Positions 1 through 64,000 of a DNA stretch of 64,000 nucleotides are shown here, piece by piece. Position 1 is the first letter of the stretch. The number at the start of each line of letters is the position of its first letter. The notes under the pieces are model-generated. The model had not been told where the DNA came from. It worked only from the letters and a program-made list of their open reading frames with translations, and searched no databases. The translations under genes were made by a program, and so were the position numbers. The stretch comes from Gallionella sp. (GTDB lineage Bacteria > Pseudomonadota > Gammaproteobacteria > Burkholderiales > Gallionellaceae). Where the stretch lies: contig JAQTTV010000005.1 of the NCBI GenBank assembly GCA_028710565.1, positions 62,001 through 126,000 on the forward strand. Reading direction: 5' to 3'.

Positions 1-1
1 T

Positions 2-886
2 TATTTGCGCAGTGGCTACGCGGTAAACGAGCGATTCCGCAAAGTGAATCACCTGCTTCGCGGCGATGTACAGAACGATTCGTATATCCTTGGCTCATCG
101 GTTATGGGTGTTTTCGACCCGGACGAGGCTAGCCGAATCACCGGCCATTCGTTTTACAACCTGTCCTTTTTGGCCGGCACGCCACAAGAGGCATTTGACA
201 CGCTGCGCGCGCTTAAGCGGCATGGCAAGCCGATCAAAGAGGTGTTGATTGGCATAGATTTTTACCAGTTCTATGAGCGTCCGCACATAATGCCAACCAA
301 CCGTCCGCATCCCGCCGTGAGTGGCGAATCCTGGCTGTCGTTCTACAGCTCATACCTGTTTGCCTCAGGGCTGTGGCAAGGGCTGACGCGCATTGCACAT
401 CATTTACAGAGCCAACCTTCCATCTTTTTTGATGTCGATGGCACGGGGATGTATCACTTGTACGAATACGACCGCAGTCGGGTATCCAACCCCGAACAAT
501 ACAACCGCGATCATTTTCAGCTAAACGCATGGAACGGGGCGGATATCCGCTGGGTGGAGGAGCGATTTGTTGAATTCGCGGCACTGTGTAAATGGCTGGA
601 TGAGAACCAGATCGATGCAAAACTATTCATCCACCCGTTTTATCGGGATACGCTTGTGACGATCTCCGAGCAGTCCTACCTTGAATTCAAGGCTCGGTTG
701 CTGAAAATACGGCCAGATATTGTAGATTTTTCGGTGGCGCGAGATATTATCCAAGACAAGCCTTGGTACTACGACAAGCGGCATTACCGGGCTGTGGTGG
801 CAGATATGATTATGGCGGTTATGTTTCAAAATGGGGACACGTTCGTTGTGCCTGGGAGGTTAACGGCCCAGTGCTGCCGCCAGTAG
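2..886 (+). CDS. SGNH-hydrolase-like protein, 5' end outside window
   Basis: The frame is open from the left edge, so the true start lies upstream and the N-terminus is missing. The visible part (about 294 residues) begins with an ILGSS block near residue 30 and ends with a YDKRHY block near residue 260. These resemble the GDS-like serine block and the C-terminal D-x-x-H block of SGNH-fold esterases and acyltransferases, such as those that decorate exopolysaccharide. A conserved DPDEA segment and an IDFYQF segment fit uncharacterised members of this group. No signal peptide can be judged because the start is absent. The exact substrate is not inferable. A structural match is likely, the enzymatic role is only a guess. 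Confidence 0.5.
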   Translation, partial: YLRSGYAVNERFRKVNHLLRGDVQNDSYILGSSVMGVFDPDEASRITGHSFYNLSFLAGTPQEAFDTLRALKRHGKPIKEVLIGIDFYQFYERPHIMPTNRPHPAVSGESWLSFYSSYLFASGLWQGLTRIAHHLQSQPSIFFDVDGTGMYHLYEYDRSRVSNPEQYNRDHFQLNAWNGADIRWVEERFVEFAALCKWLDENQIDAKLFIHPFYRDTLVTISEQSYLEFKARLLKIRPDIVDFSVARDIIQDKPWYYDKRHYRAVVADMIMAVMFQNGDTFVVPGRLTAQCCRQ

Positions 887-980
887 TATGTAACATTGAT
901 ATTGCACGATAACGTCGGCAGTGTTTTTGTGCGAATACCAAGTTATTGATTCTTTTGGATGGTGGATTCAATTCGACTTA

Positions 981-1223
981 TCACATCGTCTTTTTGCCAG
1001 GTGCAACTTTAGGTATATGCCCAACTAACCGACAGGTGATCCCCTCAATTTTCTCGCCTTCAACAAAACGGGTGATGTGGCAGGACATCACTTTCCCCTT
1101 TGCGGTAAGCTCTTTCAGATGTAGGTGCGCCACGGACAGAGGTATGCCGATGGCGTGTGCAATTTCTGAATCGAGTCGTTCACCGTGTTTAGTCAGGTGC
1201 TGGATGATTTGATCTGTTGGCAT
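981..1223 (-). CDS. small winged-helix DNA-binding protein
   Basis: This 80-residue protein has the pattern of a winged-helix domain: a helix-turn-helix stretch (SEIAHAIGIPLSVAHLHLKE, about residues 18-37) followed by a KGKVMSCHIT wing. The second half carries a CRLVGHIPK segment. It is probably a small transcriptional regulator of the kind found next to DNA-binding housekeeping genes, but no target can be named. It lies 54 nt downstream of the HU gene on the same strand and may be co-transcribed with it. The start at 1223 is the only good ATG for the conserved HTH part. Confidence 0.55.
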   Translation of the reverse strand: MPTDQIIQHLTKHGERLDSEIAHAIGIPLSVAHLHLKELTAKGKVMSCHITRFVEGEKIEGITCRLVGHIPKVAPGKKTM

Positions 1224-1277
1224 ATATGTGGTGTGCGACCACTAGGTCACCGGCAGTCGCTTTTTCAGTTGTAATTC

Positions 1278-1559
1278 CTATTTTGAACCGTTGACGGCAG
1301 CCTTCAGCGTTGCACCAGCCTTGAATGCGGCCTGCTTGGATGCTGCAATCTTCAGTTCAGCACCTGTGGCTGGATTGCGACCGGTACGAGCAGCACGTTC
1401 GCGTACTTCAAATGTGCCAAAGCCAACCAAGGCAATGTCATCCCCAGCAGCCAAAGTTTCTGTCACTACTTCGATGAATGCTGCGATATTTCGTTCAGCT
1501 TCAGTCTTGGTGCTGCCGGTTTTTGCTGCCAGTGCGTCAATCAGTTCTTTGCGGTTCAT
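1278..1559 (-). CDS. hupB: DNA-binding protein HU
   Basis: The 93-residue product is a standard HU/IHF-family histone-like protein that wraps and bends DNA in the nucleoid. It begins MNRKELIDALAAKTG and carries the family signature GFGTFEVRERAARTGRNPATG near residues 46-66, including the Pro that intercalates at the tip of the DNA-binding arm. I chose the ATG at 1559 because it gives the exact family length and is preceded on the minus strand by an AAGGAT ribosome site. A longer in-frame reading upstream to 1715 adds low-complexity sequence with no family match. HU versus IHF: the length and the lack of IHF-specific features favour HU. Confidence 0.93.
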   Translation of the reverse strand: MNRKELIDALAAKTGSTKTEAERNIAAFIEVVTETLAAGDDIALVGFGTFEVRERAARTGRNPATGAELKIAASKQAAFKAGATLKAAVNGSK

Positions 1560-1991
1560 TTGTTTATCCTTGTTGGTGTGGTTAAAAGCGGGGCGGATTG
1601 TTGCGGATATTGGGCTGGGTGGCAAGTGGGGGAAGATGCTCGCAGGCGAACTGCGTATGATTTTTCGGGCTGAAATATGATTGATTCCGATAAACTCATC
1701 GTTATCGCGACTCAAAATGTCGCATGTATGTGAAAGAATGCCTGCTTCAATTTTTTGATAGTACTCAACTTTGAATGTTCTAACTGCAAGTAATACAGAA
1801 CCTAGACATCGGCTTGATTAGTATAAACTCGGTTATAACGGCAAACTATCCGTTGACATGTCGTCCTCCGACACGTACTCTCATGCCAAATAGGTGCGAT
1901 CAAATGTTCGAGAGTGGCGATCTGTCACCAAGCCTTATAAGTTTTGCTTAGCCCCTCGTTTAAACAGGTGGCAATTCCCGGAGTGATGACG
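1560..1991. other. intergenic region between hupB and the BREX locus
   Basis: About 430 bases without a convincing gene. It should hold the divergent promoters for hupB (minus) and the BREX operon (plus). The plus-oriented half contains a perfect TTGACA at 1853-1858 and a dyad directly on top of it, described separately. No RNA gene or terminator hairpin was seen. Confidence 0.5.
1853..1881 (+). promoter_or_regulatory. candidate BREX promoter with overlapping dyad operator
   Basis: A consensus -35 box TTGACA sits at 1853-1858. A weak -10 (TACTCT) follows 17 bases later at 1876-1881. A dyad with 8-base arms (1856-1863 and 1869-1876, 7 of 8 paired, 5-base centre) covers the -35 end and the spacer, the classic position for a repressor site. 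The first downstream gene encodes a small HTH protein, which is the obvious candidate to bind it. The -10 match is poor, so the promoter call is tentative; the dyad itself is directly visible. Confidence 0.4.
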
Positions 1992-2186
1992 ATGGAAGAC
2001 AGATGGCTATCCGTAGATGAAATCGGAGCGTATCTCGGTGTAAAGCGAGATACGGTCTACAAATGGATCAGTGAAAAAGGCATGCCTGCCCACAAAGTCG
2101 GTCGTCTTTGGAAGTTTAAAAAAGACGAGGTTGACGAGTGGGTGCGCAAAGGTGGGGCGGGCGAGAGCAGTGTTGAGCATGACTGA
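1992..2186 (+). CDS. excisionase-type HTH (HTH_17/MerR-like) protein of the BREX locus
   Basis: A 64-residue protein made almost entirely of one winged HTH of the excisionase family: WLSVDEIGAYLGVKRDTVYK (about residues 4-23), then MPAHKVGRLWKFKKDEVDEW. Such proteins bind DNA as small regulators or recombination directionality factors. The ATG at 1992 is preferred over 1986 because a GGAG at 1980-1983 is then 8 bases upstream. The gene overlaps brxA by 8 bases, so it is the first gene of the BREX operon and probably its regulator. This differs from the larger WYL-domain regulator BrxR known in other BREX loci. Confidence 0.75.
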   Translation: MEDRWLSVDEIGAYLGVKRDTVYKWISEKGMPAHKVGRLWKFKKDEVDEWVRKGGAGESSVEHD

Positions 2187-2973
2187 AACGAATGCCATCA
2201 AACTGACCCGTTTCGGCTACCGCTTCGGGCGGGGCGGCGTCCATTCTTCGCGAACCATGATGCTCGCGGAGTTGCGGGCTTTGTTGAGTTACGTCGACAA
2301 GGCCAACGCACCGAAAGCTGAATACCTTGAAGCGATACAAACCGTCAACTGCCTTGGCAAACGCTCAGGTAAAACGCGCGTCCTGACGTATCGTCATCTC
2401 GTCGAACTTTACACACTCGACCCTAGTTTCGTTTTGTTCCGGGCACTGCGTTTTTTTTGGCAGCGCGATACCAGTGGGCAGCCACTGTTAGCAGCCTTGC
2501 TCGCATATTCGCGTGATCCAATATTTCGATCATCTGCTTCTATCGTTCTCGCGTATCAGGAAGGTGCTACGGTCGCGCGCGAAGTGCTTGAAGATTTTAT
2601 CGATAATCAGGAGCATGGCCGTTTCAGCCCTGCCACTCTCAAATCCACCGCGCAAAATATCAACGCAACATGGACGCAGGCGGGTCATCTGACTGGCCGT
2701 GCGCGCAAGGTTCGTACGCAAGCCTTGGCAACTCCCGGTGCGGTAGCATTCGCACTGTTGTTGGGTTACCTGGCGGGGCAGCGCGGGGAGAATCTTTTCA
2801 GCAGTGAATATATGCGGCTGCTCGATTGCAGTTTTAACCGTGCCATTGAACTGGCCGAGGATGCCTCTCGTCGTGGTTGGATCACGTTGAAGCGCGTAGG
2901 GCAAGTGATCGAGGTGGTATTTCCGAACCTGATGACGGCACAGGAAATGGAGTGGCTACGTGAGCAGAATTAA
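2179..2973 (+). CDS. brxA: BREX protein BrxA (DUF1819)
   Basis: The 264-residue product matches the DUF1819/BrxA family, a small DNA-binding core protein of type I BREX. It opens with a TETNAIKLTRFGYRFGRGG segment. A central RVLTYRHLVELYTLDPSF segment and the C-terminal LDCSFNRAIELAEDASRRGW helix pair are typical of the family. The start at 2179 is the first ATG giving the family length; it overlaps the HTH gene, and the long in-frame N-terminal reading from 2071 is a shadow of that gene. The 3' end overlaps brxB by 14 bases. No catalytic residues are expected. Confidence 0.9.
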   Translation: MTETNAIKLTRFGYRFGRGGVHSSRTMMLAELRALLSYVDKANAPKAEYLEAIQTVNCLGKRSGKTRVLTYRHLVELYTLDPSFVLFRALRFFWQRDTSGQPLLAALLAYSRDPIFRSSASIVLAYQEGATVAREVLEDFIDNQEHGRFSPATLKSTAQNINATWTQAGHLTGRARKVRTQALATPGAVAFALLLGYLAGQRGENLFSSEYMRLLDCSFNRAIELAEDASRRGWITLKRVGQVIEVVFPNLMTAQEMEWLREQN

Positions 2974-3511
2974 ACGATTGATTCAGTCATACAGCAAATA
3001 CGTTGCTGTGCCGTGGCGTAACGATGCGGCAGCGGCTCAGCGTGTTATTTTCTGCGTCTATAACGAGACTGAAGAGCTGCGCCTGCGCGCAAAAATTGAT
3101 GAGTTTGAAATTGCCACACGGGCGGCCGGACATGAATGGGCCTTGTTCGATCTGACGGATACGTTCCCTAACTGGATAGCTTCCCAGCGCTATGCAAAAA
3201 GCTACTTTCAAAAGCCAAGCCTGCTGCCAACGTTACTGCCAAAGTATCTCACCTATATAGAGACAGAGTTCACCACGTTCATGCAAGATCGAGGCGCAGA
3301 TGACAACTTTGTCGTGGCGCTCAAGGGCGTAGGCTCGCTGTTTGGTTTTTTGAAGGTTAAGGAAGTCGTGGATAAACTCGCTCCCATGGCAAAGGGGCGG
3401 CTGCTGGTGTTCTTCCCCGGCAGCTTTGAAGACAATAACTACCGCCTGTTGGATGGGTATGACGGCTGGAATTATCTGGCTGTTCCCATCACCGCAGACA
3501 AAGAATTCTGA
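2960..3511 (+). CDS. brxB: BREX protein BrxB (DUF1788)
   Basis: A 183-residue DUF1788 protein, the second core gene of type I BREX, with a probable scaffold role in the BREX complex. It contains the LLVFFPGSFEDNNYRLLDGYDGWNYLAVPI C-terminal block characteristic of the family (last third of the protein). Translation starts at a GTG at 2960 inside the end of brxA, which indicates tight coupling. brxC follows after 14 bases. The length is normal for the family. Confidence 0.9.
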   Translation: MSRIKRLIQSYSKYVAVPWRNDAAAAQRVIFCVYNETEELRLRAKIDEFEIATRAAGHEWALFDLTDTFPNWIASQRYAKSYFQKPSLLPTLLPKYLTYIETEFTTFMQDRGADDNFVVALKGVGSLFGFLKVKEVVDKLAPMAKGRLLVFFPGSFEDNNYRLLDGYDGWNYLAVPITADKEF

Positions 3512-3525
3512 TTAAGGGTCAATAC

Positions 3526-6500
3526 ATGCTCAATCGCGATATCTACCAAAAAGACCCATCCACCCGTAAGTTGGTCAATGAGGGGGTTGCCAGCGTCAAT
3601 GATGAACAGACCGATCAGGCACTTTCTGTGCTTCGATACGAACTGGAAACCTTTGTTTGTGACGGGCAGTATGAAATCGGCATGGCGCATATTCTTGAGA
3701 CCTACCTCAAAAATGTCGATCAGGCTCAGCAACCGGCAGTCTGGGTGAGCGGCTTCTTTGGATCAGGTAAGTCGCATCTAGTGAAGATGCTTCGTGCGCT
3801 GTGGATCGACACCGAGTTTGAAGATGGCGCAACGGCACGTGGCATTGCTACGCTGCCACAATCAATCCGCGACCATTTGCGTGAATTGAGCACTCAGGCC
3901 AAGCGACACGGCGGTGTGCATGCCGCTTCCGGTACGTTGGGTTCTGGTGCCAGCGATAAATCAGTGCGTTTGGCTTTGCTAGGCATTCTTTTTAAATCGG
4001 TCGGTTTGCCGGAGCAGTACCCGGTTGCACGCTTCGTTATGTGGCTAAAGCATGAAGGAATTTACGATACGATACGAGACCATGTTCAGCAAAATGGCTT
4101 CGATTGGAATGAAGAACTCGACAACTTCTACGTGGCTGAGGGGCTGCATCAGGCTTTGGTTAAGACTAAGCCCAATCTATTTCCATCGACAGCTTCATGC
4201 ATAGATACGTTGAACAACCTGTATCCTTATGCACAAGATGTTTCCAGTGATGAGATGCTCAAATCTATTCGTCAGGCGCTCACTCGGGACGGTAAATTTC
4301 CACTCACTGTTGTGGTTTTGGACGAGGTTCAGCAATTTATCGGTCCAAGTGCCGAACGCTCTATTGAGGTACAGGAAGCTGTTGAGGCGATTTGCAAGAA
4401 TATCGGTGGCAAGATGCTGTTTGTTGGTACAGGACAAACGGCGGTTACCGGTGTGGCCTTACTTGCACGTCTTCAGGGACGTTTTACGGTTCGCATTGAG
4501 TTATCCGATGCGGATGTTGATGCCGTTATTCGCCAGGTGATTCTGGCCAAGAAGCCTGAAGCCAAAGTCCCTGTAGAAAAAGTGATGCAAACCAATCTGG
4601 GCGAGATTTCACGCCATTTGGCCGGTACAACCATCGGCCATCGTTCTGATGACATCCAGTTTTTTCCGCAGGACTATCCCATACTCCCGGTGCGTCGTCG
4701 TTTTTGGGAGAATACCTTGCGCGTACTCGATCAAACTGGCACAGACAGCCAGTTGCGCAACCAGCTCTCCATGATACACAAGGTTATTCAGACTAATATG
4801 AATGCACCGGTCGGTAGTGTGGTGCCTGCGGATTATCTTTACTTTGATGCCGCAGACAAGCTGCTTCAGTCGCGTATCCTGCCCCGCAAGGTGCATGAAA
4901 AAACCATGAGCTGGAGCAAGGGGACGGACGATCAGCGCTTGATGGGGCGTGCCTGCGGTCTGGTGTTTCTGATTAATAAACTCGCCAGCAGCAATAACGA
5001 GATCGGCATTCACGCTACGGTTGATACGTTGGCCGACCTGTTGGTAGAAGATTTGACGCAAGGCTCCAGCGCGCTGCGCAGCAAGCTGCCTGGCCTGCTC
5101 GATAAGTGCGAACTGCTGATGAGGGTAGGGGACGAGTACCGTATCCAGACCGAAGAGAGCTCTGCCTGGAACGATGAATTTTTGAACCAGCGGAGTAGCC
5201 TGGCCAACGAGGCTCACCGTGTCGATGCAGAACGTGACGATCGAATCCGCCGACGGTTCGGCGAAATGGTGCGTAAGCTGTCGCTCACTCAAGGCACATC
5301 CAAGGTTACGCGCGACATCTATCCGGTGTTTGATGCTCAACTCCCAGCCGATGCCAATGAGAAAGTATCGGTATGGGTACGCGACGGCTGGAGTGTCGAC
5401 GAAAATTCTGTACGGGCAGACGCACGCCAGGCCGGCAATCAGTCACCCACGGTTTTTATATTCATCCCTAAGCGTTCTGCTGATGAGTTGCGTCATTATT
5501 TGATCGACTTTAAAGCGGCAAGCGCCACGCTGGACAAGCGTGGAATACCCAACACCGCCGAAGGTACCGAAGCGCGTTCGGCGATGGAAACGACCAGGCA
5601 AGCCGCCGAAGGCAAGATCCGCGAACTCTTGCAGGAAACCTTCTCAGGTGCGCGGGTGTTTCAGGGTGGCGGCAACGAAATCCTGGGCGGCGATCTGCAA
5701 GAGATGACACTGGAAGCGGCGACCAACGCGCTGCAACGGCTTTACCCGCAATTTCATATTGCCGATCATGCCGGTTGGACTAAAGTCTATGAGAAGGCGC
5801 AAAAAGGTGCGCCGGACGCGCTCAAGAGTGTGGCAGATGAAGGTGAACCTGCCAGGAACCCCGTTTGCAAATCCATTCTTTCCTTCATTGCAGGCGGTAA
5901 AAAAGGCATTGATATTCGTAAGCTTTTTGAGGGAGCCAATTACGGCTGGTCAGGTGACGCCGTGGATGGCGGTTTGCAAGTGCTGATGGTGGCGGGTTTG
6001 ATTCGTGCTCAGGATGAACGGGGGCAAACCATTGATCCAAAGGACTTGGAACGCAAGACCATTGGTAAGACGATGTTCAAGGTCGAATCGACCACCGTGA
6101 CAGTGGCACAGCGCATCCAGATTCGCAAACTTCTGCAAAAAATCCTTTCAAATAAAGTTGATCAAGGAGCGGAGCTTTCATTTGTACCTCAGTTCCTGGT
6201 CAGCGCAAAAGGGCTTGCTGATCGAGCCGGGGGAGAGGCACCAAGGCCTGCAAATTGCGACACGACTTCGCTGGACGAAATTCGCCTGACTTCAGGCAAT
6301 GAACAACTTTTAGCGTTGTATAACCGGCGCGACGAGCTTAGCGATGCCATCGACACCTGGACTGATCGTGTCGCACGTATTGAGAAGCGTTTGCCATCCT
6401 GGAATATCCTTACGCGCCTGATGAGACAGGCGAATGGTCTTTCCGATGCCGATGTGCTGGTGGCGCAGGTTAAGCACATCGAACAGCAACGTCAATTGTT

Positions 6501-6969
6501 GGAAGAGCCGGATCCGATTGCGCCGTTAATCAACAGCTTCACGCAATTGTTGCGTGAAGAGTTGAATCACTTGCAGGCTGACTACCAGTCCCGCCATCAA
6601 AAAGGTATGGCGCGCCTGGATGCAGACACCAACTGGCAGCAACTTGAACCCGAGCAACGCAACAGCCTGCTTGCCACACAGAAGCTGACATTATCCGATG
6701 TGCCGAAAGTGCAGGTCGCCAACACAGAAGAAGTGCTGCTCACCGTAGAGCGACTGTCACTTTCTTCTTTTGTTGACCGCGTGGCGGCCATAGACTCCCG
6801 TTTTGATGCTGTGCTGGTGGCTTCTGCTGAGCTGATGGAGCCGCAAGCTCAATTTGTATCGGTACCGAAACGCACATTGAAAACAGTTGAAGATATTGAA
6901 AACTGGACTAGCGGGGTTCGTCAGCAGCTTGAAGAAGCCTTGAAACATGGTCCAGTCGTGATTCGTTAA
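3526..6969 (+). CDS. brxC: BREX ATPase BrxC (DUF499/DUF6079-type P-loop protein)
   Basis: A 1147-residue P-loop ATPase, the large motor or sensor protein of type I BREX. The N-terminus MLNRDIYQKDPSTRKLVNEG is conserved in BrxC. Walker A is GFFGSGKS at about residues 76-83 and a Walker B-like VVVLDEVQQF lies near residue 265. The long C-terminal half is helical, with no second nucleotide site obvious. An AAGGG site precedes the ATG. The gene is intact and of the usual length of about 1150-1200 residues. It is followed by an unusual 240-base gap before pglX, discussed separately. Confidence 0.93.
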   Translation: MLNRDIYQKDPSTRKLVNEGVASVNDEQTDQALSVLRYELETFVCDGQYEIGMAHILETYLKNVDQAQQPAVWVSGFFGSGKSHLVKMLRALWIDTEFEDGATARGIATLPQSIRDHLRELSTQAKRHGGVHAASGTLGSGASDKSVRLALLGILFKSVGLPEQYPVARFVMWLKHEGIYDTIRDHVQQNGFDWNEELDNFYVAEGLHQALVKTKPNLFPSTASCIDTLNNLYPYAQDVSSDEMLKSIRQALTRDGKFPLTVVVLDEVQQFIGPSAERSIEVQEAVEAICKNIGGKMLFVGTGQTAVTGVALLARLQGRFTVRIELSDADVDAVIRQVILAKKPEAKVPVEKVMQTNLGEISRHLAGTTIGHRSDDIQFFPQDYPILPVRRRFWENTLRVLDQTGTDSQLRNQLSMIHKVIQTNMNAPVGSVVPADYLYFDAADKLLQSRILPRKVHEKTMSWSKGTDDQRLMGRACGLVFLINKLASSNNEIGIHATVDTLADLLVEDLTQGSSALRSKLPGLLDKCELLMRVGDEYRIQTEESSAWNDEFLNQRSSLANEAHRVDAERDDRIRRRFGEMVRKLSLTQGTSKVTRDIYPVFDAQLPADANEKVSVWVRDGWSVDENSVRADARQAGNQSPTVFIFIPKRSADELRHYLIDFKAASATLDKRGIPNTAEGTEARSAMETTRQAAEGKIRELLQETFSGARVFQGGGNEILGGDLQEMTLEAATNALQRLYPQFHIADHAGWTKVYEKAQKGAPDALKSVADEGEPARNPVCKSILSFIAGGKKGIDIRKLFEGANYGWSGDAVDGGLQVLMVAGLIRAQDERGQTIDPKDLERKTIGKTMFKVESTTVTVAQRIQIRKLLQKILSNKVDQGAELSFVPQFLVSAKGLADRAGGEAPRPANCDTTSLDEIRLTSGNEQLLALYNRRDELSDAIDTWTDRVARIEKRLPSWNILTRLMRQANGLSDADVLVAQVKHIEQQRQLLEEPDPIAPLINSFTQLLREELNHLQADYQSRHQKGMARLDADTNWQQLEPEQRNSLLATQKLTLSDVPKVQVANTEEVLLTVERLSLSSFVDRVAAIDSRFDAVLVASAELMEPQAQFVSVPKRTLKTVEDIENWTSGVRQQLEEALKHGPVVIR

Positions 6970-7065
6970 GTTGAGCCAAAATAATGAGAACACCTAACCA
7001 GATTGAAGCACTACTAAGAGGGTGCATGTTCACTACGAATTCAGCCACGACGTAAGGGATACACA

Positions 7066-7155
7066 ATGGGACCACTCGACAAAGACCTGCGTAACTCGCC
7101 TGGATGGCTAGGGTGCAGCGATACCTTGCCGTTTTTTAACATTAAAATTTGTTGA
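7066..7155 (+). pseudogene. vestigial or leader copy of the pglX start
   Basis: A 29-codon frame with a good AAGGG ribosome site at 7054-7058 begins M-GPLDKDLRNS and ends at a TGA at 7153-7155. The downstream pglX protein begins M-QPLDKALRSQ, so 8 of the first 11 residues are the same, and 20 of the first 30 bases match at the DNA level. After that the similarity is lost. The simplest reading is a relic of a second pglX 5' end left by recombination or gene replacement. A translated leader peptide is an alternative. Confidence 0.45.
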
Positions 7156-7187
7156 ATGTGACTTTTAATGTGAAATCATCATTAAAA
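7140..7187. repeat. three copies of an 8-bp CATTAAAA element upstream of pglX
   Basis: CATTAAAA occurs at 7140-7147 and 7180-7187, and its complement TTTTAATG at 7163-7170. The spacing is regular (about 23 and 17 bases) and AT-rich in an otherwise balanced locus. It could be a regulatory site or an AT-rich promoter for independent pglX expression. The sequence is short, so chance cannot be excluded. Confidence 0.3.
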
Positions 7188-7211
7188 ATACATTGAAAGC
7201 CGGAAAAAGAT

Positions 7212-10200
7212 ATGCAGCCACTCGATAAAGCTCTTCGCAGTCAGCTTGAAAAGACCGTCAAGGCCGCGCGCACTATCGCCGAGCTGGCGGCGAATGCGGC
7301 GCTTGAGCAACTGGGAGTCGGCCACGATAAGCCGGAAGCTTTTCTGACTGACGCTGAAAAGGTGCTGCGCAATCGTTTGCGTACCCACGGCAAGCAGTTA
7401 GGCGACGAACGCGATTCGAAAAGCTCAAATCCGACCTATGGCAAGCAAGCCGTTCAGCATCTGGTGCAGGAAGTGGCTTATGAGCACTGGCACCGCATGC
7501 TGTTCGCGCGCTTCCTGGCCGACAACGACTTGCTGATGTACGACGGAGTGGCCGTTACCCTCGAAGAGTGCGATGAACTGGCCGCAGATGAAGGTGCGAA
7601 GAGCGGCTGGGAACTGGCGGGCAAGCTTGCCGCGCGCATGTTGCCGCAGGTGTTCAAGCCCGGCTCACCCGTGTTTTCACTGACCTTTGCCCCGGAACAT
7701 CAAAGCGAACTGGAACGCCTGCTCAAGGACTTGGCCGATGACGTGTTCAAGGCCAGCGATAGCCTGGGCTGGGTGTATCAATTCTGGCAGGCCGATAACA
7801 AAGAACGCATCAACAAGTCGGAAGTAAAGATCGGTGCCGACGAGTTGCCCGCCGTTACCCAGCTCTTCACCGAGCCGTACATGGTGGCGTTTTTGCTGCA
7901 CAACTCATTGGGCGCATGGTGGGCCACGCGGCACCCGGACACTCCATGCCCAGTGAACCTCGACTACCTGCGCACGCTCGAAGATGGCTGTCCAGCAGCG
8001 GGCAAGTTTGAAGGCTGGCCCGACACCTTGGCTGAATTCAAGCTGCTCGACCCGTGTTGTGGTTCCGGCCATTTTCTGGTCGCCGCCTTTTTGATGCTGG
8101 TGCCGATGCGCATGGTCGCCGAAAGTTTGAGTTCAAAACAAGCCATTGATCGCGTGCTGGCCGATAATTTGCACGGTCTGGAGCTGGATCCGCGCTGCGT
8201 GGAAATCGCGGTGTTTGCCGTTGCGCTGGAAGCCTGGCGCTACACGGATGCATCCGGCAATGCATTGGGCGTGCGTGAGATTCCTGTCCCGAACATCGCC
8301 TGTTGCGGCCTCAAGGTGGCGGCCAAGGCGGAAGACTGGGAAGCGCTAGTGCCGGATGATGCACCCAACGTCGCGCATCTGCGTCTGGGGCTGAGCCGGT
8401 TGCACGAAACCTTTGCACAAGCGCCTTTATTGGGTAGTTTGCTCGACCCATCCAAAGCCGATACAGGCGATTTGTTCGCAGCGGATTATCGACTGCTCAC
8501 TGACTTGCTGGATAAGGCGCTAGCGACGGAGTACCAATCGAACCTGTTCGATGATAAAGATGATCGTTGGGAGTTGGCACTGAGCGCGCAAGGGCTGCTG
8601 GAAGCGGCACGCCTGCTCGATGCGCGCTATCACCTGGTTATTACCAACGTGCCATATCTTACGCGCGGCAAGCAGGATGAACGACTGAAAGACTATTGCG
8701 AAACTCATTACCCTACAGCCAAGAACGATCTGGCTAATGTGTTTCTGGAGCGTTGTCTGGAATTATCGAAAGTCGGCGGCGCGGGCGTGGTGCAAATTGT
8801 CATGCCGCAGAACTGGTTGTTTCTTGGGAGCTACAAAAAACAGCGCGAGAATTTGCTGAAATACGTTAACTGGAACCTTCTGGCGCGTCTCGGACCAGGT
8901 GCGTTCGAGACGATAAGCGGAGAAGTGGTTATAGTTGTTTTGCTTACGCAAACCAATATCCAATCTCTAGGGAACGGCCTGCTACGAGGTGTGAATGTGA
9001 GCGCATGTGGTAGTCCAACTGAAAAGGCCGCTGCACTTAGATTTCAAGACGTGCAGTCAGTAAGTCAAAAGGCGCAGTTATCCAATCCAGATTCACGATT
9101 GTCATTTGATGAAGTCTCTTCATTGTCAAAGCTCTCTGATTATGCGGATAGTGTAGAAGGACTCTCATCTGGCGATCTAGAGCGGTTCATCTCGTTGTTC
9201 TGGGAAGTTCCGCAGTATAGCGATGGTGTGTGGAAATTTTTTCAGCGTTCGCCTGACAGTAAGGATTGTTTTACTGGTTGTCGTTCATTGTTGCGCTGGG
9301 AAAATGGGAATGGTGCCCTTGCCGTGTCTTCTCAAGCTCGTGTGCAAGGGCATAGCGCATGGGGCAAAAAGGGAGTTCTCGTTAACTTGATGAGCAACCT
9401 TAATTGCGCTTTATATCTAGGTGTGCAGCATGACAAAATCACGGCTGCAATCGTGCCAAAGGATGAAAAGTATCTTGCTCCTATTTGGGCGTATTGTTCG
9501 AGTGAGGACTACAACATTCAAGTTAGGAAGTTAAATCCAGCTTTACAGCCAGGTACTTCCACGCTTGTTAAAGTTCCGTTCGATCTCGATCACTGGACTA
9601 AGGTGGCAGCAGAAAAATATCCAAACGGCTTGCCAAAACCTTATTCCGACGACCCGACCCAATGGATTTTTCATGGACATCCGCAACCTTCAACTGATCC
9701 GTTGCAAGTTGGGGTCGCTCGCCTGCTCGGTTACACCTGGCCCGCCGAGACAGATGAAGAAATGGAGTTGTCCGACGAGGCTCGCGAGTGGATTGCCCGT
9801 TGCCAAACCTTGTCTGCCCATACTGACGATGACGGTATCGTTTGCATTCCGCCAGTGGGGCAAGAGTCTGCTGCCAGCGACCGGCTGTTGAATTTGCTTG
9901 CCGATGCCTATGGTGATGCTTGGAGCAACGACACCCTCGCGCAATTGCTCAACAACGCCGACCATGCAGGCAAGTCGCTGGAAACCTGGCTGCGCGAGAA
10001 GTTCTTTGCCCAGCATTGCAAGCGCTTCGGCAATCGTCCCTTCATCTGGCAGGTGTGGGATGGCCTGAGCGATGGTTTTTCAGCACTGGTGAATTACCAC
10101 AAGCTTGACTACAAGACGCTGGAGTCGTTGATCTATACCTATCTGGGTGACTGGATCAGCCGCCAGAAACGTGATGCCGAAAATAGAGTGGATGGCGCGC

Positions 10201-10568
10201 AGGAAAAACTGGCCGCAGCAGAAGTGCTCAAGAAGCGTCTGGAGTTGATACTGGAAGGCGAAGCACCTTACGATATTTTCGTGCGCTGGAAGCCACTAGC
10301 AGCACAGTCCATCGGCTGGCATCCCGACCTGAACGACGGCGTGCGCATGAACATTCGCCCCTTCCTCTCGGTGCCGGACGTGGGCAAACGCGGCGCGGGT
10401 GTGTTGCGCGACAAGCCGAACATCAAATGGGAAAAGGATAGAGGTGCCGATGTCGCATCCGCGCCCTGGTACAACCTCGGCCCCGAGTACGGTGGCAACA
10501 AAGGGGATCGCATCAACGATCATCATCTGTCGCTCGAACAGAAGCGCATTGCACGAGAAAGCCCGTAA
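7212..10568 (+). CDS. pglX: BREX adenine-specific DNA methyltransferase PglX
   Basis: An 1118-residue type I BREX methyltransferase that marks host DNA (N6-adenine at a non-palindromic site) and is needed to tell self from phage. The SAM-binding motif I reads LLDPCCGSGHF near residue 277, and the catalytic motif IV near residue 476 reads TNVPYL, a variant of the common NPPY. The region after it (about 500-790) is the likely target-recognition part and is richer in AT than its flanks, as is usual for exchangeable specificity regions. The C-terminus, with QSIGWHPDLNDGVRMNIRPF, is typical of BREX PglX. The stop overlaps the next ATG by one base. Confidence 0.93.
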   Translation: MQPLDKALRSQLEKTVKAARTIAELAANAALEQLGVGHDKPEAFLTDAEKVLRNRLRTHGKQLGDERDSKSSNPTYGKQAVQHLVQEVAYEHWHRMLFARFLADNDLLMYDGVAVTLEECDELAADEGAKSGWELAGKLAARMLPQVFKPGSPVFSLTFAPEHQSELERLLKDLADDVFKASDSLGWVYQFWQADNKERINKSEVKIGADELPAVTQLFTEPYMVAFLLHNSLGAWWATRHPDTPCPVNLDYLRTLEDGCPAAGKFEGWPDTLAEFKLLDPCCGSGHFLVAAFLMLVPMRMVAESLSSKQAIDRVLADNLHGLELDPRCVEIAVFAVALEAWRYTDASGNALGVREIPVPNIACCGLKVAAKAEDWEALVPDDAPNVAHLRLGLSRLHETFAQAPLLGSLLDPSKADTGDLFAADYRLLTDLLDKALATEYQSNLFDDKDDRWELALSAQGLLEAARLLDARYHLVITNVPYLTRGKQDERLKDYCETHYPTAKNDLANVFLERCLELSKVGGAGVVQIVMPQNWLFLGSYKKQRENLLKYVNWNLLARLGPGAFETISGEVVIVVLLTQTNIQSLGNGLLRGVNVSACGSPTEKAAALRFQDVQSVSQKAQLSNPDSRLSFDEVSSLSKLSDYADSVEGLSSGDLERFISLFWEVPQYSDGVWKFFQRSPDSKDCFTGCRSLLRWENGNGALAVSSQARVQGHSAWGKKGVLVNLMSNLNCALYLGVQHDKITAAIVPKDEKYLAPIWAYCSSEDYNIQVRKLNPALQPGTSTLVKVPFDLDHWTKVAAEKYPNGLPKPYSDDPTQWIFHGHPQPSTDPLQVGVARLLGYTWPAETDEEMELSDEAREWIARCQTLSAHTDDDGIVCIPPVGQESAASDRLLNLLADAYGDAWSNDTLAQLLNNADHAGKSLETWLREKFFAQHCKRFGNRPFIWQVWDGLSDGFSALVNYHKLDYKTLESLIYTYLGDWISRQKRDAENRVDGAQEKLAAAEVLKKRLELILEGEAPYDIFVRWKPLAAQSIGWHPDLNDGVRMNIRPFLSVPDVGKRGAGVLRDKPNIKWEKDRGADVASAPWYNLGPEYGGNKGDRINDHHLSLEQKRIARESP

Positions 10569-12289
10569 TGCTGCTGACGAACCTGCGAATTGAGAACTAT
10601 CGAGGCATTAAACTGTTGGAAATGGCTCTCGATAAAACCACCGTACTGATCGGGGAGAACAATTCCGGCAAGACGACGGTGTTGCATGCACTTCGGGCCT
10701 GTTTGCATAGCTTGCGTGCGGGTGGTCGTGCCACGTCGTTCGAAGATTTTGATCTGCATTTTGATAGTGCATCAGCCGATCCCGCTTCAGCACCGCCAAT
10801 TTGTATCACGCTGACCTTTGAAGAGTCCAAGCCTGATGAATGGTCAGAAGAGATAGACCGCCAGCTTGGGGGGGATGGCGGTATCGTGATGTTGATGTCG
10901 CCAGATGACCACAGCCGTGTTCAGCTCCGCGTGACGGCTGAATTCTCAAAGGTGACCCAGGAGATCGATACGAACTTTGATTTTCTGGATGCAGCCGGGA
11001 TGCCTTTGGCTGGCAAGAGCCGTGGACGACTTGGCGCATTGCAGCAGCTTCGGCCACTGTTTTATTTGTCCGCTCTGCGTGATGCTGGAAAGGAGTTTTC
11101 CAAGACTTCGCAGTTCTGGTCGCCGTTCGTCAAGAACTCGCAGATTGATGAAGTAAAAAAGGCTGAAATCGAAGAGCAGTTGCAAGCTATCAACGATCAA
11201 ATCATTGAGGCTCATGGAACGTTTAAGGGGGTACGTGAGCATTTGTCGAAAGTTCAGGAACTCGTTTCCCTTGGTAAGAAGGATGTGGTTAGCGTGGATG
11301 CGATTCCCGCCCGCATCTTTGACATGCTAAACCGGACGCAGGTGAGCATTGCGTCTGCCACGGGGGCGCGACTGCCTATCGGACGTCATGGAGAGGGTAC
11401 TCAAAGTTTGACTGTCCTGATGCTTTTTGATGCGTTCCTCAAGTCAGAGCTTGCGCGTAAGCAGGGCGTGAAAGAATCCAAGCCGATCGTGGCCTTGGAG
11501 GAGCCCGAGGCACACTTGCACCCCAACGCGGTTCGAGCTCTTTGGAAGACCATTCGAGATATCGATGGGCAGAAGTTGATTGCCACCCATTCGGGAGATC
11601 TGATTTCTGAAGTCGACATGAGTTCAATTCGGCGCCTGTATCGCTCAAAGGGGGAAATTCGGGTTGGACAGATACCCTCAACCTTATTGAGGGATCGGGA
11701 GCGCCAAAAGTTTGACTTTTTAGTTAAGCGTACACGAGGTGAGTTGTTCTTTGCTCGGTGCTGGTTGCTGGGTGAAGGTGAAACGGAAGCCATTTTGTTT
11801 GCCGGAGCCGCAGAAGTACTCGGCGTGGATCTGGAGCAGGCCGGTGTACGATGCGTTGAGTATCGACAAGGCGATATTTCGTACTTCCTGGATGCGGCTA
11901 ATGCTCTTGGAATTTTCTGGCACTGTTTTACGGACGGCGATGGGCAGGGGATAGTTGATGCGAAAAAGGCAGTGGAACGGCTTCCAAAGGGAGCCAAGGC
12001 ATCACATTGTGTTACTGCAATGGCGGATGCACCTTCTGTTGAGCCTTACCTAGCCGTTAACGGCTTTCTGGACTTCTATGAATCGCTTGTGGGACCAGCA
12101 AAATTGAAAGAAATTACTGTTGCGAAAGGTGACTCAGATTACCCGGTGCAAGTTGTGAAACGAATCCCCAACGGAAAGCCAGCGGCAGCACATGCAGTTG
12201 TTGAGGAGATGCGAAAACGTGGCCGCAACTCTGTGCCGAAAGCACTTCGACTGGCCATCTACAAAGCCATCGCGTTGGCAAGGAGGTAA
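10568..12289 (+). CDS. OLD-family ATP-dependent nuclease, GajA-like
   Basis: A 573-residue protein with an ABC-type ATPase followed by a Toprim nuclease domain. Walker A is GENNSGKTT near residue 28. The signature and Walker B region contains ALEEPEAHLHPNA near residue 310. The Toprim part shows GEGETEA (catalytic Glu) near residue 400 and FTDGDGQG (metal-binding Asp pair) near residue 454. This is the architecture and length of GajA, the nicking endonuclease of Gabija, and also of class 2 OLD nucleases. The UvrD-like gene 2 bases downstream makes the Gabija-like reading strongest. It starts on the last base of the pglX stop, so it is expressed with the BREX operon. Confidence 0.8.
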   Translation: MLLTNLRIENYRGIKLLEMALDKTTVLIGENNSGKTTVLHALRACLHSLRAGGRATSFEDFDLHFDSASADPASAPPICITLTFEESKPDEWSEEIDRQLGGDGGIVMLMSPDDHSRVQLRVTAEFSKVTQEIDTNFDFLDAAGMPLAGKSRGRLGALQQLRPLFYLSALRDAGKEFSKTSQFWSPFVKNSQIDEVKKAEIEEQLQAINDQIIEAHGTFKGVREHLSKVQELVSLGKKDVVSVDAIPARIFDMLNRTQVSIASATGARLPIGRHGEGTQSLTVLMLFDAFLKSELARKQGVKESKPIVALEEPEAHLHPNAVRALWKTIRDIDGQKLIATHSGDLISEVDMSSIRRLYRSKGEIRVGQIPSTLLRDRERQKFDFLVKRTRGELFFARCWLLGEGETEAILFAGAAEVLGVDLEQAGVRCVEYRQGDISYFLDAANALGIFWHCFTDGDGQGIVDAKKAVERLPKGAKASHCVTAMADAPSVEPYLAVNGFLDFYESLVGPAKLKEITVAKGDSDYPVQVVKRIPNGKPAAAHAVVEEMRKRGRNSVPKALRLAIYKAIALARR

Positions 12290-12291
12290 GC

Positions 12292-14190
12292 ATGGAATAC
12301 CTGAAGAATTTGAACACGAATCAAATGCAAGCTGCGACGTGGAATATGCGACCGTTGCTTGTTTTGGCGGGGCCTGGATCAGGTAAGACGGCGACCCTGA
12401 TTGCACGAGTCGCACGTCTCATCGAGGAGAGCAACGGGGAGTCATTTAGAATTCTTTGCATGACTTTCACAAAGAAGGCTGCTGCCGAAATGCGCGAGCG
12501 GCTTTTTAAGTTGATTCCAGATGCCCGGAACCGAGTCGTGCTAACTACTTTTCATTCGTTTGCGGCGGATATTCTCAGGCAACACGGCAGTCACTTCGGA
12601 TTGACTCCCGACTTTGAAATCATTGAAGAAGCCGAGCGAATATCTATCGTAAAGTCTTTGCTGAGCTCCAGGGCTGATGAGCTGACGCGAATGGTGTCTG
12701 CCGAGAAGGTTTTGGTGTCGCTAGACTTTCTTTTTAGAAACGCAGTGTCCGATGACAAGGTCGCTTCCATGCTGAAGGATGCCGAAGTCGGTACACAGCT
12801 AACAATACTGTTCATTGCCTATAAAGAGCGTCTGTGTCAGCAGAACGCGCTGGACTACGGAGCAATGCTCTATTTTTGTGAGGAACTGCTGACAGCAAGA
12901 CCAAGACTCGCAAAGCAGTTGCATGCAGTTTACAAATACATCTGTGTGGATGAATTTCAGGATACTAACTTAGCGCAGTACCGGCTACTTCGCGCGCTTG
13001 CTCCCGAGCGCGACGCAAACGTATTTATTGTTGGCGATGATGATCAGGTCATCTATCAATGGAATGGTGCAAGTCCTTCACGTGTAAATGAATTGGAACG
13101 CCACTACGACATTACTACCATTCAATTACCAGAGAACTATCGCTGCCCTCCAGCGGTGGTCGACCTAGCCAACGCGCTCATCATGCATAACAGAGATAGA
13201 GCCGCAGGTAAGCAACCCCTCCGTGCGATGCGCGACCAAGCTGCGACCGATCCCGTGATCCTGGAATGCTTTAAGGACGAGCACGACGAAGCGCAATGGG
13301 TCGCGGGGAAAATTGTGCAGCGTATTCAGAGCGGTTCAGTCCCACACGATGTGGTGGTGCTCGCGAGAAACACAAAGCTTCTGGATCGTGTATGCGAAGC
13401 ACTTACTCACCTGAAAATAGACGCGCATGTTCAGAAACGAAAGTCACAGTTTGAAAGTGCGCCGGTTCGGTTTGTTGTATCGGCATTGAAGTTAGCAGCT
13501 GTTCGCTCAGACGATGAACTGGCTGCTACGGTGACCAAAGCCTTATCTGACTGTATTAACGGAAATATCGGACAGGAAGATATTTTGGCGTTAGCAGCAC
13601 AGACCAATGGAGACCAGCTTGAAGCGCTTGGATTACTGGTAAAACAAGCCGATGGAATACCTGCTGATGTTCAAGTAGGTGTTGCTAGCTTGGTAAAAGG
13701 ACAGTATGCAGAGTTCCTTCGGAAAGCATTTGAATTCTATGATTGTTTACTGGACATCGGGCTGCAAGAAGATGGAAGTGAGGCTTTTGCTGATTATCAA
13801 TCTGAACGTGAGGTGTGGCGTAGCATTTTAAGAGACCTCGGAGGGGAGGCTGATGCATACGAAATGTCGTTAGGACAATTCTTGCAGGAGCTTGCTTTAG
13901 CAAACAAATCCCCTGAAGCTCCGTTATCTGCTGTGCGTTGTTTGACAATTCACGCGTCCAAGGGAATGGAGTTTAAGCATGTATTCTTAGTTGGTATGGC
14001 CGAGGATCAATTACCTTCTTTCCAGAGCAAGAAGGCTGGTGATGACAGTAGAGAAATGCAGGAAGAACGCCGAAATTGTTTTGTCGCAATTACGCGCACT
14101 ATTGAAACGTTGACGATGTCATATGCAATTAAGTACAACGGCTGGAGCAAGTCACCATCACGTTTTCTTTGCGAGATGGGGCTGAAATGA
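12292..14190 (+). CDS. UvrD/PcrA-like helicase, GajB-like
   Basis: A 632-residue superfamily 1A helicase. Motif I is AGPGSGKTA (about residue 26), motif II DEFQD (about 219), motif III GDDDQVIYQWNGA (about 248), motif IV ENYRCPP (about 281) and motifs V-VI IHASKGMEF (about 554) with VAITR near the end. All motifs look intact. It follows the OLD nuclease by 2 bases with a near-perfect AAGGAGGT site, which is the Gabija gene order (GajA nuclease, GajB helicase). It is longer than the roughly 500-residue GajB of Bacillus, so the exact subtype is uncertain. Confidence 0.8.
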   Translation: MEYLKNLNTNQMQAATWNMRPLLVLAGPGSGKTATLIARVARLIEESNGESFRILCMTFTKKAAAEMRERLFKLIPDARNRVVLTTFHSFAADILRQHGSHFGLTPDFEIIEEAERISIVKSLLSSRADELTRMVSAEKVLVSLDFLFRNAVSDDKVASMLKDAEVGTQLTILFIAYKERLCQQNALDYGAMLYFCEELLTARPRLAKQLHAVYKYICVDEFQDTNLAQYRLLRALAPERDANVFIVGDDDQVIYQWNGASPSRVNELERHYDITTIQLPENYRCPPAVVDLANALIMHNRDRAAGKQPLRAMRDQAATDPVILECFKDEHDEAQWVAGKIVQRIQSGSVPHDVVVLARNTKLLDRVCEALTHLKIDAHVQKRKSQFESAPVRFVVSALKLAAVRSDDELAATVTKALSDCINGNIGQEDILALAAQTNGDQLEALGLLVKQADGIPADVQVGVASLVKGQYAEFLRKAFEFYDCLLDIGLQEDGSEAFADYQSEREVWRSILRDLGGEADAYEMSLGQFLQELALANKSPEAPLSAVRCLTIHASKGMEFKHVFLVGMAEDQLPSFQSKKAGDDSREMQEERRNCFVAITRTIETLTMSYAIKYNGWSKSPSRFLCEMGLK

Positions 14191-14302
14191 GGGAGGCAAA
14201 AGTGACTGTAACTTTGAACTGTTTACAAATAAGTTTGTGCAGGTCTTCAGATTTAGCGCTTGATGAAAAAAGGCAACAAATTGTAAATAAAGGAGTTTTT
14301 TA

Positions 14303-15583
14303 ATGCTCAAGCATCTAAAGCTAAAAAATATTGGACCTGCTGCCAGCATGGAGCTTGAATTTGGCGAGCGTCTTAATCTGATTACGGGTGACAATGGTTT
14401 GGGCAAGAGCTTTTTGCTGGACATTGCCTGGTGGACGCTGACCAGAAAATGGCCTTCAGAGATCAACCCTAAGCTGACTGCCGGCAAGAAGGCACTACCG
14501 AGTGGTGATGGGGCCGCGAGTATCGACTTTTCATTCACTGCAAAGAAAAAAGAAGAGGCTTATACCAGCACCTTTTTGCGACGCGAGCAGGCGTGGACTG
14601 GACGACCAGGGCGACCAGCCAATCCAGGCTTGGTCTTCTATGCGATGGCAGACGGTAGTTTTGCTGTATGGGACCCCGCGCGTAATTATTGGCGTACTCA
14701 GGATGGCGTTGACATCCAAGAACGTATCCCCGCGTATGTATTCGGCGCTGCTGAGGTTTGGGATGGTTTGAACGGCAAGGATGGAAAACCGATTTGCAAT
14801 GGTTTGGTTTTGGATTGGGCAGGTTGGCAGAAAGAAAAAGGAGAGGCTTTTAACAGTCTATGTGCTGTGCTAGAAGTGCTGTCGCCTTCAGCCAAGGAAC
14901 CATTGGTTCCCGGGAACTTTACACGTATTAGTCTTGATGATGCCCGGGATATTCCGACCATTCGCATGCCGTATGGACAGGATGTGGCCATACTTCATGC
15001 CTCAGCAGGGATGCGTCGAATTTTTGCTTTGGCTTACCTTCTGGTTTGGTCTTGGGAGGAACATCAAAAAGCGGCGAAACTGTTGGGTGAAGAGCCGACC
15101 AATCAGGTTATTCTCCTGATCGATGAGGTCGAGTCACACCTGCACCCGCAGTGGCAAAGAAAGATTATTCCCGCATTGCTTGCTGCCGTTAAGGCGCTCA
15201 TCAAAAATGCTGATGTTCAAATCATCACCGCAACTCATTCGCCGCTGATTATGGCATCGGTTGAACCGTCATTTGATGATAAAAAGGATGCGTGGTTTGA
15301 TTTGGACTTTGAGCATACGAAGGTCGTACTCAGACAGCGCGATTTTGAAAAACATGGTGATGCCGGGACGTGGTTGATCAGTGAGGCATTTGACCTTGAG
15401 AGCGGCCGGCCAGTTGAGTACGAAGCACTGATCAATGAAGCGGCAGCGCTGATGGAGCAAGAGCAACCAGATGCAACAGTGATCAAGAAAATGAATGAAG
15501 CACTGGTTGCAGCTTTGAGCCCGAAAGATGATTTTCTGTTTAGCTGGCGTTATATCTGCAAGCAGAAGGGATGGCTTGAATGA
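14303..15583 (+). CDS. AAA/ABC-type ATPase, PtuA-like (Septu-like pair)
   Basis: A 426-residue RecF/SMC-like ATPase. Walker A is TGDNGLGKSFLL near residue 29, and Walker B with the D-loop is LLIDEVESHLHPQWQ near residue 271, followed by an ITATHSPLIM H-loop. It has no Toprim domain, unlike the GajA-like protein upstream. The next gene encodes an HNH nuclease and overlaps it by ATGA, so the two likely form a two-protein nuclease of the Septu (PtuA-PtuB) or related ATPase-HNH type. A good AAAGGAG site precedes the ATG. The 113-base gap before it suggests it is a separately acquired unit. Confidence 0.72.
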   Translation: MLKHLKLKNIGPAASMELEFGERLNLITGDNGLGKSFLLDIAWWTLTRKWPSEINPKLTAGKKALPSGDGAASIDFSFTAKKKEEAYTSTFLRREQAWTGRPGRPANPGLVFYAMADGSFAVWDPARNYWRTQDGVDIQERIPAYVFGAAEVWDGLNGKDGKPICNGLVLDWAGWQKEKGEAFNSLCAVLEVLSPSAKEPLVPGNFTRISLDDARDIPTIRMPYGQDVAILHASAGMRRIFALAYLLVWSWEEHQKAAKLLGEEPTNQVILLIDEVESHLHPQWQRKIIPALLAAVKALIKNADVQIITATHSPLIMASVEPSFDDKKDAWFDLDFEHTKVVLRQRDFEKHGDAGTWLISEAFDLESGRPVEYEALINEAAALMEQEQPDATVIKKMNEALVAALSPKDDFLFSWRYICKQKGWLE

Positions 15584-16176
15584 TCCCAGTCAGCTTGCAG
15601 CCAGAACCAGTAGATTTTGATGTGAAAGTGCGTCAGCTTGGCCGTACATGGTTGGCTAATAATGGCATTGCACTGAATGCGGCACCACCCAAAGGATCAG
15701 CTTTGCCCAACTATTGGACTCACTCGAATAAGCCGCTTTGGGATGCTTACTCCGGTATATGCGCCTATTTGGCGATTTATTTTGAATGGGCTACCGGGGC
15801 GAGTTCGACGGATCATTTCGTTGCCAAATCGAAACATGCCGGTGATGCCTACGAGTGGAATAACTACCGTTTGTCTTGCTTGGGTGCAAACCGCAATAAA
15901 AATAAGTTCGATGATGTGCTTGACCCGATAGGATTGGTTCAGGATAAGTTTTTCCTCAATCTGGCAACCGGTGAAATTCAAGCCAATCCTGCACTCGGTG
16001 AAGCAGACAAGGAAGTAGCTGGAAAAACTATTATTCGCCTCAAGCTGGATAGTGCTGAACATAATCAAATGCGCGCCAAGCATTTTGTCCGCTATTTGCG
16101 CAAGAAGGACGAGGAATCTTTGAAGGAACTCTCGCCCTTCGTATGGTATGAGGCTCAGCGACAAGGGTTGTTATGA
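15580..16176 (+). CDS. HNH endonuclease, PtuB-like partner
   Basis: A 198-residue protein with an HNH-type nuclease core: STDHFVAKSKHAGDAYEWNN (about residues 86-105), then YRLSCLGANRNKNKFDD. The DH pair, the asparagines and the lysine fit the HNH consensus of the retron/Septu-associated family. The gene overlaps the ATPase gene by ATGA, so both are made together, and the ATPase probably gates the nuclease. The C-terminal half (FLNLATGEIQANPALGEAD) follows the pattern of the same family. Its specificity for phage is not visible in sequence. Confidence 0.7.
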   Translation: MIPVSLQPEPVDFDVKVRQLGRTWLANNGIALNAAPPKGSALPNYWTHSNKPLWDAYSGICAYLAIYFEWATGASSTDHFVAKSKHAGDAYEWNNYRLSCLGANRNKNKFDDVLDPIGLVQDKFFLNLATGEIQANPALGEADKEVAGKTIIRLKLDSAEHNQMRAKHFVRYLRKKDEESLKELSPFVWYEAQRQGLL

Positions 16177-16215
16177 ACGCGGCTATGAATCCAAATTTGA
16201 AATTAAGGAAAATAC

Positions 16216-17907
16216 GTGACAAAGAAGATTAGCGGTGCAGAATATCCCCTCGCGAAAATATTCAGTTCGGATTTCGATTACGTCATCCCATCCTATCAGC
16301 GGCCCTATGCCTGGACAGTGGATGAGGCATCTGAGTTGTTTGATGATCTTTACGATTTCTTCCTCAAGGAGCGGGAGGACACCTATTTCCTCGGCAGCAT
16401 TGTGCTGATTAAAGAAGAGAACAAGCCACATGCTGAGGTAATCGACGGCCAGCAGCGATTGACCACATTGACGATTCTTCTATCTGCCTTGACCGCGCAA
16501 TTTTCAGGCTCGTTACGTGCCGATTTTGAAAATTATATCTGCGAACCTGGGCGTGCATCGCAAGGCTTAGAACCCAAGCCCAGGTTGGCGCTACGCGAAC
16601 GTGACCGCGAGTTCTTTGCCGACCATATTCAGGCATTACAACTTGATAAATTGCTGAGCTACGATCCCGTGCAATTGAATAACGAATCACAGCGGAATAT
16701 TCAAGGCAACGCCCGACTTTTGCTGGAGAGGCTGAAGAGTGCGTTCGGTTCGGACAATAAGAAACTGTGTGAGTTTGGCGCTTTTCTCGTGCAGCGTTGT
16801 TTCCTGGTGGCGGTCTCAACGCCAAGTCAGAAGTCAGCTTTCAGGGTGTTTTCGGTTCTCAATAGCCGAGGTCTGGACTTGCTCCCGACCGACATCATCA
16901 AGTCCGAGGTGATAGGGCGTATCCCGCCAGGCAAGCAGGACGATTTTACCGAGAAGTGGGAGGAACTGGAGGTTCAAACCGGACGCAACGGTTTTGCCGA
17001 ACTGTTTGGTCATATTCGGATGATCTACGCCAATGCAAAAGCCAAGCGAGCCTTGCTCGAAGAATTCAAGGAACATGTCCTGGCGGCAGTTCCTTCGCCA
17101 GAGGATTTGGTAACCAACGTCATAGAGCCTTACGCCGAGGCTTACATGGTCGCCAAGAATAATCAGTACGTGTCCACGGCAAACGCGGCCGACATCAATG
17201 CGCTTCTTAAATGGCTGAACCGGATCGATAACTCAGACTGGTTGCCATCGGCTATCTTGTTCCTAGCGCAGAAAAAAAACGAGCCGGATTACGTATTGTC
17301 ATTTTTCAAGAAGCTGGAGCGGCTGGCAGCCGCCATGCATATCTGTGGCAAGAACGTGAATGAGCGTATTGAGCGCTATGCACCAGTTGTCGCTGCATTG
17401 CAGAAACCGCATTCATTACAGGAGCCTGTGGTTGCGGTGGAGCTTACACCTAGAGAGAAAGATGAAATGTCGGCTGCGCTGGATGGCAGGATCTATGGCT
17501 TGTCTGCGCGACGCCGCAACTATCTTATCTTGCGGATGGATTCCTTCCTGGTAGATGGTGCGGCAAGCTATGACCCAAGTATATTGACGATAGAGCATGT
17601 GCTGCCACAGACGGTTGATCCACAGAGTGATTGGGCACGGATATGGCCTGATCCGGAGGTGCGTGATGCTTGGGTACATCGCATTGCCAACCTAGTGCCG
17701 TTAACACAGAAGAGCAATTCTCAGGCGCGCAACTACGACTTTGAAAGGAAGAAAACCGCCTACTTTGGCGGAAAACAGGGGGTTTCTTCCTATGCGCTGA
17801 CGACTCAAGTGTTGAAGACACCAGTGTGGTCGCCGGATATTGTGAAGGGTCGCCAGGAAGAGTTGCTGGGTGTGTTGGTCAAAGAATGGGATTTGAAAAC
17901 CTCATGA
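16216..17907 (+). CDS. DUF262-DUF1524 nuclease, GmrSD/BrxU-like
   Basis: A 563-residue fusion. The N-terminal DUF262 (GmrS-like NTPase/nucleotide-binding) part shows IPSYQRPYAW near residue 25 and VIDGQQRLTTL near residue 75. The C-terminal DUF1524 (GmrD-like HNH) part shows TIEHVLPQT near residue 460 and IANLVPLTQKSN near residue 500. GmrSD enzymes cut DNA with modified cytosines (type IV restriction). A similar fused enzyme, BrxU, is encoded in the BREX locus of Escherichia fergusonii plasmid pEFER. Translation begins at GTG 16216 after AAGGAA. The 3' end overlaps pglZ by ATGA, so this gene is locked into the BREX operon. Confidence 0.82.
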   Translation: MTKKISGAEYPLAKIFSSDFDYVIPSYQRPYAWTVDEASELFDDLYDFFLKEREDTYFLGSIVLIKEENKPHAEVIDGQQRLTTLTILLSALTAQFSGSLRADFENYICEPGRASQGLEPKPRLALRERDREFFADHIQALQLDKLLSYDPVQLNNESQRNIQGNARLLLERLKSAFGSDNKKLCEFGAFLVQRCFLVAVSTPSQKSAFRVFSVLNSRGLDLLPTDIIKSEVIGRIPPGKQDDFTEKWEELEVQTGRNGFAELFGHIRMIYANAKAKRALLEEFKEHVLAAVPSPEDLVTNVIEPYAEAYMVAKNNQYVSTANAADINALLKWLNRIDNSDWLPSAILFLAQKKNEPDYVLSFFKKLERLAAAMHICGKNVNERIERYAPVVAALQKPHSLQEPVVAVELTPREKDEMSAALDGRIYGLSARRRNYLILRMDSFLVDGAASYDPSILTIEHVLPQTVDPQSDWARIWPDPEVRDAWVHRIANLVPLTQKSNSQARNYDFERKKTAYFGGKQGVSSYALTTQVLKTPVWSPDIVKGRQEELLGVLVKEWDLKTS

Positions 17908-20246
17908 AAGTTGTCGATCAACTGGTCAAAATCTTGCGCGAGTCGGCAGTATTCAACTCCGAAGTTCAGGTCGCTCCCTCTTGTATTCTGTGGCCAGACA
18001 AGGATCGCCAGTGGGAAGCGATCATTCCGCGCTTGCGAGACGAGTTGCCTGAACTATTTGTGTTGGGTGAGTATGCGCCTGAGAAGCGTGTGGGCCCTGC
18101 CATCTGGCTGCGCTGCGTTATTGCAAACCAAGTAGCTGACGTGACCTTGCCCGCTAATCGCGTACCGATATTTTATCTGCCGGGTGTGAGCCGCCAGGAT
18201 TTGCGTGCGATTGAAACTTGCCCTGATTTACTCAAGCCACTGGCTGAGTTGCAGTATCGGGGCGTGATTTGGTCGCAGGTCAACGCCAAGGATTGGACCA
18301 TCATGGCGTTCTTGAAGGCTGATCAGGGTGGCATTGGGCTGGATGTGGCGCAGGATAATGATGCCAAGAGCGCGATGCAACTGGCTCTATACCGCCTGCT
18401 CGATGAAGAGCTTGATCTGCTTCGTGGCAAGCGGCTGGATAAGGACTATTTCAATACCTTGCTGACAGGCGGAGATCCGGTTCGTGACTTGTTGCAGTGG
18501 CTTGATCTGGGTGACTCATTTCAATCGACGCGTGGTGAGAACGAGTGGAAAGCCTTTGTGGAGGTCTGCAAATCGCAATTGGCGTTCAATCCACAAAATG
18601 ATGGGGTGCTGGCCGGTGCCCATAAACTGGCTGCCCGTGAAGGCCCTTGGTATGCAGTGTGGGAGCGCTATAGCGAAGCGCCTGGGCGTTATCCCAATAT
18701 TCCAAACCGAATTCGCCAGTGTAAGCCACCGATTTTCGATCTGTTTGTCACAGTCGAGACGACCGGTGGTTGGCCACAATGGAATGATGAGCAGGAGCAA
18801 TCGTTACAGCGTGAGCTGTTGACGCTTGGTCATGTTCCCGCGCATGAGGCTAGAAAGCGCGTGGTGGAGTTTGAGAAGAATCATGCACTGCGCCGTAATC
18901 TGGTATGGGTAGAACTTGGTGAGTCGCCCCTAGCGATGGCGATAAAGCATTTGAGTATGGTGGCTGATGTGACCAAGTCAGGTTTAAACGCAGGCACGCT
19001 ACAGGATTTGCAAGCAGGTTATGCGAGTCAAGGATGGCGTGCCGATGATGCGGTGCTGGCGGCGTTGGCTTGCGTGGACAAAGTGGCAGATGTAGAAGCT
19101 GTCGCGATAGCAATACGTGCGATTTATTTGCCCTGGCTGGAAGACTCTGCCCGGTATCTGCAAAAGCTGGTTGATGGCTCGACTTATCCCGGCGGCACAA
19201 TAGCGGGGGCAAAACCTTTTTCTGCCCAAAAGGGCGAGTGCGTACTGTTCGTCGATGGATTGCGTTTTGATACGGCGCGCAGGTTGGCAGTAACACTCGA
19301 ATCCCGTGGTTGTGAAGTTGTTGAAACGATGAATTGGGCTGCGTTGCCTAGCGTCACTGCGACGGGGAAGGCAGCAGTGTCACCGGTGCGGGATAAGATC
19401 AGCGGTGCTGACGACTGTGATGATTTTGAACCCTGTGTGGCGGCTACCGGGCAATCACTCAAGGGTGGTTATCACTTGGATAAGTTGCTGAAAAAAAGTG
19501 GATGGGAAGTGCTTGGCCGTACCGATAACGGTAATGGACAGGGCAACGCCTGGTGTGAATTTGGCGATATCGACAGCGAAGGGCATGCGCGCGGCTGGAA
19601 GTTGGCTAAGCACATTAATCCGCTGCTCGCAGAGGTTGCGGAACGCATTGCTGCGCTGTTGACCGCAGGCTGGAGCCGTGTCAGGGTGGTAACTGATCAC
19701 GGCTGGCTATTGATGCCGGGAAAGTTGCCCAAGATCGAGATGTCCAATGATCTGACCGACAATAAGTGGGGGCGCTGTGCTTCGATCAAGCCCGGAGCCT
19801 CTACCGGTGAGCGTTTGTACCCGTGGTTCTGGAATCCTCATCAGCAGTTTGCTTTAGCTGATGGAGTAAGCTGCTACCGGAGGTCGGAAGAATATACTCA
19901 TGGAGGATTAAGCCTTCAAGAGTGTCTGACACTTGAGCTAGTTGTTAGCCAAGGCGGGGCTGCCACGGGTAAGCCTGTGTTGGAAGTGACGGATATTGCG
20001 TGGAAGGGGTTACGCTGTACAGTTGCTGTTGATGGTCAGTATGAGCGTCTTTCCCTCGATATACGGACTCAGGCTGGTAATCCGGCCTCCAGCGTAGTCG
20101 TGAGCGTGAAGCCGTTTAAGGAAAATGGCACCGCATCAGTGGTTGTTGAGAATGAAGAAATTGAAGGCCATAAGGCCTTTCTTGTCTTACTCGGTACGGC
20201 AGGTGAGCTGGTGTATGAGGCAAATACCGTGATCGGTGGAGAATAG
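17904..20246 (+). CDS. pglZ: BREX alkaline-phosphatase-like protein PglZ
   Basis: A 780-residue PglZ-domain protein, an essential core component of BREX of the alkaline phosphatase superfamily. The metal-site segments are CVLFVDGLRFDTARRL near residue 447 and VRVVTDHGWLLMPGKLPK near residue 595. The start at 17904 overlaps the preceding stop (ATGA) and gives a protein beginning MKVVDQLVKIL; the in-frame extension upstream to 17826 is a shadow of the preceding gene. The length is normal for type I PglZ. Confidence 0.93.
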   Translation: MKVVDQLVKILRESAVFNSEVQVAPSCILWPDKDRQWEAIIPRLRDELPELFVLGEYAPEKRVGPAIWLRCVIANQVADVTLPANRVPIFYLPGVSRQDLRAIETCPDLLKPLAELQYRGVIWSQVNAKDWTIMAFLKADQGGIGLDVAQDNDAKSAMQLALYRLLDEELDLLRGKRLDKDYFNTLLTGGDPVRDLLQWLDLGDSFQSTRGENEWKAFVEVCKSQLAFNPQNDGVLAGAHKLAAREGPWYAVWERYSEAPGRYPNIPNRIRQCKPPIFDLFVTVETTGGWPQWNDEQEQSLQRELLTLGHVPAHEARKRVVEFEKNHALRRNLVWVELGESPLAMAIKHLSMVADVTKSGLNAGTLQDLQAGYASQGWRADDAVLAALACVDKVADVEAVAIAIRAIYLPWLEDSARYLQKLVDGSTYPGGTIAGAKPFSAQKGECVLFVDGLRFDTARRLAVTLESRGCEVVETMNWAALPSVTATGKAAVSPVRDKISGADDCDDFEPCVAATGQSLKGGYHLDKLLKKSGWEVLGRTDNGNGQGNAWCEFGDIDSEGHARGWKLAKHINPLLAEVAERIAALLTAGWSRVRVVTDHGWLLMPGKLPKIEMSNDLTDNKWGRCASIKPGASTGERLYPWFWNPHQQFALADGVSCYRRSEEYTHGGLSLQECLTLELVVSQGGAATGKPVLEVTDIAWKGLRCTVAVDGQYERLSLDIRTQAGNPASSVVVSVKPFKENGTASVVVENEEIEGHKAFLVLLGTAGELVYEANTVIGGE

Positions 20247-20249
20247 CAA

Positions 20250-22298
20250 ATGATTGAATTGGATGAGATCGATAAAAAGGCCGCTGATGTACTGGAAGGA
20301 TATTTGGTCCGGAAAGATCTGGTTCGCACGTTCAGTCGGCAATTTCCGGTGCCTACCTATGTCGTTGAGTTCATGCTCGGGCGGTATTGCGCCAGCATTA
20401 TTCAGGAAGAAATCGAAGAGGGGCTGGAGATTGTTCAGCGTCAACTGAAATCCCGAACTGTCAAAGCGGGGGAAGAGGAGTTGTTCAAGGCCAGAGCGCT
20501 CGAAACCGGTGAGGTGAAGATTATTGACCTCATCACCGCTCGTGTTGATAACAAAGGCGAGTATGTTGCCAGCTTGCCTAGTTTGCGCCTGACCGATGTA
20601 CGGATCAGCGGTGAATTAGTTAATCAGCACGAGCGCATGTTAACGGGTGGATTCTATGCCGAGATTAGCATCACGTTCGATGTCGCCATTGCTCAGGAGG
20701 CGAGGGGACGACCATTTGGTGTGACGTCCCTACGGGAGATACAGCTTTCAAAACGTGATGTTCTGGATATTCTTGCCAAGGCTCGTCACAGCTTTACCAC
20801 GGAAGAGTGGAAAGACTTTCTGCTTCGTTCCATCGGTATTGAAGCCGTCGATTTGACGGTGCGCCAGAAAAATGCACTTCTACTGCGCATGGTGCCGTTT
20901 GTCGAGCGCAATTACAACTTGGTGGAACTCGGGCCGCGCGGTACGGGTAAGAGCCACCTGTTTCAGCAAGTTTCTCCCTATGCGCACTTGATTTCCGGTG
21001 GTAAAGCCACGGTGGCAAAGATGTTCGTTGAGAACACCGCCAAGGGGCGCAGAGGCTTGGTTTGCCAGTATGACGTAGTCTGTTTTGATGAGGTGTCCGG
21101 CATTTCCTTCGACCAGAAGGATGGCGTGAATATCATGAAGGGCTACATGGAGTCGGGCGAGTTTAGTCGCGGCAAGGAGAGTATCCGGGCTGATGGCAGT
21201 ATCGTGCTGGTGGGTAACTTCGAGGTTGACGTGGAACATCAACAGCGCATCGGGCATTTGTTCGGCCCCTTGCCGCCGGAAATGCGCGATGATACGGCGT
21301 TTATGGATCGCATCCACGCTTTCTTGCCTGGTTGGGATGTTCCGAAGATCAACAAGGATATAGTGACCAACCACTTCGGCCTAGTGAGCGACTTTTTGTC
21401 GGAATGCTGGAGCCAGCTCCGCAACCAAAGCCGCGTTAGTCAGTTGCAGAACAGAGTTTACTTCGGTGGCGCACTCTCTGGTCGCGACACAAATGCAGTT
21501 AATAAGACGGTCAGTGGGCTTTTGAAATTGCTTTATCCTAGCGGTGAGGATGCGGTACCAGAGGAAGATTTGGAGTGGGCTGTGCGCATCGCGATGGAGT
21601 CTCGTCGACGAGTGAAAGAGCAGCAAAAACGTGTGGGTGCAGCCGAGTTTCGTAATACTCATTTCAGTTATGTCATGGGTGCTGATGGCATCGAAAAATT
21701 TGTGTCAACGCCTGAGTTGCAAAGTGACAACAGCATTGGCGGCGATCCGCTCGAACCGGGACAGGTTTGGAGTATTAGTCCTGGGGGCAGTGAAGAAAAC
21801 TCAGGGTTGTATCGTATTGAGGTTAACGAAGGGCCGGGCACAGGCGTGAAAGTGCTTAACAAACCCATTCCTCCAGCCTTCCGTGAAAGCGTGGGCTACG
21901 CCGAGCAAAATCTTTATGCCAGATCAGTACAACTGGTTGGCGATAAAGATCCCAGGCAGCACGAATTTACGGTACAGCTGCGCGCGTTTGATGCATCGAA
22001 GTCTGGCTCAAAGTTAGGGGTTGCTTCGTTGGTCGCACTATGCACGTCACTTTTAAAACGGAGTGTGCGGGGTGGATTGATTATCGTAGGTGAGATCAAC
22101 CTTGGTGGCTCGATTGAGCCGGTTCACAACGCGGTTACCATAGCGGAAATTGCCGTTGAAAAGGGCGCGACTGCGCTGTTGATGCCTGTTGCCTGTCGGC
22201 GACAACTGGTCGATCTTTCTGACGACATGGCCACCAAGATCGATATTCAGTTCTATTCTGATGCCAAAGATGCGCTGCTGAAGGCTATGGCAGAATGA
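20250..22298 (+). CDS. brxL: BREX Lon-like protein BrxL
   Basis: A 682-residue AAA+ protein with a C-terminal Lon-like domain, the last core gene of type I BREX. Walker A is ELGPRGTGKSH near residue 227, and the Walker B stretch VVCFDEVSGISFDQKDG lies near residue 275. The C-terminal about 100 residues (GLIIVGEINLGGSIEPVHNA and on) are Lon-like. The central protein is a DNA-binding hexamer in studied homologues. A GGTGGAG site precedes the ATG 3 bases after pglZ. With it, the core set brxA-B-C-pglX-pglZ-brxL is complete. Confidence 0.93.
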   Translation: MIELDEIDKKAADVLEGYLVRKDLVRTFSRQFPVPTYVVEFMLGRYCASIIQEEIEEGLEIVQRQLKSRTVKAGEEELFKARALETGEVKIIDLITARVDNKGEYVASLPSLRLTDVRISGELVNQHERMLTGGFYAEISITFDVAIAQEARGRPFGVTSLREIQLSKRDVLDILAKARHSFTTEEWKDFLLRSIGIEAVDLTVRQKNALLLRMVPFVERNYNLVELGPRGTGKSHLFQQVSPYAHLISGGKATVAKMFVENTAKGRRGLVCQYDVVCFDEVSGISFDQKDGVNIMKGYMESGEFSRGKESIRADGSIVLVGNFEVDVEHQQRIGHLFGPLPPEMRDDTAFMDRIHAFLPGWDVPKINKDIVTNHFGLVSDFLSECWSQLRNQSRVSQLQNRVYFGGALSGRDTNAVNKTVSGLLKLLYPSGEDAVPEEDLEWAVRIAMESRRRVKEQQKRVGAAEFRNTHFSYVMGADGIEKFVSTPELQSDNSIGGDPLEPGQVWSISPGGSEENSGLYRIEVNEGPGTGVKVLNKPIPPAFRESVGYAEQNLYARSVQLVGDKDPRQHEFTVQLRAFDASKSGSKLGVASLVALCTSLLKRSVRGGLIIVGEINLGGSIEPVHNAVTIAEIAVEKGATALLMPVACRRQLVDLSDDMATKIDIQFYSDAKDALLKAMAE

Positions 22299-22501
22299 TC
22301 TTTGAATCGTTGGCTGCACTTGGTCGTTGTCGCGGTCAGTGGGCAGTGCATTTTCTTATCCTAAACCGGCGAAGCAGGAACCAAATAGGTAATGAGCAGA
22401 TCACCATGCGCCGTGCGTTATATCAGCATGCTTGTTCCAGTAATCATGAAAGAAATTCCAATTGCCGTTGCATATATGGAGATTGGGCAGGCGCTGCCTG
22501 A
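22295..22501 (+). CDS. small unrecognised ORF overlapping the brxL stop
   Basis: A 68-codon frame beginning at an ATG that overlaps the brxL stop by ATGA, the same overlap style used elsewhere in this operon. The product starts MIFESLAALGRCRGQW and has five cysteines in all. No family was recognised. It may be decayed sequence at the BREX/plasmid junction rather than a gene. Confidence 0.25.
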   Translation: MIFESLAALGRCRGQWAVHFLILNRRSRNQIGNEQITMRRALYQHACSSNHERNSNCRCIYGDWAGAA

Positions 22502-22780
22502 CTAATCTTTTATAGTCCGGCCAGTTACCGTGGATATGGTGTGTGGTTCTTTCCAGAAAAAGATCGCGGAAAGGAAAATATCTTCTGGCATTCGGTGGAA
22601 CGTGAAGATAAGACTACTGGTGAGCGGCTACCTGATTTTCGCCGTTCCGAGGGATTGACTTGGGCTCGGCCGATGCTGGATAACCTAGGTCAACCGGAAA
22701 TTCAGGATTGGGGCTACCCGAAAAAAGAAAAGGTCGGCGCACATGGCGTCGGCCCAACTCCTTCTGCCTTGGGCAGATGA
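22502..22780 (+). pseudogene. open remnant frame, C-terminal part of an unknown protein
   Basis: The frame is open from 22502 to a stop at 22778-22780 and includes GVWFFPEKDRGKENIFWHSV and TWARPMLDNLGQPE. The only start candidate is a GTG at 22541, without a ribosome site. The composition looks protein-like (W, F, charged residues) up to about 22720, after which it runs into the antisense tail of the truncated integrase. I read it as the surviving end of an unknown gene at a recombination junction. Confidence 0.3.
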
Positions 22781-23734
22781 GAAGGCTGAATTGTTGGTGC
22801 GGGGTTGTATAAAGGAAAATACGGCTTGATAGTCGTTTGTGGCAGCAATACGCGGCTCGCCATGATAACGATTCGATCCAATCGTACCATCCAGATCAAC
22901 GGGCACGGCAAAGGCCTCCAGTGGCACAACGCGTGTTTCCCTGTTTCGCTCTTGAGTTCGCAACGAGGGTGCTACCGTGCGCGCCGGGACAAGCGAGCGT
23001 TTAGGCAACGCGCCTAGCGATGATTCGTATCCTTGCAGCCACGCCACAATTCGCGCTGCTCCCTTGATGCCCAACCTTGGCACGTCTATCCACCAGCGAT
23101 AACCGCGTACAGCGACACTGTCGATTAAATGTCCTATTGTCGGCAAGCCGGCCAATACCAAACGGTTGGAGATCACCGGGTCAAACCAGGCCGCGATCAA
23201 GTCCTCACGCACCGGATCGGTAGCAATCAGCGGCTCAATCCACTTTAGCGCAAGCAACTGTTTGTCGATCAGCCGTTGCCTTTTCTTTTGCTTGGTATCG
23301 ACTGTCTGTGGGTAGGCATCCAGGTAAGAGCGAATAAGTTCTTTTTCTGTAAAGAATCCATTAGGATCAAACTCAGCGCGGTAATCATTAAGGGTGGGGG
23401 CAGGGGAGAGTGCGGATTCCCCACCGCCCGCACCAATGTGCATCCTGATTAGATGGGCTTCGCGATGCTTCCCGCTTCGCAGCGCAGCCTGTCTGAGCGT
23501 ATCCCGAATCCAGGTCAGTGTTGTTTTTGCGCGACGCAAATCCATCCCGGTCTCAAGATAGCGATCAGACATTTCGCCAATATCCATACCAAGAATGGCA
23601 GCCCTAAAAAAGGCAATGTGATGGCGGCCGATTTTTCGTTCGACTAATTTGCTGGATATTGCCCAATCACCACTCAATGCCGATTTCCCCTTTCGCAAAG
23701 CATAGTTAGATGCCCTGTCCACAGACATACCCAC
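22685..23734 (-). pseudogene. truncated tyrosine integrase with DUF3701 N-terminal domain
   Basis: The 349-residue frame carries the Phage_integ_N (DUF3701) region almost completely: RKIGRHHIAFFRAAILGMDI near residue 34, GYRWWIDVPRLGIKGAARIV near residue 210, and PVDLDGTIGSNR with RIAATNDYQAVFSFI near residue 300. Intact family members continue into the tyrosine recombinase catalytic domain. Here the homology stops around position 22800 and the last 35 or so codons are foreign, so the catalytic Arg, His and Tyr are absent. It should be inactive. Its position next to the ParM and AcaB-like genes supports a mobile-element origin. Confidence 0.75.
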
Positions 23735-23749
23735 GGTTTTTGTGGATAA

Positions 23750-23983
23750 CTATCTGGTTACGATCATCCACCGCCAAACGCCCATCAAACTGGTCGCGGT
23801 GAAGCCGACTTGCATGACGACCATGCCCGTTGCATGGGTGAGCAAACCGAAATATATCCACGCGACATTCGATACCAGAAACAACACAAAACCCCAACCG
23901 GAGTAGCGATTGTTCAACGCCAACAGAGCCGCGCCACACAATCCAGTCGCACAGCCAATCCACTCAATAAGTTCGAGCAACAC
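23750..23983 (-). CDS. small PnuC-like membrane protein
   Basis: A 77-residue membrane protein with three likely helices: about residues 2-22, 28-46 and 52-74. The ALNNRYSGWGFVLFLVSNVAW core resembles a fragment of the nicotinamide riboside transporter (PnuC) fold; such small proteins are common on plasmids and ICEs. It is the third gene of a minus-strand run that starts with the ParM-like gene. Function unknown. Confidence 0.6.
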   Translation of the reverse strand: MLLELIEWIGCATGLCGAALLALNNRYSGWGFVLFLVSNVAWIYFGLLTHATGMVVMQVGFTATSLMGVWRWMIVTR

Positions 23984-23995
23984 AATCAGCGCCTC

Positions 23996-24280
23996 CTAAA
24001 ATTGACCAAAGACGCTCTTCACAATGGCTTGGGTTGCAGGCCGTTCGGTTTCTGGCTGTTCTGGCGCTGGCTCAAGCGAAATTTTGACCGCCGCTGCACC
24101 ACATCCATCAATGACAGGAGTGACCCTGGCAACATCAACATGCACAATCTTGCCGCCCAAAACAGACAGCCCCATTGAGGCCAGCATCCGTAATCGTTCA
24201 GCACGCGCGCGCAGTGGCAACGCAGACAGATCGGCCTGTAGCTCGGAATGCCCCTCAAAATAATTGACCGTGATGCGCAT
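23996..24280 (-). CDS. small unrecognised protein following the ParM-like gene
   Basis: A 94-residue protein starting MRITVNYFEGHSELQADLSA. The ATG at 24280 lies 1 base after the stop of the ParM-like gene, so the two are translationally coupled; the longer in-frame reading to 24613 is a shadow of the ParM-like gene. The basic, helical segment LPLRARAERLRMLASMG (about residues 20-36) and the acidic tail are the only visible features. In type II plasmid partition systems the small adaptor ParR is encoded right after ParM, so this is a candidate adaptor by position only. Confidence 0.6.
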   Translation of the reverse strand: MRITVNYFEGHSELQADLSALPLRARAERLRMLASMGLSVLGGKIVHVDVARVTPVIDGCGAAAVKISLEPAPEQPETERPATQAIVKSVFGQF

Positions 24281-24281
24281 G

Positions 24282-25256
24282 TCAGGCCGCACCGCCGCGC
24301 CAAAAGCCTCTTGCGTTTGCAAACACAGCCTCCTTTGCCAGGTTGATAGGTGTTTTGGCGAACGCTTCTTTGATGGACGCTTCAAAGAATGGCGCACCGC
24401 CCCCGACAAGGACGATCTGATCAATGCTGGAATTTTCCTTGCGCAAGGATTCCTGTATTTGTGAACACGCAATATGTCCAACCTTAGCCGATGCGTCAGC
24501 CAGGTAGGGCGCAATCTCAATGCGCTCACCAAATACAGAGACAGTTGAGCGTTCAGCCCTGACGGCGTTTTCCAGTTTGCTTCTGCCGGGGTTACCGCCG
24601 TGATCCTTTGCAATCAATGCTGCGGCCTCATCCAACACCACCGAGGTGGCATCAAGGCTCGTGCCAGAGGAAGCACGCTTGAACTCGCCATTAACCAGTA
24701 AAACCCAATCAACTGAGAAAAAGCCGGGGTCAACCACCAGCACACTGGAATCTTCAATCTGGCTGGGATCATCCAGGCCGTGCATCCAGTCAACGAAGCC
24801 GCCCAGTGGTTGCGGTACGATTTTGACTTCACGTACTACCACCTTGCGCCGGGGCGTGATCTGATGTTCGCCGCGCATGATTTTCGTTAAATGTTCACGC
24901 AATTCAGCATCCAGATACTGGTTAGTCGGCAATCCCGTTATCACACAATCAATCTCGCTCATTTCCGTTAAAAGCAAGCCGGCGTTAAACAAGGCGCGAT
25001 AAGATTCCGTTGCGGTGTAATCTTTATGCAGTTCACGCGGCCAATTCTCAATGCGGTTGTGACTCACCGCCGCAGCAAACTCCTTGCCATCTACCAATAC
25101 GTGCAATGAATCGTCGTTGCCCATAATTCGTTGTCCAAGATGATCCAATGGGGCAGCGCCAGCGGGACGCTTAATCATCTTGGGCGACACCTCGGTGTTG
25201 TCGCCATAAACAATCTTGAGATTCGAGTAACCAATATCCAATCCAACTGTCAGCAT
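24282..25256 (-). CDS. ParM/StbA-like actin-family plasmid segregation ATPase
   Basis: A 324-residue actin-fold protein. The phosphate 1 motif is VGLDIGYSNLKIVYG near residue 4, phosphate 2 is SSVLVVDPGFFSVDWVL near residue 165 and the adenosine motif is IVLVGGGAPFF near residue 288. This is the PRTRC protein D/ParM type that forms filaments pushing plasmids or integrated elements apart. The start at 25256 is preferred over the adjacent ATG at 25259 because AGGAGG is then 4 bases away. Three CTGTAGAGCGT repeats and a large inverted repeat lie directly upstream, fitting a centromere-like site. Confidence 0.8.
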   Translation of the reverse strand: MLTVGLDIGYSNLKIVYGDNTEVSPKMIKRPAGAAPLDHLGQRIMGNDDSLHVLVDGKEFAAAVSHNRIENWPRELHKDYTATESYRALFNAGLLLTEMSEIDCVITGLPTNQYLDAELREHLTKIMRGEHQITPRRKVVVREVKIVPQPLGGFVDWMHGLDDPSQIEDSSVLVVDPGFFSVDWVLLVNGEFKRASSGTSLDATSVVLDEAAALIAKDHGGNPGRSKLENAVRAERSTVSVFGERIEIAPYLADASAKVGHIACSQIQESLRKENSSIDQIVLVGGGAPFFEASIKEAFAKTPINLAKEAVFANARGFWRGGAA

Positions 25257-25282
25257 CATTCCTCCTAAAAATTTCACATGCT

Positions 25283-25429
25283 CTGTAGAGCGTTTGTAGA
25301 ACGGGTGAAACAAATCATCACAACACCACGAAAATCCGGCACGCCCGTAGCGCGGCTGTAGAGCGTTTCCAGTACGACTGAGCGCCATCAGCCGAACCGC
25401 CTAAAAATCCCACATGCGCTGTAGAGCGT
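25283..25429. repeat. three CTGTAGAGCGT iterations upstream of the ParM-like gene
   Basis: CTGTAGAGCGT occurs at 25283-25293, 25356-25366 and 25419-25429. The first and third copies lie in longer matching blocks that begin CTAAAAAT and continue to a CACATG. The region sits between the ParM-like gene and the divergent AcaB-like gene. Iterated sites of this kind are typical of a partition centromere or of an autoregulatory operator, bound by the adaptor protein. Confidence 0.6.
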
Positions 25430-25464
25430 CTGTGGCGCGTATGGGAATTATTGGGCAACTGAAA

Positions 25465-25518
25465 ATATAAATCCTCGAAATACCTTGCAGATTTGCAAGG
25501 TATTTCGAGGATTTATAT
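25465..25518. repeat. 25-bp perfect inverted repeat with 4-base loop
   Basis: The left arm at 25465-25489 (starts ATATAAATCCTCG, ends TTGCA) and the right arm at 25494-25518 are exact complements with a 4-base loop. This is the largest perfect dyad seen in the window. It lies in the divergent control region, 61 bases upstream of the AcaB-like start. It could be a cruciform-forming partition or replication site, an insulating double terminator, or a regulatory RNA hairpin. There is no poly-T run after either arm, which argues against a simple terminator. Confidence 0.85.
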
Positions 25519-25578
25519 GGATGTTTGAAGCATGATTGCCCGTGGCAAAATCCGTTCAATTCACTAATGGAGCGTTAT

Positions 25579-26298
25579 ATGGAAGAGAAAAAGGCTGCGA
25601 AAGGTGCAACCAGAACACCAAAAAAATACCTGGAGTTCAGTAATCCGTTTGTCATTCGAGACACAACCCTTTATACGACACCTGCCCAATTGGTCTATGA
25701 GACGGCCTTCGATGACTGCGCTGTCTCAATGCGCAATCTGAGTGCCGTGCTGCCTACACTGGTCAAAAACGCCAGCGAAATGATGGCCATCAACGGTGCC
25801 GTCGATCACCTGATTAACAATGCGCTTGCGAATCTGCGCAATGAAGGCGCGCGGATCAAGAAGATCGCTGAGGACAATGGTATTGAGATTGGCCGACTGA
25901 ATTACACCCACACAAAACAAGTCGAAGCCAAGCTAACCTGCAACAAAGCCGGTCAATATTTGCAAATAATCTCGGAACTTGATGGGTTGCTCTGCCTTGT
26001 TCACTCGGCATGGTTTGCCGGATTTATTGATGACGACGCAAAGGCCAGCCTGGAAAGACAATGGCGCAGGAAAATGATCGGGGTTGCCGCCGAAATAAAA
26101 AACATTACCAACCGTGCTTTCCGTGCAGCTGGAAAACTGGCAGAAGCTGATGGTGCGCCACCAAGCGAAGCGGATAACACCAGCCCCTTGAATGAGGAGG
26201 AGCCCGTTGCCAAACAAAAAAGCGCCAAAGCCACGAAAGCCGCCAAAACCATTCCCGCCGAGGGTGAAGCGCTGACCGTCACTGAGTCCGTATCCTGA
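25579..26298 (+). CDS. AcaB/DUF1845-like protein
   Basis: A 239-residue protein whose middle resembles the DUF1845 family that includes the regulator AcaB of integrative and conjugative elements: LYTTPAQLVYETAFDDCAVS near residue 34 and YLQIISELDGLLCLVHSAWF near residue 122. The C-terminus is low-complexity, rich in K, A and E. I chose the ATG at 25579, which has a GGAG 6 bases upstream; two earlier ATGs are possible. It precedes and is coupled to the helicase gene. Regulation of element genes is the likely role, by analogy only. Confidence 0.55.
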   Translation: MEEKKAAKGATRTPKKYLEFSNPFVIRDTTLYTTPAQLVYETAFDDCAVSMRNLSAVLPTLVKNASEMMAINGAVDHLINNALANLRNEGARIKKIAEDNGIEIGRLNYTHTKQVEAKLTCNKAGQYLQIISELDGLLCLVHSAWFAGFIDDDAKASLERQWRRKMIGVAAEIKNITNRAFRAAGKLAEADGAPPSEADNTSPLNEEEPVAKQKSAKATKAAKTIPAEGEALTVTESVS

Positions 26299-26299
26299 C

Positions 26300-27997
26300 T
26301 TGCAACTCAACCAGCAACAAGCCAGAGCGGTTAATGCGCTAGGGCATTGTTCGGTGCTGGCCTGTCCAGGGTCAGGAAAAACACGCGTACTATCCATGCG
26401 AGCAGCCCGGTTGCTCAGTGAAAATAAAACCGGGCGGTTGTGCGCCGTTACGTTCACACGCGATGCAGCCGCTGAACTGAAGTCGCGCATTCTGCACTTA
26501 TGTGGTGAGCGGGAAGCAAAACGTCTGGCGGTCGGGACATTTCATTCGGTCGCGCTGTCACAGATTCGACGGTTGCCGCACCTGTCAGGCATGAAGCTGC
26601 TATCGGACGGTGAGCGCATAGGTTTGCTTAGACGGTGCTATTCACAATACAAATGTGATGTGCCTTTTGACAAGGTGCTTTCCGCCATTGATCGCGCAAA
26701 ATCAAGGTTGGGGCAGAGCATATTCAGCGATCCTGGCATTGAGGAAGTGTTCAATGCCTACCAGCATTTGCTTGCCACAGAACACGGAATGGATTTCTCC
26801 GATATTTTGCTGACTGTCGTTAATGGGTTTCGAGACGAGAGCATCAAGCCGCTTGCCGTGCGCTGGTTGCTGGCTGATGAGTTTCAGGATGCGGACGAGG
26901 TGCAGGCGCAATGGGTGATTGAACATGGCATGGCTGGCATTGAGGTCACGATTGTTGGCGACGACGATCAAAGCCTATACTCGTTTCGGAATGCGCTGGG
27001 CTACGCGGGGATGCTCCGCGTTTCGCAAACGCTGGTTGCCCAGGAAATCACGCTGCCAATCAATTACCGCTGCGCACCTAATATCTTGGCTCACGCAGCC
27101 CGTTTGATTGCCAACAACCCGAACCGAGCCAACAAAGCCATCGAAGCCGCCCGCGACGCAAGCGGCATCGTCAAGACACATCGCGCCGCAGACAGAAGCG
27201 ACGAAGCCGGCCTTGTTGTTGAGGCGATAAAGAAATCTGCCGGCCAATGTTGGGCAATACTCGCACGCACCAATAGTTTGCTGGAAGTGGTTGAGGCAGA
27301 ATTGCTGGCAAGTAGCATTGACTATACGCTTTCAGGTGGAAAATCTGTTTGGGAGGGTGTCACGGGCAGTGCCCTGGTTGGATTGCTTAAAAGCATACAA
27401 TCGGACGGCTGGACGGGCATGGCTAACGCATTGTCGCTTTGCTGGATCAAGTCGGAATTGCTCAATCTGCATCACGACAACAAAAGTTGCGGGCAAATGC
27501 TGGAAATAATCTTGATCCACGCACCGGAAAACGATGTGTGTACCAAAAAGACCATCGAGAGTGCGCGGCGTGGATACGCTGAATGGCGGAGGCAGATAGC
27601 GGATGGCAATACGACACTTGCCATCTATGCCGCAGCCAACTGGCTTGCGCAGCACATCAAGCAAGATCGAGGTGGCCTGGTGAAAAAATTGGCCAGCATC
27701 ATTGTCAGGCTTAAAGGGTCGTTGGCGCAACGCTTAAATACGCTATCAAGAACAACAGAACGTACCACCGCGACCGGCGTGGTGCTATCCACCTTGCACG
27801 GCAGCAAAGGTTTGGAGTTCGACAGCGTGTGGATTATTGGGGTGGAAGATGGCAACTTGCCACACCCGGATTCCACCGAGGAAGAAGAGCGGCGATTGTT
27901 CTACGTGGGGATTACGCGCGCCAGAAACCGCTTGGAAATCAGTAGTTCGATTGAAGATGGATTGGATTCCCGTTTCATCATAGAGGCGGAGTTTTAG
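26300..27997 (+). CDS. UvrD-family superfamily 1 helicase
   Basis: A 565-residue SF1A helicase with intact motifs: ACPGSGKTR (I) near residue 20, LADEFQDADE (II) near 193, VGDDDQSLYSFRNA (III) near 220, INYRCAPN (IV) near 255, LHGSKGLEFDSVW (V) near 500 and YVGITRARNR (VI) near 537. It starts at a TTG one base after the preceding stop TGA, so translation is probably by reinitiation. It is shorter than housekeeping UvrD (about 720). Its position after the AcaB-like gene marks it as cargo of a mobile element, in a replication or conjugation role. Confidence 0.82.
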   Translation: MQLNQQQARAVNALGHCSVLACPGSGKTRVLSMRAARLLSENKTGRLCAVTFTRDAAAELKSRILHLCGEREAKRLAVGTFHSVALSQIRRLPHLSGMKLLSDGERIGLLRRCYSQYKCDVPFDKVLSAIDRAKSRLGQSIFSDPGIEEVFNAYQHLLATEHGMDFSDILLTVVNGFRDESIKPLAVRWLLADEFQDADEVQAQWVIEHGMAGIEVTIVGDDDQSLYSFRNALGYAGMLRVSQTLVAQEITLPINYRCAPNILAHAARLIANNPNRANKAIEAARDASGIVKTHRAADRSDEAGLVVEAIKKSAGQCWAILARTNSLLEVVEAELLASSIDYTLSGGKSVWEGVTGSALVGLLKSIQSDGWTGMANALSLCWIKSELLNLHHDNKSCGQMLEIILIHAPENDVCTKKTIESARRGYAEWRRQIADGNTTLAIYAAANWLAQHIKQDRGGLVKKLASIIVRLKGSLAQRLNTLSRTTERTTATGVVLSTLHGSKGLEFDSVWIIGVEDGNLPHPDSTEEEERRLFYVGITRARNRLEISSSIEDGLDSRFIIEAEF

Positions 27998-28352
27998 TGG
28001 GGTTGCTGCGTATTCCAACCTAATCCGCCACTGATTCCAATCGCAAACCCGCTACCCGTTATGACACTGAGTCAGCCAGTAATTTCAATCTCAATTACTA
28101 CGATTTTGACTGACAGCAATTAGTTCAAGCAGGCCTACAAACAAGAATAAAATCACTCGATTTATGGCCTTCTGTGTGCCAAAAGTTACCGCATGACAAA
28201 GTCTGGAAGAACGTGATGATTCACTGCGTTACGGTCAAAGACAGGTGGGAAACATGGATTTTGAACGGATAGAAAGTGTTGTGAAGGTGTCTTACGGAGA
28301 CCTCCTTGGGGTAAACTCGATATCGTAAAACTAACAACGTAAAGGTGGGCTT
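27998..28352. other. intergenic region between the helicase and nhaA
   Basis: About 355 bases. Apart from a possible small hairpin near 28283-28306 (AAGG...GTCT / AGAC...CCTT) just before the nhaA start, no gene or RNA was recognised. It should carry the nhaA promoter. Confidence 0.4.
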
Positions 28353-32401
<4,049 letters not shown>

Positions 32402-32617
32402 AGATATATCGCACTTTCAAGTGTGCTAATTTTCAACCACTTGCTAATTCCCCCATCAAACCGTTCATCCGAGTCCGCGTGTAATCCATTGAAAAGAATA
32501 GATGCGCTGGAGAATAATGCCCCGGAGAGAGAAAATACGGGCTAGAACGTGGTCGTGGTGTGGTTCTGGAAGTCCGCAAGTGTTCGCACGAACCCGCGCC
32601 AGTTTGCGGCAATACGC

Positions 32618-32657
32618 AATATAAAGGCCAACGGATATCTGTTGTCCTTTATATATT
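32618..32657. repeat. AT-rich inverted repeat
   Basis: Left arm AATATAAAGGCCAAC (32618-32632) pairs with right arm GTTGTCCTTTATATATT (32641-32657) apart from one mismatch and a two-base insertion, around a GATATC-containing centre. It directly abuts the tmRNA-like fragment. Confidence 0.65.
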
Positions 32658-32677
32658 GGTGGAGACGGCGGGAATTG
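32657..32677 (-). other. fragment resembling the 3' end of tmRNA
   Basis: On the plus strand this reads TGGTGGAGACGG then CGGGAATTG. That matches, within one or two bases, the complement of the 3'-terminal 21 bases of betaproteobacterial tmRNA (CCA end, acceptor stem and start of the T arm). The rest of tmRNA is not present here. The 3' end of ssrA is a favoured integration site, so this may be an attachment-site remnant of a lost element. Confidence 0.4.
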
Positions 32678-32700
32678 CGAGGTGTTCGCGTTGCATCCGC

Positions 32701-32765
32701 GATGACCTCGCCCCTTCGGGATCGCCTTCGGCGTCCTGCGCGAGCAATGCTCGCTGGTGGTCATC
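32701..32765. repeat. compound hairpin array enclosed by an outer stem
   Basis: An outer 7-base stem GATGACC (32701-32707) and GGTCATC (32759-32765) encloses three hairpins: CCC-TTC-GGG (32712-32720), CGCC-TTC-GGCG (32723-32733) and GCGAGC-AAT-GCTCGC (32740-32754). All stems pair perfectly. The fold is cloverleaf-like and may be a structured RNA or a recombination or repeat element. Confidence 0.5.
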
Positions 32766-33096
32766 CTGACCAGCCAACGCGCCTGCATGCGCCTTGTCGT
32801 TCTCAGGCTCGCAGCAGTGCGGCTCGGATTCCCAACTCACCCCGCGTCCTAGATGAGTGGTTTCAGCGAAGGACATGCGGCTAATCATGATATTAGCCTG
32901 TTCAAATCCTGCAGGTAGTCTTGGTCAATAATTTTCGCAGTCTTATCCCAGACCTTCGTGGATTCCGTGGCATGTTTTTGTAAATACAGGCTCCCCGAAT
33001 GAATGCCTTCCATTCCAGCTTCTTGATAGTTCACAAAACTTTAATAAAAGCTTCATTGGCTTGAAATAGTTTTAACTCATGATATGTCGCATTACA

Positions 33097-33106
33097 TATC
33101 TAGACA
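33097..33106. promoter_or_regulatory. candidate PhnF operator
   Basis: TATCTAGACA is one base off the palindrome TGTCTAGACA, the type of core site used by HutC-subfamily GntR proteins. It lies 9 bases before the phnF start, so autoregulation by PhnF is plausible. Confidence 0.35.
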
Positions 33107-33115
33107 TCTATCGTC

Positions 33116-33841
33116 ATGAGTCTTTACGCAATCGATCGCGACACCGGAATTACCCTGTATGCACAAATCGCCGAGGTGCTGGAACGCGACTATGTGCGTC
33201 AGGGTGCTGAGGGCGATCGATTGCCTGCTGAAAGCGAGTTGGCGGCACGCTTTGCCGTTAATCGTCATACCTTGCGCCGCGCCGTAGACGAGTTGATTGC
33301 GCAAGGATTGCTAGAGCGCCGTCACGGCGTGGGAATTTTCATTACCGATCAGTTGCTCGATTATCGCGTGGGCAGCAATACGCGCTTTACTCAGACGCTG
33401 GCCGATATCGGCATCTCTACCGATACACGGGTAATACGAAAAATGATTACTCCCGCGCCTGCGGGGGTTGCGCGCAACCTGGCGTTGCTGGCCGATGAAC
33501 CGGTTCTATGGATTGAAACGTTACGCCTGGCCGATGGCTTACCCTTCTGCGTTATTTCCCACTTTCTGCCCGTGAAACCCTTCGGCGAGTTGCTGGATAG
33601 CTATACCAGCGGCTCGTTACATGATTATTTAGAGAAAAATCACGGCGCGCTTCATCGTACCGAAAGCCTGGTAACCGCTGTGCTTCCTCAAGGTGACGAT
33701 GTAAAACTGCTGGGGATTACTCAGAGCCGGCCCGTGTTGCGGGTCAAGAGTTTGAACGTGCTGGATCGGGATAACTCCCCGGTCGAGTATGCCATTACCC
33801 GGTTCCGCGCAGACCGGATCCAACTGCGCATCACACCTTAA
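33116..33841 (+). CDS. phnF: phosphonate operon regulator PhnF (GntR/HutC family)
   Basis: A 241-residue GntR-family regulator. The N-terminal winged HTH (LPAESELAARFAVNRHTLRR, near residue 38) is followed by RHGVGIFI. The C-terminal UTRA ligand-binding domain of the HutC subfamily ends in YAITRFRADRIQLRI. The ATG at 33116 gives the normal length. It is the first gene of the phn operon, 38 bases before phnD, so it probably represses the operon when phosphonate metabolism is not needed. The signal sensed is unknown. Confidence 0.9.
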   Translation: MSLYAIDRDTGITLYAQIAEVLERDYVRQGAEGDRLPAESELAARFAVNRHTLRRAVDELIAQGLLERRHGVGIFITDQLLDYRVGSNTRFTQTLADIGISTDTRVIRKMITPAPAGVARNLALLADEPVLWIETLRLADGLPFCVISHFLPVKPFGELLDSYTSGSLHDYLEKNHGALHRTESLVTAVLPQGDDVKLLGITQSRPVLRVKSLNVLDRDNSPVEYAITRFRADRIQLRITP

Positions 33842-33879
33842 AACCTCCCTACCAAACTGAATTCAACAGGAGTTTCAAA

Positions 33880-34749
33880 ATGAAATTTAACAAACTTGTT
33901 CTTTCCACGCTGATCGGCGCTGCGCTGATGAGTGCTGCGGTAACCGCTCAGGCACGCGACTTGGTGATGGGGCTGATCCCCGCCGAAAACAACGAAGAAA
34001 TGATCAAGACCTTCGAGCCAATGCGCGCCTATCTGGAAAAGAAAACCGGTATGCATGTCAAACTTTTTACCGCAACCGACTACGCAGGCGTGATCGAAGC
34101 GATGAAAAAGAAGCGTGTTGACATCGCCTGGTTCGGTCCGCTTTCATACTATCTGGCTGAGCAGGAAGCCGGTGCTGAAGCGTTTGCAGTTGGCATTCGT
34201 GAAGGCAGTAATTCCCCTACTTACAAGAGCATCATCGTGACGCCTTGTGATAGCGGCATCAAAAACATTTTGGATTTAAAAGGCAAGAGCGTTGCGTTTG
34301 TTGATCCAGCCTCTACCTCTGGCGGTTTGATGCCGAGCTACATGGTGAAGCAAGCGACCGGCAAGATGCCTCAGGAATTTTTCGGTAAGTTTACCTATGC
34401 CGGCTCTCATGATGCAGCCGAACTGGCCGTAAAGAACAAGACCGTTGATGCCGCCGCTGATAACGACATCACCTACGGAAAAATGCTTGCAAAGGGTTTG
34501 ATCACCAAGGAAAGCAATTGCATCATCGCCGAATCTACCCCATTGCCAGGTTCTCCTTTGGTTTATCGCAGCGACTTGCCGGAAAACCTTAAGGCACAGA
34601 TTCGTGATTCCATTCTGAACGCTCACAAAGATATCCAGGTAACTGGATATGGCAAGATCAGCCATTACGTTCCCGCTGGTCCAAAAGACTATCAAGCCAT
34701 ACGCGATATGGTTAAAGAACTGGGCCTCAAGAAAGAACAACTGAAGTAA
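33880..34749 (+). CDS. phnD: phosphonate ABC transporter substrate-binding protein PhnD
   Basis: A 289-residue periplasmic binding protein with a clear signal peptide (MKFNKLVLSTLIGAALMSAA, cleavage after AQA near residue 25). The mature part shows the PhnD pattern: LVMGLIPAENNEEMIK at the start and VDIAWFGPLSYYLA near residue 80, and a YKSIIV block and DPASTSGGLMPSYM near residue 145. It captures phosphonates for the PhnCEE transporter. An AGGAG site precedes the ATG. A GC-rich hairpin follows the stop. Confidence 0.94.
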   Translation: MKFNKLVLSTLIGAALMSAAVTAQARDLVMGLIPAENNEEMIKTFEPMRAYLEKKTGMHVKLFTATDYAGVIEAMKKKRVDIAWFGPLSYYLAEQEAGAEAFAVGIREGSNSPTYKSIIVTPCDSGIKNILDLKGKSVAFVDPASTSGGLMPSYMVKQATGKMPQEFFGKFTYAGSHDAAELAVKNKTVDAAADNDITYGKMLAKGLITKESNCIIAESTPLPGSPLVYRSDLPENLKAQIRDSILNAHKDIQVTGYGKISHYVPAGPKDYQAIRDMVKELGLKKEQLK

Positions 34750-34758
34750 TTGCAGTGT

Positions 34759-34787
34759 CGCGGCCGGTAAGCATCTTGCCGGCCGCG
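34759..34787 (+). promoter_or_regulatory. stem-loop between phnD and phnC
   Basis: CGCGGCCGG (34759-34767) pairs perfectly with CCGGCCGCG (34779-34787) around an 11-base loop. There is no T run after it, so a full stop is unlikely. In binding-protein operons such hairpins often stabilise the upstream mRNA, giving more binding protein than transporter; that role is inferred. Confidence 0.6.
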
Positions 34788-34805
34788 AATTAATTTGGAG
34801 GTCGT

Positions 34806-35585
34806 ATGGCTAAAATTATTATCAAAGACATAGTCAAGCGTTATGCAAATGGTTTTGAGGCACTCAAGGGCGTCAGCGCAGAAATTGCAGCGGGTTCTTT
34901 CACGGTTATTCTCGGCCCATCGGGCGCCGGAAAATCGACTTTATTGCGTACCATCAATGGCTTGGAAACGCAGACCGCAGGCACGATTCAGATTGGCGAA
35001 CACATCGTCACGCCACACAATCTTCGTCAAGTTCGCTCACAGGTTGGCATGGTGTTTCAGCATTTTAATCTGGTGGACCGGTTATCGGTCATGACCAATG
35101 TGCTTACCGGGCGCTTGTCGCATCGCTCGTGGCTGGGAAGTCTGCTGTATTTGTTTCGTCGCACCGATCTGGATCTTGCGCACGATGCGCTGATTCGGGT
35201 GGGATTGACTGACAAGGCCTGGAATCGCGCCGATAAATTATCAGGCGGACAACAGCAGCGTGTCGGGATTGCCCGTGCATTGGCGCAACAACCGCGTGTG
35301 ATTCTGGCCGATGAGCCGGTTGCCAGTCTGGATCCGGTTGCCAGTGAAGAAATTATGGGGCTGCTGCGCGAAATTTGTACGCGCGACGGCATTACCGTGG
35401 TGGTCAATCTGCATCAGGTCGAACTGGCCAGGCGTTTCGCTGATCGCATCATCGGGCTCAATGAAGGGCTGGTTGTCTACGATGGCCCGACCGGCGGGCT
35501 GGATCGCATAACACTTGGGAAAATATACAGTCGCAACGGAGATCTGGTCGATGAGCAACTCGAAACTATGCTGGCCTACGCCTAA
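34806..35585 (+). CDS. phnC: phosphonate ABC transporter ATPase PhnC
   Basis: A 259-residue ABC ATPase. Walker A is GPSGAGKST near residue 38, the signature LSGGQQQRVGIARAL near residue 146, Walker B VILADEPVASLDP near residue 168, and the H-loop contains NLHQVELA. The PhnC-specific length and the neighbours phnD and phnE fix its role in powering phosphonate import. A TTGGAGG site precedes the ATG. The 3' end overlaps the first phnE gene by 35 bases. Confidence 0.94.
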   Translation: MAKIIIKDIVKRYANGFEALKGVSAEIAAGSFTVILGPSGAGKSTLLRTINGLETQTAGTIQIGEHIVTPHNLRQVRSQVGMVFQHFNLVDRLSVMTNVLTGRLSHRSWLGSLLYLFRRTDLDLAHDALIRVGLTDKAWNRADKLSGGQQQRVGIARALAQQPRVILADEPVASLDPVASEEIMGLLREICTRDGITVVVNLHQVELARRFADRIIGLNEGLVVYDGPTGGLDRITLGKIYSRNGDLVDEQLETMLAYA

Positions 35586-36348
35586 CGGGCGACCGGGCCT
35601 GGTGCCGACACTGTCATTACTCGCCTGCATCCTGCTTTTGGCGATCAGCGCGTCGGCAGTCGAACTTGATTTTGGGCGGATTGTCACCGCCATTCCTCGC
35701 ATGCTGGCTTTCGCGGGAAATCTGCTGGTTCTGCCGGATTGGGAGTACTTGCCGATACTGGCTAAAAATATCCTGCAGACCATCGAAATGACGTTTCTGG
35801 CGACCAGTATTGCGCTGGTCATTAGTCTGCCATTGGGTGTTCTGGCGGCTAAAAACACCAGTCCGCATCCTGCTGTTTTTCATGCGACACGCAATTTACT
35901 GTCCTTGATGCGCGCGCTGCCTGAACTGGTCTGGGCATTGGTGTTTGTCTCTGCGGTGGGCTTAGGTCCTTTGCCGGGAATCATGGCACTGTCATTCGTG
36001 ACGGTCGGCTTCATGGGCAAGTTTTTTGCCGAGAGCATTGAGGTGGTCGATCAGCGACAGGTGGAAGGGGTGGTGGCACAGGGGGCAAGTTGGTTGCAAC
36101 TGCGTACTTTCGCTCATTTTCCGCAGGCGTTTCCGGACTTTGTCGGCACAGTGATGTACGTGCTGGATCACAACCTGCGGGCTGCGGCGATTCTGGGTTT
36201 AGTGGGCGCGGGCGGTATCGGTTATGACCTGGTGATGGCCATGCGGATGTTTGATTACAACAGGCTGCTGCCGATTGCGCTGTCTATTTACATCGTGGTG
36301 ACGTTGCTGGATCGCGCATCCGATCACTTTCGCATGAGGATGATTTAA
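35551..36348 (+). CDS. phnE: phosphonate ABC transporter permease PhnE (first copy)
   Basis: A 265-residue inner-membrane permease of the PhnE family with about six hydrophobic segments. The coupling region shows FAESIEVVDQRQVEGVVAQG, and ALPELVWALVFVSAVGLGPLPG is typical. I start it at 35551 (ATG, with CGGAG about 9 bases upstream), inside phnC; earlier in-frame ATG or GTG readings have no ribosome site. It pairs with the second phnE to form the membrane channel. Confidence 0.92.
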   Translation: MSNSKLCWPTPNGRPGLVPTLSLLACILLLAISASAVELDFGRIVTAIPRMLAFAGNLLVLPDWEYLPILAKNILQTIEMTFLATSIALVISLPLGVLAAKNTSPHPAVFHATRNLLSLMRALPELVWALVFVSAVGLGPLPGIMALSFVTVGFMGKFFAESIEVVDQRQVEGVVAQGASWLQLRTFAHFPQAFPDFVGTVMYVLDHNLRAAAILGLVGAGGIGYDLVMAMRMFDYNRLLPIALSIYIVVTLLDRASDHFRMRMI

Positions 36349-37143
36349 ATGGCTGAGGAAATAATTCAACGTCCTGCCTTACCTAAAAAGCCGTTCAATC
36401 CTACTTCCGTCTGGTTGTCGGGTTGGCTGGCGCTGATTTGGCTAATTATTGTCGATCTTGAGTTGTCATTTGAGACGCTGCTGTATGGCGTACAGGACAT
36501 TCTTGAGTATTTCAGCCGCTACAGTCGTCCTAATTTTGATGACTTATCTAGATATGTAGAACTGTTAGGGCAGACGCTGGCAACGGCGTTGTGGGGAAGT
36601 ACGCTGGCGATTGTAGTGGCGGTGCTGCTAGCGCCGTTTGCTGCTCGAAACCTGTCACCCAATGCCGTGACCTATCGCATCGCTCGTGAATTGCTCAACT
36701 TTATGCGTGCCATGCCGGATTTGTTACTGGCCTTGATTTTTGTCGCCGCACTAGGCTTGGGACCATTGCCGGGCGCATTGGCGTTGGGCGTACATACCGC
36801 CGGATTCCTCGGTAAGTTTTTTGCGGAAAGTCTGGAACGCGTAGATAACGGGATTTATGAAGCCGTCACGGCGAGCGGTGCATCGCGTGTGCAACTGGTG
36901 ATGTATGCCGGTTGGCCGTCGATTCAACGCGAAGCACTGGGTTACATGCTTTATATCTTCGACCGCAATGTGCGTATGGCCGCTGTGTTGGGCCTGGTGG
37001 GTGCGGGTGGTATTGGTCTTGCGCTGCATGACACCTTGCGCATGTTCAATTACGACCAGTCAGCCGCGCTGATTGTGGTGATTCTGGTCACGATTTTAAC
37101 GATCGATTATCTGTCTACCTGGCTGAGAGGAAAACTTAACTAA
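36349..37143 (+). CDS. phnE: phosphonate ABC transporter permease PhnE (second copy)
   Basis: A 264-residue paralogue of the preceding permease with a longer N-terminal soluble part (AEEIIQRPALPKK) and the same RAMPDLLLALIFVAALGLGPLPG block and FAESLERVDNGIYEAV coupling segment. Two-permease phn operons occur in many proteobacteria; the copies are diverged, suggesting a heterodimer. It begins directly after the first copy's TAA (ATG overlapping by none) and overlaps phnG by one base. Confidence 0.9.
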   Translation: MAEEIIQRPALPKKPFNPTSVWLSGWLALIWLIIVDLELSFETLLYGVQDILEYFSRYSRPNFDDLSRYVELLGQTLATALWGSTLAIVVAVLLAPFAARNLSPNAVTYRIARELLNFMRAMPDLLLALIFVAALGLGPLPGALALGVHTAGFLGKFFAESLERVDNGIYEAVTASGASRVQLVMYAGWPSIQREALGYMLYIFDRNVRMAAVLGLVGAGGIGLALHDTLRMFNYDQSAALIVVILVTILTIDYLSTWLRGKLN

Positions 37144-37607
37144 TGAATATTTCAAGAAATGATTGGCCAAGTGCGCTCTGCCAATTAAACGCGGCTGAAA
37201 TCAAACAGGTCGCTGCAACCCTTAGCCGTGACATTGAAGTGCGCGATGTTGTCTTGCCACAAACTGGACTAGGGCTGTTGAGCTTAACGGACGGTGCGTT
37301 TCATGAACCGTTTTACCTAGGTGAAATCCCGGTTGCACGCGCCGAGGTGATTCTGAAAATAGCCGATGGTCGTGAGGTTCAAGGTGGCACCGTGCTGGTT
37401 GATGACAGGGCGCAGTTAGCGCGCTCAATTGCCATTCTTGACGCCGTGCTGGCGGGGAAGTTGCCGGGCTATGAGCAGGCGGCAAGCCTAGTTGAGCGGG
37501 GAAATCAGATGCGTATCCAGAACATGAGCGAGCGCCGTCAAATGTTAGCTGCCACTCGTGTCGATTTTTCGCTACTGGAACAAGAGGATGACGAAGATGC
37601 TGAATGA
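37143..37607 (+). CDS. phnG: C-P lyase core subunit PhnG
   Basis: A 154-residue PhnG protein, a small subunit of the PhnGHIJ C-P lyase core complex that attaches phosphonate to the ribose of ATP. The family pattern is clear: FHEPFYLGEIPVARAEV near residue 58 and a C-terminal region rich in R, Q and E. Its ATG overlaps the phnE stop by one base. Length is normal. Confidence 0.93.
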   Translation: MNISRNDWPSALCQLNAAEIKQVAATLSRDIEVRDVVLPQTGLGLLSLTDGAFHEPFYLGEIPVARAEVILKIADGREVQGGTVLVDDRAQLARSIAILDAVLAGKLPGYEQAASLVERGNQMRIQNMSERRQMLAATRVDFSLLEQEDDEDAE

Positions 37608-38178
37608 AATGATTAACTGTTCGCCCGCTATCTGGCAACCCATGCTGCAACAGCAGGTATTTCGTGGCTTGCTTGATGGCTTTAGCTATCCGGGACGTAT
37701 TGTTGCCTGTGCCGATAGCGAAACAACCGCCTGCCTTGCCATTTTGATTGCACTGATTGATGGTGAAACCACGCTGGCTGATCCTCAACAATGTTTGAAT
37801 TCAGCACTGTGGGCCAAGTTGGAAACGCGTCCCTGTATTTCGGAAAAGGCGGCATTCATTCTGCTGGATGGCACTCAATTAGCTGATTTAAACCCGTGCA
37901 TAGGCACACTGGAAACACCTGAAACGGGTGCGACAATTTTATTACGCGTGGGCGCACTGCACCCAGATTCGAGTGGCAATCTGCGCTTGCAGTTGAGTGG
38001 TCCCGGTATCGAAACTACCACTTCCATCAGTGTAGACGGGCTGCATCCCGCGTGGATTACAGCGCGTCAGGAATGGGTTTCGGTCTTTCCGCTTGGCGTT
38101 GATTTACTGCTGTGTGATGAGCATCATTTTGTGGCGATACCGCGAACCACGCAGATCAAAATGGGAGACGCAGCATGA
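37597..38178 (+). CDS. phnH: C-P lyase core subunit PhnH
   Basis: A 193-residue PhnH, close to the 194 of E. coli. It shows QQQVFRGLLDGFSYPGRI near residue 15 and FPLGVDLLLCDEHHFVAIPR near the end, typical of the family. PhnH is the core subunit that forms a dimer within PhnGHIJ. The ATG at 37597 has GAGG about 9 bases upstream and overlaps phnG by 11 bases; an earlier ATG at 37588 is possible but has no proper spacing. Confidence 0.93.
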   Translation: MLNEMINCSPAIWQPMLQQQVFRGLLDGFSYPGRIVACADSETTACLAILIALIDGETTLADPQQCLNSALWAKLETRPCISEKAAFILLDGTQLADLNPCIGTLETPETGATILLRVGALHPDSSGNLRLQLSGPGIETTTSISVDGLHPAWITARQEWVSVFPLGVDLLLCDEHHFVAIPRTTQIKMGDAA

Positions 38179-39281
38179 GTTACGTTGCAATCAAAGGCGG
38201 CAAAGCTGCTATCGATGGCGCTGCCGCCGCGACCGACTATATGCGTTGCATGAATGCAGTTGATGAGCCGATCAAGTTGTCCGTCATCGAAGATCAGTTG
38301 CGTTTATTGACGTCGAGGGTCGTCTCCGAAGGAGGATTGTATCATCCGAAACTGGCCGCACTCGCGCTCAAGCAATTTCATGGCGATACGCTGGAAGCGG
38401 CTTTTGCCTTGCGCGCCTATCGTTCAACCAAGCCCAGATTGCTGGAAACGCCGCTGCAAGACACCTCGAAGATGCGGTGCATTCGCCGCATCTCATCGGC
38501 CTTCAAGGATATTCCGGGCGGTCAAATGCTGGGTGCGACCTTCGATTATGCCCTGCGTCTGTTGCGCCTCGATCTGGCAAATGAAGATCCTGCTGCATTT
38601 CGCCTAGTTGCTAAAAATTTCCTCAGCAATACGCCAGAGGCTGATTTGCCGGATAGCTTCCCAAAGGTGCTTGATGCGCTGAGAGCCGAAGGTTTGCTGC
38701 CGCCTGTGGGAGCGATACGCGAGCAAGCCTTTGATATTACGAGAGATTCGCTGGTTTTTCCGGTGCCTCGCTCGGCAGCACTCGCGACGATGGCGCGCGC
38801 CGAAACAGGCTCTTTGCTGGCGATGGCGTATTCAAATATGCGTGGTTATGGCGACGTTCATCCTACCGTGGCCGAGCTGCGCGTGGGTTATCTGCCGGTC
38901 ATGTTGCCGCATCCGGTAACCGGCGAATTGATGGAAGCCGGTGAAGTGTTGATGACTGAATGCGAAGTGGTGGCAATGTATGAAAGCGGCAACGCCGGAG
39001 ACATGCCAGTCTTTACCTTGGGTTACGGTGCGTGTTTTGGTCACAATGAAGTTAAGGCAATTAGTATGGCGATCCTTGATCGCGCCTTGCAAAAAGGCAT
39101 GCGTGACGGTCCTGATAACCCTTCAGAAGATCCTGAATTTGTCTTGTTGCATGTGGATGGGGTTGATTCAATGGGCTTCGCCTCTCATTACAAAATGCCG
39201 CATTACGTCACCTTTCAGTCGGATATGGATCGCTTGCGTACCACGCAAGGCAAGGTGCGTAAGTCAGGAGAGACAGCATGA
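38175..39281 (+). CDS. phnI: C-P lyase core subunit PhnI
   Basis: A 368-residue PhnI, the nucleosidase-like subunit that removes adenine from ATP to allow phosphonate transfer to ribose triphosphate. It begins MSYVAIKGGKAAIDGA, typical of the family, and contains RGYGDVHPTVAELRVGYLPV and YGACFGHNEVKAISMAILD. Its ATG overlaps the phnH stop by ATGA. Length compares with 354 in E. coli. Confidence 0.94.
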   Translation: MSYVAIKGGKAAIDGAAAATDYMRCMNAVDEPIKLSVIEDQLRLLTSRVVSEGGLYHPKLAALALKQFHGDTLEAAFALRAYRSTKPRLLETPLQDTSKMRCIRRISSAFKDIPGGQMLGATFDYALRLLRLDLANEDPAAFRLVAKNFLSNTPEADLPDSFPKVLDALRAEGLLPPVGAIREQAFDITRDSLVFPVPRSAALATMARAETGSLLAMAYSNMRGYGDVHPTVAELRVGYLPVMLPHPVTGELMEAGEVLMTECEVVAMYESGNAGDMPVFTLGYGACFGHNEVKAISMAILDRALQKGMRDGPDNPSEDPEFVLLHVDGVDSMGFASHYKMPHYVTFQSDMDRLRTTQGKVRKSGETA

Positions 39282-40165
39282 ATTCAAATTATGAACTGCC
39301 GCTAGAGGATGCAGGCTACTCGTTTGGTTTTCTGGATGAGTATGCCAAGAAAGAAGTGCGTCGCTGCATCCTCAAAGCCATTGCTATTCCCGGTTATCAA
39401 ACACCTTATGCCTCGCGCGAAATGCCGATGGGGCGGGGTTTTGGCACGGGCGGATTGCAAATTACCCTGTCGTTGATCGGCGTTCAAGACACGCTGAAGG
39501 TGATCGATCAAGGCTCGGATGATTCGGTCAACGCCGTGAATTTACGCCAATTTGTGCAGCTGACTTGTCCGGGCGTTGACGTCACCGAAAAGACGGAGGA
39601 GGCGAGCTTGCTCCAGTCGCGTCACCGTATTCCGGAAAAGCCGCTGACGGAAGCGCAGATATTGATTTTGCAAGTGCCATATCCAGATGCGCTGGTGGTG
39701 GTTGAAGCATCAGAAGCGCGGCGCAAAATCATGCATGCCGAGGCAGACTATTCACGTTTGCTGGTCAAACTTTACGAAGACATCGTGCATTTTGACGAGA
39801 TCACCATCTCGCATCGTTATCCAACGCGGATCAACGGGCATTATGTGATTGATCCTTCGCCCATTCCGCGCTGGGATGTGCCGAAGTTACATCAGTCAAA
39901 AGCATTAGTTTTACTGGGTGCTGGACGTGAAAAGAAGATTTATGCCGTGCCGCCTTACACGCTGGCTGAACCCCTGGTTTTCGACGATATCGCTTTCCGT
40001 GTGGAAGATTTCCGTGATGCGACGGGTGTGCGTCATGCCTGCCGATGCTGCGGTTCAACTGTGAGTTTTCTGGATGAGTTCAGCAATGATCAAGGAATGG
40101 TGGCATATCAATGCTCCGATTCCGCCTATTGCGAAGAACAGCAACAAACTGGGAGTGCAGCATGA
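39278..40165 (+). CDS. phnJ: C-P lyase catalytic subunit PhnJ (radical SAM-like Fe-S protein)
   Basis: A 295-residue PhnJ, the enzyme that cleaves the carbon-phosphorus bond with an Fe-S cluster and SAM. The cluster and thiyl cysteines are conserved in the C-terminal CRCCGS (two cysteines two residues apart) and the CSDSAYC pair near residue 283. The segment GFLDEYAKKEVRRCILKAIA near the start is typical. Its ATG overlaps the phnI stop. Length compares with 281 in E. coli. Confidence 0.95.
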   Translation: MNSNYELPLEDAGYSFGFLDEYAKKEVRRCILKAIAIPGYQTPYASREMPMGRGFGTGGLQITLSLIGVQDTLKVIDQGSDDSVNAVNLRQFVQLTCPGVDVTEKTEEASLLQSRHRIPEKPLTEAQILILQVPYPDALVVVEASEARRKIMHAEADYSRLLVKLYEDIVHFDEITISHRYPTRINGHYVIDPSPIPRWDVPKLHQSKALVLLGAGREKKIYAVPPYTLAEPLVFDDIAFRVEDFRDATGVRHACRCCGSTVSFLDEFSNDQGMVAYQCSDSAYCEEQQQTGSAA

Positions 40166-40995
40166 GTCGCAAAATACTCGAAGTACGCGGACTGTCGCGT
40201 ATCCACGGCAAAGGCTGTCCGCTCTGCACGCAACATACCGGCCCTGAATTTGATACCAATATCTGCCCTTTTTGCGGGAGTGTTGTCGCCGCTCATGATA
40301 TTAATTTTGATCTATATCGGGGCGAAATTCTGGGCATCATCGGCGAGTCCGGCAGCGGTAAATCAAGCACGGTCAAAATGCTGTATTTCGACGATGCGCC
40401 GACTTCCGGACAAGCAATTTTCTTCGATGGTGCAGAACAGCACGATTTGTTCAGTCTTAACGCGGCCCAGCAGCGCAGTATGCGCAACAAACGTTTTGGC
40501 ATGGTCTATCAGAACCCGCATCTGGGTCTGAATTTTCAGATTTCTGCAGGCGGTAATATCGCGGAACGTCTGTTGATGAGTGACCTAAAGCATTACGCTG
40601 AGATTCGCCGCAGGGCAGGTGAATTACTCTCGCGCACGGAAGTATCACTGGCGCGTATGGATCAAAATCCAAAAACCTTTTCGGGCGGGATGCAACAGCG
40701 CGTACAAATTGCCAAGGCGTTGGCCACCAGGCCGCCGCTGCTGTTCTTAGATGAAGTTACCACGGGCCTTGATCTGTCTGTACAAGCCGCTATTCTCGAT
40801 CTGATTTTGGAGATTCAAAATGAACTCGATACCGCGATGATCGTGGTAACCCATGATCTTGGCGTGATCAGGTTGCTGGCAGGACGCACGCTAGTGATGA
40901 AACACGGCCGTGTAATCGAGTCCGGTCTGACCGATCAAATTCTCGAAGATCCTCAGCACGCTTATACCCAGCGGCTGGTAGCTTCCGCACTGTGA
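40162..40995 (+). CDS. phnK: C-P lyase ABC-type subunit PhnK, with a CxxC insertion
   Basis: A 277-residue ABC ATPase-like protein that binds the C-P lyase core. Walker A is GESGSGKSS near residue 71, the signature TFSGGMQQRVQIA near residue 173 and the Walker B block LLFLDEVTTGLD near residue 197. Between the first strand and the D/E-rich part (about residues 16-40) there are two CPxC knuckles, 15 residues apart, that look like a zinc ribbon. E. coli PhnK has no such insertion. The ATG at 40162 overlaps phnJ by ATGA; an in-frame reading from 40111 is a phnJ shadow. Confidence 0.92.
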   Translation: MSRKILEVRGLSRIHGKGCPLCTQHTGPEFDTNICPFCGSVVAAHDINFDLYRGEILGIIGESGSGKSSTVKMLYFDDAPTSGQAIFFDGAEQHDLFSLNAAQQRSMRNKRFGMVYQNPHLGLNFQISAGGNIAERLLMSDLKHYAEIRRRAGELLSRTEVSLARMDQNPKTFSGGMQQRVQIAKALATRPPLLFLDEVTTGLDLSVQAAILDLILEIQNELDTAMIVVTHDLGVIRLLAGRTLVMKHGRVIESGLTDQILEDPQHAYTQRLVASAL

Positions 40996-40996
40996 G

Positions 40997-41719
40997 ATGA
41001 CTATGACACAAGCAATTTTAACCATTGAAGACTATGCAAAAACGTTTCATTTACATGAACGAAACAAAGATATTCCGTCTGCATCGGGTGTTAGTTTGAG
41101 CGTTTATCCGGGACGTTTAACTGCTCTTATCGGACCTACAGGTGCCGGTAAGTCTTCCGTTTTGAAGGGGATTTACCGCACTTACCTGCCAAGCAGCGGA
41201 CGTATTCTGTATCGTAGCAAAGCCGGAAATGTCATTGATCTGGCAAAAGCGGGCGAACATCAGATACTCGAATTGCGTAAACAGGAAATCGGTTTCGTAA
41301 CACAGTTTTTGTATTGTCTGCCGCGCAAATCAGCCATTGATGTGGTGGCTGAGCCGTTGTTTGCACGTGGTGTGGACAGCCATGAGGCACGCGGTCGGGC
41401 TGAGAAATTATTAGCGCAACTGGCGGTACCAAGTCATTTATGGAATGTCCCACCGGCGACCTTTTCGGGTGGCGAGAAACAGCGTGTGAATCTGGCGCGC
41501 GGCTTGATTGCACAGCCTCGATTGTTGTTGCTGGATGAACCTACGGCCAGTCTTGATCCCGCGACAACTGAGCGAGTCGTTGAGCATATTCAGTCACTTA
41601 AAGAAACAGGTATCGCCATGCTGGCCATCTTTCATCACCCTGACCTGGTAAGACGCCTAGCCGATGAGGTCGTGGAACTTTCTCCCCCAATCGCTGTAAC
41701 TGAACTTAGCAAGGATTAG
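40997..41719 (+). CDS. phnL: C-P lyase ABC-type subunit PhnL
   Basis: A 240-residue second ABC-like protein of the C-P lyase pathway. Walker A is GPTGAGKSSVLKGIYRTYLP near residue 46, the signature TFSGGEKQRVNLARGL near residue 154, and Walker B LLLLDEPTASLDP near residue 175. The IYRTYLPSSG segment is characteristic of PhnL rather than of transport ATPases. It starts one base after the phnK stop; an ATG at 41003 is an alternative start. Confidence 0.93.
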   Translation: MTMTQAILTIEDYAKTFHLHERNKDIPSASGVSLSVYPGRLTALIGPTGAGKSSVLKGIYRTYLPSSGRILYRSKAGNVIDLAKAGEHQILELRKQEIGFVTQFLYCLPRKSAIDVVAEPLFARGVDSHEARGRAEKLLAQLAVPSHLWNVPPATFSGGEKQRVNLARGLIAQPRLLLLDEPTASLDPATTERVVEHIQSLKETGIAMLAIFHHPDLVRRLADEVVELSPPIAVTELSKD

Positions 41720-41720
41720 C

Positions 41721-42881
41721 ATGAAAAATCAATTCTATCTTACCGGCGCACAGGTGGTGCTGGAAAATGAAACCCTGAACAGCGCAGCGATTCTGATTGA
41801 AAACGGCGTGATCGTTGCAATCGACCCGGCAGGCAACAATGGCGCAACGGAAATCGATTTGACCGGGCATATCCTGATGCCGGGCATGATTGACCTGCAT
41901 TGCGATGCGCTGGAAAAGGAAGCGGAGCCCCGTCCCGGCGTGCATTTCCCCTTTGATTTTGCCTGCGCTCAGGCGGATAAACGCAATACGGCTGCGGGTA
42001 TTACCACTATTTATCATGCTCTGTCCTTTGCTAATGCTGAACTGGGCGTGCGTAATAACAATACCGCTGCGACGCTAGCGCGTGCGGTGCACGCTTGGCA
42101 GGAGCACGCATTGGTGGATAACCGAGTGCATGCGCGTTATGAGATTACCGATCCCACTGCACCTGCCGTGCTGCACGAGCTACTGGAAAATAACGAGATA
42201 CACCTGATGTCCTTTATGGATCACACGCCAGGGCAGGGTCAATTTAAAGATACAGATGCCTATCGTAACTACCTTGCGCGTACCTATAAGAAATCACCCG
42301 CTGAAATAGATGCGTTGCTGGCAGACAAGTTGGCACAAGGGGATGGCTCTTTTGCGCGCATGCAGGAACTGGCAAAAGTAGCGCGTCAAAAAGGTATTCC
42401 ATTAGCAAGTCACGATGATGATCGCCCTGAAAAAATCAGCATTGTGACTGATTTAGGGGTGAGAATTTCCGAGTTTCCGATTAACCTTGAGACCGCTCAG
42501 GCGGCACGTGCTGCTGGCTTGGCAACCCTGTTCGGTGCGCCTAATATTTTACGAGGCAAGTCACAATCAGGCTCGATGCGTGCGCTGGATGCCATTATCG
42601 AAGGGGTGGCCGATTGTCTGTGCGGTGACTATTCCCCCGCCGCATTGTTGCCTGCAATCATGCAGTTACCTGTATTGGCCGGCATTCAACTGCATCAAGC
42701 TGTCGCGCTGGTGAGTGCAAATCCGGCACGTGCCGCCGGTCTGAATGACCGTGGCACCATCGCTGTGGGCAAGCGTGCCGATTTGATTGCGGTGCGCAAT
42801 CTGGGCGGATTGCCTCAAGCGGCGCGCGTATGGTCGGAAGGCCTTGCCGTGATGACGCTGGCTTTCGATCATGGTGCCTGA
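41721..42881 (+). CDS. phnM: PhnM diphosphatase (RPnTP hydrolase)
   Basis: A 386-residue amidohydrolase-superfamily enzyme that removes pyrophosphate from the ribosyl phosphonate triphosphate. The metal-binding motif DLHCDALEKEAEPRPG lies near residue 58, with LASHDDDRPEKI near residue 230 and a GKRADLIAV C-terminal block. It starts one base after phnL. Length is normal. Confidence 0.94.
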   Translation: MKNQFYLTGAQVVLENETLNSAAILIENGVIVAIDPAGNNGATEIDLTGHILMPGMIDLHCDALEKEAEPRPGVHFPFDFACAQADKRNTAAGITTIYHALSFANAELGVRNNNTAATLARAVHAWQEHALVDNRVHARYEITDPTAPAVLHELLENNEIHLMSFMDHTPGQGQFKDTDAYRNYLARTYKKSPAEIDALLADKLAQGDGSFARMQELAKVARQKGIPLASHDDDRPEKISIVTDLGVRISEFPINLETAQAARAAGLATLFGAPNILRGKSQSGSMRALDAIIEGVADCLCGDYSPAALLPAIMQLPVLAGIQLHQAVALVSANPARAAGLNDRGTIAVGKRADLIAVRNLGGLPQAARVWSEGLAVMTLAFDHGA

Positions 42882-42882
42882 G

Positions 42883-43452
42883 ATGAGCGGGGTTTTACTT
42901 TACGTGATTGGCCCGTCCGGCAGCGGTAAGGACAGCTTAATGCTGCATGCGCGGCACGCACTAGAACAGAATGCTAACGTGGTGTTCGCGCATCGTTACA
43001 TTACCCGTCCGCACGATGCCGGCGGGGAAAATCATGTGGCGTTAAGTGAAGCAGAATTTGATTCTAGAATGGCTCGTAAATTGTTCCCCTTGCACTGGCA
43101 CAGTCATGGAATGCGTTATGGCATCGGCTGCGAAATAAATCAGTGGCTGGCAAAAGGACTGGTCGTGATTGTGAATGGCTCGCGGGCTTATCTTCAACAG
43201 GCATCAAAAAATTATCCAGAACTAATTCCGCTTTTGATAGAGGTTTCTGCTGATGTATTACGTGGCAGGTTGCAGTCGCGCGGACGTGAAACGGTCAATG
43301 AGATTGAAGCTAGGCTGATGCGGGCGGAGGAGTTCAAGAGTTTGCAGCATCCGAGATTGCTGCGTTTTCGTAATGACGCGCCACTGGATGAAACAGGCCC
43401 GGCGTTCGTCGAATTGATCCGTTCCAAAACACGGGCAACTCAATGCAGCTGA
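42883..43452 (+). CDS. phnN: ribose 1,5-bisphosphokinase PhnN
   Basis: A 189-residue guanylate-kinase-like P-loop enzyme that phosphorylates ribose 1,5-bisphosphate to PRPP. Walker A is IGPSGSGKDSL near residue 8, and HRYITRPHDAGGENH near residue 38 is typical. It overlaps phnM if the ATG at 42871 is used; 42883 fits other PhnN N-termini (MSGVLLYVIGPSG). Overlaps phnP by 10 bases. Confidence 0.92.
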   Translation: MSGVLLYVIGPSGSGKDSLMLHARHALEQNANVVFAHRYITRPHDAGGENHVALSEAEFDSRMARKLFPLHWHSHGMRYGIGCEINQWLAKGLVVIVNGSRAYLQQASKNYPELIPLLIEVSADVLRGRLQSRGRETVNEIEARLMRAEEFKSLQHPRLLRFRNDAPLDETGPAFVELIRSKTRATQCS

Positions 43453-44204
43453 CTTTTCTGGGTACGGGGGCTGCGGGTGGCGTGCCACTGTGGGGGTGTG
43501 ATTGTCCGATTTGCAGTCGTGCCCGGATTGATGTCAGCGCTTTACGACGTCCAAACTGCGCGCTGGTTGAGGCGAGCGGGGTAAGTTTGCTGCTGGACGC
43601 CGGTGTAATGGACATCTGTGAGCGCTTTCCGTCTGGCAGCTTATCCGCCATTTTGATTACGCACTTTCATCCCGACCATGTGCAAGGTTTATTCCATTGG
43701 CGTTGGGGCGTAGGTGAACTGGATGTATTCGCGCCGCACGACGCTGAAGGATGCGCGGATCTATACAAATATCCCGGCCCGCTGAAATTCAAACATCTGT
43801 CCAAATTTGAAACATTTAAGGTCGGTGATGTGCGGATTACGCCAGTGCCGCTGGTGCATTCCAAGCCGACACTGGGTTACTGTATCGAACTCAATGGCGC
43901 TCGATTGGCGTACCTGACGGATAGTCGTGAAATACCGCCGGCCACCGCAGAATTTTTGACGCAGTGGCAACCTCACACGATCTGCCTTGATTGCACTTAT
44001 CCGCCAGGCGTAGAGGGAAAACGCAATCACTTTGATCTGCCGGAAGTGCTTGCGTTGAGTGCAGATTATCCAGATAGCAATATCGTGCTGATGCATATCA
44101 GTCACAGTCTTGACGTCTGGTTGTTGAATCATCCTTTAGCACTGACCGGACGGTTATCTCTGGCGCGCGATGGCGATAGACTGGAGATTCCGGGGCTATC
44201 ATGA
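43443..44204 (+). CDS. phnP: phosphoribosyl cyclic phosphodiesterase PhnP
   Basis: A 253-residue metallo-beta-lactamase-fold enzyme that opens the cyclic phosphate produced by C-P lyase. The metal motif THFHPDHVQG lies near residue 76. An N-terminal zinc-binding stretch with CDCPICSRARID (near residue 20) is typical of PhnP. H and D ligands are also seen in VPLVHSKPTLGY, LTDSREIP and HISHSLD. Overlaps phnN by 10 bases and the next gene by ATGA. Confidence 0.94.
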   Translation: MQLTFLGTGAAGGVPLWGCDCPICSRARIDVSALRRPNCALVEASGVSLLLDAGVMDICERFPSGSLSAILITHFHPDHVQGLFHWRWGVGELDVFAPHDAEGCADLYKYPGPLKFKHLSKFETFKVGDVRITPVPLVHSKPTLGYCIELNGARLAYLTDSREIPPATAEFLTQWQPHTICLDCTYPPGVEGKRNHFDLPEVLALSADYPDSNIVLMHISHSLDVWLLNHPLALTGRLSLARDGDRLEIPGLS

Positions 44205-45061
44205 CGCCGTTGATGGCCGTAGGAGCATCCGTTTTACTGCACGTGTCCTGGAATCTTTTGACCAGGCGGACGCCCAGTGAGGCTAATTTTCTATGGTGGA
44301 TTGTGGGGCTGTATGTGCTGATATTCGCGCCATTCAGCTTGCCTGATTACCTGCGTGCCGCAGCACAGACACCCGAACTTTATCTCTGTGCGGCCATTAG
44401 TGGTACAAGCAATGGTCTGTATTTTTTAGCACTGCGGCGCGCCTACACATTGGCACCCGCTAGCGCGGTCTATCCGATGGTGCGCAGTTCCCCGTTGTTG
44501 ATTGCGATTGTGGAAGTGTTGTTCTTCGGTCACAGCTTTCCGTTGCTGTCCTGGTTTGCAATCATGCTGGCTTTGTCTGGTTTATGGATGATAGCAAGCA
44601 GCGCGCAGGACGGGGTGTCGCGGCTCAGTCGCGCATGGCCTTTTGCTTTATTTGCCGCTGTGATGACGGTGATTTACAGTTTGAGCGACAAGCTGGCGGC
44701 GGTAAATATTCCCGATCTCAGAACCGCGCTGGGCTATGTTTGCGTAAATTTTGCGATCAGTTGGCTTTTTCTGTTGGTAGAGCAAAAGTGGCGTACAGGT
44801 CGCTGGATACCCGCAGCGACACCACCGGTTTACGCGCTGATCATAGGAACAGCAGGTGTTGGTACAGCTTATGCTCTTGTTATCTATGCGATGCGCGCGC
44901 TACCCGCTGCGTATGCGGTAACACTGACTAATGCAGGCATTGTATTGACGGTATTGCTAGGCATCGTTTGGCTGAAAGAGCATGAAGGCTGGCGACAACG
45001 CATCATTGGATCAAGTATGGTTGTGATCAGCGTCATAGTTGTGAGCCTAATGACGGATTGA
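44201..45061 (+). CDS. phosphonate-associated DMT/EamA permease (TIGR03340-like)
   Basis: A 286-residue integral membrane protein with about ten hydrophobic segments, of the drug/metabolite transporter superfamily. Repeated GIVWLKEHEGWRQRIIGSSM near the end and ALRRAYTLAPASAVYPMVRS near residue 85 are EamA-type. The same family is often found at the end of phn operons (phosphonate utilization-associated membrane protein), and the ATGA overlap with phnP places it in this operon. The substrate is not known. Confidence 0.85.
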   Translation: MTPLMAVGASVLLHVSWNLLTRRTPSEANFLWWIVGLYVLIFAPFSLPDYLRAAAQTPELYLCAAISGTSNGLYFLALRRAYTLAPASAVYPMVRSSPLLIAIVEVLFFGHSFPLLSWFAIMLALSGLWMIASSAQDGVSRLSRAWPFALFAAVMTVIYSLSDKLAAVNIPDLRTALGYVCVNFAISWLFLLVEQKWRTGRWIPAATPPVYALIIGTAGVGTAYALVIYAMRALPAAYAVTLTNAGIVLTVLLGIVWLKEHEGWRQRIIGSSMVVISVIVVSLMTD

Positions 45062-45267
45062 CTTTCAGCTTTATGGAATGCTGATGGGCAGGTGTGAGTT
45101 GATTGCTGCCAGACAGATTACATCGAAATCTATGACTGCTGTTCGCTTGGAAGTGGTTATTCATAAATCTTCAGATCGATGCTGGCACTGATTCGTTATG
45201 CGTGGCGGAATTCATTGGAAGTGCGCAATCAATCAGGTAAAACGATAAAATCGCGCACTGGAGAATA
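45062..45267. other. intergenic region between the DMT permease and the IS element
   Basis: About 205 bases downstream of the phn operon. No gene, RNA or clear terminator hairpin was seen. Confidence 0.4.
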
Positions 45268-45289
45268 CCTAGCCTGAACTTTGCATAAA
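45268..45289. repeat. terminal inverted repeat of the IS element (left)
   Basis: Begins CCTAGCCTGAACTTTGCATA at the left boundary and mirrors the repeat at 46876-46897 with four differences. Confidence 0.75.
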
Positions 45290-45394
45290 TTTTCGTCTGT
45301 GCAATTTAAAAAAGTGTCGTGCCATTTTTTTGATTTTCTGGCGAAGTTCCCCCCAGCCCACACTGGCGTGGTCTCGTGTGCCAAACGTGCCAAG

Positions 45395-46825
45395 TCATGG
45401 AGAGGCTCGCATGGTGGGTTTTCTTTCAGCCAAGCACAGTCGCTGACAGACCTGTGCCAGTATTGTTTTGACCGGGCAGGACGTCGGCAGGTGGAGGTGC
45501 ACCCGATCTTTGTATTGTTTGATCCGTACGGCAATTTTGAACAGAGAGAGGAAGACCGTCTTGGGTTGAGCCTTTGCCAGCGTTGTGCCTTGCAATCCCA
45601 GTTGGCGCAACTGCTGGTGCAACACGTAGGCTGCCGCCGTCAGCAGTTGGCAACGAAGGTTGACGCTGAGGTCCGGTCGGACTTCAGATCGCATTTGATT
45701 TGCTTGATCCAATTTTCCGTCTGTCCGCGTCCGTAATAGTCTTGTTGATAGAGCGTGCTGGGTGTCGGACTACGTAGGTAGCGTGGTCACGACGAAACGT
45801 TCGTTGTCCTTATTGGGTGCGATTGCTGCCTGCCAGTACCTCTGCCTTGAGTACCACGCGATGCGTTTTCGACTAGGACTTGGCTGCATACTCGAACTCG
45901 CCGAACAAACGCATTGCCTGAACGGCAGGGCCGCGTTTTTGGATGCGCATCGCCTGATGCAAGGCGAGATGCCCGCGCGCATTCCTCATCAAACCCTCCG
46001 CCTTGCGCGACAACACCGCGTTGCCTGTCAGGCCGAAGATAAAATCCGCATTGCCATCGTCGAGGATCAGCTGCATTAACTCAGGATGGGAGAAGTGCCC
46101 ATCGCCGCGCATCAGAATATGGGTTTGTGGCCAGTGTTGGCGCAACAAGCGCAGTACGCGCTTCATGATCATGGCATTCTCAGCACCCGTTGGGCGTTTA
46201 CCTGGACGTAGCACCGCCGTCACCAAAGCGTCCGTGCTGGCCTCAAATACCAGCAATGGCAGGCAACAATAGCTACCATAGTGATGATTATAAAAGGAAA
46301 GTTCCTGCTGCCCGTGGGTGGTATCCGCAGTGTGATCAAGATCCAGCGTGATACTGACAGGCGCGCTGTGATAGCCTGCGATGAACTGCAAAACTAACGC
46401 TTCGGCCATCCGGTAGATATCGCAGTGTCTTAACGCATTTTCCATACGAGAGTGAGTCGCACCACAGGCCAGCAGATTGTCGGTATCCGGCGGCGCACGT
46501 TCCGTTGCCAGTTTGAACATCGGATCGTTGCGTAAGGTATTGGCATCATTCCCATCTTCGTACCCGCAGGCGATCTGAAAAATGCGCTGTGTCAGCAGAT
46601 CGCGCAGGCTGTGCGTGGTGTAGCGAGTATCACGCAAATCGGTAATCGCCACAGTGAAACGATCAATCATGCCAATGCGACGATCAACCGCGCCCAGTAT
46701 GCTGCCCCCAGATCGGAAGAGAGTTCGCCGCCCGTAAACTCGCCTCGAACCGTGTATCCTTTCATTCCAGGAAAACGAAGTTGTTCTGGGGTAGAATCAG
46801 CAGCAGGGCGAGTATATGTAGGCAT
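45395..46825 (-). pseudogene. IS1380-family transposase, broken by frameshifts and stops
   Basis: The reading runs from ATG 46825 (MPTYTRPAADSTPEQLRFPG) to a stop at 45395. The best preserved block (about 46690-45873) shows SITLDLDHTADTTHGQQELS and RGDGHFSHPELMQLILDDGN, the DDE-type regions of IS1380, and a DNADFIFG-like segment. Integrity is lost at least four times: a base missing in a G run near 46706, a TAG where Trp is expected near 45873, a frameshift near 45812 and a stop after TTLPT. The C-terminal block ends LAERKPTMRASP. It cannot make a full transposase. Confidence 0.8.
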
Positions 46826-46875
46826 TTTTTACGAATCGGTTTTTATATCAAATAGTTGCATTGTTATTCGCCCTG

Positions 46876-46897
46876 TTTATGCAATATTCAGGTTAGG
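46876..46897. repeat. terminal inverted repeat of the IS element (right)
   Basis: Complement of CCTAACCTGAATATTGCATA; marks the right boundary of the IS. Confidence 0.75.
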
Positions 46898-46962
46898 AGT
46901 GTGAACCAGCGCCTGTAGGCGCTTCACGATTTTGCTCCTTTGAGGTGCTAATAAAACCAAAG

Positions 46963-46981
46963 CCCCCGGCTTTGCCGGGGG
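46963..46981 (-). terminator. rho-independent terminator-like hairpin (minus orientation)
   Basis: CCCCCGGC (46963-46970) pairs with GCCGGGGG (46974-46981) around a TTT loop. On the minus strand it is followed by CTTTGGTTTTATT, a partial T-run. It lies just right of the IS. Confidence 0.6.
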
Positions 46982-47030
46982 ATACTTACTGGTACGATTC
47001 CGGATCAGTGTGAGGAGAGGGGCGAACAAG

Positions 47031-47096
47031 ATGAAATCGACAAATATGCGGGGGGGGGGGGGGGTAACCCTGCCCAGCTGGAGGGTATGGCCATGA
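47031..47096 (+). CDS. leader frame containing the G tract
   Basis: A 21-codon frame with a strong AGGAGAGGGG site at 47013-47022 and an 8-base spacer. It reads MKSTNMR-GGGG-VTLPSWRVWP and its TGA (47094-47096) overlaps the downstream ATG (47093) as ATGA. The 15-G tract is inside the frame. One extra G would fuse it in frame with the HD-GYP protein; one fewer would end it at a TAA at 47065. It is therefore a likely slippage switch. Confidence 0.5.
   Translation: MKSTNMRGGGGVTLPSWRVWP
47050..47064. repeat. homopolymeric 15-G tract
   Basis: Fifteen consecutive G residues, the longest homopolymer in the window, lying 28 bases before the preferred HD-GYP start. Tracts of this length slip during replication and commonly cause phase variation. 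An assembly error of the length is possible. Confidence 0.9.
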
Positions 47097-48925
47097 ACCC
47101 CGAAACCTGGCGCTATATTTTCGACGCCATCGACGCCCCGATATTCCTGCATGACCATGAATACCACGTGCTGCTGGCTAACCGCGCCTATTGCCGCGCC
47201 GCCCGCGTTGCCGAGGCGGAAGCCTTGGGCAAACCCTACTACGAAGTCTTTCCGCGCGGCCCCGGCCCCCTGCCCGGATGCCGGGATACGCTAGCAAACG
47301 GCCACGTCGGTAAAGAGGAAGAGGTGAGCGTCGGGGAAAAGCGGTTTCTCTCCACGGGTTACGCGGTGCGCGACGACCAGGGCAAGCTGCTCTACGCCCT
47401 GCACATCTTCAGCGACATTACCGAGCAACGGCAGGCCGAGGCGGCGCTGCGCCGTAGCGAGGCCGAAACCCGGCTCCTGCTGGATACACTGCCGCAGAAG
47501 ATCTTTTACAAGAACCAGGATTCCGTTTATGTCTCATGCAACGCGGCCTATGCGCGCGATCTGGGCATTGCCGCCGCCGAGATTAAGGGGCGCAGCGATC
47601 TTGATTTCTACCCGAAGGAACTTGCCGAAAAATATCGCACCGACGACCACAGGCTGATGGCGACGTGCAAACCTGAGGATATCGAGGAGGTGTATCTCAA
47701 GGACGGTCAGGAGTGCTGGGTGCATACCGTCAAGACGCCGACGTGCGGCGAGACGGGCGAGCCCACCGGCATCCTCGGTATCTTCTGGGATGTCACCGCG
47801 TTGCGGCAGGCACAGGATCGTCTCGTCCGCCTCAACCGTATGTATCGCACCATCAGCCTGTGCAACCAAGCTCTGGTGCGCAGCGAGGATGAATTGGCGC
47901 TGGCCAACACGATGTGCGAGGTGCTGGTCGAGGCGGGCGGCTACCGTGGCACCTGCGTGATGTACGGAGCGAGCGCGGCGAATGCCGTGACCGTGGCCTG
48001 CGCCGGCTTCAGCGTGGAGGAGACCAGGCTGGTGCTGGAAGTCGGCCAGCGCAAGGCGGAAGAGATCGACCGGCTGTACCTGAGGCAGAGCCTGCCCGAC
48101 GTGAGGCACGATCTCTCGCGGGAAGCCCCGGTCTTCGCGGAGGCCGGGGCACGCCTGGGAGTGGCCTCGACGGCGGTGATTCCCCTCGTGGTGAACGGCA
48201 CCCTTCTCGGCGTCCTGTGGGTGGGCAGCAAGGAGGCCGGCGCCTTCGATGACGAGACGGTGGCCCTGCTCATGGAGATGGCCGGCGATCTTTCCTTCGG
48301 CATCGGCAATCTGCGCGCCCGCGCCGAGCGTTTGGGCATCCTGGAGAAGCTCGAACTAAGCCTCGACCATGCGGTTACGGCCATTGCCGCCACGGTGGAA
48401 ATGCGCGATCCTTACACCGCCGGCCATCAGCGCCGGGTGGCGCTTCTGGCGGCGGCAATCGCGAAGGAAATGGAGCTGCCGGAGCAGCAAGTGGAGGGCT
48501 TGCGCATGGCAGGGGTGGTGCATGACATCGGCAAGATTCACGTTCCCGCCGAAATCCTGTCCAACCCCAGCAAGCTGACTGCGGCCGAATTCGAGATCAT
48601 CAAGACCCACCCCCTGGCCGGTTACGACATCCTCAAGGGCATCGACTTTCCCTGGCCGGTGGCGGAAATTGTCTATCAGCATCACGAGAAGCTGGATGGC
48701 TCGGGCTACCCGCGCGGGTTGAAAGGCGAGGAAATCCTGTTGGAGGCGCGCATCCTCACGGTGGCGGACGTGGTGGAGGCCATGGCCTCGCATCGCCCCT
48801 ACCGGCCGGGGTTCGGTATTTTCCCGGCCTTGCAGGAAATTGCCCGCAACAGGGGCAAGTTTTACGATGAGCGTGTGACCGGGGCCTGTCTGCGCTTGTT
48901 CATGGAGAAGAATTACGAGCTGTAG
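47093..48925 (+). CDS. PAS-PAS-GAF-HD-GYP cyclic-di-GMP phosphodiesterase
   Basis: A 610-residue sensor-effector protein. PAS-like domains span about residues 5-120 and 125-245, a GAF domain about 265-420, and an HD-GYP domain from about 430. Metal ligands are in HDIGKIHVPAEI near residue 477, and HHEKLDGSGYPRGL near residue 530 carries the GYP motif. It should degrade cyclic-di-GMP in response to a signal sensed by PAS/GAF. The start at 47093 has GGAGGG about 7 bases upstream; the in-frame ATG at 47087 is too close. The gene is richer in G+C than neighbouring genes, which suggests transfer. It is preceded by the G tract. Confidence 0.85.
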   Translation: MNPETWRYIFDAIDAPIFLHDHEYHVLLANRAYCRAARVAEAEALGKPYYEVFPRGPGPLPGCRDTLANGHVGKEEEVSVGEKRFLSTGYAVRDDQGKLLYALHIFSDITEQRQAEAALRRSEAETRLLLDTLPQKIFYKNQDSVYVSCNAAYARDLGIAAAEIKGRSDLDFYPKELAEKYRTDDHRLMATCKPEDIEEVYLKDGQECWVHTVKTPTCGETGEPTGILGIFWDVTALRQAQDRLVRLNRMYRTISLCNQALVRSEDELALANTMCEVLVEAGGYRGTCVMYGASAANAVTVACAGFSVEETRLVLEVGQRKAEEIDRLYLRQSLPDVRHDLSREAPVFAEAGARLGVASTAVIPLVVNGTLLGVLWVGSKEAGAFDDETVALLMEMAGDLSFGIGNLRARAERLGILEKLELSLDHAVTAIAATVEMRDPYTAGHQRRVALLAAAIAKEMELPEQQVEGLRMAGVVHDIGKIHVPAEILSNPSKLTAAEFEIIKTHPLAGYDILKGIDFPWPVAEIVYQHHEKLDGSGYPRGLKGEEILLEARILTVADVVEAMASHRPYRPGFGIFPALQEIARNRGKFYDERVTGACLRLFMEKNYEL

Positions 48926-48996
48926 CGTATAACTCCACGCTCATCCTTGCCCTTGATGAGGCCTGTATATTCATGCTCTTGATTCTTGGCGTGCCG

Positions 48997-49848
48997 CTAT
49001 CGAGTTTCGTTTCGTGATGCACCACCGTAAGATACCGCGTTCGCCCCAAAAAATTCACGAATCAGGAAGTCTTCCAGTCCCGCGTTATCTTCCAGGCGAG
49101 CGGACAGAACGACCACGCGGGCTAGGCGTTGCGATTCCCAATTGAAATATCCCTGGTAATATTTTCGAATCAGCACAATCATGCTGCGAACGGTTGCGCT
49201 CTCCACATCACCATTTGGACCTGCATCGACTTCGATCACTTCGCGGCGTACATTATTAAAATCCTTGGTCCAGCCGCGAAATGAAAATTTCGCAGTACGA
49301 GCATCCATACTGATCATTTGAAATACGCCGTTCGTGCCTTGCGGTTGGAGATTGCGCATGATGTTCGCCATCCTGATTTCGTCAGCCGACGGCCCACGCT
49401 GTCGAGCTGTCGCTTCCTCATTTGCACGCGTGGCAGCCATCTCGGCGGCGTGCTGGCGCGCTCTGGCCGCATTGATGTAGGACATCATGTCCGTTGGCGG
49501 CGCCATGTCTGGTGCTGACTCAGCGACTGCCGGAATCTCCGGCGCCGCAGGTCGGCTCTCTGTGAGAGGGGCGCGGGGTGGTGCAGCGTGGCGAGGCTTG
49601 ACAGCAGACTCGTTTTTATCGGGCAATCGTTTGGGTTGCACATCCGGGCTTTCCCCCGGCGACGCGTCAGGCAATTCCACGAAGCTTGCTTCTATGGGCA
49701 AGGATGTCGTTGTTCCGGTTTCTGGAGGATTTGGTAAATAACCCAAACCCAGAATGATCAGCAGCCAGAGGATTGCCGCCAGCGGCATGGGCCACCAGAG
49801 CCGGATTTCTCTAATCGGGAAAACGGGCAGGTTTACGGCATTATTCAT
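48997..49848 (-). CDS. TonB-like protein with noncanonical C-terminus
   Basis: A 283-residue protein with one N-terminal membrane helix (MPLAAILWLLIILGLGYL, about residues 21-38), a Pro-rich periplasmic linker and a conserved C-terminal domain. This is the TonB/TolA-like architecture, and the gene is the third of an ExbB-ExbD operon. The usual TonB C-terminal YP..A...G..G.V motif is not visible; instead there is a SFRGWTKDFNNVRREVIEVD block. It may deliver energy from the ExbBD motor to an unknown outer-membrane partner. Its ATG overlaps the exbD stop by 8 bases. Confidence 0.6.
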   Translation of the reverse strand: MNNAVNLPVFPIREIRLWWPMPLAAILWLLIILGLGYLPNPPETGTTTSLPIEASFVELPDASPGESPDVQPKRLPDKNESAVKPRHAAPPRAPLTESRPAAPEIPAVAESAPDMAPPTDMMSYINAARARQHAAEMAATRANEEATARQRGPSADEIRMANIMRNLQPQGTNGVFQMISMDARTAKFSFRGWTKDFNNVRREVIEVDAGPNGDVESATVRSMIVLIRKYYQGYFNWESQRLARVVVLSARLEDNAGLEDFLIREFFGANAVSYGGASRNETR

Positions 49849-50242
49849 GCTTTACCGCGATCAGAAAATTTCTGGCGCCGGCAGCCCTTGCCTGCAACAT
49901 CGCCTGCACTACGATGCCCTGTGGTGCTGCATTATCCGCTGACACGATAACGCTGGACTGCGCATCACTCAGCAGTGGGCCGAGTGTGGCAGCGAGAGTT
50001 TGCAGGGTCACCGGCGTGCGGTTGACGAGGATTTTGCTATCGGCGGTCAGCGTCAAGGTGACTGGCGTATCCGTCTTGAGCTTTTCGGCTTTTCCCTGCG
50101 GCAGATTCACCTGCAGCGAGTCGAGGTTCTGCATGGCTAATGAAGACAGCATGAAGGTCGCCAGCAGGAAGAACATCACGTCGATCATCGGGATGATTTC
50201 GATGCGCCCCTTGCGATATGTCCTGGGTTTACGCAGTTTCAT
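49841..50242 (-). CDS. exbD: ExbD/TolR-family biopolymer transport protein
   Basis: A 133-residue protein with an N-terminal soluble segment, one membrane helix bearing the conserved Asp (IIPMIDVMFFLLATFML, about residues 15-31), and a periplasmic domain. ExbD/TolR proteins combine with ExbB/TolQ to use the proton gradient. It overlaps the exbB gene by 14 bases and the downstream TonB-like gene by 8 bases. Confidence 0.88.
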   Translation of the reverse strand: MKLRKPRTYRKGRIEIIPMIDVMFFLLATFMLSSLAMQNLDSLQVNLPQGKAEKLKTDTPVTLTLTADSKILVNRTPVTLQTLAATLGPLLSDAQSSVIVSADNAAPQGIVVQAMLQARAAGARNFLIAVKHE

Positions 50243-50873
50243 GGGTGTTACCCTGGTCCAGGCGAATGTGATCGATCAGGCGGGTGCCGAGGCGCTCCAT
50301 TTCGTCCATCGTCTGCGATTGCACGCGAGAGAAATAATTAAATCCGAACAAGGAAATCAATGCAATCAACAAGCCGATGGCCGTTGCAATGAGCGCCTGG
50401 GCCACGCCGCCCGTCACCCCCGTGGGATTCACAATGCCACTGCCGCCGATGATCTTGAAGGCATCCATCATTCCGCCTATAGTTCCCATCAGCCCGAGCA
50501 AGGGCGCGGCGGTGACGATGGTCTCCAGCACCCAAAGCCTGCTTGCAAGGGATGTTTCGATCAACTGGGCTTCGTCCGCTGCACGGGATTCGGTCCACCA
50601 GGCGGGATGGTGGCGGTTGGCGATCACCACCTCGAAAAACCGCCTGAAGTAATGGCGTTCATCCAGGCCGTAGAGTCTTTTGTCCAGCTCTTCCCAGGCG
50701 AAGCCGTAAGTTTCGACGAGCTTGAGCAAGTTAAGCGGCAGGCGGGCATAACGCCAGTAGATAAATGCCTTCTCAAGCATAATGGACAGAGCGATAACCG
50801 CCAGCAACGATAATGGCAGGATGATCATCCCGCCGAGTTTTATGGCGATCCAGGTTTCTTGCAGGTATTGCAT
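50229..50873 (-). CDS. exbB: MotA/TolQ/ExbB-family proton channel protein
   Basis: A 214-residue protein with three membrane segments (about residues 15-35, 122-145, 160-185) and the family motif LETIVTAAPLLGLMGTIGGM near residue 108. It is the first gene of the ExbB-ExbD-TonB-like operon and forms the motor with ExbD. ATG at 50873 has no strong ribosome site. The naming ExbB rather than TolQ is based on the neighbour being ExbD-like and on length; the exact role is unproven. Confidence 0.87.
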   Translation of the reverse strand: MQYLQETWIAIKLGGMIILPLSLLAVIALSIMLEKAFIYWRYARLPLNLLKLVETYGFAWEELDKRLYGLDERHYFRRFFEVVIANRHHPAWWTESRAADEAQLIETSLASRLWVLETIVTAAPLLGLMGTIGGMMDAFKIIGGSGIVNPTGVTGGVAQALIATAIGLLIALISLFGFNYFSRVQSQTMDEMERLGTRLIDHIRLDQGNTHETA

Positions 50874-50935
50874 GGTTGTCTCCGAATTGTGAAGGTGTTT
50901 TAAACGGGGGTAAGGCAGGAATGTGCTGTGTATTT

Positions 50936-52093
50936 TTAGAACTCAATGCTCAGCGCGATGGAGCCATAAGTCTGGCTTGGTCCCTGCTCCTTGAATTCCC
51001 GCGAACGGTAAACGCGCATCACGGCTAACTTGGCGCCGTGCCCGGCCACCATGCCGTGAGCGCTGACCCCGATGGCAGCCTGTGCAACCCAGGGTCGGCG
51101 AGTGACGCTGTGGCTTGATTGAAAGAGGTTGCCGTCGAGTGAAAAATCATGCGCGACGAGTTTTGTTTCCATCGTCCCAAACAGATGAATACCCGGCTGC
51201 GGCCTGACAACCGTTGTATCTCCCGAGCCGCCGTGAATGGAGGCGGATGGCGGACGATTTTCTGCGCCGGGTCTGATCGGATAGGTGCCAAAATCGTTCG
51301 GCAGATTCCAGCCGATACGCCCCTCAATGCCCAGGGTGGCAGAGGTTTCAATGTTACCCAGTCGCAGGCCCAGTGAGCGTATCGAATCGGCAGAAAAACC
51401 CGGCATGATCGCGCCCGTTCCGCGATAGTCCTTGAATTTGCGATCCATGGCCAATTGCAGCGCAGGCTCATTCTTCAACTGATGTTGCCAGCCGAGAAAT
51501 TTCGCGGCGCCGATCACATCGTGAACCAGGTTTTGTGACTGTTCCGCGAGAGACAACGGGCCGATGACACCCAGGGTTATCTCGCGCGTATCGAGTATTT
51601 CCGAGTTGCTTTGTGGTCCATGTTTCCGGCGATTCCACGACATGCCCACGTACAGTAAGCCCGCATAAGGCCGATCATTCTGGATCAGATCGGCCCTGGT
51701 AAAATCTTTCGGTGTGAACATGGACTGGCCAAATTTCACCACCACGTTTTGCGTATGCGCGGAGTTTTCCTCATCGTACCAAAAACCGGGGTTCAGAAAT
51801 TTGATGAGTTCCGCATGCAGTCGCACTGGTGTGGGCAGGCATTCGGTTCGAAGCTTGCCGGTGATGTCGTGCGAAACAGCGGTGAATGCCACACCGCTCG
51901 TGTAGTTCTGGTCGGTGCCGGTAAAAAGGTCGTTCTCCAGCCTTGCTGTTCCCCCGCGAAATCTGACTACCTCATCTGCCTTGCAATCCCCGATGCCAGA
52001 GGCGTTTTCACTGGCGGCCTGTGCAGGCACGATGTGTAAAAATAGCGCCAGCGCCCACGCGATCAGCCCATGCCTTGTCGTCAGATACATCAT
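50936..52093 (-). CDS. LpxR-like lipid A deacylase (DUF2219)
   Basis: A 385-residue outer-membrane protein of the DUF2219/LpxR family, which removes the 3'-O-linked acyloxyacyl group of lipid A. A signal peptide (YLTTRHGLIAWALALFLHIV, cleavage after AQA near residue 26) starts the protein. ARLENDLFTGTDQNYTSGV near residue 48 holds the Asn-Asp and Thr active-site region, RPYAGLLYVG near residue 142 is conserved, and the protein ends in an aromatic Phe, as expected of a beta-barrel. I start it at 52093, where the signal peptide begins; an upstream TTG reading to 52183 is unlikely. Function inferred from family. Confidence 0.8.
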   Translation of the reverse strand: MMYLTTRHGLIAWALALFLHIVPAQAASENASGIGDCKADEVVRFRGGTARLENDLFTGTDQNYTSGVAFTAVSHDITGKLRTECLPTPVRLHAELIKFLNPGFWYDEENSAHTQNVVVKFGQSMFTPKDFTRADLIQNDRPYAGLLYVGMSWNRRKHGPQSNSEILDTREITLGVIGPLSLAEQSQNLVHDVIGAAKFLGWQHQLKNEPALQLAMDRKFKDYRGTGAIMPGFSADSIRSLGLRLGNIETSATLGIEGRIGWNLPNDFGTYPIRPGAENRPPSASIHGGSGDTTVVRPQPGIHLFGTMETKLVAHDFSLDGNLFQSSHSVTRRPWVAQAAIGVSAHGMVAGHGAKLAVMRVYRSREFKEQGPSQTYGSIALSIEF

Positions 52094-52279
52094 GAAAGTA
52101 GGAAAGTTAGTGAAAAATTCATGCGGGACGCACCTGCGGCAGCGCGAATTATTCGCGGGTGTCACCGAGGCCTTCATGGCCAACGGCTCGTGAAACCCGT
52201 ATGCCGCAAACCGCTGGCGATGTGCAGGAAGAAATAACAGGAACTGGTCACTTCGCGTGCGGCTCCGAAAAAGAGAGTT

Positions 52280-53008
52280 TCACGCCGCCCCCACGCCTGC
52301 TGACGCTGTCCGAACGTGGGTGCCCGCCAGCCAGTCGAGCAACTCATGCATGGCGTGGTTGATGGTGTCGAAACGGCGCGCGTCCGCAAACATCACCTGC
52401 GGCGTTTGGATGTAGCGGCCTTCGACGAGTTCGTCTTCGCCATGGGCGATGATCTGCCACGCGCTGGCCGGGGTCGTCTCCAGATGAAACTGCAACCCGA
52501 CGACCCGTTCGTCGTAAACAAAAGCCTGGTGCGCGCAGCCAGCGCTGCGTACGGTGTGTACTGCATCAACCGGGATATCGAAAGTGTCTCCGTGCCAGTG
52601 GAAAGCATCGAGTTGGCGGGGGAATGCGGCAAATAACCTGCTGCCGGATGCGGCCCCGGTCGTTTCGACCGGGAACCAGCCGATTTCCTTGTCGCTATTG
52701 GCATACACCTTTGCACCAAGCACATCGGCGATGAGTTGCGCCCCGAGGCAGATGCCGAGCACGCGCCGACCGGCGGTGATGGCCTGTCTGATGAAGTGTT
52801 TTTCATCCGCGAGCCACGGGTAGCGGGCCTCTTCGTAAATATTCATCGGCCCGCCCATGATTATCAGCATGTCCACGGTTTCGACCATCGGCAGTGGCTC
52901 ACCCCGGTAGAAACACGTCCCACTGAGGGTATGCCCTTCCCGTTTAATCCAGTCCTTGATGCTTCCCAGTCCTTCAAACGGTACGTGCTGCAAATAATGT
53001 ATGTTCAT
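52280..53008 (-). CDS. class I glutamine amidotransferase-like protein
   Basis: A 242-residue GATase type-1 protein. The catalytic Cys is in LGICLGAQLIADVLG near residue 96, and His-Glu are in VVGLQFHLETTP near residue 182. Similar proteins are GMP-synthase-like but act without a fused synthetase domain; the amino acceptor is unknown. It is a separate gene, 186 bases before the LpxR-like start. Confidence 0.88.
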   Translation of the reverse strand: MNIHYLQHVPFEGLGSIKDWIKREGHTLSGTCFYRGEPLPMVETVDMLIIMGGPMNIYEEARYPWLADEKHFIRQAITAGRRVLGICLGAQLIADVLGAKVYANSDKEIGWFPVETTGAASGSRLFAAFPRQLDAFHWHGDTFDIPVDAVHTVRSAGCAHQAFVYDERVVGLQFHLETTPASAWQIIAHGEDELVEGRYIQTPQVMFADARRFDTINHAMHELLDWLAGTHVRTASAGVGAA

Positions 53009-53062
53009 CGCGGTTCCCCTTGTTATGTCGTTCGAACTTCGCTACAGGCGGTTTGCATGACA

Positions 53063-53470
53063 TCACGTCTGACGCCGTATCAACCGGTGCCAGGCGGTAG
53101 CCGCGATTGTCACCCATACCAGCGTGCGCAGACTCATGGCGATTACCGTGCGCTGTTCGTAAACATCGCCGGAGTAGACGTGTACACCGAAGGCTGCGAA
53201 GGTGAGCGCTGTCGAGGCGGCGAGGCCGGCGGCCAGCCAAGCTGACCAGCGTTGCTGTAGCCACAGACCGATGCCGGCGATAACATAGGCGAAGCCCGCA
53301 ACAAAATTAAACCAGAGCACGAACGGTACATAGTTGCCGGCCATGGCGCGCGCCGCCTCATCGCCAAACAGGACTGTGCCGCCTTCCTTGACGGTCAGCA
53401 GACCGAAACCGATTGCAATCAGGGAAATCGCCCATATAACGAGCCCGCGTTGTTGTGTATGTGTATTCAT
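53063..53470 (-). CDS. small four-helix membrane protein
   Basis: A 135-residue protein with four probable helices (about residues 8-28, 46-66, 72-92, 108-127). NYVPFVLWFNFVAGFAYVIA is the clearest part. No catalytic residues are seen. Function unknown. Confidence 0.65.
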   Translation of the reverse strand: MNTHTQQRGLVIWAISLIAIGFGLLTVKEGGTVLFGDEAARAMAGNYVPFVLWFNFVAGFAYVIAGIGLWLQQRWSAWLAAGLAASTALTFAAFGVHVYSGDVYEQRTVIAMSLRTLVWVTIAATAWHRLIRRQT

Positions 53471-53505
53471 GGAGTTGCTCCTGTAATGCTAATAATTGAA
53501 TAGAA

Positions 53506-53958
53506 TCAAATGGTAGCGTCTTTCTTGCCATAGAAATGTTCCACGAAGGGTTTGCGGAATTCGCTATGGCAACTGTAACAGCTGGTCTGGAGTTTCTGGA
53601 AGGCAAGAATCACACCCTGTCCGTCTTTGGCCTTTGCCGCCTTGCCTACCGCCAGCGCCTGTTCGTGAGTTTCGCCGTCATAGGTCTTGAATTTTCCCAT
53701 GTTGGTGCCCATGAAGCCCATGATGCGCATTTTTTCTGAGAATGGCGGCTGGGGGTGGTCGGCGACCAGGGGGGCGGTTTTTTCCACCTGATCCCAGTCC
53801 CCACGGGAAATGCCGTCAGTGATGACTTGCATATTTTTGCCCAAGTCCTTCATGACTTGTTGCAAGGCGAGCGGCTCGTCCGCCCGTGCGCCAGATACGA
53901 CAAAGAGCAGAGAGGAAGCGGCAAACAAATTGATGATAAGAGTGCGGGTGTTTTTCAT
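53506..53958 (-). CDS. periplasmic c-type cytochrome (C-terminal CXXCH)
   Basis: A 150-residue exported protein: the signal peptide is MKNTRTLIINLFAASSLLFV with cleavage after ARA near residue 26. A single heme motif CYSCH sits near the C-terminus (about residue 131), the arrangement of cytochrome c'/c556-like proteins. It is paralogous to the protein at 61214-61645, sharing EPLALQQVMKDLGKNMQ. The ATG at 53958 is preferred to longer readings because it begins the signal peptide. Likely a periplasmic electron carrier or gas/metal sensor; which is not visible. Confidence 0.85.
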   Translation of the reverse strand: MKNTRTLIINLFAASSLLFVVSGARADEPLALQQVMKDLGKNMQVITDGISRGDWDQVEKTAPLVADHPQPPFSEKMRIMGFMGTNMGKFKTYDGETHEQALAVGKAAKAKDGQGVILAFQKLQTSCYSCHSEFRKPFVEHFYGKKDATI

Positions 53959-54000
53959 GTCAGGTTGTCCTCGGGTAAATAAATTTATGTAGTCAATCAA

Positions 54001-54023
54001 CGGGGCGCAAAATTTGCGCCCCG
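54001..54023. terminator. perfect 23-bp palindrome, likely terminator
   Basis: CGGGGCGCAAA-A-TTTGCGCCCCG is a perfect dyad located downstream of the Gly-rich protein gene (54148) and upstream of the cytochrome gene. The T run is short (TTAATT), so its terminator strength is uncertain. Confidence 0.55.
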
Positions 54024-54147
54024 TTAATTCAGGCTGCGGTTGAAAGGGTGACGTTACTTTGTTTAAGTTGGCACATGTCAGATTCCTCTTTTTGCAATAT
54101 TGTCCAGTGCGGCTGGTACGCGTAGCGTGCATTCGTTGTTTCTTGCA

Positions 54148-54507
54148 TCAGCGGCGTCCGGTGCCGCCTCTGCCGTAGCTTCCGCTTTGCATACTCCCTG
54201 TGTTGGCACCGGATCCGCCGCGCACGGTATTACGTTCATTGCGTGAGAAGTAGCCTTGCCCATAGCTGCTGCCTGCACCCCGTTTTTCCATTTGCTCACG
54301 GCCACTGGTGCCGGATTCGCGCATCTGGCCTCGCTCTTCAGGACTGAATCCATCCATTCGATTGCGCATTTGTTCGCGGTAGGCGTCGTATTCCTCATAG
54401 CTCATGCTTCGCAGGCGTTCCATGTCCGGAACCGCAAATTCCTGCGCCGCAGCCGTGGCAATTGACAGGCCGAGGATGAGCGGGGCGGTAAGGGTTAAAA
54501 CATTCAT
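54148..54507 (-). CDS. small exported Gly/Arg-rich protein
   Basis: A 119-residue protein with a signal peptide (NVLTLTAPLILGLSIATAAA, cleavage near residue 22), a middle with YEEYDAYREQMRNRM and FSPEERGQMRE, and a tail rich in G, S and R. It resembles the protein at 54804 in layout (charged PEER repeats, Gly-rich tail). The ATG at 54507 was chosen as the first residue of the signal peptide with an AGGA site. Periplasmic, role unknown. Confidence 0.7.
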   Translation of the reverse strand: MNVLTLTAPLILGLSIATAAAQEFAVPDMERLRSMSYEEYDAYREQMRNRMDGFSPEERGQMRESGTSGREQMEKRGAGSSYGQGYFSRNERNTVRGGSGANTGSMQSGSYGRGGTGRR

Positions 54508-54683
54508 ATGCAAAGATCCTGTTATCTTCAATTCAAAAAGTGTTTTAAGCGCACATGGCTATTTACAATGCGAACTGCGGTCATGTATCCGGCGGGTAAA
54601 TTCCGGATTGTTTCTCCTCGCTATGAAATCATTGCGAGGAGAAACAGAACCGTGCTTAGGGAAGCACTGATTTATTCGGTTTT

Positions 54684-54750
54684 GTCGTTCCCGCGCAAGC
54701 GGGGACCCAGTTAAATCAAGGCACTGGGTCCCCGCCTTCGCGGGGATGAC
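54684..54750. repeat. extragenic palindromic (REP-like) hairpin
   Basis: GTCGTTCCCGCGCAAGCGG and on (54684-54711) pairs with the complement at 54723-54750 with one or two mismatches around an 11-base centre. The repeat style (GTC-TTCCCGCG-AAGCGGG) is that of common extragenic palindromes in proteobacteria. Confidence 0.7.
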
Positions 54751-54803
54751 GAATAAGTCAGTATCTCCTTAGGTTGCTGCTGTGCGGATAGGCTTATCCC
54801 AGA

Positions 54804-55106
54804 TCAGCGTCCGCCCCTGCCATGCCCGCCACCGCCGCCGTTACGCCCATATTGTCCGCCCGACCCGGAACCATCGCGCGCCATGCTGCCTTGTCCCTGG
54901 CCGCCGCTTCCCTGGCTTCGGGATTCCTGTTTTTCAGCGCGTTGTTCCGGGGTCATGCTGGCCTGTTTTTCGGCGCGATAAGCTTCGCGCTCCTGCTGGG
55001 TCATGCGTGACGGGTCTGCATTGACGGGCTCATCCGCAAAACTCGGACCAGTAACGGCAAGGCCGAAAACAAGTGCAGCGTTGTAAAAAAAGTTTCTGGT
55101 GTTCAT
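54804..55106 (-). CDS. small exported Gly-rich protein
   Basis: A 100-residue protein with a signal peptide (NTRNFFYNAALVFGLAVTG, cleavage after FA near residue 25), a charged middle (MTPEQRAEKQESR) and a Gly/Ser/Arg-rich C-terminus. The start at 55106 has CTCCT (AGGAG) 6 bases away; the ATG at 55109 is an alternative. It is transcribed divergently from the two-component system and resembles the protein at 54148 in layout. Function unknown. Confidence 0.7.
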   Translation of the reverse strand: MNTRNFFYNAALVFGLAVTGPSFADEPVNADPSRMTQQEREAYRAEKQASMTPEQRAEKQESRSQGSGGQGQGSMARDGSGSGGQYGRNGGGGGHGRGGR

Positions 55107-55286
55107 CATTGACTCCTGTGGGTAGGTTTAAGTTGTGTTGTCACTATCAGGTCGCGTTACTGATGTGGCCATAATGACGGGCAGGCGTTGCGTAACGATT
55201 TCCGCATTGCTGCAAATTGTTACGATGTGTTACCGGGGGCTTGTCACCCGTTACAGCGGGAAGCACTCTCCTGTATAGTAAAAAAC

Positions 55287-56000
55287 ATGAACAACAAACA
55301 TATTCTGGTGGTGGATGACGATGCCGGTCTGCGCGAATTGCTGCAGCAGTATCTTTCCGAGCAGGGCTACCGCGTCGATGCCGTTGCAGACGGTTCCGCC
55401 ATGGAGCGATACCTTGCGGAACAGGCGGCGGATTTGATTATTCTCGATCTGATGCTGCCGGGGGAGGATGGCTTGACGCTGGCGCGCAAATTACGGATGA
55501 GGGGCTGTCAGCCGATTATCATGTTGTCGGCGCGCGGTGAGGATGTTGACCGCATTATCGGTCTGGAGGTCGGGGCGGACGACTACCTCGCCAAACCGTT
55601 CAACCCGCGCGAGTTGCTGGCGCGCATCCGCGCCGTGCTGCGGCGCAGGGAAGGCTGCGACACCCAAACAGAAAAACCGGCACATGATATTTTTCGTTTC
55701 GGCCCTTACCGCCTTGATCTTCATTCGCGCAGCCTGTCGCGCGAGGGGACGGATGTCATCCTGACAGCAGGGGAATTTAACCTGCTGCGGGTTTTCGTCG
55801 AGCACCCCAATCAGGTATTGAGCCGCGATAGCCTCATGGACAAACTCAAGGGTTATGAGCGCACGCCGTTTGACCGCAGCATCGATGTCAGGGTGACGCG
55901 TTTGCGGCGCAAGATTGAAGGCGATCCATCCACGCCGGTGTACGTACGCACCGTATGGGGAGAAGGTTACTTGTTTGTTCCCGGAAACAAGGCCGGATAA
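55287..56000 (+). CDS. OmpR-family response regulator
   Basis: A 237-residue protein with a receiver domain (ILVVDDDAGLRELL near residue 6; phospho-Asp in LIILDLMLPGEDGL near residue 52; Lys in YLAKPFNPREL near residue 104) and a C-terminal winged HTH (ILTAGEFNLLRVFVEHPNQV near residue 157, GEGYLFVPG at the end). The ATG at 55287 gives the normal OmpR/PhoB length. Directly followed by its kinase with one-base overlap (TAATG). The targets are probably local, the exporter or the Gly-rich protein, but this is inferred. Confidence 0.92.
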   Translation: MNNKHILVVDDDAGLRELLQQYLSEQGYRVDAVADGSAMERYLAEQAADLIILDLMLPGEDGLTLARKLRMRGCQPIIMLSARGEDVDRIIGLEVGADDYLAKPFNPRELLARIRAVLRRREGCDTQTEKPAHDIFRFGPYRLDLHSRSLSREGTDVILTAGEFNLLRVFVEHPNQVLSRDSLMDKLKGYERTPFDRSIDVRVTRLRRKIEGDPSTPVYVRTVWGEGYLFVPGNKAG

Positions 56001-57307
56001 TGTTTTTCGATCACAAGCGTACCACCCTGTTTCGCAGTACAGCCACCACGGTGGCGGTCGCGCTGATCGTCTTTCAGCTCATCACGCTCGCGGTTACCGC
56101 ATACTTCATCATGTTGCCGATGGCCAGACGATCAGCTGATGATCTTGCCGCCCTCATGGTGCTGTCGGCTCAGACCTGGGTGGAATTGCCTCCGCAGACG
56201 CGTGCAGATTTTGGTCTGGAACTGGCCAAAAAACATCACCTCTGGCTATTCGATGACACCGCCGAACTGCCGGGTTACGAGCGTTCTTTGCCCTATTTGA
56301 CACTACTCGAAAATTCTCTTGAGGCGCGGACCGGGGAAAATATCCGCATCAAGACCACGGAATGGGAACAGACCTGGTTCTGGACGGAAATCCACACCGG
56401 CGGGAAATTGATCCGTATCGGTTTCCCTCGCGATCAATTCGGCATGCAGCCGCCGCTGGCGCTGCTGCTGGTATTGGCTGCAACGGTTGCGCTTACGCTG
56501 ATCACGGCCATCATTCTGGCGCGACGCATCACCCGGCCACTGGAACGACTTTCCGAGGCAGCAAAACGCGTCGGGCAGGGCAATGTCCCGGAAACGTTGT
56601 CGGAAAGCGGCCCGGAAGAGCTAGCCAGTTTGGCGCGCGCCTTCAATCAGATGGCGCTGCAGGTGCAGGATCTGCTCGCCAATCGCACCACTTTGCTGGC
56701 CGGAATTTCCCATGATCTGCGCACCCCGCTGGCACGCATGCGCCTGGCAGTGGAGATGTTGCCGGAAAACGCTAACCCGAAAATTATCGCCAGATTGAAA
56801 AATGATCTGGAGGAAATGAATCGCCTCATCGGTGAGTTTCTTGCGTTCAGCCGAGGGCTGGAAAGGGAGTCCGCTCAGGAAAACGACCTCAATCAAATAT
56901 TGCAGGAGTTGGCCGACAATGCCAGAAACGGGGGGGCAGAAATAACGTGGCAGCCGAAAATGCCCTGCATGCGGACTGTCGGTCAGATGGCTTTGCGACG
57001 CATACTGGCCAACTTGATTGGCAATGCGGTGCGCTACGGCGCGGACAAGGTGGTGGAAATCGAATGCGATTGTGTAAACAAAATTACCGTCATCCGGGTG
57101 CTTGACCGTGGCCCCGGCATTCCCCTAGGACAGGTAGAAAACGTATTCCGGCCTTTTTATCGGCTTGAATCATCGCGCAGCAGCGCCACCGGTGGTAGCG
57201 GTCTGGGACTCGCGATTGCGCGCCAACTGGCGGACATCAACGGCTGGACAATAGAATTGTTGCCACGCGATGGCGGCGGCACGGATGCGCGGCTGACTAT
57301 CCCTTAA
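56000..57307 (+). CDS. EnvZ-like sensor histidine kinase
   Basis: A 435-residue inner-membrane histidine kinase. Two membrane helices (about residues 14-38 and 151-173) enclose a periplasmic sensor; a HAMP domain follows (RRITRPLERLSEAAKRVGQG near residue 175). The H box is GISHDLRTPLARMRLAVEML near residue 233 and the ATP-binding region has GNAVRYGADK, DRGPGIPLG and GGSGLGLAIARQL. It overlaps the regulator by one base. The ligand is unknown. Confidence 0.92.
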   Translation: MFFDHKRTTLFRSTATTVAVALIVFQLITLAVTAYFIMLPMARRSADDLAALMVLSAQTWVELPPQTRADFGLELAKKHHLWLFDDTAELPGYERSLPYLTLLENSLEARTGENIRIKTTEWEQTWFWTEIHTGGKLIRIGFPRDQFGMQPPLALLLVLAATVALTLITAIILARRITRPLERLSEAAKRVGQGNVPETLSESGPEELASLARAFNQMALQVQDLLANRTTLLAGISHDLRTPLARMRLAVEMLPENANPKIIARLKNDLEEMNRLIGEFLAFSRGLERESAQENDLNQILQELADNARNGGAEITWQPKMPCMRTVGQMALRRILANLIGNAVRYGADKVVEIECDCVNKITVIRVLDRGPGIPLGQVENVFRPFYRLESSRSSATGGSGLGLAIARQLADINGWTIELLPRDGGGTDARLTIP

Positions 57308-57392
57308 AGACTGCGTGCATCAGAAAAAACAATGGCATTATCTGCACCGAGCTTCGGCCATTCACGACCTGTTAATAGTTATCAAATCAAGC

Positions 57393-57422
57393 TTGACATA
57401 ACTGATAAGATGCATGCAGAAT
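57393..57422 (+). promoter_or_regulatory. candidate promoter of the exporter operon
   Basis: TTGACA at 57393-57398 and CAGAAT at 57417-57422 with an 18-base spacer. The -35 is perfect, the -10 is 4 of 6. It lies 40 bases before the HlyD adaptor start. Confidence 0.4.
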
Positions 57423-57462
57423 AGTAACCAATTACTTACTTATTTCGATTTTTGGTGTGTTT

Positions 57463-58626
57463 ATGTCTAAACTTAGATTAAAAATTATGCTGCTGGCAGT
57501 TCTGTTGATTTCAGGATTTGCATGGGTGATCATGACTCAAGGTCCATTGGCACCCGTCAAAGTCACCATGGAAAAAATTCAGACAGGAACACTCAGTTCT
57601 GAGGTGTTTGGCGTCGGTCTTGTAGAGGCCAGACACAGTTACGCTGTTTCTCCCGTGATGACGGGCAGAATCAGCAAACTCCTGGTTGATCAGGGTGATC
57701 AGGTAAAAGCAGGTCAGATCGTGGCAGAGCTGGATCCGATTGATCTTAATGACAAGCTGGTCAGCAGTCGCTTGATGGCAGAACGCGCCGCCAATTCGAT
57801 CAAGGTGGCAGAAGCTCAGCTGGTGCAGGCGCAAAGTCAGGTTAAGACAATTTCTGCCTCGCATAGAAGGTACAGCGAATTGCAAGCGCAAGGCTTTGTC
57901 AGCCAGGAATTATTGGATGCTAAACTGAACGAAAAAACAGCCGCGTTAGCGACTCTTGATGCTGCGACGGCCTCATTAGCCGTAGCTAAACGCGATCAGT
58001 CTAAGGCGCAATCCGATGCGGCAGGCATCAATAAACTGCATGAGCAAACCCGTCTGATTAGTCCCGTGAGCGGGATTGTCACGGCAAGATTGGTCGAATC
58101 CGGTGCCATTGTTGTACCGGGACAAGCGGCAATTCAGGTGATCGTACCAAGCGATATCTGGATCAAGACCCGGATTGATCAAAAACAGGCAGGAATGATC
58201 AGGGCAGGACAAAAGGCGGCTATCGTGCTGCGTTCAGATCCTCAAAAAAGTCTCGCGGGCGTGGTGGAGCGGGTCGATTTAATCAGCGATGCGGTCACCG
58301 AGGAACGCATCGTGAATGTGGCTGCGCCAGGGATCCATGCCAGCATCGGCGAATACGCTGAAGTTACCATCAAATTGCCTGTTCTGGAAAAAACGCGCTC
58401 TATCCCCACAGCTGCGGTCAAACGTATCAATCAGCAAGACGGTGTCTGGGTGCTGCAAGATGACCGTGCCAAGTTCAAGCCTGTCAAAACCGGCATTTCG
58501 ACGCTGGAGGGACGCACGCAAATACTGGAAGGACTCAGTGATAACGAAGAAGTGATTGTCTATAGCCAGCAGGAGATAAAAGCAGATTTGAAGCTGAAGG
58601 TTGTTGCGGAAATTGTGAGGAACTGA
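57463..58626 (+). CDS. HlyD/MacA-like periplasmic adaptor
   Basis: A 387-residue membrane-fusion adaptor: N-terminal membrane anchor (LKIMLLAVLLISGFAWVIM, about residues 6-24), lipoyl-like half ISKLLVDQGDQVKAGQIVAE (about 70), a coiled-coil hairpin of about 100 residues (GFVSQELLDAKLNEKTAALA) and a beta-barrel. It links an inner-membrane exporter to a TolC-type channel. First gene of the exporter operon. The ATG at 57463 was chosen over GTG 57457; neither has a strong ribosome site. Confidence 0.9.
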   Translation: MSKLRLKIMLLAVLLISGFAWVIMTQGPLAPVKVTMEKIQTGTLSSEVFGVGLVEARHSYAVSPVMTGRISKLLVDQGDQVKAGQIVAELDPIDLNDKLVSSRLMAERAANSIKVAEAQLVQAQSQVKTISASHRRYSELQAQGFVSQELLDAKLNEKTAALATLDAATASLAVAKRDQSKAQSDAAGINKLHEQTRLISPVSGIVTARLVESGAIVVPGQAAIQVIVPSDIWIKTRIDQKQAGMIRAGQKAAIVLRSDPQKSLAGVVERVDLISDAVTEERIVNVAAPGIHASIGEYAEVTIKLPVLEKTRSIPTAAVKRINQQDGVWVLQDDRAKFKPVKTGISTLEGRTQILEGLSDNEEVIVYSQQEIKADLKLKVVAEIVRN

Positions 58627-58628
58627 GC

Positions 58629-59822
58629 GTGATCAATCTCGCAAGCCGCGACATATTGCATAGCTGGGGGAAATTTGTTTTCACTGGCGTAGGACTGGGT
58701 TTACTGATCGGCGTCACGCTGACCATGGCGGGCGTCTATCGCGGCATGGTGGATGATGCCCGTGCCATGATAGATAACGCCGGCGCCGACCTTTGGGTGG
58801 TTCAGCAAGACACGCTGGGGCCTTATGCAGAACCCTCCAGCATTCACGATGATGTGGCGCGTGACCTGCTGGGTCAGGAAGGGGTTATGGTAGCCGGAAA
58901 CGTGGCGTACCTGACCATGCAAATTCAGCAAGGCGGCAAAGATGTGCGCGTCATGCTGGTCGGTATAGAGCAAGGCAAACCCGGCGAACCCGCCTATCTG
59001 GTGGCCGGTCGTCCGATTACTCATACACACTATGAAGCGCTGGCTGACATCAAGACGGGACTGGTGCTGGGTGAGCGCATCCAGATTCGCCGCCATTCAT
59101 ACACGGTAGTCGGCTTGACGCGACGCATGGTTTCATCGAGTGGCGATCCAATGGTATTCGTCCCGCTCAAGGATGCTCAGGAAGTGCAGTTTCTCAAAGA
59201 CAACGATGCGTTGCTAAATGAGCGGGCACGGACCACCGCAAACCCTTCGTTTAATCGTCCTGGCGCGCAGGGATTGCTGGATGCGGTTCTGGCAAACCAG
59301 ACCAGCAGTCACATGGTCAATGCGGTGCTAGTGCGCATCAGAGTCGGGCATGATGATCAGGAAGTTGCCCGTCAGATACGGCGCTGGAAGCATTTGCAGG
59401 CGTATACCCAAGACCAGATGGAGGAAATTCTGGTCGCCAAACTGATTGCCACCTCGGCCAAACAGATTTTTATGTTTCTGGTGATTTTATCCATCGTCAG
59501 TGCCGCGATTGTGGCTTTTATCATCTACACAATGACCATGAATAAAATCCGGGAAATCGCGGTACTCAAACTGGTGGGGGCGGGCAATCGAACGATCAGC
59601 AGCATGATCTTGCAACAGGCGCTAGGCCTCGGCTTGATCGGTTTTGTGGTCGGAAAAACAGCGGCCACGTTGTGGGCTCCGCTGTTCCCGAAATATGTGT
59701 TGCTGATCCCCGGCGATGCAATTCGTGGCTTCATCCTTGTGATGTTGATGTGCTCGCTGGCCAGCACCTTCGCCATCCGCGCGGCGTTACGGATTGATCC
59801 GGCCACAGCGATTGGAGGCTGA
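58629..59822 (+). CDS. FtsX-like ABC exporter permease (MacB/DevC type)
   Basis: A 397-residue permease with an N-terminal membrane segment, a large periplasmic domain and three C-terminal membrane segments, i.e. FtsX topology. MNKIREIAVLKLVGAGNRT near residue 300 is the coupling helix typical of MacB and DevC permeases. It starts at a GTG two bases after the adaptor stop, so both are coupled. Partner of the next ATPase. Confidence 0.88.
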   Translation: MINLASRDILHSWGKFVFTGVGLGLLIGVTLTMAGVYRGMVDDARAMIDNAGADLWVVQQDTLGPYAEPSSIHDDVARDLLGQEGVMVAGNVAYLTMQIQQGGKDVRVMLVGIEQGKPGEPAYLVAGRPITHTHYEALADIKTGLVLGERIQIRRHSYTVVGLTRRMVSSSGDPMVFVPLKDAQEVQFLKDNDALLNERARTTANPSFNRPGAQGLLDAVLANQTSSHMVNAVLVRIRVGHDDQEVARQIRRWKHLQAYTQDQMEEILVAKLIATSAKQIFMFLVILSIVSAAIVAFIIYTMTMNKIREIAVLKLVGAGNRTISSMILQQALGLGLIGFVVGKTAATLWAPLFPKYVLLIPGDAIRGFILVMLMCSLASTFAIRAALRIDPATAIGG

Positions 59823-59826
59823 TGTG

Positions 59827-60534
59827 ATGAAAGTTCCTGCAATTCATATTGAGAATCTGACCAAACGTTATGGTGAGGGTGATACCGCCGTTGATGCGCT
59901 CAAAGGCGTGGACATGACGATCTGGCCGGGCGAGGTCGTCGGACTGGTGGGACCAAGTGGTTCCGGAAAAAGCACGTTGCTAAAATGCCTGGGTGCGGTG
60001 ATCGAACCGACTTCAGGAAAAATGCAACTAGGTGGTGAAACTATTTTTGAAGGGGTATGGAAAATAGATGACCTGCGCACCTTGCGGCGTGATCGTATCG
60101 GTTTTGTTTTTCAGGCGCCCTATCTAATCCCGTTTCTGGACGTGACGGACAATATTGCCCTGCTACCCATGTTAGCTGGCGTGTCAAATACGCAGGCGAG
60201 AATCCGCGCCCGGGAGTTGCTGGATGCGTTGGATGTCGGCCATCGTGCCAGAGCACAAGTCTCGGAATTATCGGGCGGGGAACAGCAGCGCGTGTCGATT
60301 GCGCGCGCGCTGGCTAATCACCCGCCCATCATTCTCGCCGACGAACCGACCGCACCACTGGACAGCGAGCGGGCGTTGACGGTGGTACGCATTCTGAATC
60401 AGATGGCGCAGCAATATCAGACTTCCATCATCGTCGTCACTCATGATGAAAAAATCATCCCTACCTTCAGGCGTATTTACCATATTCGCGATGGCCGCAC
60501 CTATGAGGAAGCTGGCGAAGGGCGCGATGCGTAA
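59827..60534 (+). CDS. MacB/LolD-type ABC exporter ATPase
   Basis: A 235-residue ABC ATPase: Walker A GPSGSGKST near residue 41, Q-loop with FVFQAPYLIPFLDVTDNIAL near residue 94, signature LSGGEQQRVSIARAL near residue 147 and Walker B PIILADEPTAPLDS near residue 167. The latter has Pro where Gly or Asn is common. ATG at 59827 is preceded by GGAGGC. With the adaptor and permease it forms a tripartite exporter; the substrate is not visible. Confidence 0.92.
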   Translation: MKVPAIHIENLTKRYGEGDTAVDALKGVDMTIWPGEVVGLVGPSGSGKSTLLKCLGAVIEPTSGKMQLGGETIFEGVWKIDDLRTLRRDRIGFVFQAPYLIPFLDVTDNIALLPMLAGVSNTQARIRARELLDALDVGHRARAQVSELSGGEQQRVSIARALANHPPIILADEPTAPLDSERALTVVRILNQMAQQYQTSIIVVTHDEKIIPTFRRIYHIRDGRTYEEAGEGRDA

Positions 60535-60558
60535 CCGTAATTTTATTGGAGACATGTT

Positions 60559-61182
60559 ATGAATCAGGAAGTCATCAAACGCCGTATGCCGACCGAAGAG
60601 CGACAAAGCGAGATTGTGCGCGTCGCCATACATCTGGCCGCAGAAAAAGGCATAGACAGCGTCACCACACAGGATATGGCTGATGCGATGAAAGTGACTC
60701 AGGGGGCAATTTTCAGGCACTTCCCGACCAAAGATGACATCTGGCTGGCCGTGATGCACTGGATACGCGGGAAACTGATGACAGTAGTGGAAAAGGCTGC
60801 GTCGGAAGCGACAGATCCGATTGATGCGATCGAACGGATGTTCTTTGCCCACATCACTTTTATCGGCAAGCATCCTTCTATTCCTCGCCTGCTGTTCTCT
60901 GAGATGCTGCATAAAAGGAACAGCAAACTTCGCGACCTGATTCAGGAAATCATCTCGGGTTATGAAGGAAAAGTTGCCGGCCTGCTCGAAGAAGCAAAAG
61001 AACACTCGCAGGTATCTCAGGAGATTGATAGCAAAGATGCCGCTGTACTCTACATCGGCATGATCCAGGGACTTTTCATGCAGGTTTCGATCTTTGGTGG
61101 CAAGCGCACCTTGCTGGATGAAGCCCAAAAAACCTTTCCGATTTATCTGCACGGCATCAAGAAACGTAACGATGATCTTTAA
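60559..61182 (+). CDS. TetR-family regulator of the exporter
   Basis: A 207-residue TetR-family regulator. The HTH is in AEKGIDSVTTQDMADAMKVT near residue 31, then QGAIFRHFPTKDDIWLAV. The ligand-binding part is of the AcrR/TetR type. It lies between the exporter genes and the cytochrome gene, in the same direction, so it may repress the exporter in response to a substrate. A TTGGAG site precedes the ATG. Confidence 0.88.
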   Translation: MNQEVIKRRMPTEERQSEIVRVAIHLAAEKGIDSVTTQDMADAMKVTQGAIFRHFPTKDDIWLAVMHWIRGKLMTVVEKAASEATDPIDAIERMFFAHITFIGKHPSIPRLLFSEMLHKRNSKLRDLIQEIISGYEGKVAGLLEEAKEHSQVSQEIDSKDAAVLYIGMIQGLFMQVSIFGGKRTLLDEAQKTFPIYLHGIKKRNDDL

Positions 61183-61213
61183 CTTTTACCCCAATCTATG
61201 TAAAGACATTGCA

Positions 61214-61645
61214 ATGAAAAAAATGATCACACTATTGACCTCCGCCCTGTTGTTTACCACGCTCACAGCTCACGCCGCAGAGCCGCTTGCCTTGCAACAA
61301 GTGATGAAAGATCTGGGCAAAAACATGCAAATCGTCACCGATGGGATTTCCCGCGAAGACTGGATGCTGATTGTTAAAGCGGCACCGATGATTGCAGAAC
61401 ATCCGCAGCCACCTTTTGCAGAAAAGATGCGGATCATGGCGTTTATGGGATCCGATATGCCGAAATTTAAGACGCTTGACGGAAAAACCCACGAAGCCGC
61501 CGTTGAACTGGAGCATGCTGCACACGAAAAAGATGGGCAGAAGGTCACGCTTGCTTTCCAGAAACTGCAAACTACCTGCCTTAACTGCCACCAAATTTTT
61601 CGCGCACCTTTTGTGGCACATTTCTACGGAAAACCGGCCAATTGA
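61214..61645 (+). CDS. periplasmic c-type cytochrome, paralogue of 53506-53958
   Basis: A 143-residue protein with signal peptide (KKMITLLTSALLFTTLTAHA) and a single C-terminal heme motif CLNCH near residue 125. It shares EPLALQQVMKDLGKNMQ and QPPFAEKMRIM-like segments with the paralogue at 53506, but differs clearly in the rest. Its place between the TetR gene and the TolC gene is odd for a cytochrome and suggests a redox or gas-sensing link to export. The ATG at 61214 starts the signal peptide. Confidence 0.85.
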   Translation: MKKMITLLTSALLFTTLTAHAAEPLALQQVMKDLGKNMQIVTDGISREDWMLIVKAAPMIAEHPQPPFAEKMRIMAFMGSDMPKFKTLDGKTHEAAVELEHAAHEKDGQKVTLAFQKLQTTCLNCHQIFRAPFVAHFYGKPAN

Positions 61646-61684
61646 TGAGCCTTACATTACGATTTGATGAGACAGGACGTTGAT

Positions 61685-63004
61685 ATGAGAGCATCTGTTG
61701 CTATTTTTGTTGCGGCAGCCGGGTTTCATCAGGCAAACGCAGCTGACCTTCTGGAAGTCTACTTCGCAGCGCAGTCCGGTGATCCGGTCTTTGCCGGTGC
61801 GCGTGCCGCACAACAGGCAGGTCAGGAAAAACTGCCACAAGGACGCGCACTGCTGATGCCCGTCATCAGTCTTAATGCAAACAGCACACTCAACGATCAG
61901 ACGACGCAGTATCGCGGAGCAACGCTCTTCCCAAGTGGGAATCATCGCTATAACAGCAACGGTTATGGCGTGACATTGGTTCAGCCCTTATTTCGCCAGC
62001 AAAACTGGTTGGCCTACAGCGAGGCCGAATTGCAGGTCGCACAAACCGAGGCACAATTCAAGATTGCCGAACATGACTTGATTTTGCGCGTCGCACAAGC
62101 CTATTTTGATGTATTGGTCGCGCAGGATGCTGTGCAACTGGCCGATGCTCAAAAGACAGCAATCACCGAGCAACTCGAGCAAGCCAAACTTAATTTCAAA
62201 GTGGGTACTGCGACCATTACCGACACCCATGAAGCGCAAGCACGCTTTGATCTGACCAGCGCCCAGGAAATTGCTGCGCAAAACAATCTGGAGATCAAAC
62301 GCCAAACTTTGCGACAACTTGTCAATGTCATGCCGCAACGTCTCAAACCACTCGGCAAGGAACTCAAACTGAAAGCACCACAACCCGCTGATATGGAGAC
62401 GTGGGTAGATGTTGCGCAAGTGAATAATCCTCAACTTGCCATCGCAAAATCGGCAGCCGAGTTGGCAGCGAAGGAAGTCACCCGTAATTTGGGTGGACAT
62501 TTGCCTACATTGGATCTGGTCGCCAATTACTCTACGAACCACGCCAATGGTGGCAGTTTCGGTGTGGGAAGTGACAGTACGAACAAGAGCATCGGCGTGC
62601 AATTCAACTTACCACTGTTTCAAGGTGGTGCGATCAGTTCGAAATGGCGCGAAGCACAAGCTAACCGCAATCGCTCCGAAGACGAATTGGAAAACACCCG
62701 CCGTAGCGTTGCAACGCAAACACGTCAAGCCTATCTGGGAGTACTCAACGGTGTTGCGCAAGTAAAGGCGCTGCAGCAGGCGCTTATATCCAGCCAGAAG
62801 GTTCTGGAGGCGAGTAAATTGGGGCAGCAAGTTGGTGTGCGCACCAATTTGGACGTACTCAATGCGCAACAACAGCTTTTTTCGACACGCCGTGATTTGT
62901 ATCAGGCGGAATACAGTTATCTGTTAAGTCAGTTACGGCTGAAGGCATCTGCCGGATCATTGGCTGAGCAAGACATCGTTGAAATCAATCAGATGCTGTA
63001 TTGA
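61685..63004 (+). CDS. TolC-family outer-membrane channel
   Basis: A 439-residue TolC-type protein with a signal peptide (RASVAIFVAAAGFHQANA, cleavage near residue 19) and two long TolC repeats rich in Q, A and L (SEAELQVAQTEAQFKIAEHD near residue 113; NQMLY end). It completes the exporter with the adaptor and ABC pair. The ATG at 61685 starts the signal peptide; a longer reading adds a few residues. The export system is arranged adaptor-permease-ATPase-TetR-cytochrome-TolC. Confidence 0.88.
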   Translation: MRASVAIFVAAAGFHQANAADLLEVYFAAQSGDPVFAGARAAQQAGQEKLPQGRALLMPVISLNANSTLNDQTTQYRGATLFPSGNHRYNSNGYGVTLVQPLFRQQNWLAYSEAELQVAQTEAQFKIAEHDLILRVAQAYFDVLVAQDAVQLADAQKTAITEQLEQAKLNFKVGTATITDTHEAQARFDLTSAQEIAAQNNLEIKRQTLRQLVNVMPQRLKPLGKELKLKAPQPADMETWVDVAQVNNPQLAIAKSAAELAAKEVTRNLGGHLPTLDLVANYSTNHANGGSFGVGSDSTNKSIGVQFNLPLFQGGAISSKWREAQANRNRSEDELENTRRSVATQTRQAYLGVLNGVAQVKALQQALISSQKVLEASKLGQQVGVRTNLDVLNAQQQLFSTRRDLYQAEYSYLLSQLRLKASAGSLAEQDIVEINQMLY

Positions 63005-63142
63005 GCGAGCAGATCTTCACTATGCCCATTATTCAGCAAAAGCCTATGGAGGCGTAAAAGCAAACAGGTATGCCGCCATGCCTGCTTTGGTTGATAACGT
63101 ATCTCGGCGGCGGGATACAGCAACTTTATAAGGAGTATTGTT

Positions 63143-63727
63143 ATGAGCAGTGCAATTTGTGCTTCAGGGGGGTGTTCTTCGACGACGATGAGTGGCATGA
63201 GCGGGATGCAGCGCCCAGATCCGTCGAAAATGACCGACAAGCTATTTTCTAAACTGGATACGAAAGGCCAAGGTTACCTTGAGAAGAGTGATTTTCAGAA
63301 TGCCTTTAATAAAGCCTCGTCGACGGGTTCTTCAAACAGTTCGTCCAAAATAGACGATGCATTCAAGGCGATGGATGTTGATGGAAACGGCAAAGTTACC
63401 AAGCAGGAAATGACGGACAGCGTTAAACAAGTCACTGACCAACTCGTCAGCCAATTGCAAAACATGCGTATGAGCGGCAATGGGGGTTCAACTCAACAAA
63501 CACCGGGTAGTCCCAAAAGTTTTGATGCAGCAGACAGCAATCAAGATGGGCAAGTCAGTGCGCAAGAAGCCATTGCCTATCAAACATCGAATGCAAGCAC
63601 ATCTTCTGCAAGTGGCGCACAGAACAGCGATGGTGGTGTAATGCTTCGTATTATGGAGTTGGCAAGGTCTTATGGGGCATCCGCTCCAGGCTCCCAAAGT
63701 GCGAGTAGCATTTCCGCAATAGCGTAG
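63143..63727 (+). CDS. EF-hand calcium-binding protein, XopAW-like
   Basis: A 194-residue acidic, Ser-rich protein with three EF-hand loops: DTKGQGYLEKSD near residue 39, DVDGNGKVTKQE near residue 73 and DSNQDGQVSAQE near residue 132. The N-terminal MSS...MQRPDPSKMTDKLFSKLD layout matches a family annotated as XopAW-like calcium-binding proteins. There is no clear signal peptide. AAGGAG precedes the ATG. Location and role are unknown; the type III effector label should not be taken as proof of secretion. Confidence 0.8.
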   Translation: MSSAICASGGCSSTTMSGMSGMQRPDPSKMTDKLFSKLDTKGQGYLEKSDFQNAFNKASSTGSSNSSSKIDDAFKAMDVDGNGKVTKQEMTDSVKQVTDQLVSQLQNMRMSGNGGSTQQTPGSPKSFDAADSNQDGQVSAQEAIAYQTSNASTSSASGAQNSDGGVMLRIMELARSYGASAPGSQSASSISAIA

Positions 63728-63733
63728 TACAAC

Positions 63734-63754
63734 GGGGGCAAGTCTTGCGCCCCC
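63734..63754 (+). terminator. GC-rich hairpin downstream of the EF-hand gene
   Basis: GGGGGC (63734-63739) pairs with GCCCCC (63749-63754) around a 9-base loop, 6 bases after the stop. No T run follows, so termination is uncertain. Confidence 0.5.
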
Positions 63755-63940
63755 GCCTTGGCTAGTTCAGCTTGTTTTATGACGCTCAGAAAAATGTATC
63801 CGCAATGTTGTTTGGAGGATATGGCGAAAGCATGCTCGACTATAACCTGAAAATCCCGACATAATTACGTTACAGTTTTTCAATCGTAAGATAACCAATA
63901 GCAATCAAACCTACAACCTACGTTAACCAAAGGATTCAAC

Positions 63941-64000
63941 ATGAAAAAACTATTGATCGTGACAGCATCTGTCATTAGCCTAGCCATTGCGGCTTCACAG
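63941..64000 (+). CDS. start of an exported protein, runs off the window
   Basis: The last 60 bases encode MKKLLIVTASVISLAIAASQ, a typical signal peptide, with AAGGA about 7 bases before the ATG. The rest of the gene lies beyond the window; no function can be named. Confidence 0.7.
   Translation, partial: MKKLLIVTASVISLAIAASQ

Follow-up and report, generated by a model that had tools for sequence, protein, structure and literature searches.

The interval between pglX and pglZ in a type I BREX operon of Gallionella sp. holds three further defence modules, namely a Gabija pair, a Septu-like pair and a GmrSD-type nuclease, the genes overlapping or standing only a short distance apart. The operon is complete, with a type B PglZ, and profile searches with PADLOC-DB and NCBIfam models place it at positions 1992–22298 on the forward strand of the window, by which we mean the whole 64,000-nucleotide stretch analysed. 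Across BREX loci, the pglX–pglZ interval is a general cargo slot. In the window, this slot has probably gathered three separate, co-expressed and largely independent modules, each entering by recombination. The features of the operon are as follows.

1992–2186, +: small HTH_17 (excisionase-like) DNA-binding gene, a possible regulator; Pfam HTH_17 62.5 bits (cut-off 27); overlaps brxA
2179–2973, +: brxA; PADLOC BrxA 360 bits (longer frame matched from residue 41); ATG at 2179
2960–3511, +: brxB; PADLOC BrxB 267 bits; Pfam BrxB
3526–6969, +: brxC; PADLOC BrxC 1651 bits; NCBIfam BREX_BrxC 935 bits (cut-off 400)
7066–7091, +: scrap within the spacer between brxC and pglX, resembling a former pglX 5′ end
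7212–10568, +: pglX (adenine methyltransferase, specificity); PADLOC PglX 1692 bits; DPCCGSG and NVPY motifs
10568–12289, +: gajA-like, OLD-type ATPase with TOPRIM nuclease (Gabija); PADLOC GajA 860 bits
12292–14190, +: gajB-like, UvrD/PcrA-type helicase; PADLOC GajB 878 bits; AGPGSGKT, DEFQD, GDDDQ
14303–15583, +: ptuA-like, OLD-type ABC ATPase (Septu-like); PADLOC PtuA 601 bits; GDNGLGKS, DEVESHLHP
15580–16176, +: ptuB-like, HNH-motif protein; PADLOC PtuB 207 bits
16216–17907, +: GmrSD-type nuclease (DUF262-DUF1524); Pfam GmrSD_N 134 bits and GmrSD_C 81 bits, both above cut-offs
17904–20246, +: pglZ (type B); PADLOC PglZ 1088 bits; NCBIfam BREX_PglZ_1_B 963 bits (cut-off 400)
20250–22298, +: brxL; PADLOC BrxL 975 bits; Pfam BrxL domains

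The core profiles match brxA, brxB, brxC, pglX, pglZ and brxL in that order, as an earlier sequence-only reading of this DNA had proposed in calling the core complete. PglX matches the NCBIfam BREX-1 PglX model at 350 bits, below its cut-off of 500, and a Pfam search of the locus returned no PglZ match. Two starts were revised: that of brxA to 2179, inside the overlap with the HTH_17 gene, and that of pglZ to 17904, the matches of most relatives beginning near residue 27 of the longer frame. The scrap upstream of pglX consists of an ATG followed by 19 nt identical to the pglX starts of four other loci (L001, L009, L010 and L074).

The same reading had placed Gabija-, Septu- and GmrSD-like modules between pglX and pglZ, and PADLOC and Pfam profiles agree: the inserted genes match models of these systems and not ordinary BREX genes; the profile result that would have refuted that reading was not obtained. 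Specifically, GajA is an OLD-type ATPase with a C-terminal TOPRIM domain (Pfam AAA_15 and OLD-like_TOPRIM), its residues E403-G-E405, D456 and D458 are conserved in an alignment of six sequences, and it matches solved Gabija GajA in the PDB (E 1.4e-12). GajB, a UvrD-type helicase directly adjoining gajA, is 632 aa long versus 493–499 aa in solved GajB chains, and is nearer to PcrA/UvrD than to those chains. The PtuA ABC ATPase is followed by an HNH-motif PtuB, in which D78, H79, N95 and N104 are invariant among 14 sequences; PtuB has no Pfam domain, and its predicted model (mean pLDDT 63.5, below 50 over residues 72–110) is too poor for structure search. Because the pair scores below the retron-specific NCBIfam equivalog cut-offs for PtuA and PtuB (retron Ec78 models; 69.9 and 45.7 bits against 500 and 150, respectively), we name it Septu-like and not the retron form. 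The GmrSD-type protein combines DUF262, carrying DGQQR, with DUF1524, carrying an HNH-type motif; DGQQR and E460-H461 are invariant among nine sequences, and the PADLOC-DB match is ‘Orf5’ (543 bits). Were these instead ordinary BREX-associated genes wrongly labelled Gabija or Septu, one might expect what is seen in NCBIfam, which gives neither name above a cut-off, and in the affinity of GajB to PcrA/UvrD. However, the four PADLOC matches (860, 878, 601 and 207 bits) span whole proteins, GajA matches its solved counterpart, and the GajA–GajB pair stays together in relatives outside BREX, leaving hardly any room for mislabelling.

At the junctions, pglX and gajA have one base in common (TAATG), gajA and gajB are spaced by 2 bp, and ptuA/ptuB and gmrSD/pglZ each meet in an ATGA overlap, confirming the three stop/start overlaps reported earlier. 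These overlaps make a single transcription unit plausible, and to that extent the claim that most of the locus is one unit stands, although the chain is not seamless, with breaks of 242 bp ahead of pglX, 112 bp ahead of ptuA and 39 bp ahead of gmrSD. Promoter and terminator predictions were at chance level (11 found versus 14.8 expected, and 23 versus 19.8, respectively), and the 112-bp spacer 5′ of ptuA could hold a promoter missed by the scan.

The slot is filled in 68 of 73 BREX loci compared and empty in the other five. At least two named modules, the names being our own grouping of sequence clusters, occur in 27 of the 73 slots, and at least three in six, among which L031 reaches three only since a single gene that normally belongs to a pair counts as a module. 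An 80-locus set was reduced to 61 by dropping 19 with one slot end missing; L172, in which pglX was not found, was left out, as were L127 and L128, copies of L005 and L001, respectively. The exact trio of Gabija, Septu-like and GmrSD modules was found only in the window (1/73 slots) and in no other genome among these slots. The triple nest had been called unusual, which holds for its make-up but not for the number of modules, and recurrence of the same composition in unrelated genomes, suggested there as a check, was not observed: only two of the three modules recur together (Gabija and GmrSD, in L100), a partial recurrence that fits cassette-like exchange. In named plasmid loci the same slot holds other restriction or toxin genes. 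A preferred pairing of PtuAB with GmrSD was also considered and rejected, as four slots were observed versus 4.4 expected. With the trio not recurrent, the Septu-like/GmrSD order reversed relative to the window in three loci (L009, L010 and L045) and these two modules co-occurring at chance, the idea of a fixed functional unit finds no support.

Such varied contents with no preferred partner are also what would be expected if the slot merely tolerated insertions and its modules were passengers without added value, and four of ten representatives of other cargo families have no PADLOC match at 1e-15. Yet the other six match known or candidate defence gene models, all five inserted genes in the window are open with catalytic motifs kept, and decay does occur elsewhere, as in G335, where a GajAB copy lying outside BREX is broken. 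We therefore regard a neutral pile-up as highly improbable.

The modules have histories unlike that of the core. The nearest match, L100, belongs to another family and carries Gabija and a GmrSD-type gene inside a divergent BREX core; its identity to the window is 44% for both BrxC and PglZ, yet 74% for GajA, 70% for GajB and 71% for GmrSD. Likewise, an Aeromonas locus (L145) shares 39% identity in PglZ, versus 67% in PtuA and 66% in PtuB. Close modules within divergent cores indicate that modules move between BREX loci while the slot is kept. Rate differences do not explain this pattern, because core identity exceeds module identity in L015 (PglZ 67%, GmrSD 64%) and L006 (PglZ 77%, PtuA 64%). 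Gene trees, from which L128 (the copy of L001), L161 (in two pieces) and GmrSD rows below 35% identity were excluded, group the window GmrSD with L100 and L157 (support 98/98), the latter labelled BREX although a remnant, and the window PtuA with L001, then L036 and L145 (support 100/100). Distance correlations with PglZ were r 0.97 for BrxL (12 loci), 0.86 for GmrSD (11 loci) and 0.56 for PtuA (13 loci); the last value alone is not strong, because GmrSD tracks PglZ closely and two core genes, PglZ and PglX, agree only moderately (r 0.78, 11 loci). With the window's own genome counted, GajA relatives occur in 3 of 274 genomes of the class and 16 of 399 of the order at 1e-40, and in 5 of 349 of the phylum at 1e-80; only G339 is both at least 70% identical and intact. 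No close relatives were found in viral contigs, in E. coli or, at 1e-60, on plasmids, and the six in phages are weak.

A different account makes the modules dependent on the core genes of BREX: they might, for instance, serve as backup effectors that are freed when BREX is inhibited, and would work only jointly with it. The tight pglX/gajA and gmrSD/pglZ overlaps are compatible with such dependence, as is retention of the slot when modules switch backbones; in addition, 13 of 14 rows in the near PtuA clade lie in BREX, a result that sampling by PglZ favours, and backup effectors retained across BREX have been proposed in the main text of PMC12839542. Nevertheless, each module has relatives with no neighbouring BREX core gene, namely those of PtuAB in L155, L156 and on plasmids, those of the GmrSD-type gene in L158–L160 and on plasmids, and those of GajAB in L140 and L141. 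Empty slots and the lack of recurrence of the trio also argue against dependence, and BrxU is described as working without BREX (PMC8565348). The data do not support an obligate four-system unit, and integration of this kind seems unlikely.

Scraps of pglX and pglZ between stacked modules suggest that modules pass from slot to slot. Among 67 loci searched, pglX 3′-end scraps lie in four slots and pglZ 5′-end scraps in four, one of them weak (L052; 33%, E 4e-4), involving six loci together; four control segments gave none in the slots of the same loci. All six slots with scraps hold several modules (6/31 versus 0/30 other slots; Fisher p 0.024; 61 loci, unnamed genes also counted as modules). 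The array in L022 has two 510-bp spacers, each comprising a pglZ 5′ end, a linker and a pglX 3′ end, lying between three modules and identical to each other at 475 of 510 positions. L011, L048 and L071 carry scraps outside their slots. Going by their record titles, all six loci with scars are metagenome assemblies, and none of 24 isolate-titled loci carries a scar; ten loci searched with their own pglX and pglZ ends (four already in the 67-locus search) had none, and E. coli, as an isolate test, gave only two weak brxL matches. The window's own slot contains no pglX or pglZ scar and only short, diverged repeats. A more specific version, which we put forward tentatively and at somewhat less than even chance, is that the interval is a cassette-loading site: modules would carry pglX 3′ and pglZ 5′ homology arms, recombine into a BREX locus already in place and stack into arrays, making BREX a self-loading platform and the window a three-module product.

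Type I BREX combines N6-adenine methylation of a 6-bp motif with phage restriction, GmrSD type IV enzymes cut modified-cytosine DNA, and the GajAB complex of Gabija performs nucleotide-regulated DNA nicking. If the slot gathered independent modules, as we favour, these would be expressed with BREX on one transcript as largely separate layers. PglX would methylate self DNA while BREX stops phage DNA that lacks methylation; the GmrSD-type enzyme may cut modified-cytosine phage DNA that escapes BREX; Gabija may nick DNA once phage activity alters the nucleotide pool; and the Septu-like pair would act late, perhaps by tRNA cleavage like E. coli Septu, which cleaves tRNA-Tyr and requires the H and N residues of PtuB (PMC13096335). 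Layering has a precedent in BREX plus BrxU, described from experiment as two independent layers (PMC8565348). Counting against exchange, a survey reads BREX effectors as consistently retained and not as sporadic acquisitions (PMC12839542). The anatomy, the intact motifs, the same slot with different modules in relatives and the distinct module histories can be read from the sequences; the route of entry would be recombination in which pglX or pglZ of an arriving BREX locus serves as the anchor, which would leave the slot constant and, in some relatives, scraps of both ends between stacked modules.

The growth of defence islands is mostly described as co-localisation. Here a single operon gap collects whole defence systems, and module histories and scars together offer a concrete, testable recombination route between equivalent gaps. 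Same-gap recombination would help explain the frequent extra nucleases in BREX loci, and would offer a simple way to look for new defence genes: inspect pglX–pglZ contents. The window is also a natural four-layer construct suited to synergy tests.

Auxiliary BREX nucleases are in print, so that the kind is already known. Rakesh and Krishnan 2026 (PMC12839542) catalogue GmrSD-family enzymes, OLD-ATPase plus TOPRIM (PARIS/Gabija) and OLD-ATPase plus HNH pairs in or beside BREX; the main text of that survey describes no triple-module slot, recurrent pglX–pglZ position, backbone exchange or pglX/pglZ scraps, and its supplements may list such loci. We found no earlier account of the stacked modules, of their exchange between slots or of the scars. 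The pEFER BREX of Escherichia fergusonii, as described in PMC8565348, is likewise of type I and contains a type IV enzyme of the GmrSD family, which supports the earlier remark that BrxU-like enzymes inside BREX are known, but brxU lies between brxC and pglX, whereas the window's GmrSD-type gene lies in the pglX–pglZ gap. That paper presents BrxU as the only enzyme added to the core itself, places further additional genes upstream, and mentions no Gabija or Septu-like pair in its description of the locus. Like Gabija elsewhere, the window's pair comprises adjacent genes for an OLD ATPase-TOPRIM protein and a UvrD-type helicase, differing in its nesting in BREX and its longer helicase. The ABC ATPase and HNH-motif protein resemble Septu and the effector pair of retron-Eco7, with PtuB His/Asn spacing equal to that of Septu (H79/N95 versus H75/N91; PMC13096335), and, unlike retron-Eco7, the operon genes include no reverse transcriptase. 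PARIS in BREX likewise adds an OLD-type sensor and an effector (PMC12839542), whereas in the window TOPRIM is fused within GajA and accompanied by a helicase, and the HNH pair stands apart.

The sequence-only reading of a complete type I BREX operon with inserted defence modules was borne out, and the gene order is as follows:

1992–22298, + strand: HTH_17 gene, brxA, brxB, brxC, pglX, gajA, gajB, ptuA-like gene, ptuB-like gene, GmrSD-type gene, pglZ and brxL

The identities proposed for the five genes in the pglX–pglZ gap (hereafter the slot), namely a Gabija pair, a Septu-like pair and a GmrSD-type gene, also held in HMM searches; whole-protein PADLOC scores leave little doubt about core and inserted genes alike, with Pfam and NCBIfam backing them in part. 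Profile matches, relatives and overlaps placed the starts of brxA and pglZ at 2179 and 17904, in place of longer starts in the ORF list. Catalytic motifs are present in GajA (GENNSGKT, E403-G-E405, D456 and D458), GajB (SF1 helicase motifs), the PtuA-like protein (Walker A and Walker B), the PtuB-like protein (D78-H79, N95 and N104) and the GmrSD-type protein (DGQQR and E460-H461).

Genes overlap at pglX/gajA, ptuA/ptuB and gmrSD/pglZ, gajA and gajB are spaced by 2 bp, and gaps of 242, 112 and 39 bp lie 5′ of pglX, ptuA and gmrSD, respectively. Co-transcription of the operon genes appears likely; a promoter and terminator scan gave sigma-70-like and terminator-like matches at no more than chance level. 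Further features were seen in the brxC–pglX spacer, which is only short in the other loci whose sequence was compared there, and downstream of BREX:

7066–7091, spacer: apparent scrap of a former pglX 5′ end, an ATG with about nine codons
7130–7195, spacer: AT-rich stretch following this scrap, with CATTAAAA/TTTTAATG inverted motifs
22685–27997, downstream: possibly a mobile element, with genes for a DUF3701 integrase-like protein, an actin-like protein (ALP) and another UvrD-type helicase, to which GajB models match as well

Recurrence of the full trio elsewhere failed to appear, the window being its sole carrier among 73 slots (61 with both ends of the gap from 80 loci fetched with PglZ, the window, and 11 further loci). 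Five slots are empty, 27 hold at least two named modules and six at least three (loci L008, L010, L022, L023, L031 and the window), named modules being our own grouping of sequence clusters. GmrSD-family genes occupy 27 of the 73 slots, 11 at ≥61% identity to that of the window (itself included) and the others distant; PtuAB occurs in 12 and Gabija in two. Representatives of the other cargo carry Schlafen, AIPR, DUF3644, DUF4276, DUF932, HSP70 and ABC/OLD-type ATPase domains; of ten such representatives, six hit a PADLOC model for a known or candidate defence gene at 1e-15 and four have no match. Among plasmid slots, that of Deinococcus NW-56 contains an IS3 element together with HNH, DarT and an HsdR N-terminal protein, and that of Deinococcus QL22 has DarT alongside GTPases; pairs of an AAA ATPase and a restriction endonuclease are seen in Runella and in Haliscomenobacter, the latter annotated as a 5-methylcytosine restriction component. 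In several PglZ-fetched loci (e.g. L015, L029 and L063), the brxC–pglX gap, where brxU lies in pEFER, likewise contains some 1.9 kb of additional DNA.

The locus nearest to the trio, L100 in genome G339, which belongs to a different family within the same order, reads BrxA-B-C-PglX-GajA-GajB-GmrSD-PglZ-BrxL and lacks PtuAB. Its core is divergent (identity to the window protein: BrxC 44%, PglZ 44%, PglX 59%, BrxL 78%), and its cargo is at 74% (GajA), 70% (GajB) and 71% (GmrSD). Similarly, L145 (Aeromonas caviae, NZ_AP026896.1) has PglZ and BrxC at 39% each but PtuA/PtuB at 67/66% in the same slot, whereas cargo is less similar beside the closer cores of L015 (PglZ 67%, GmrSD 64%) and L006 (PglZ 77%, PtuA 64%, PtuB 47%). 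Rate differences alone would not give this rank reversal, which points to transfer, and gene trees agree with module transfer. Distance-matrix correlations are mixed: 0.56 for PtuA–PglZ and 0.37 for PtuB–PglZ (13 loci each), 0.86 for GmrSD–PglZ (11 loci), and, as core controls, 0.97 for PglZ–BrxL (12 loci) and 0.78 for PglZ–PglX (11 loci). They suggest that the Septu-like pair moved most and that the GmrSD-type gene largely tracked its backbone, with L100 a clear exception.

Relatives outside BREX suggest that the modules are separable systems rather than BREX parts. PtuA relatives occur in genomes of the order (L155, 59%; L156, 37%) and on four plasmid records (39–45%; three inspected), and GmrSD-type relatives in L158–L160 and on several plasmids. 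GajAB relatives at about 40–45% fall into three groups: L140 and L141 each span 19.9 kb in which no BREX core gene is matched; L102 (18 kb) has a single such match, of 32%, confined to a short methyltransferase segment of PglX; and L103, L139 and L142 lie on contigs too short to be decisive for BREX absence. L101 holds a broken GajA/GajB pair (6190–9791; pieces 41–72% like those of the window), and the surrounding stretch of about 40 kb gave no match to the BREX core. A remnant BREX locus in L157 (8696–15344) comprises pglX 3′ pieces, a set of three genes with an HSP70-like member, a GmrSD-type gene (69%) and a brxL piece; pglZ was not found in the 20 kb of the locus. On an Acinetobacter gerneri plasmid (L161, 2186–18726), a GmrSD-type gene (62%), split over two frames, is flanked by DNA methyltransferase and helicase genes and adjoins Tn7-like transposition genes.

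Segments from the ends and the interior of the loci's PglX and PglZ served as queries against 67 loci. Scraps of the PglX C-terminus occur inside the slots of L022, L034, L045 and L052, and of the PglZ N-terminus in L022, L023, L053 and, with a weak match, L052. The four other segment types (N-terminal and middle PglX, middle and C-terminal PglZ) had no match in slots, and matches outside slots were seen in L011, L048 and L071. Each of the six scar loci is multi-module and has its scrap between cargo genes, as in L045 (PglX, GmrSD, pglX scrap, PtuA, PtuB, PglZ); in L053 a pglZ scrap overlaps the ptuB stop, much as pglZ itself overlaps ptuB in L001. In L022 (1867–10001), three modules are separated by two 510-bp spacers, identical at 475 of 510 positions and made up of a pglZ 5′ end (about 201 bp), a linker (about 200 bp) and a pglX 3′ end (about 82 bp); the pglZ end of the first copy is 90% identical to L022's own pglZ, and the pglX end is at 88%. 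The linker carries a 12-bp hairpin motif. On the simplest reading of the scars, an incoming slot would be captured via homology at one end, with a rough join at the other. All six are titled metagenome assemblies; among multi-module loci, scars occur in 6 of 20 from metagenomes or uncultured bacteria and in 0 of 11 from isolates (Fisher p = 0.066). A search of ten loci, each with its own pglX/pglZ ends, gave zero scars (L129, L130, L132 and L145 were already among the 67), and the segment search detected none in the window slot.

In pEFER, BREX and BrxU block distinct phage sets (PMC8565348), and by analogy the four systems here most likely work in layers: BREX would act on unmodified DNA and the GmrSD-type enzyme on modified-cytosine DNA, Gabija would respond to nucleotide-pool change, as a remark in PMC12205998 suggests, and the Septu-like pair would act late. 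H79/N95 of the PtuB-like protein share the spacing of H75 and N91, which are required in PtuB of E. coli Septu, a system that cleaves tRNA-Tyr (PMC13096335). The supposed rarity of the nest stands in part. PMC12839542 already lists GmrSD-family enzymes, OLD-ATPase/TOPRIM systems (PARIS, Gabija) and OLD-ATPase/HNH pairs in BREX loci; we found no description of the trio, slot exchange or scars in the open-access literature on BREX nesting or exchange, and the supplements of PMC12839542 may list similar loci. That study proposes backup effectors that are retained as opposed to sporadically acquired, a point that the module transfers qualify.
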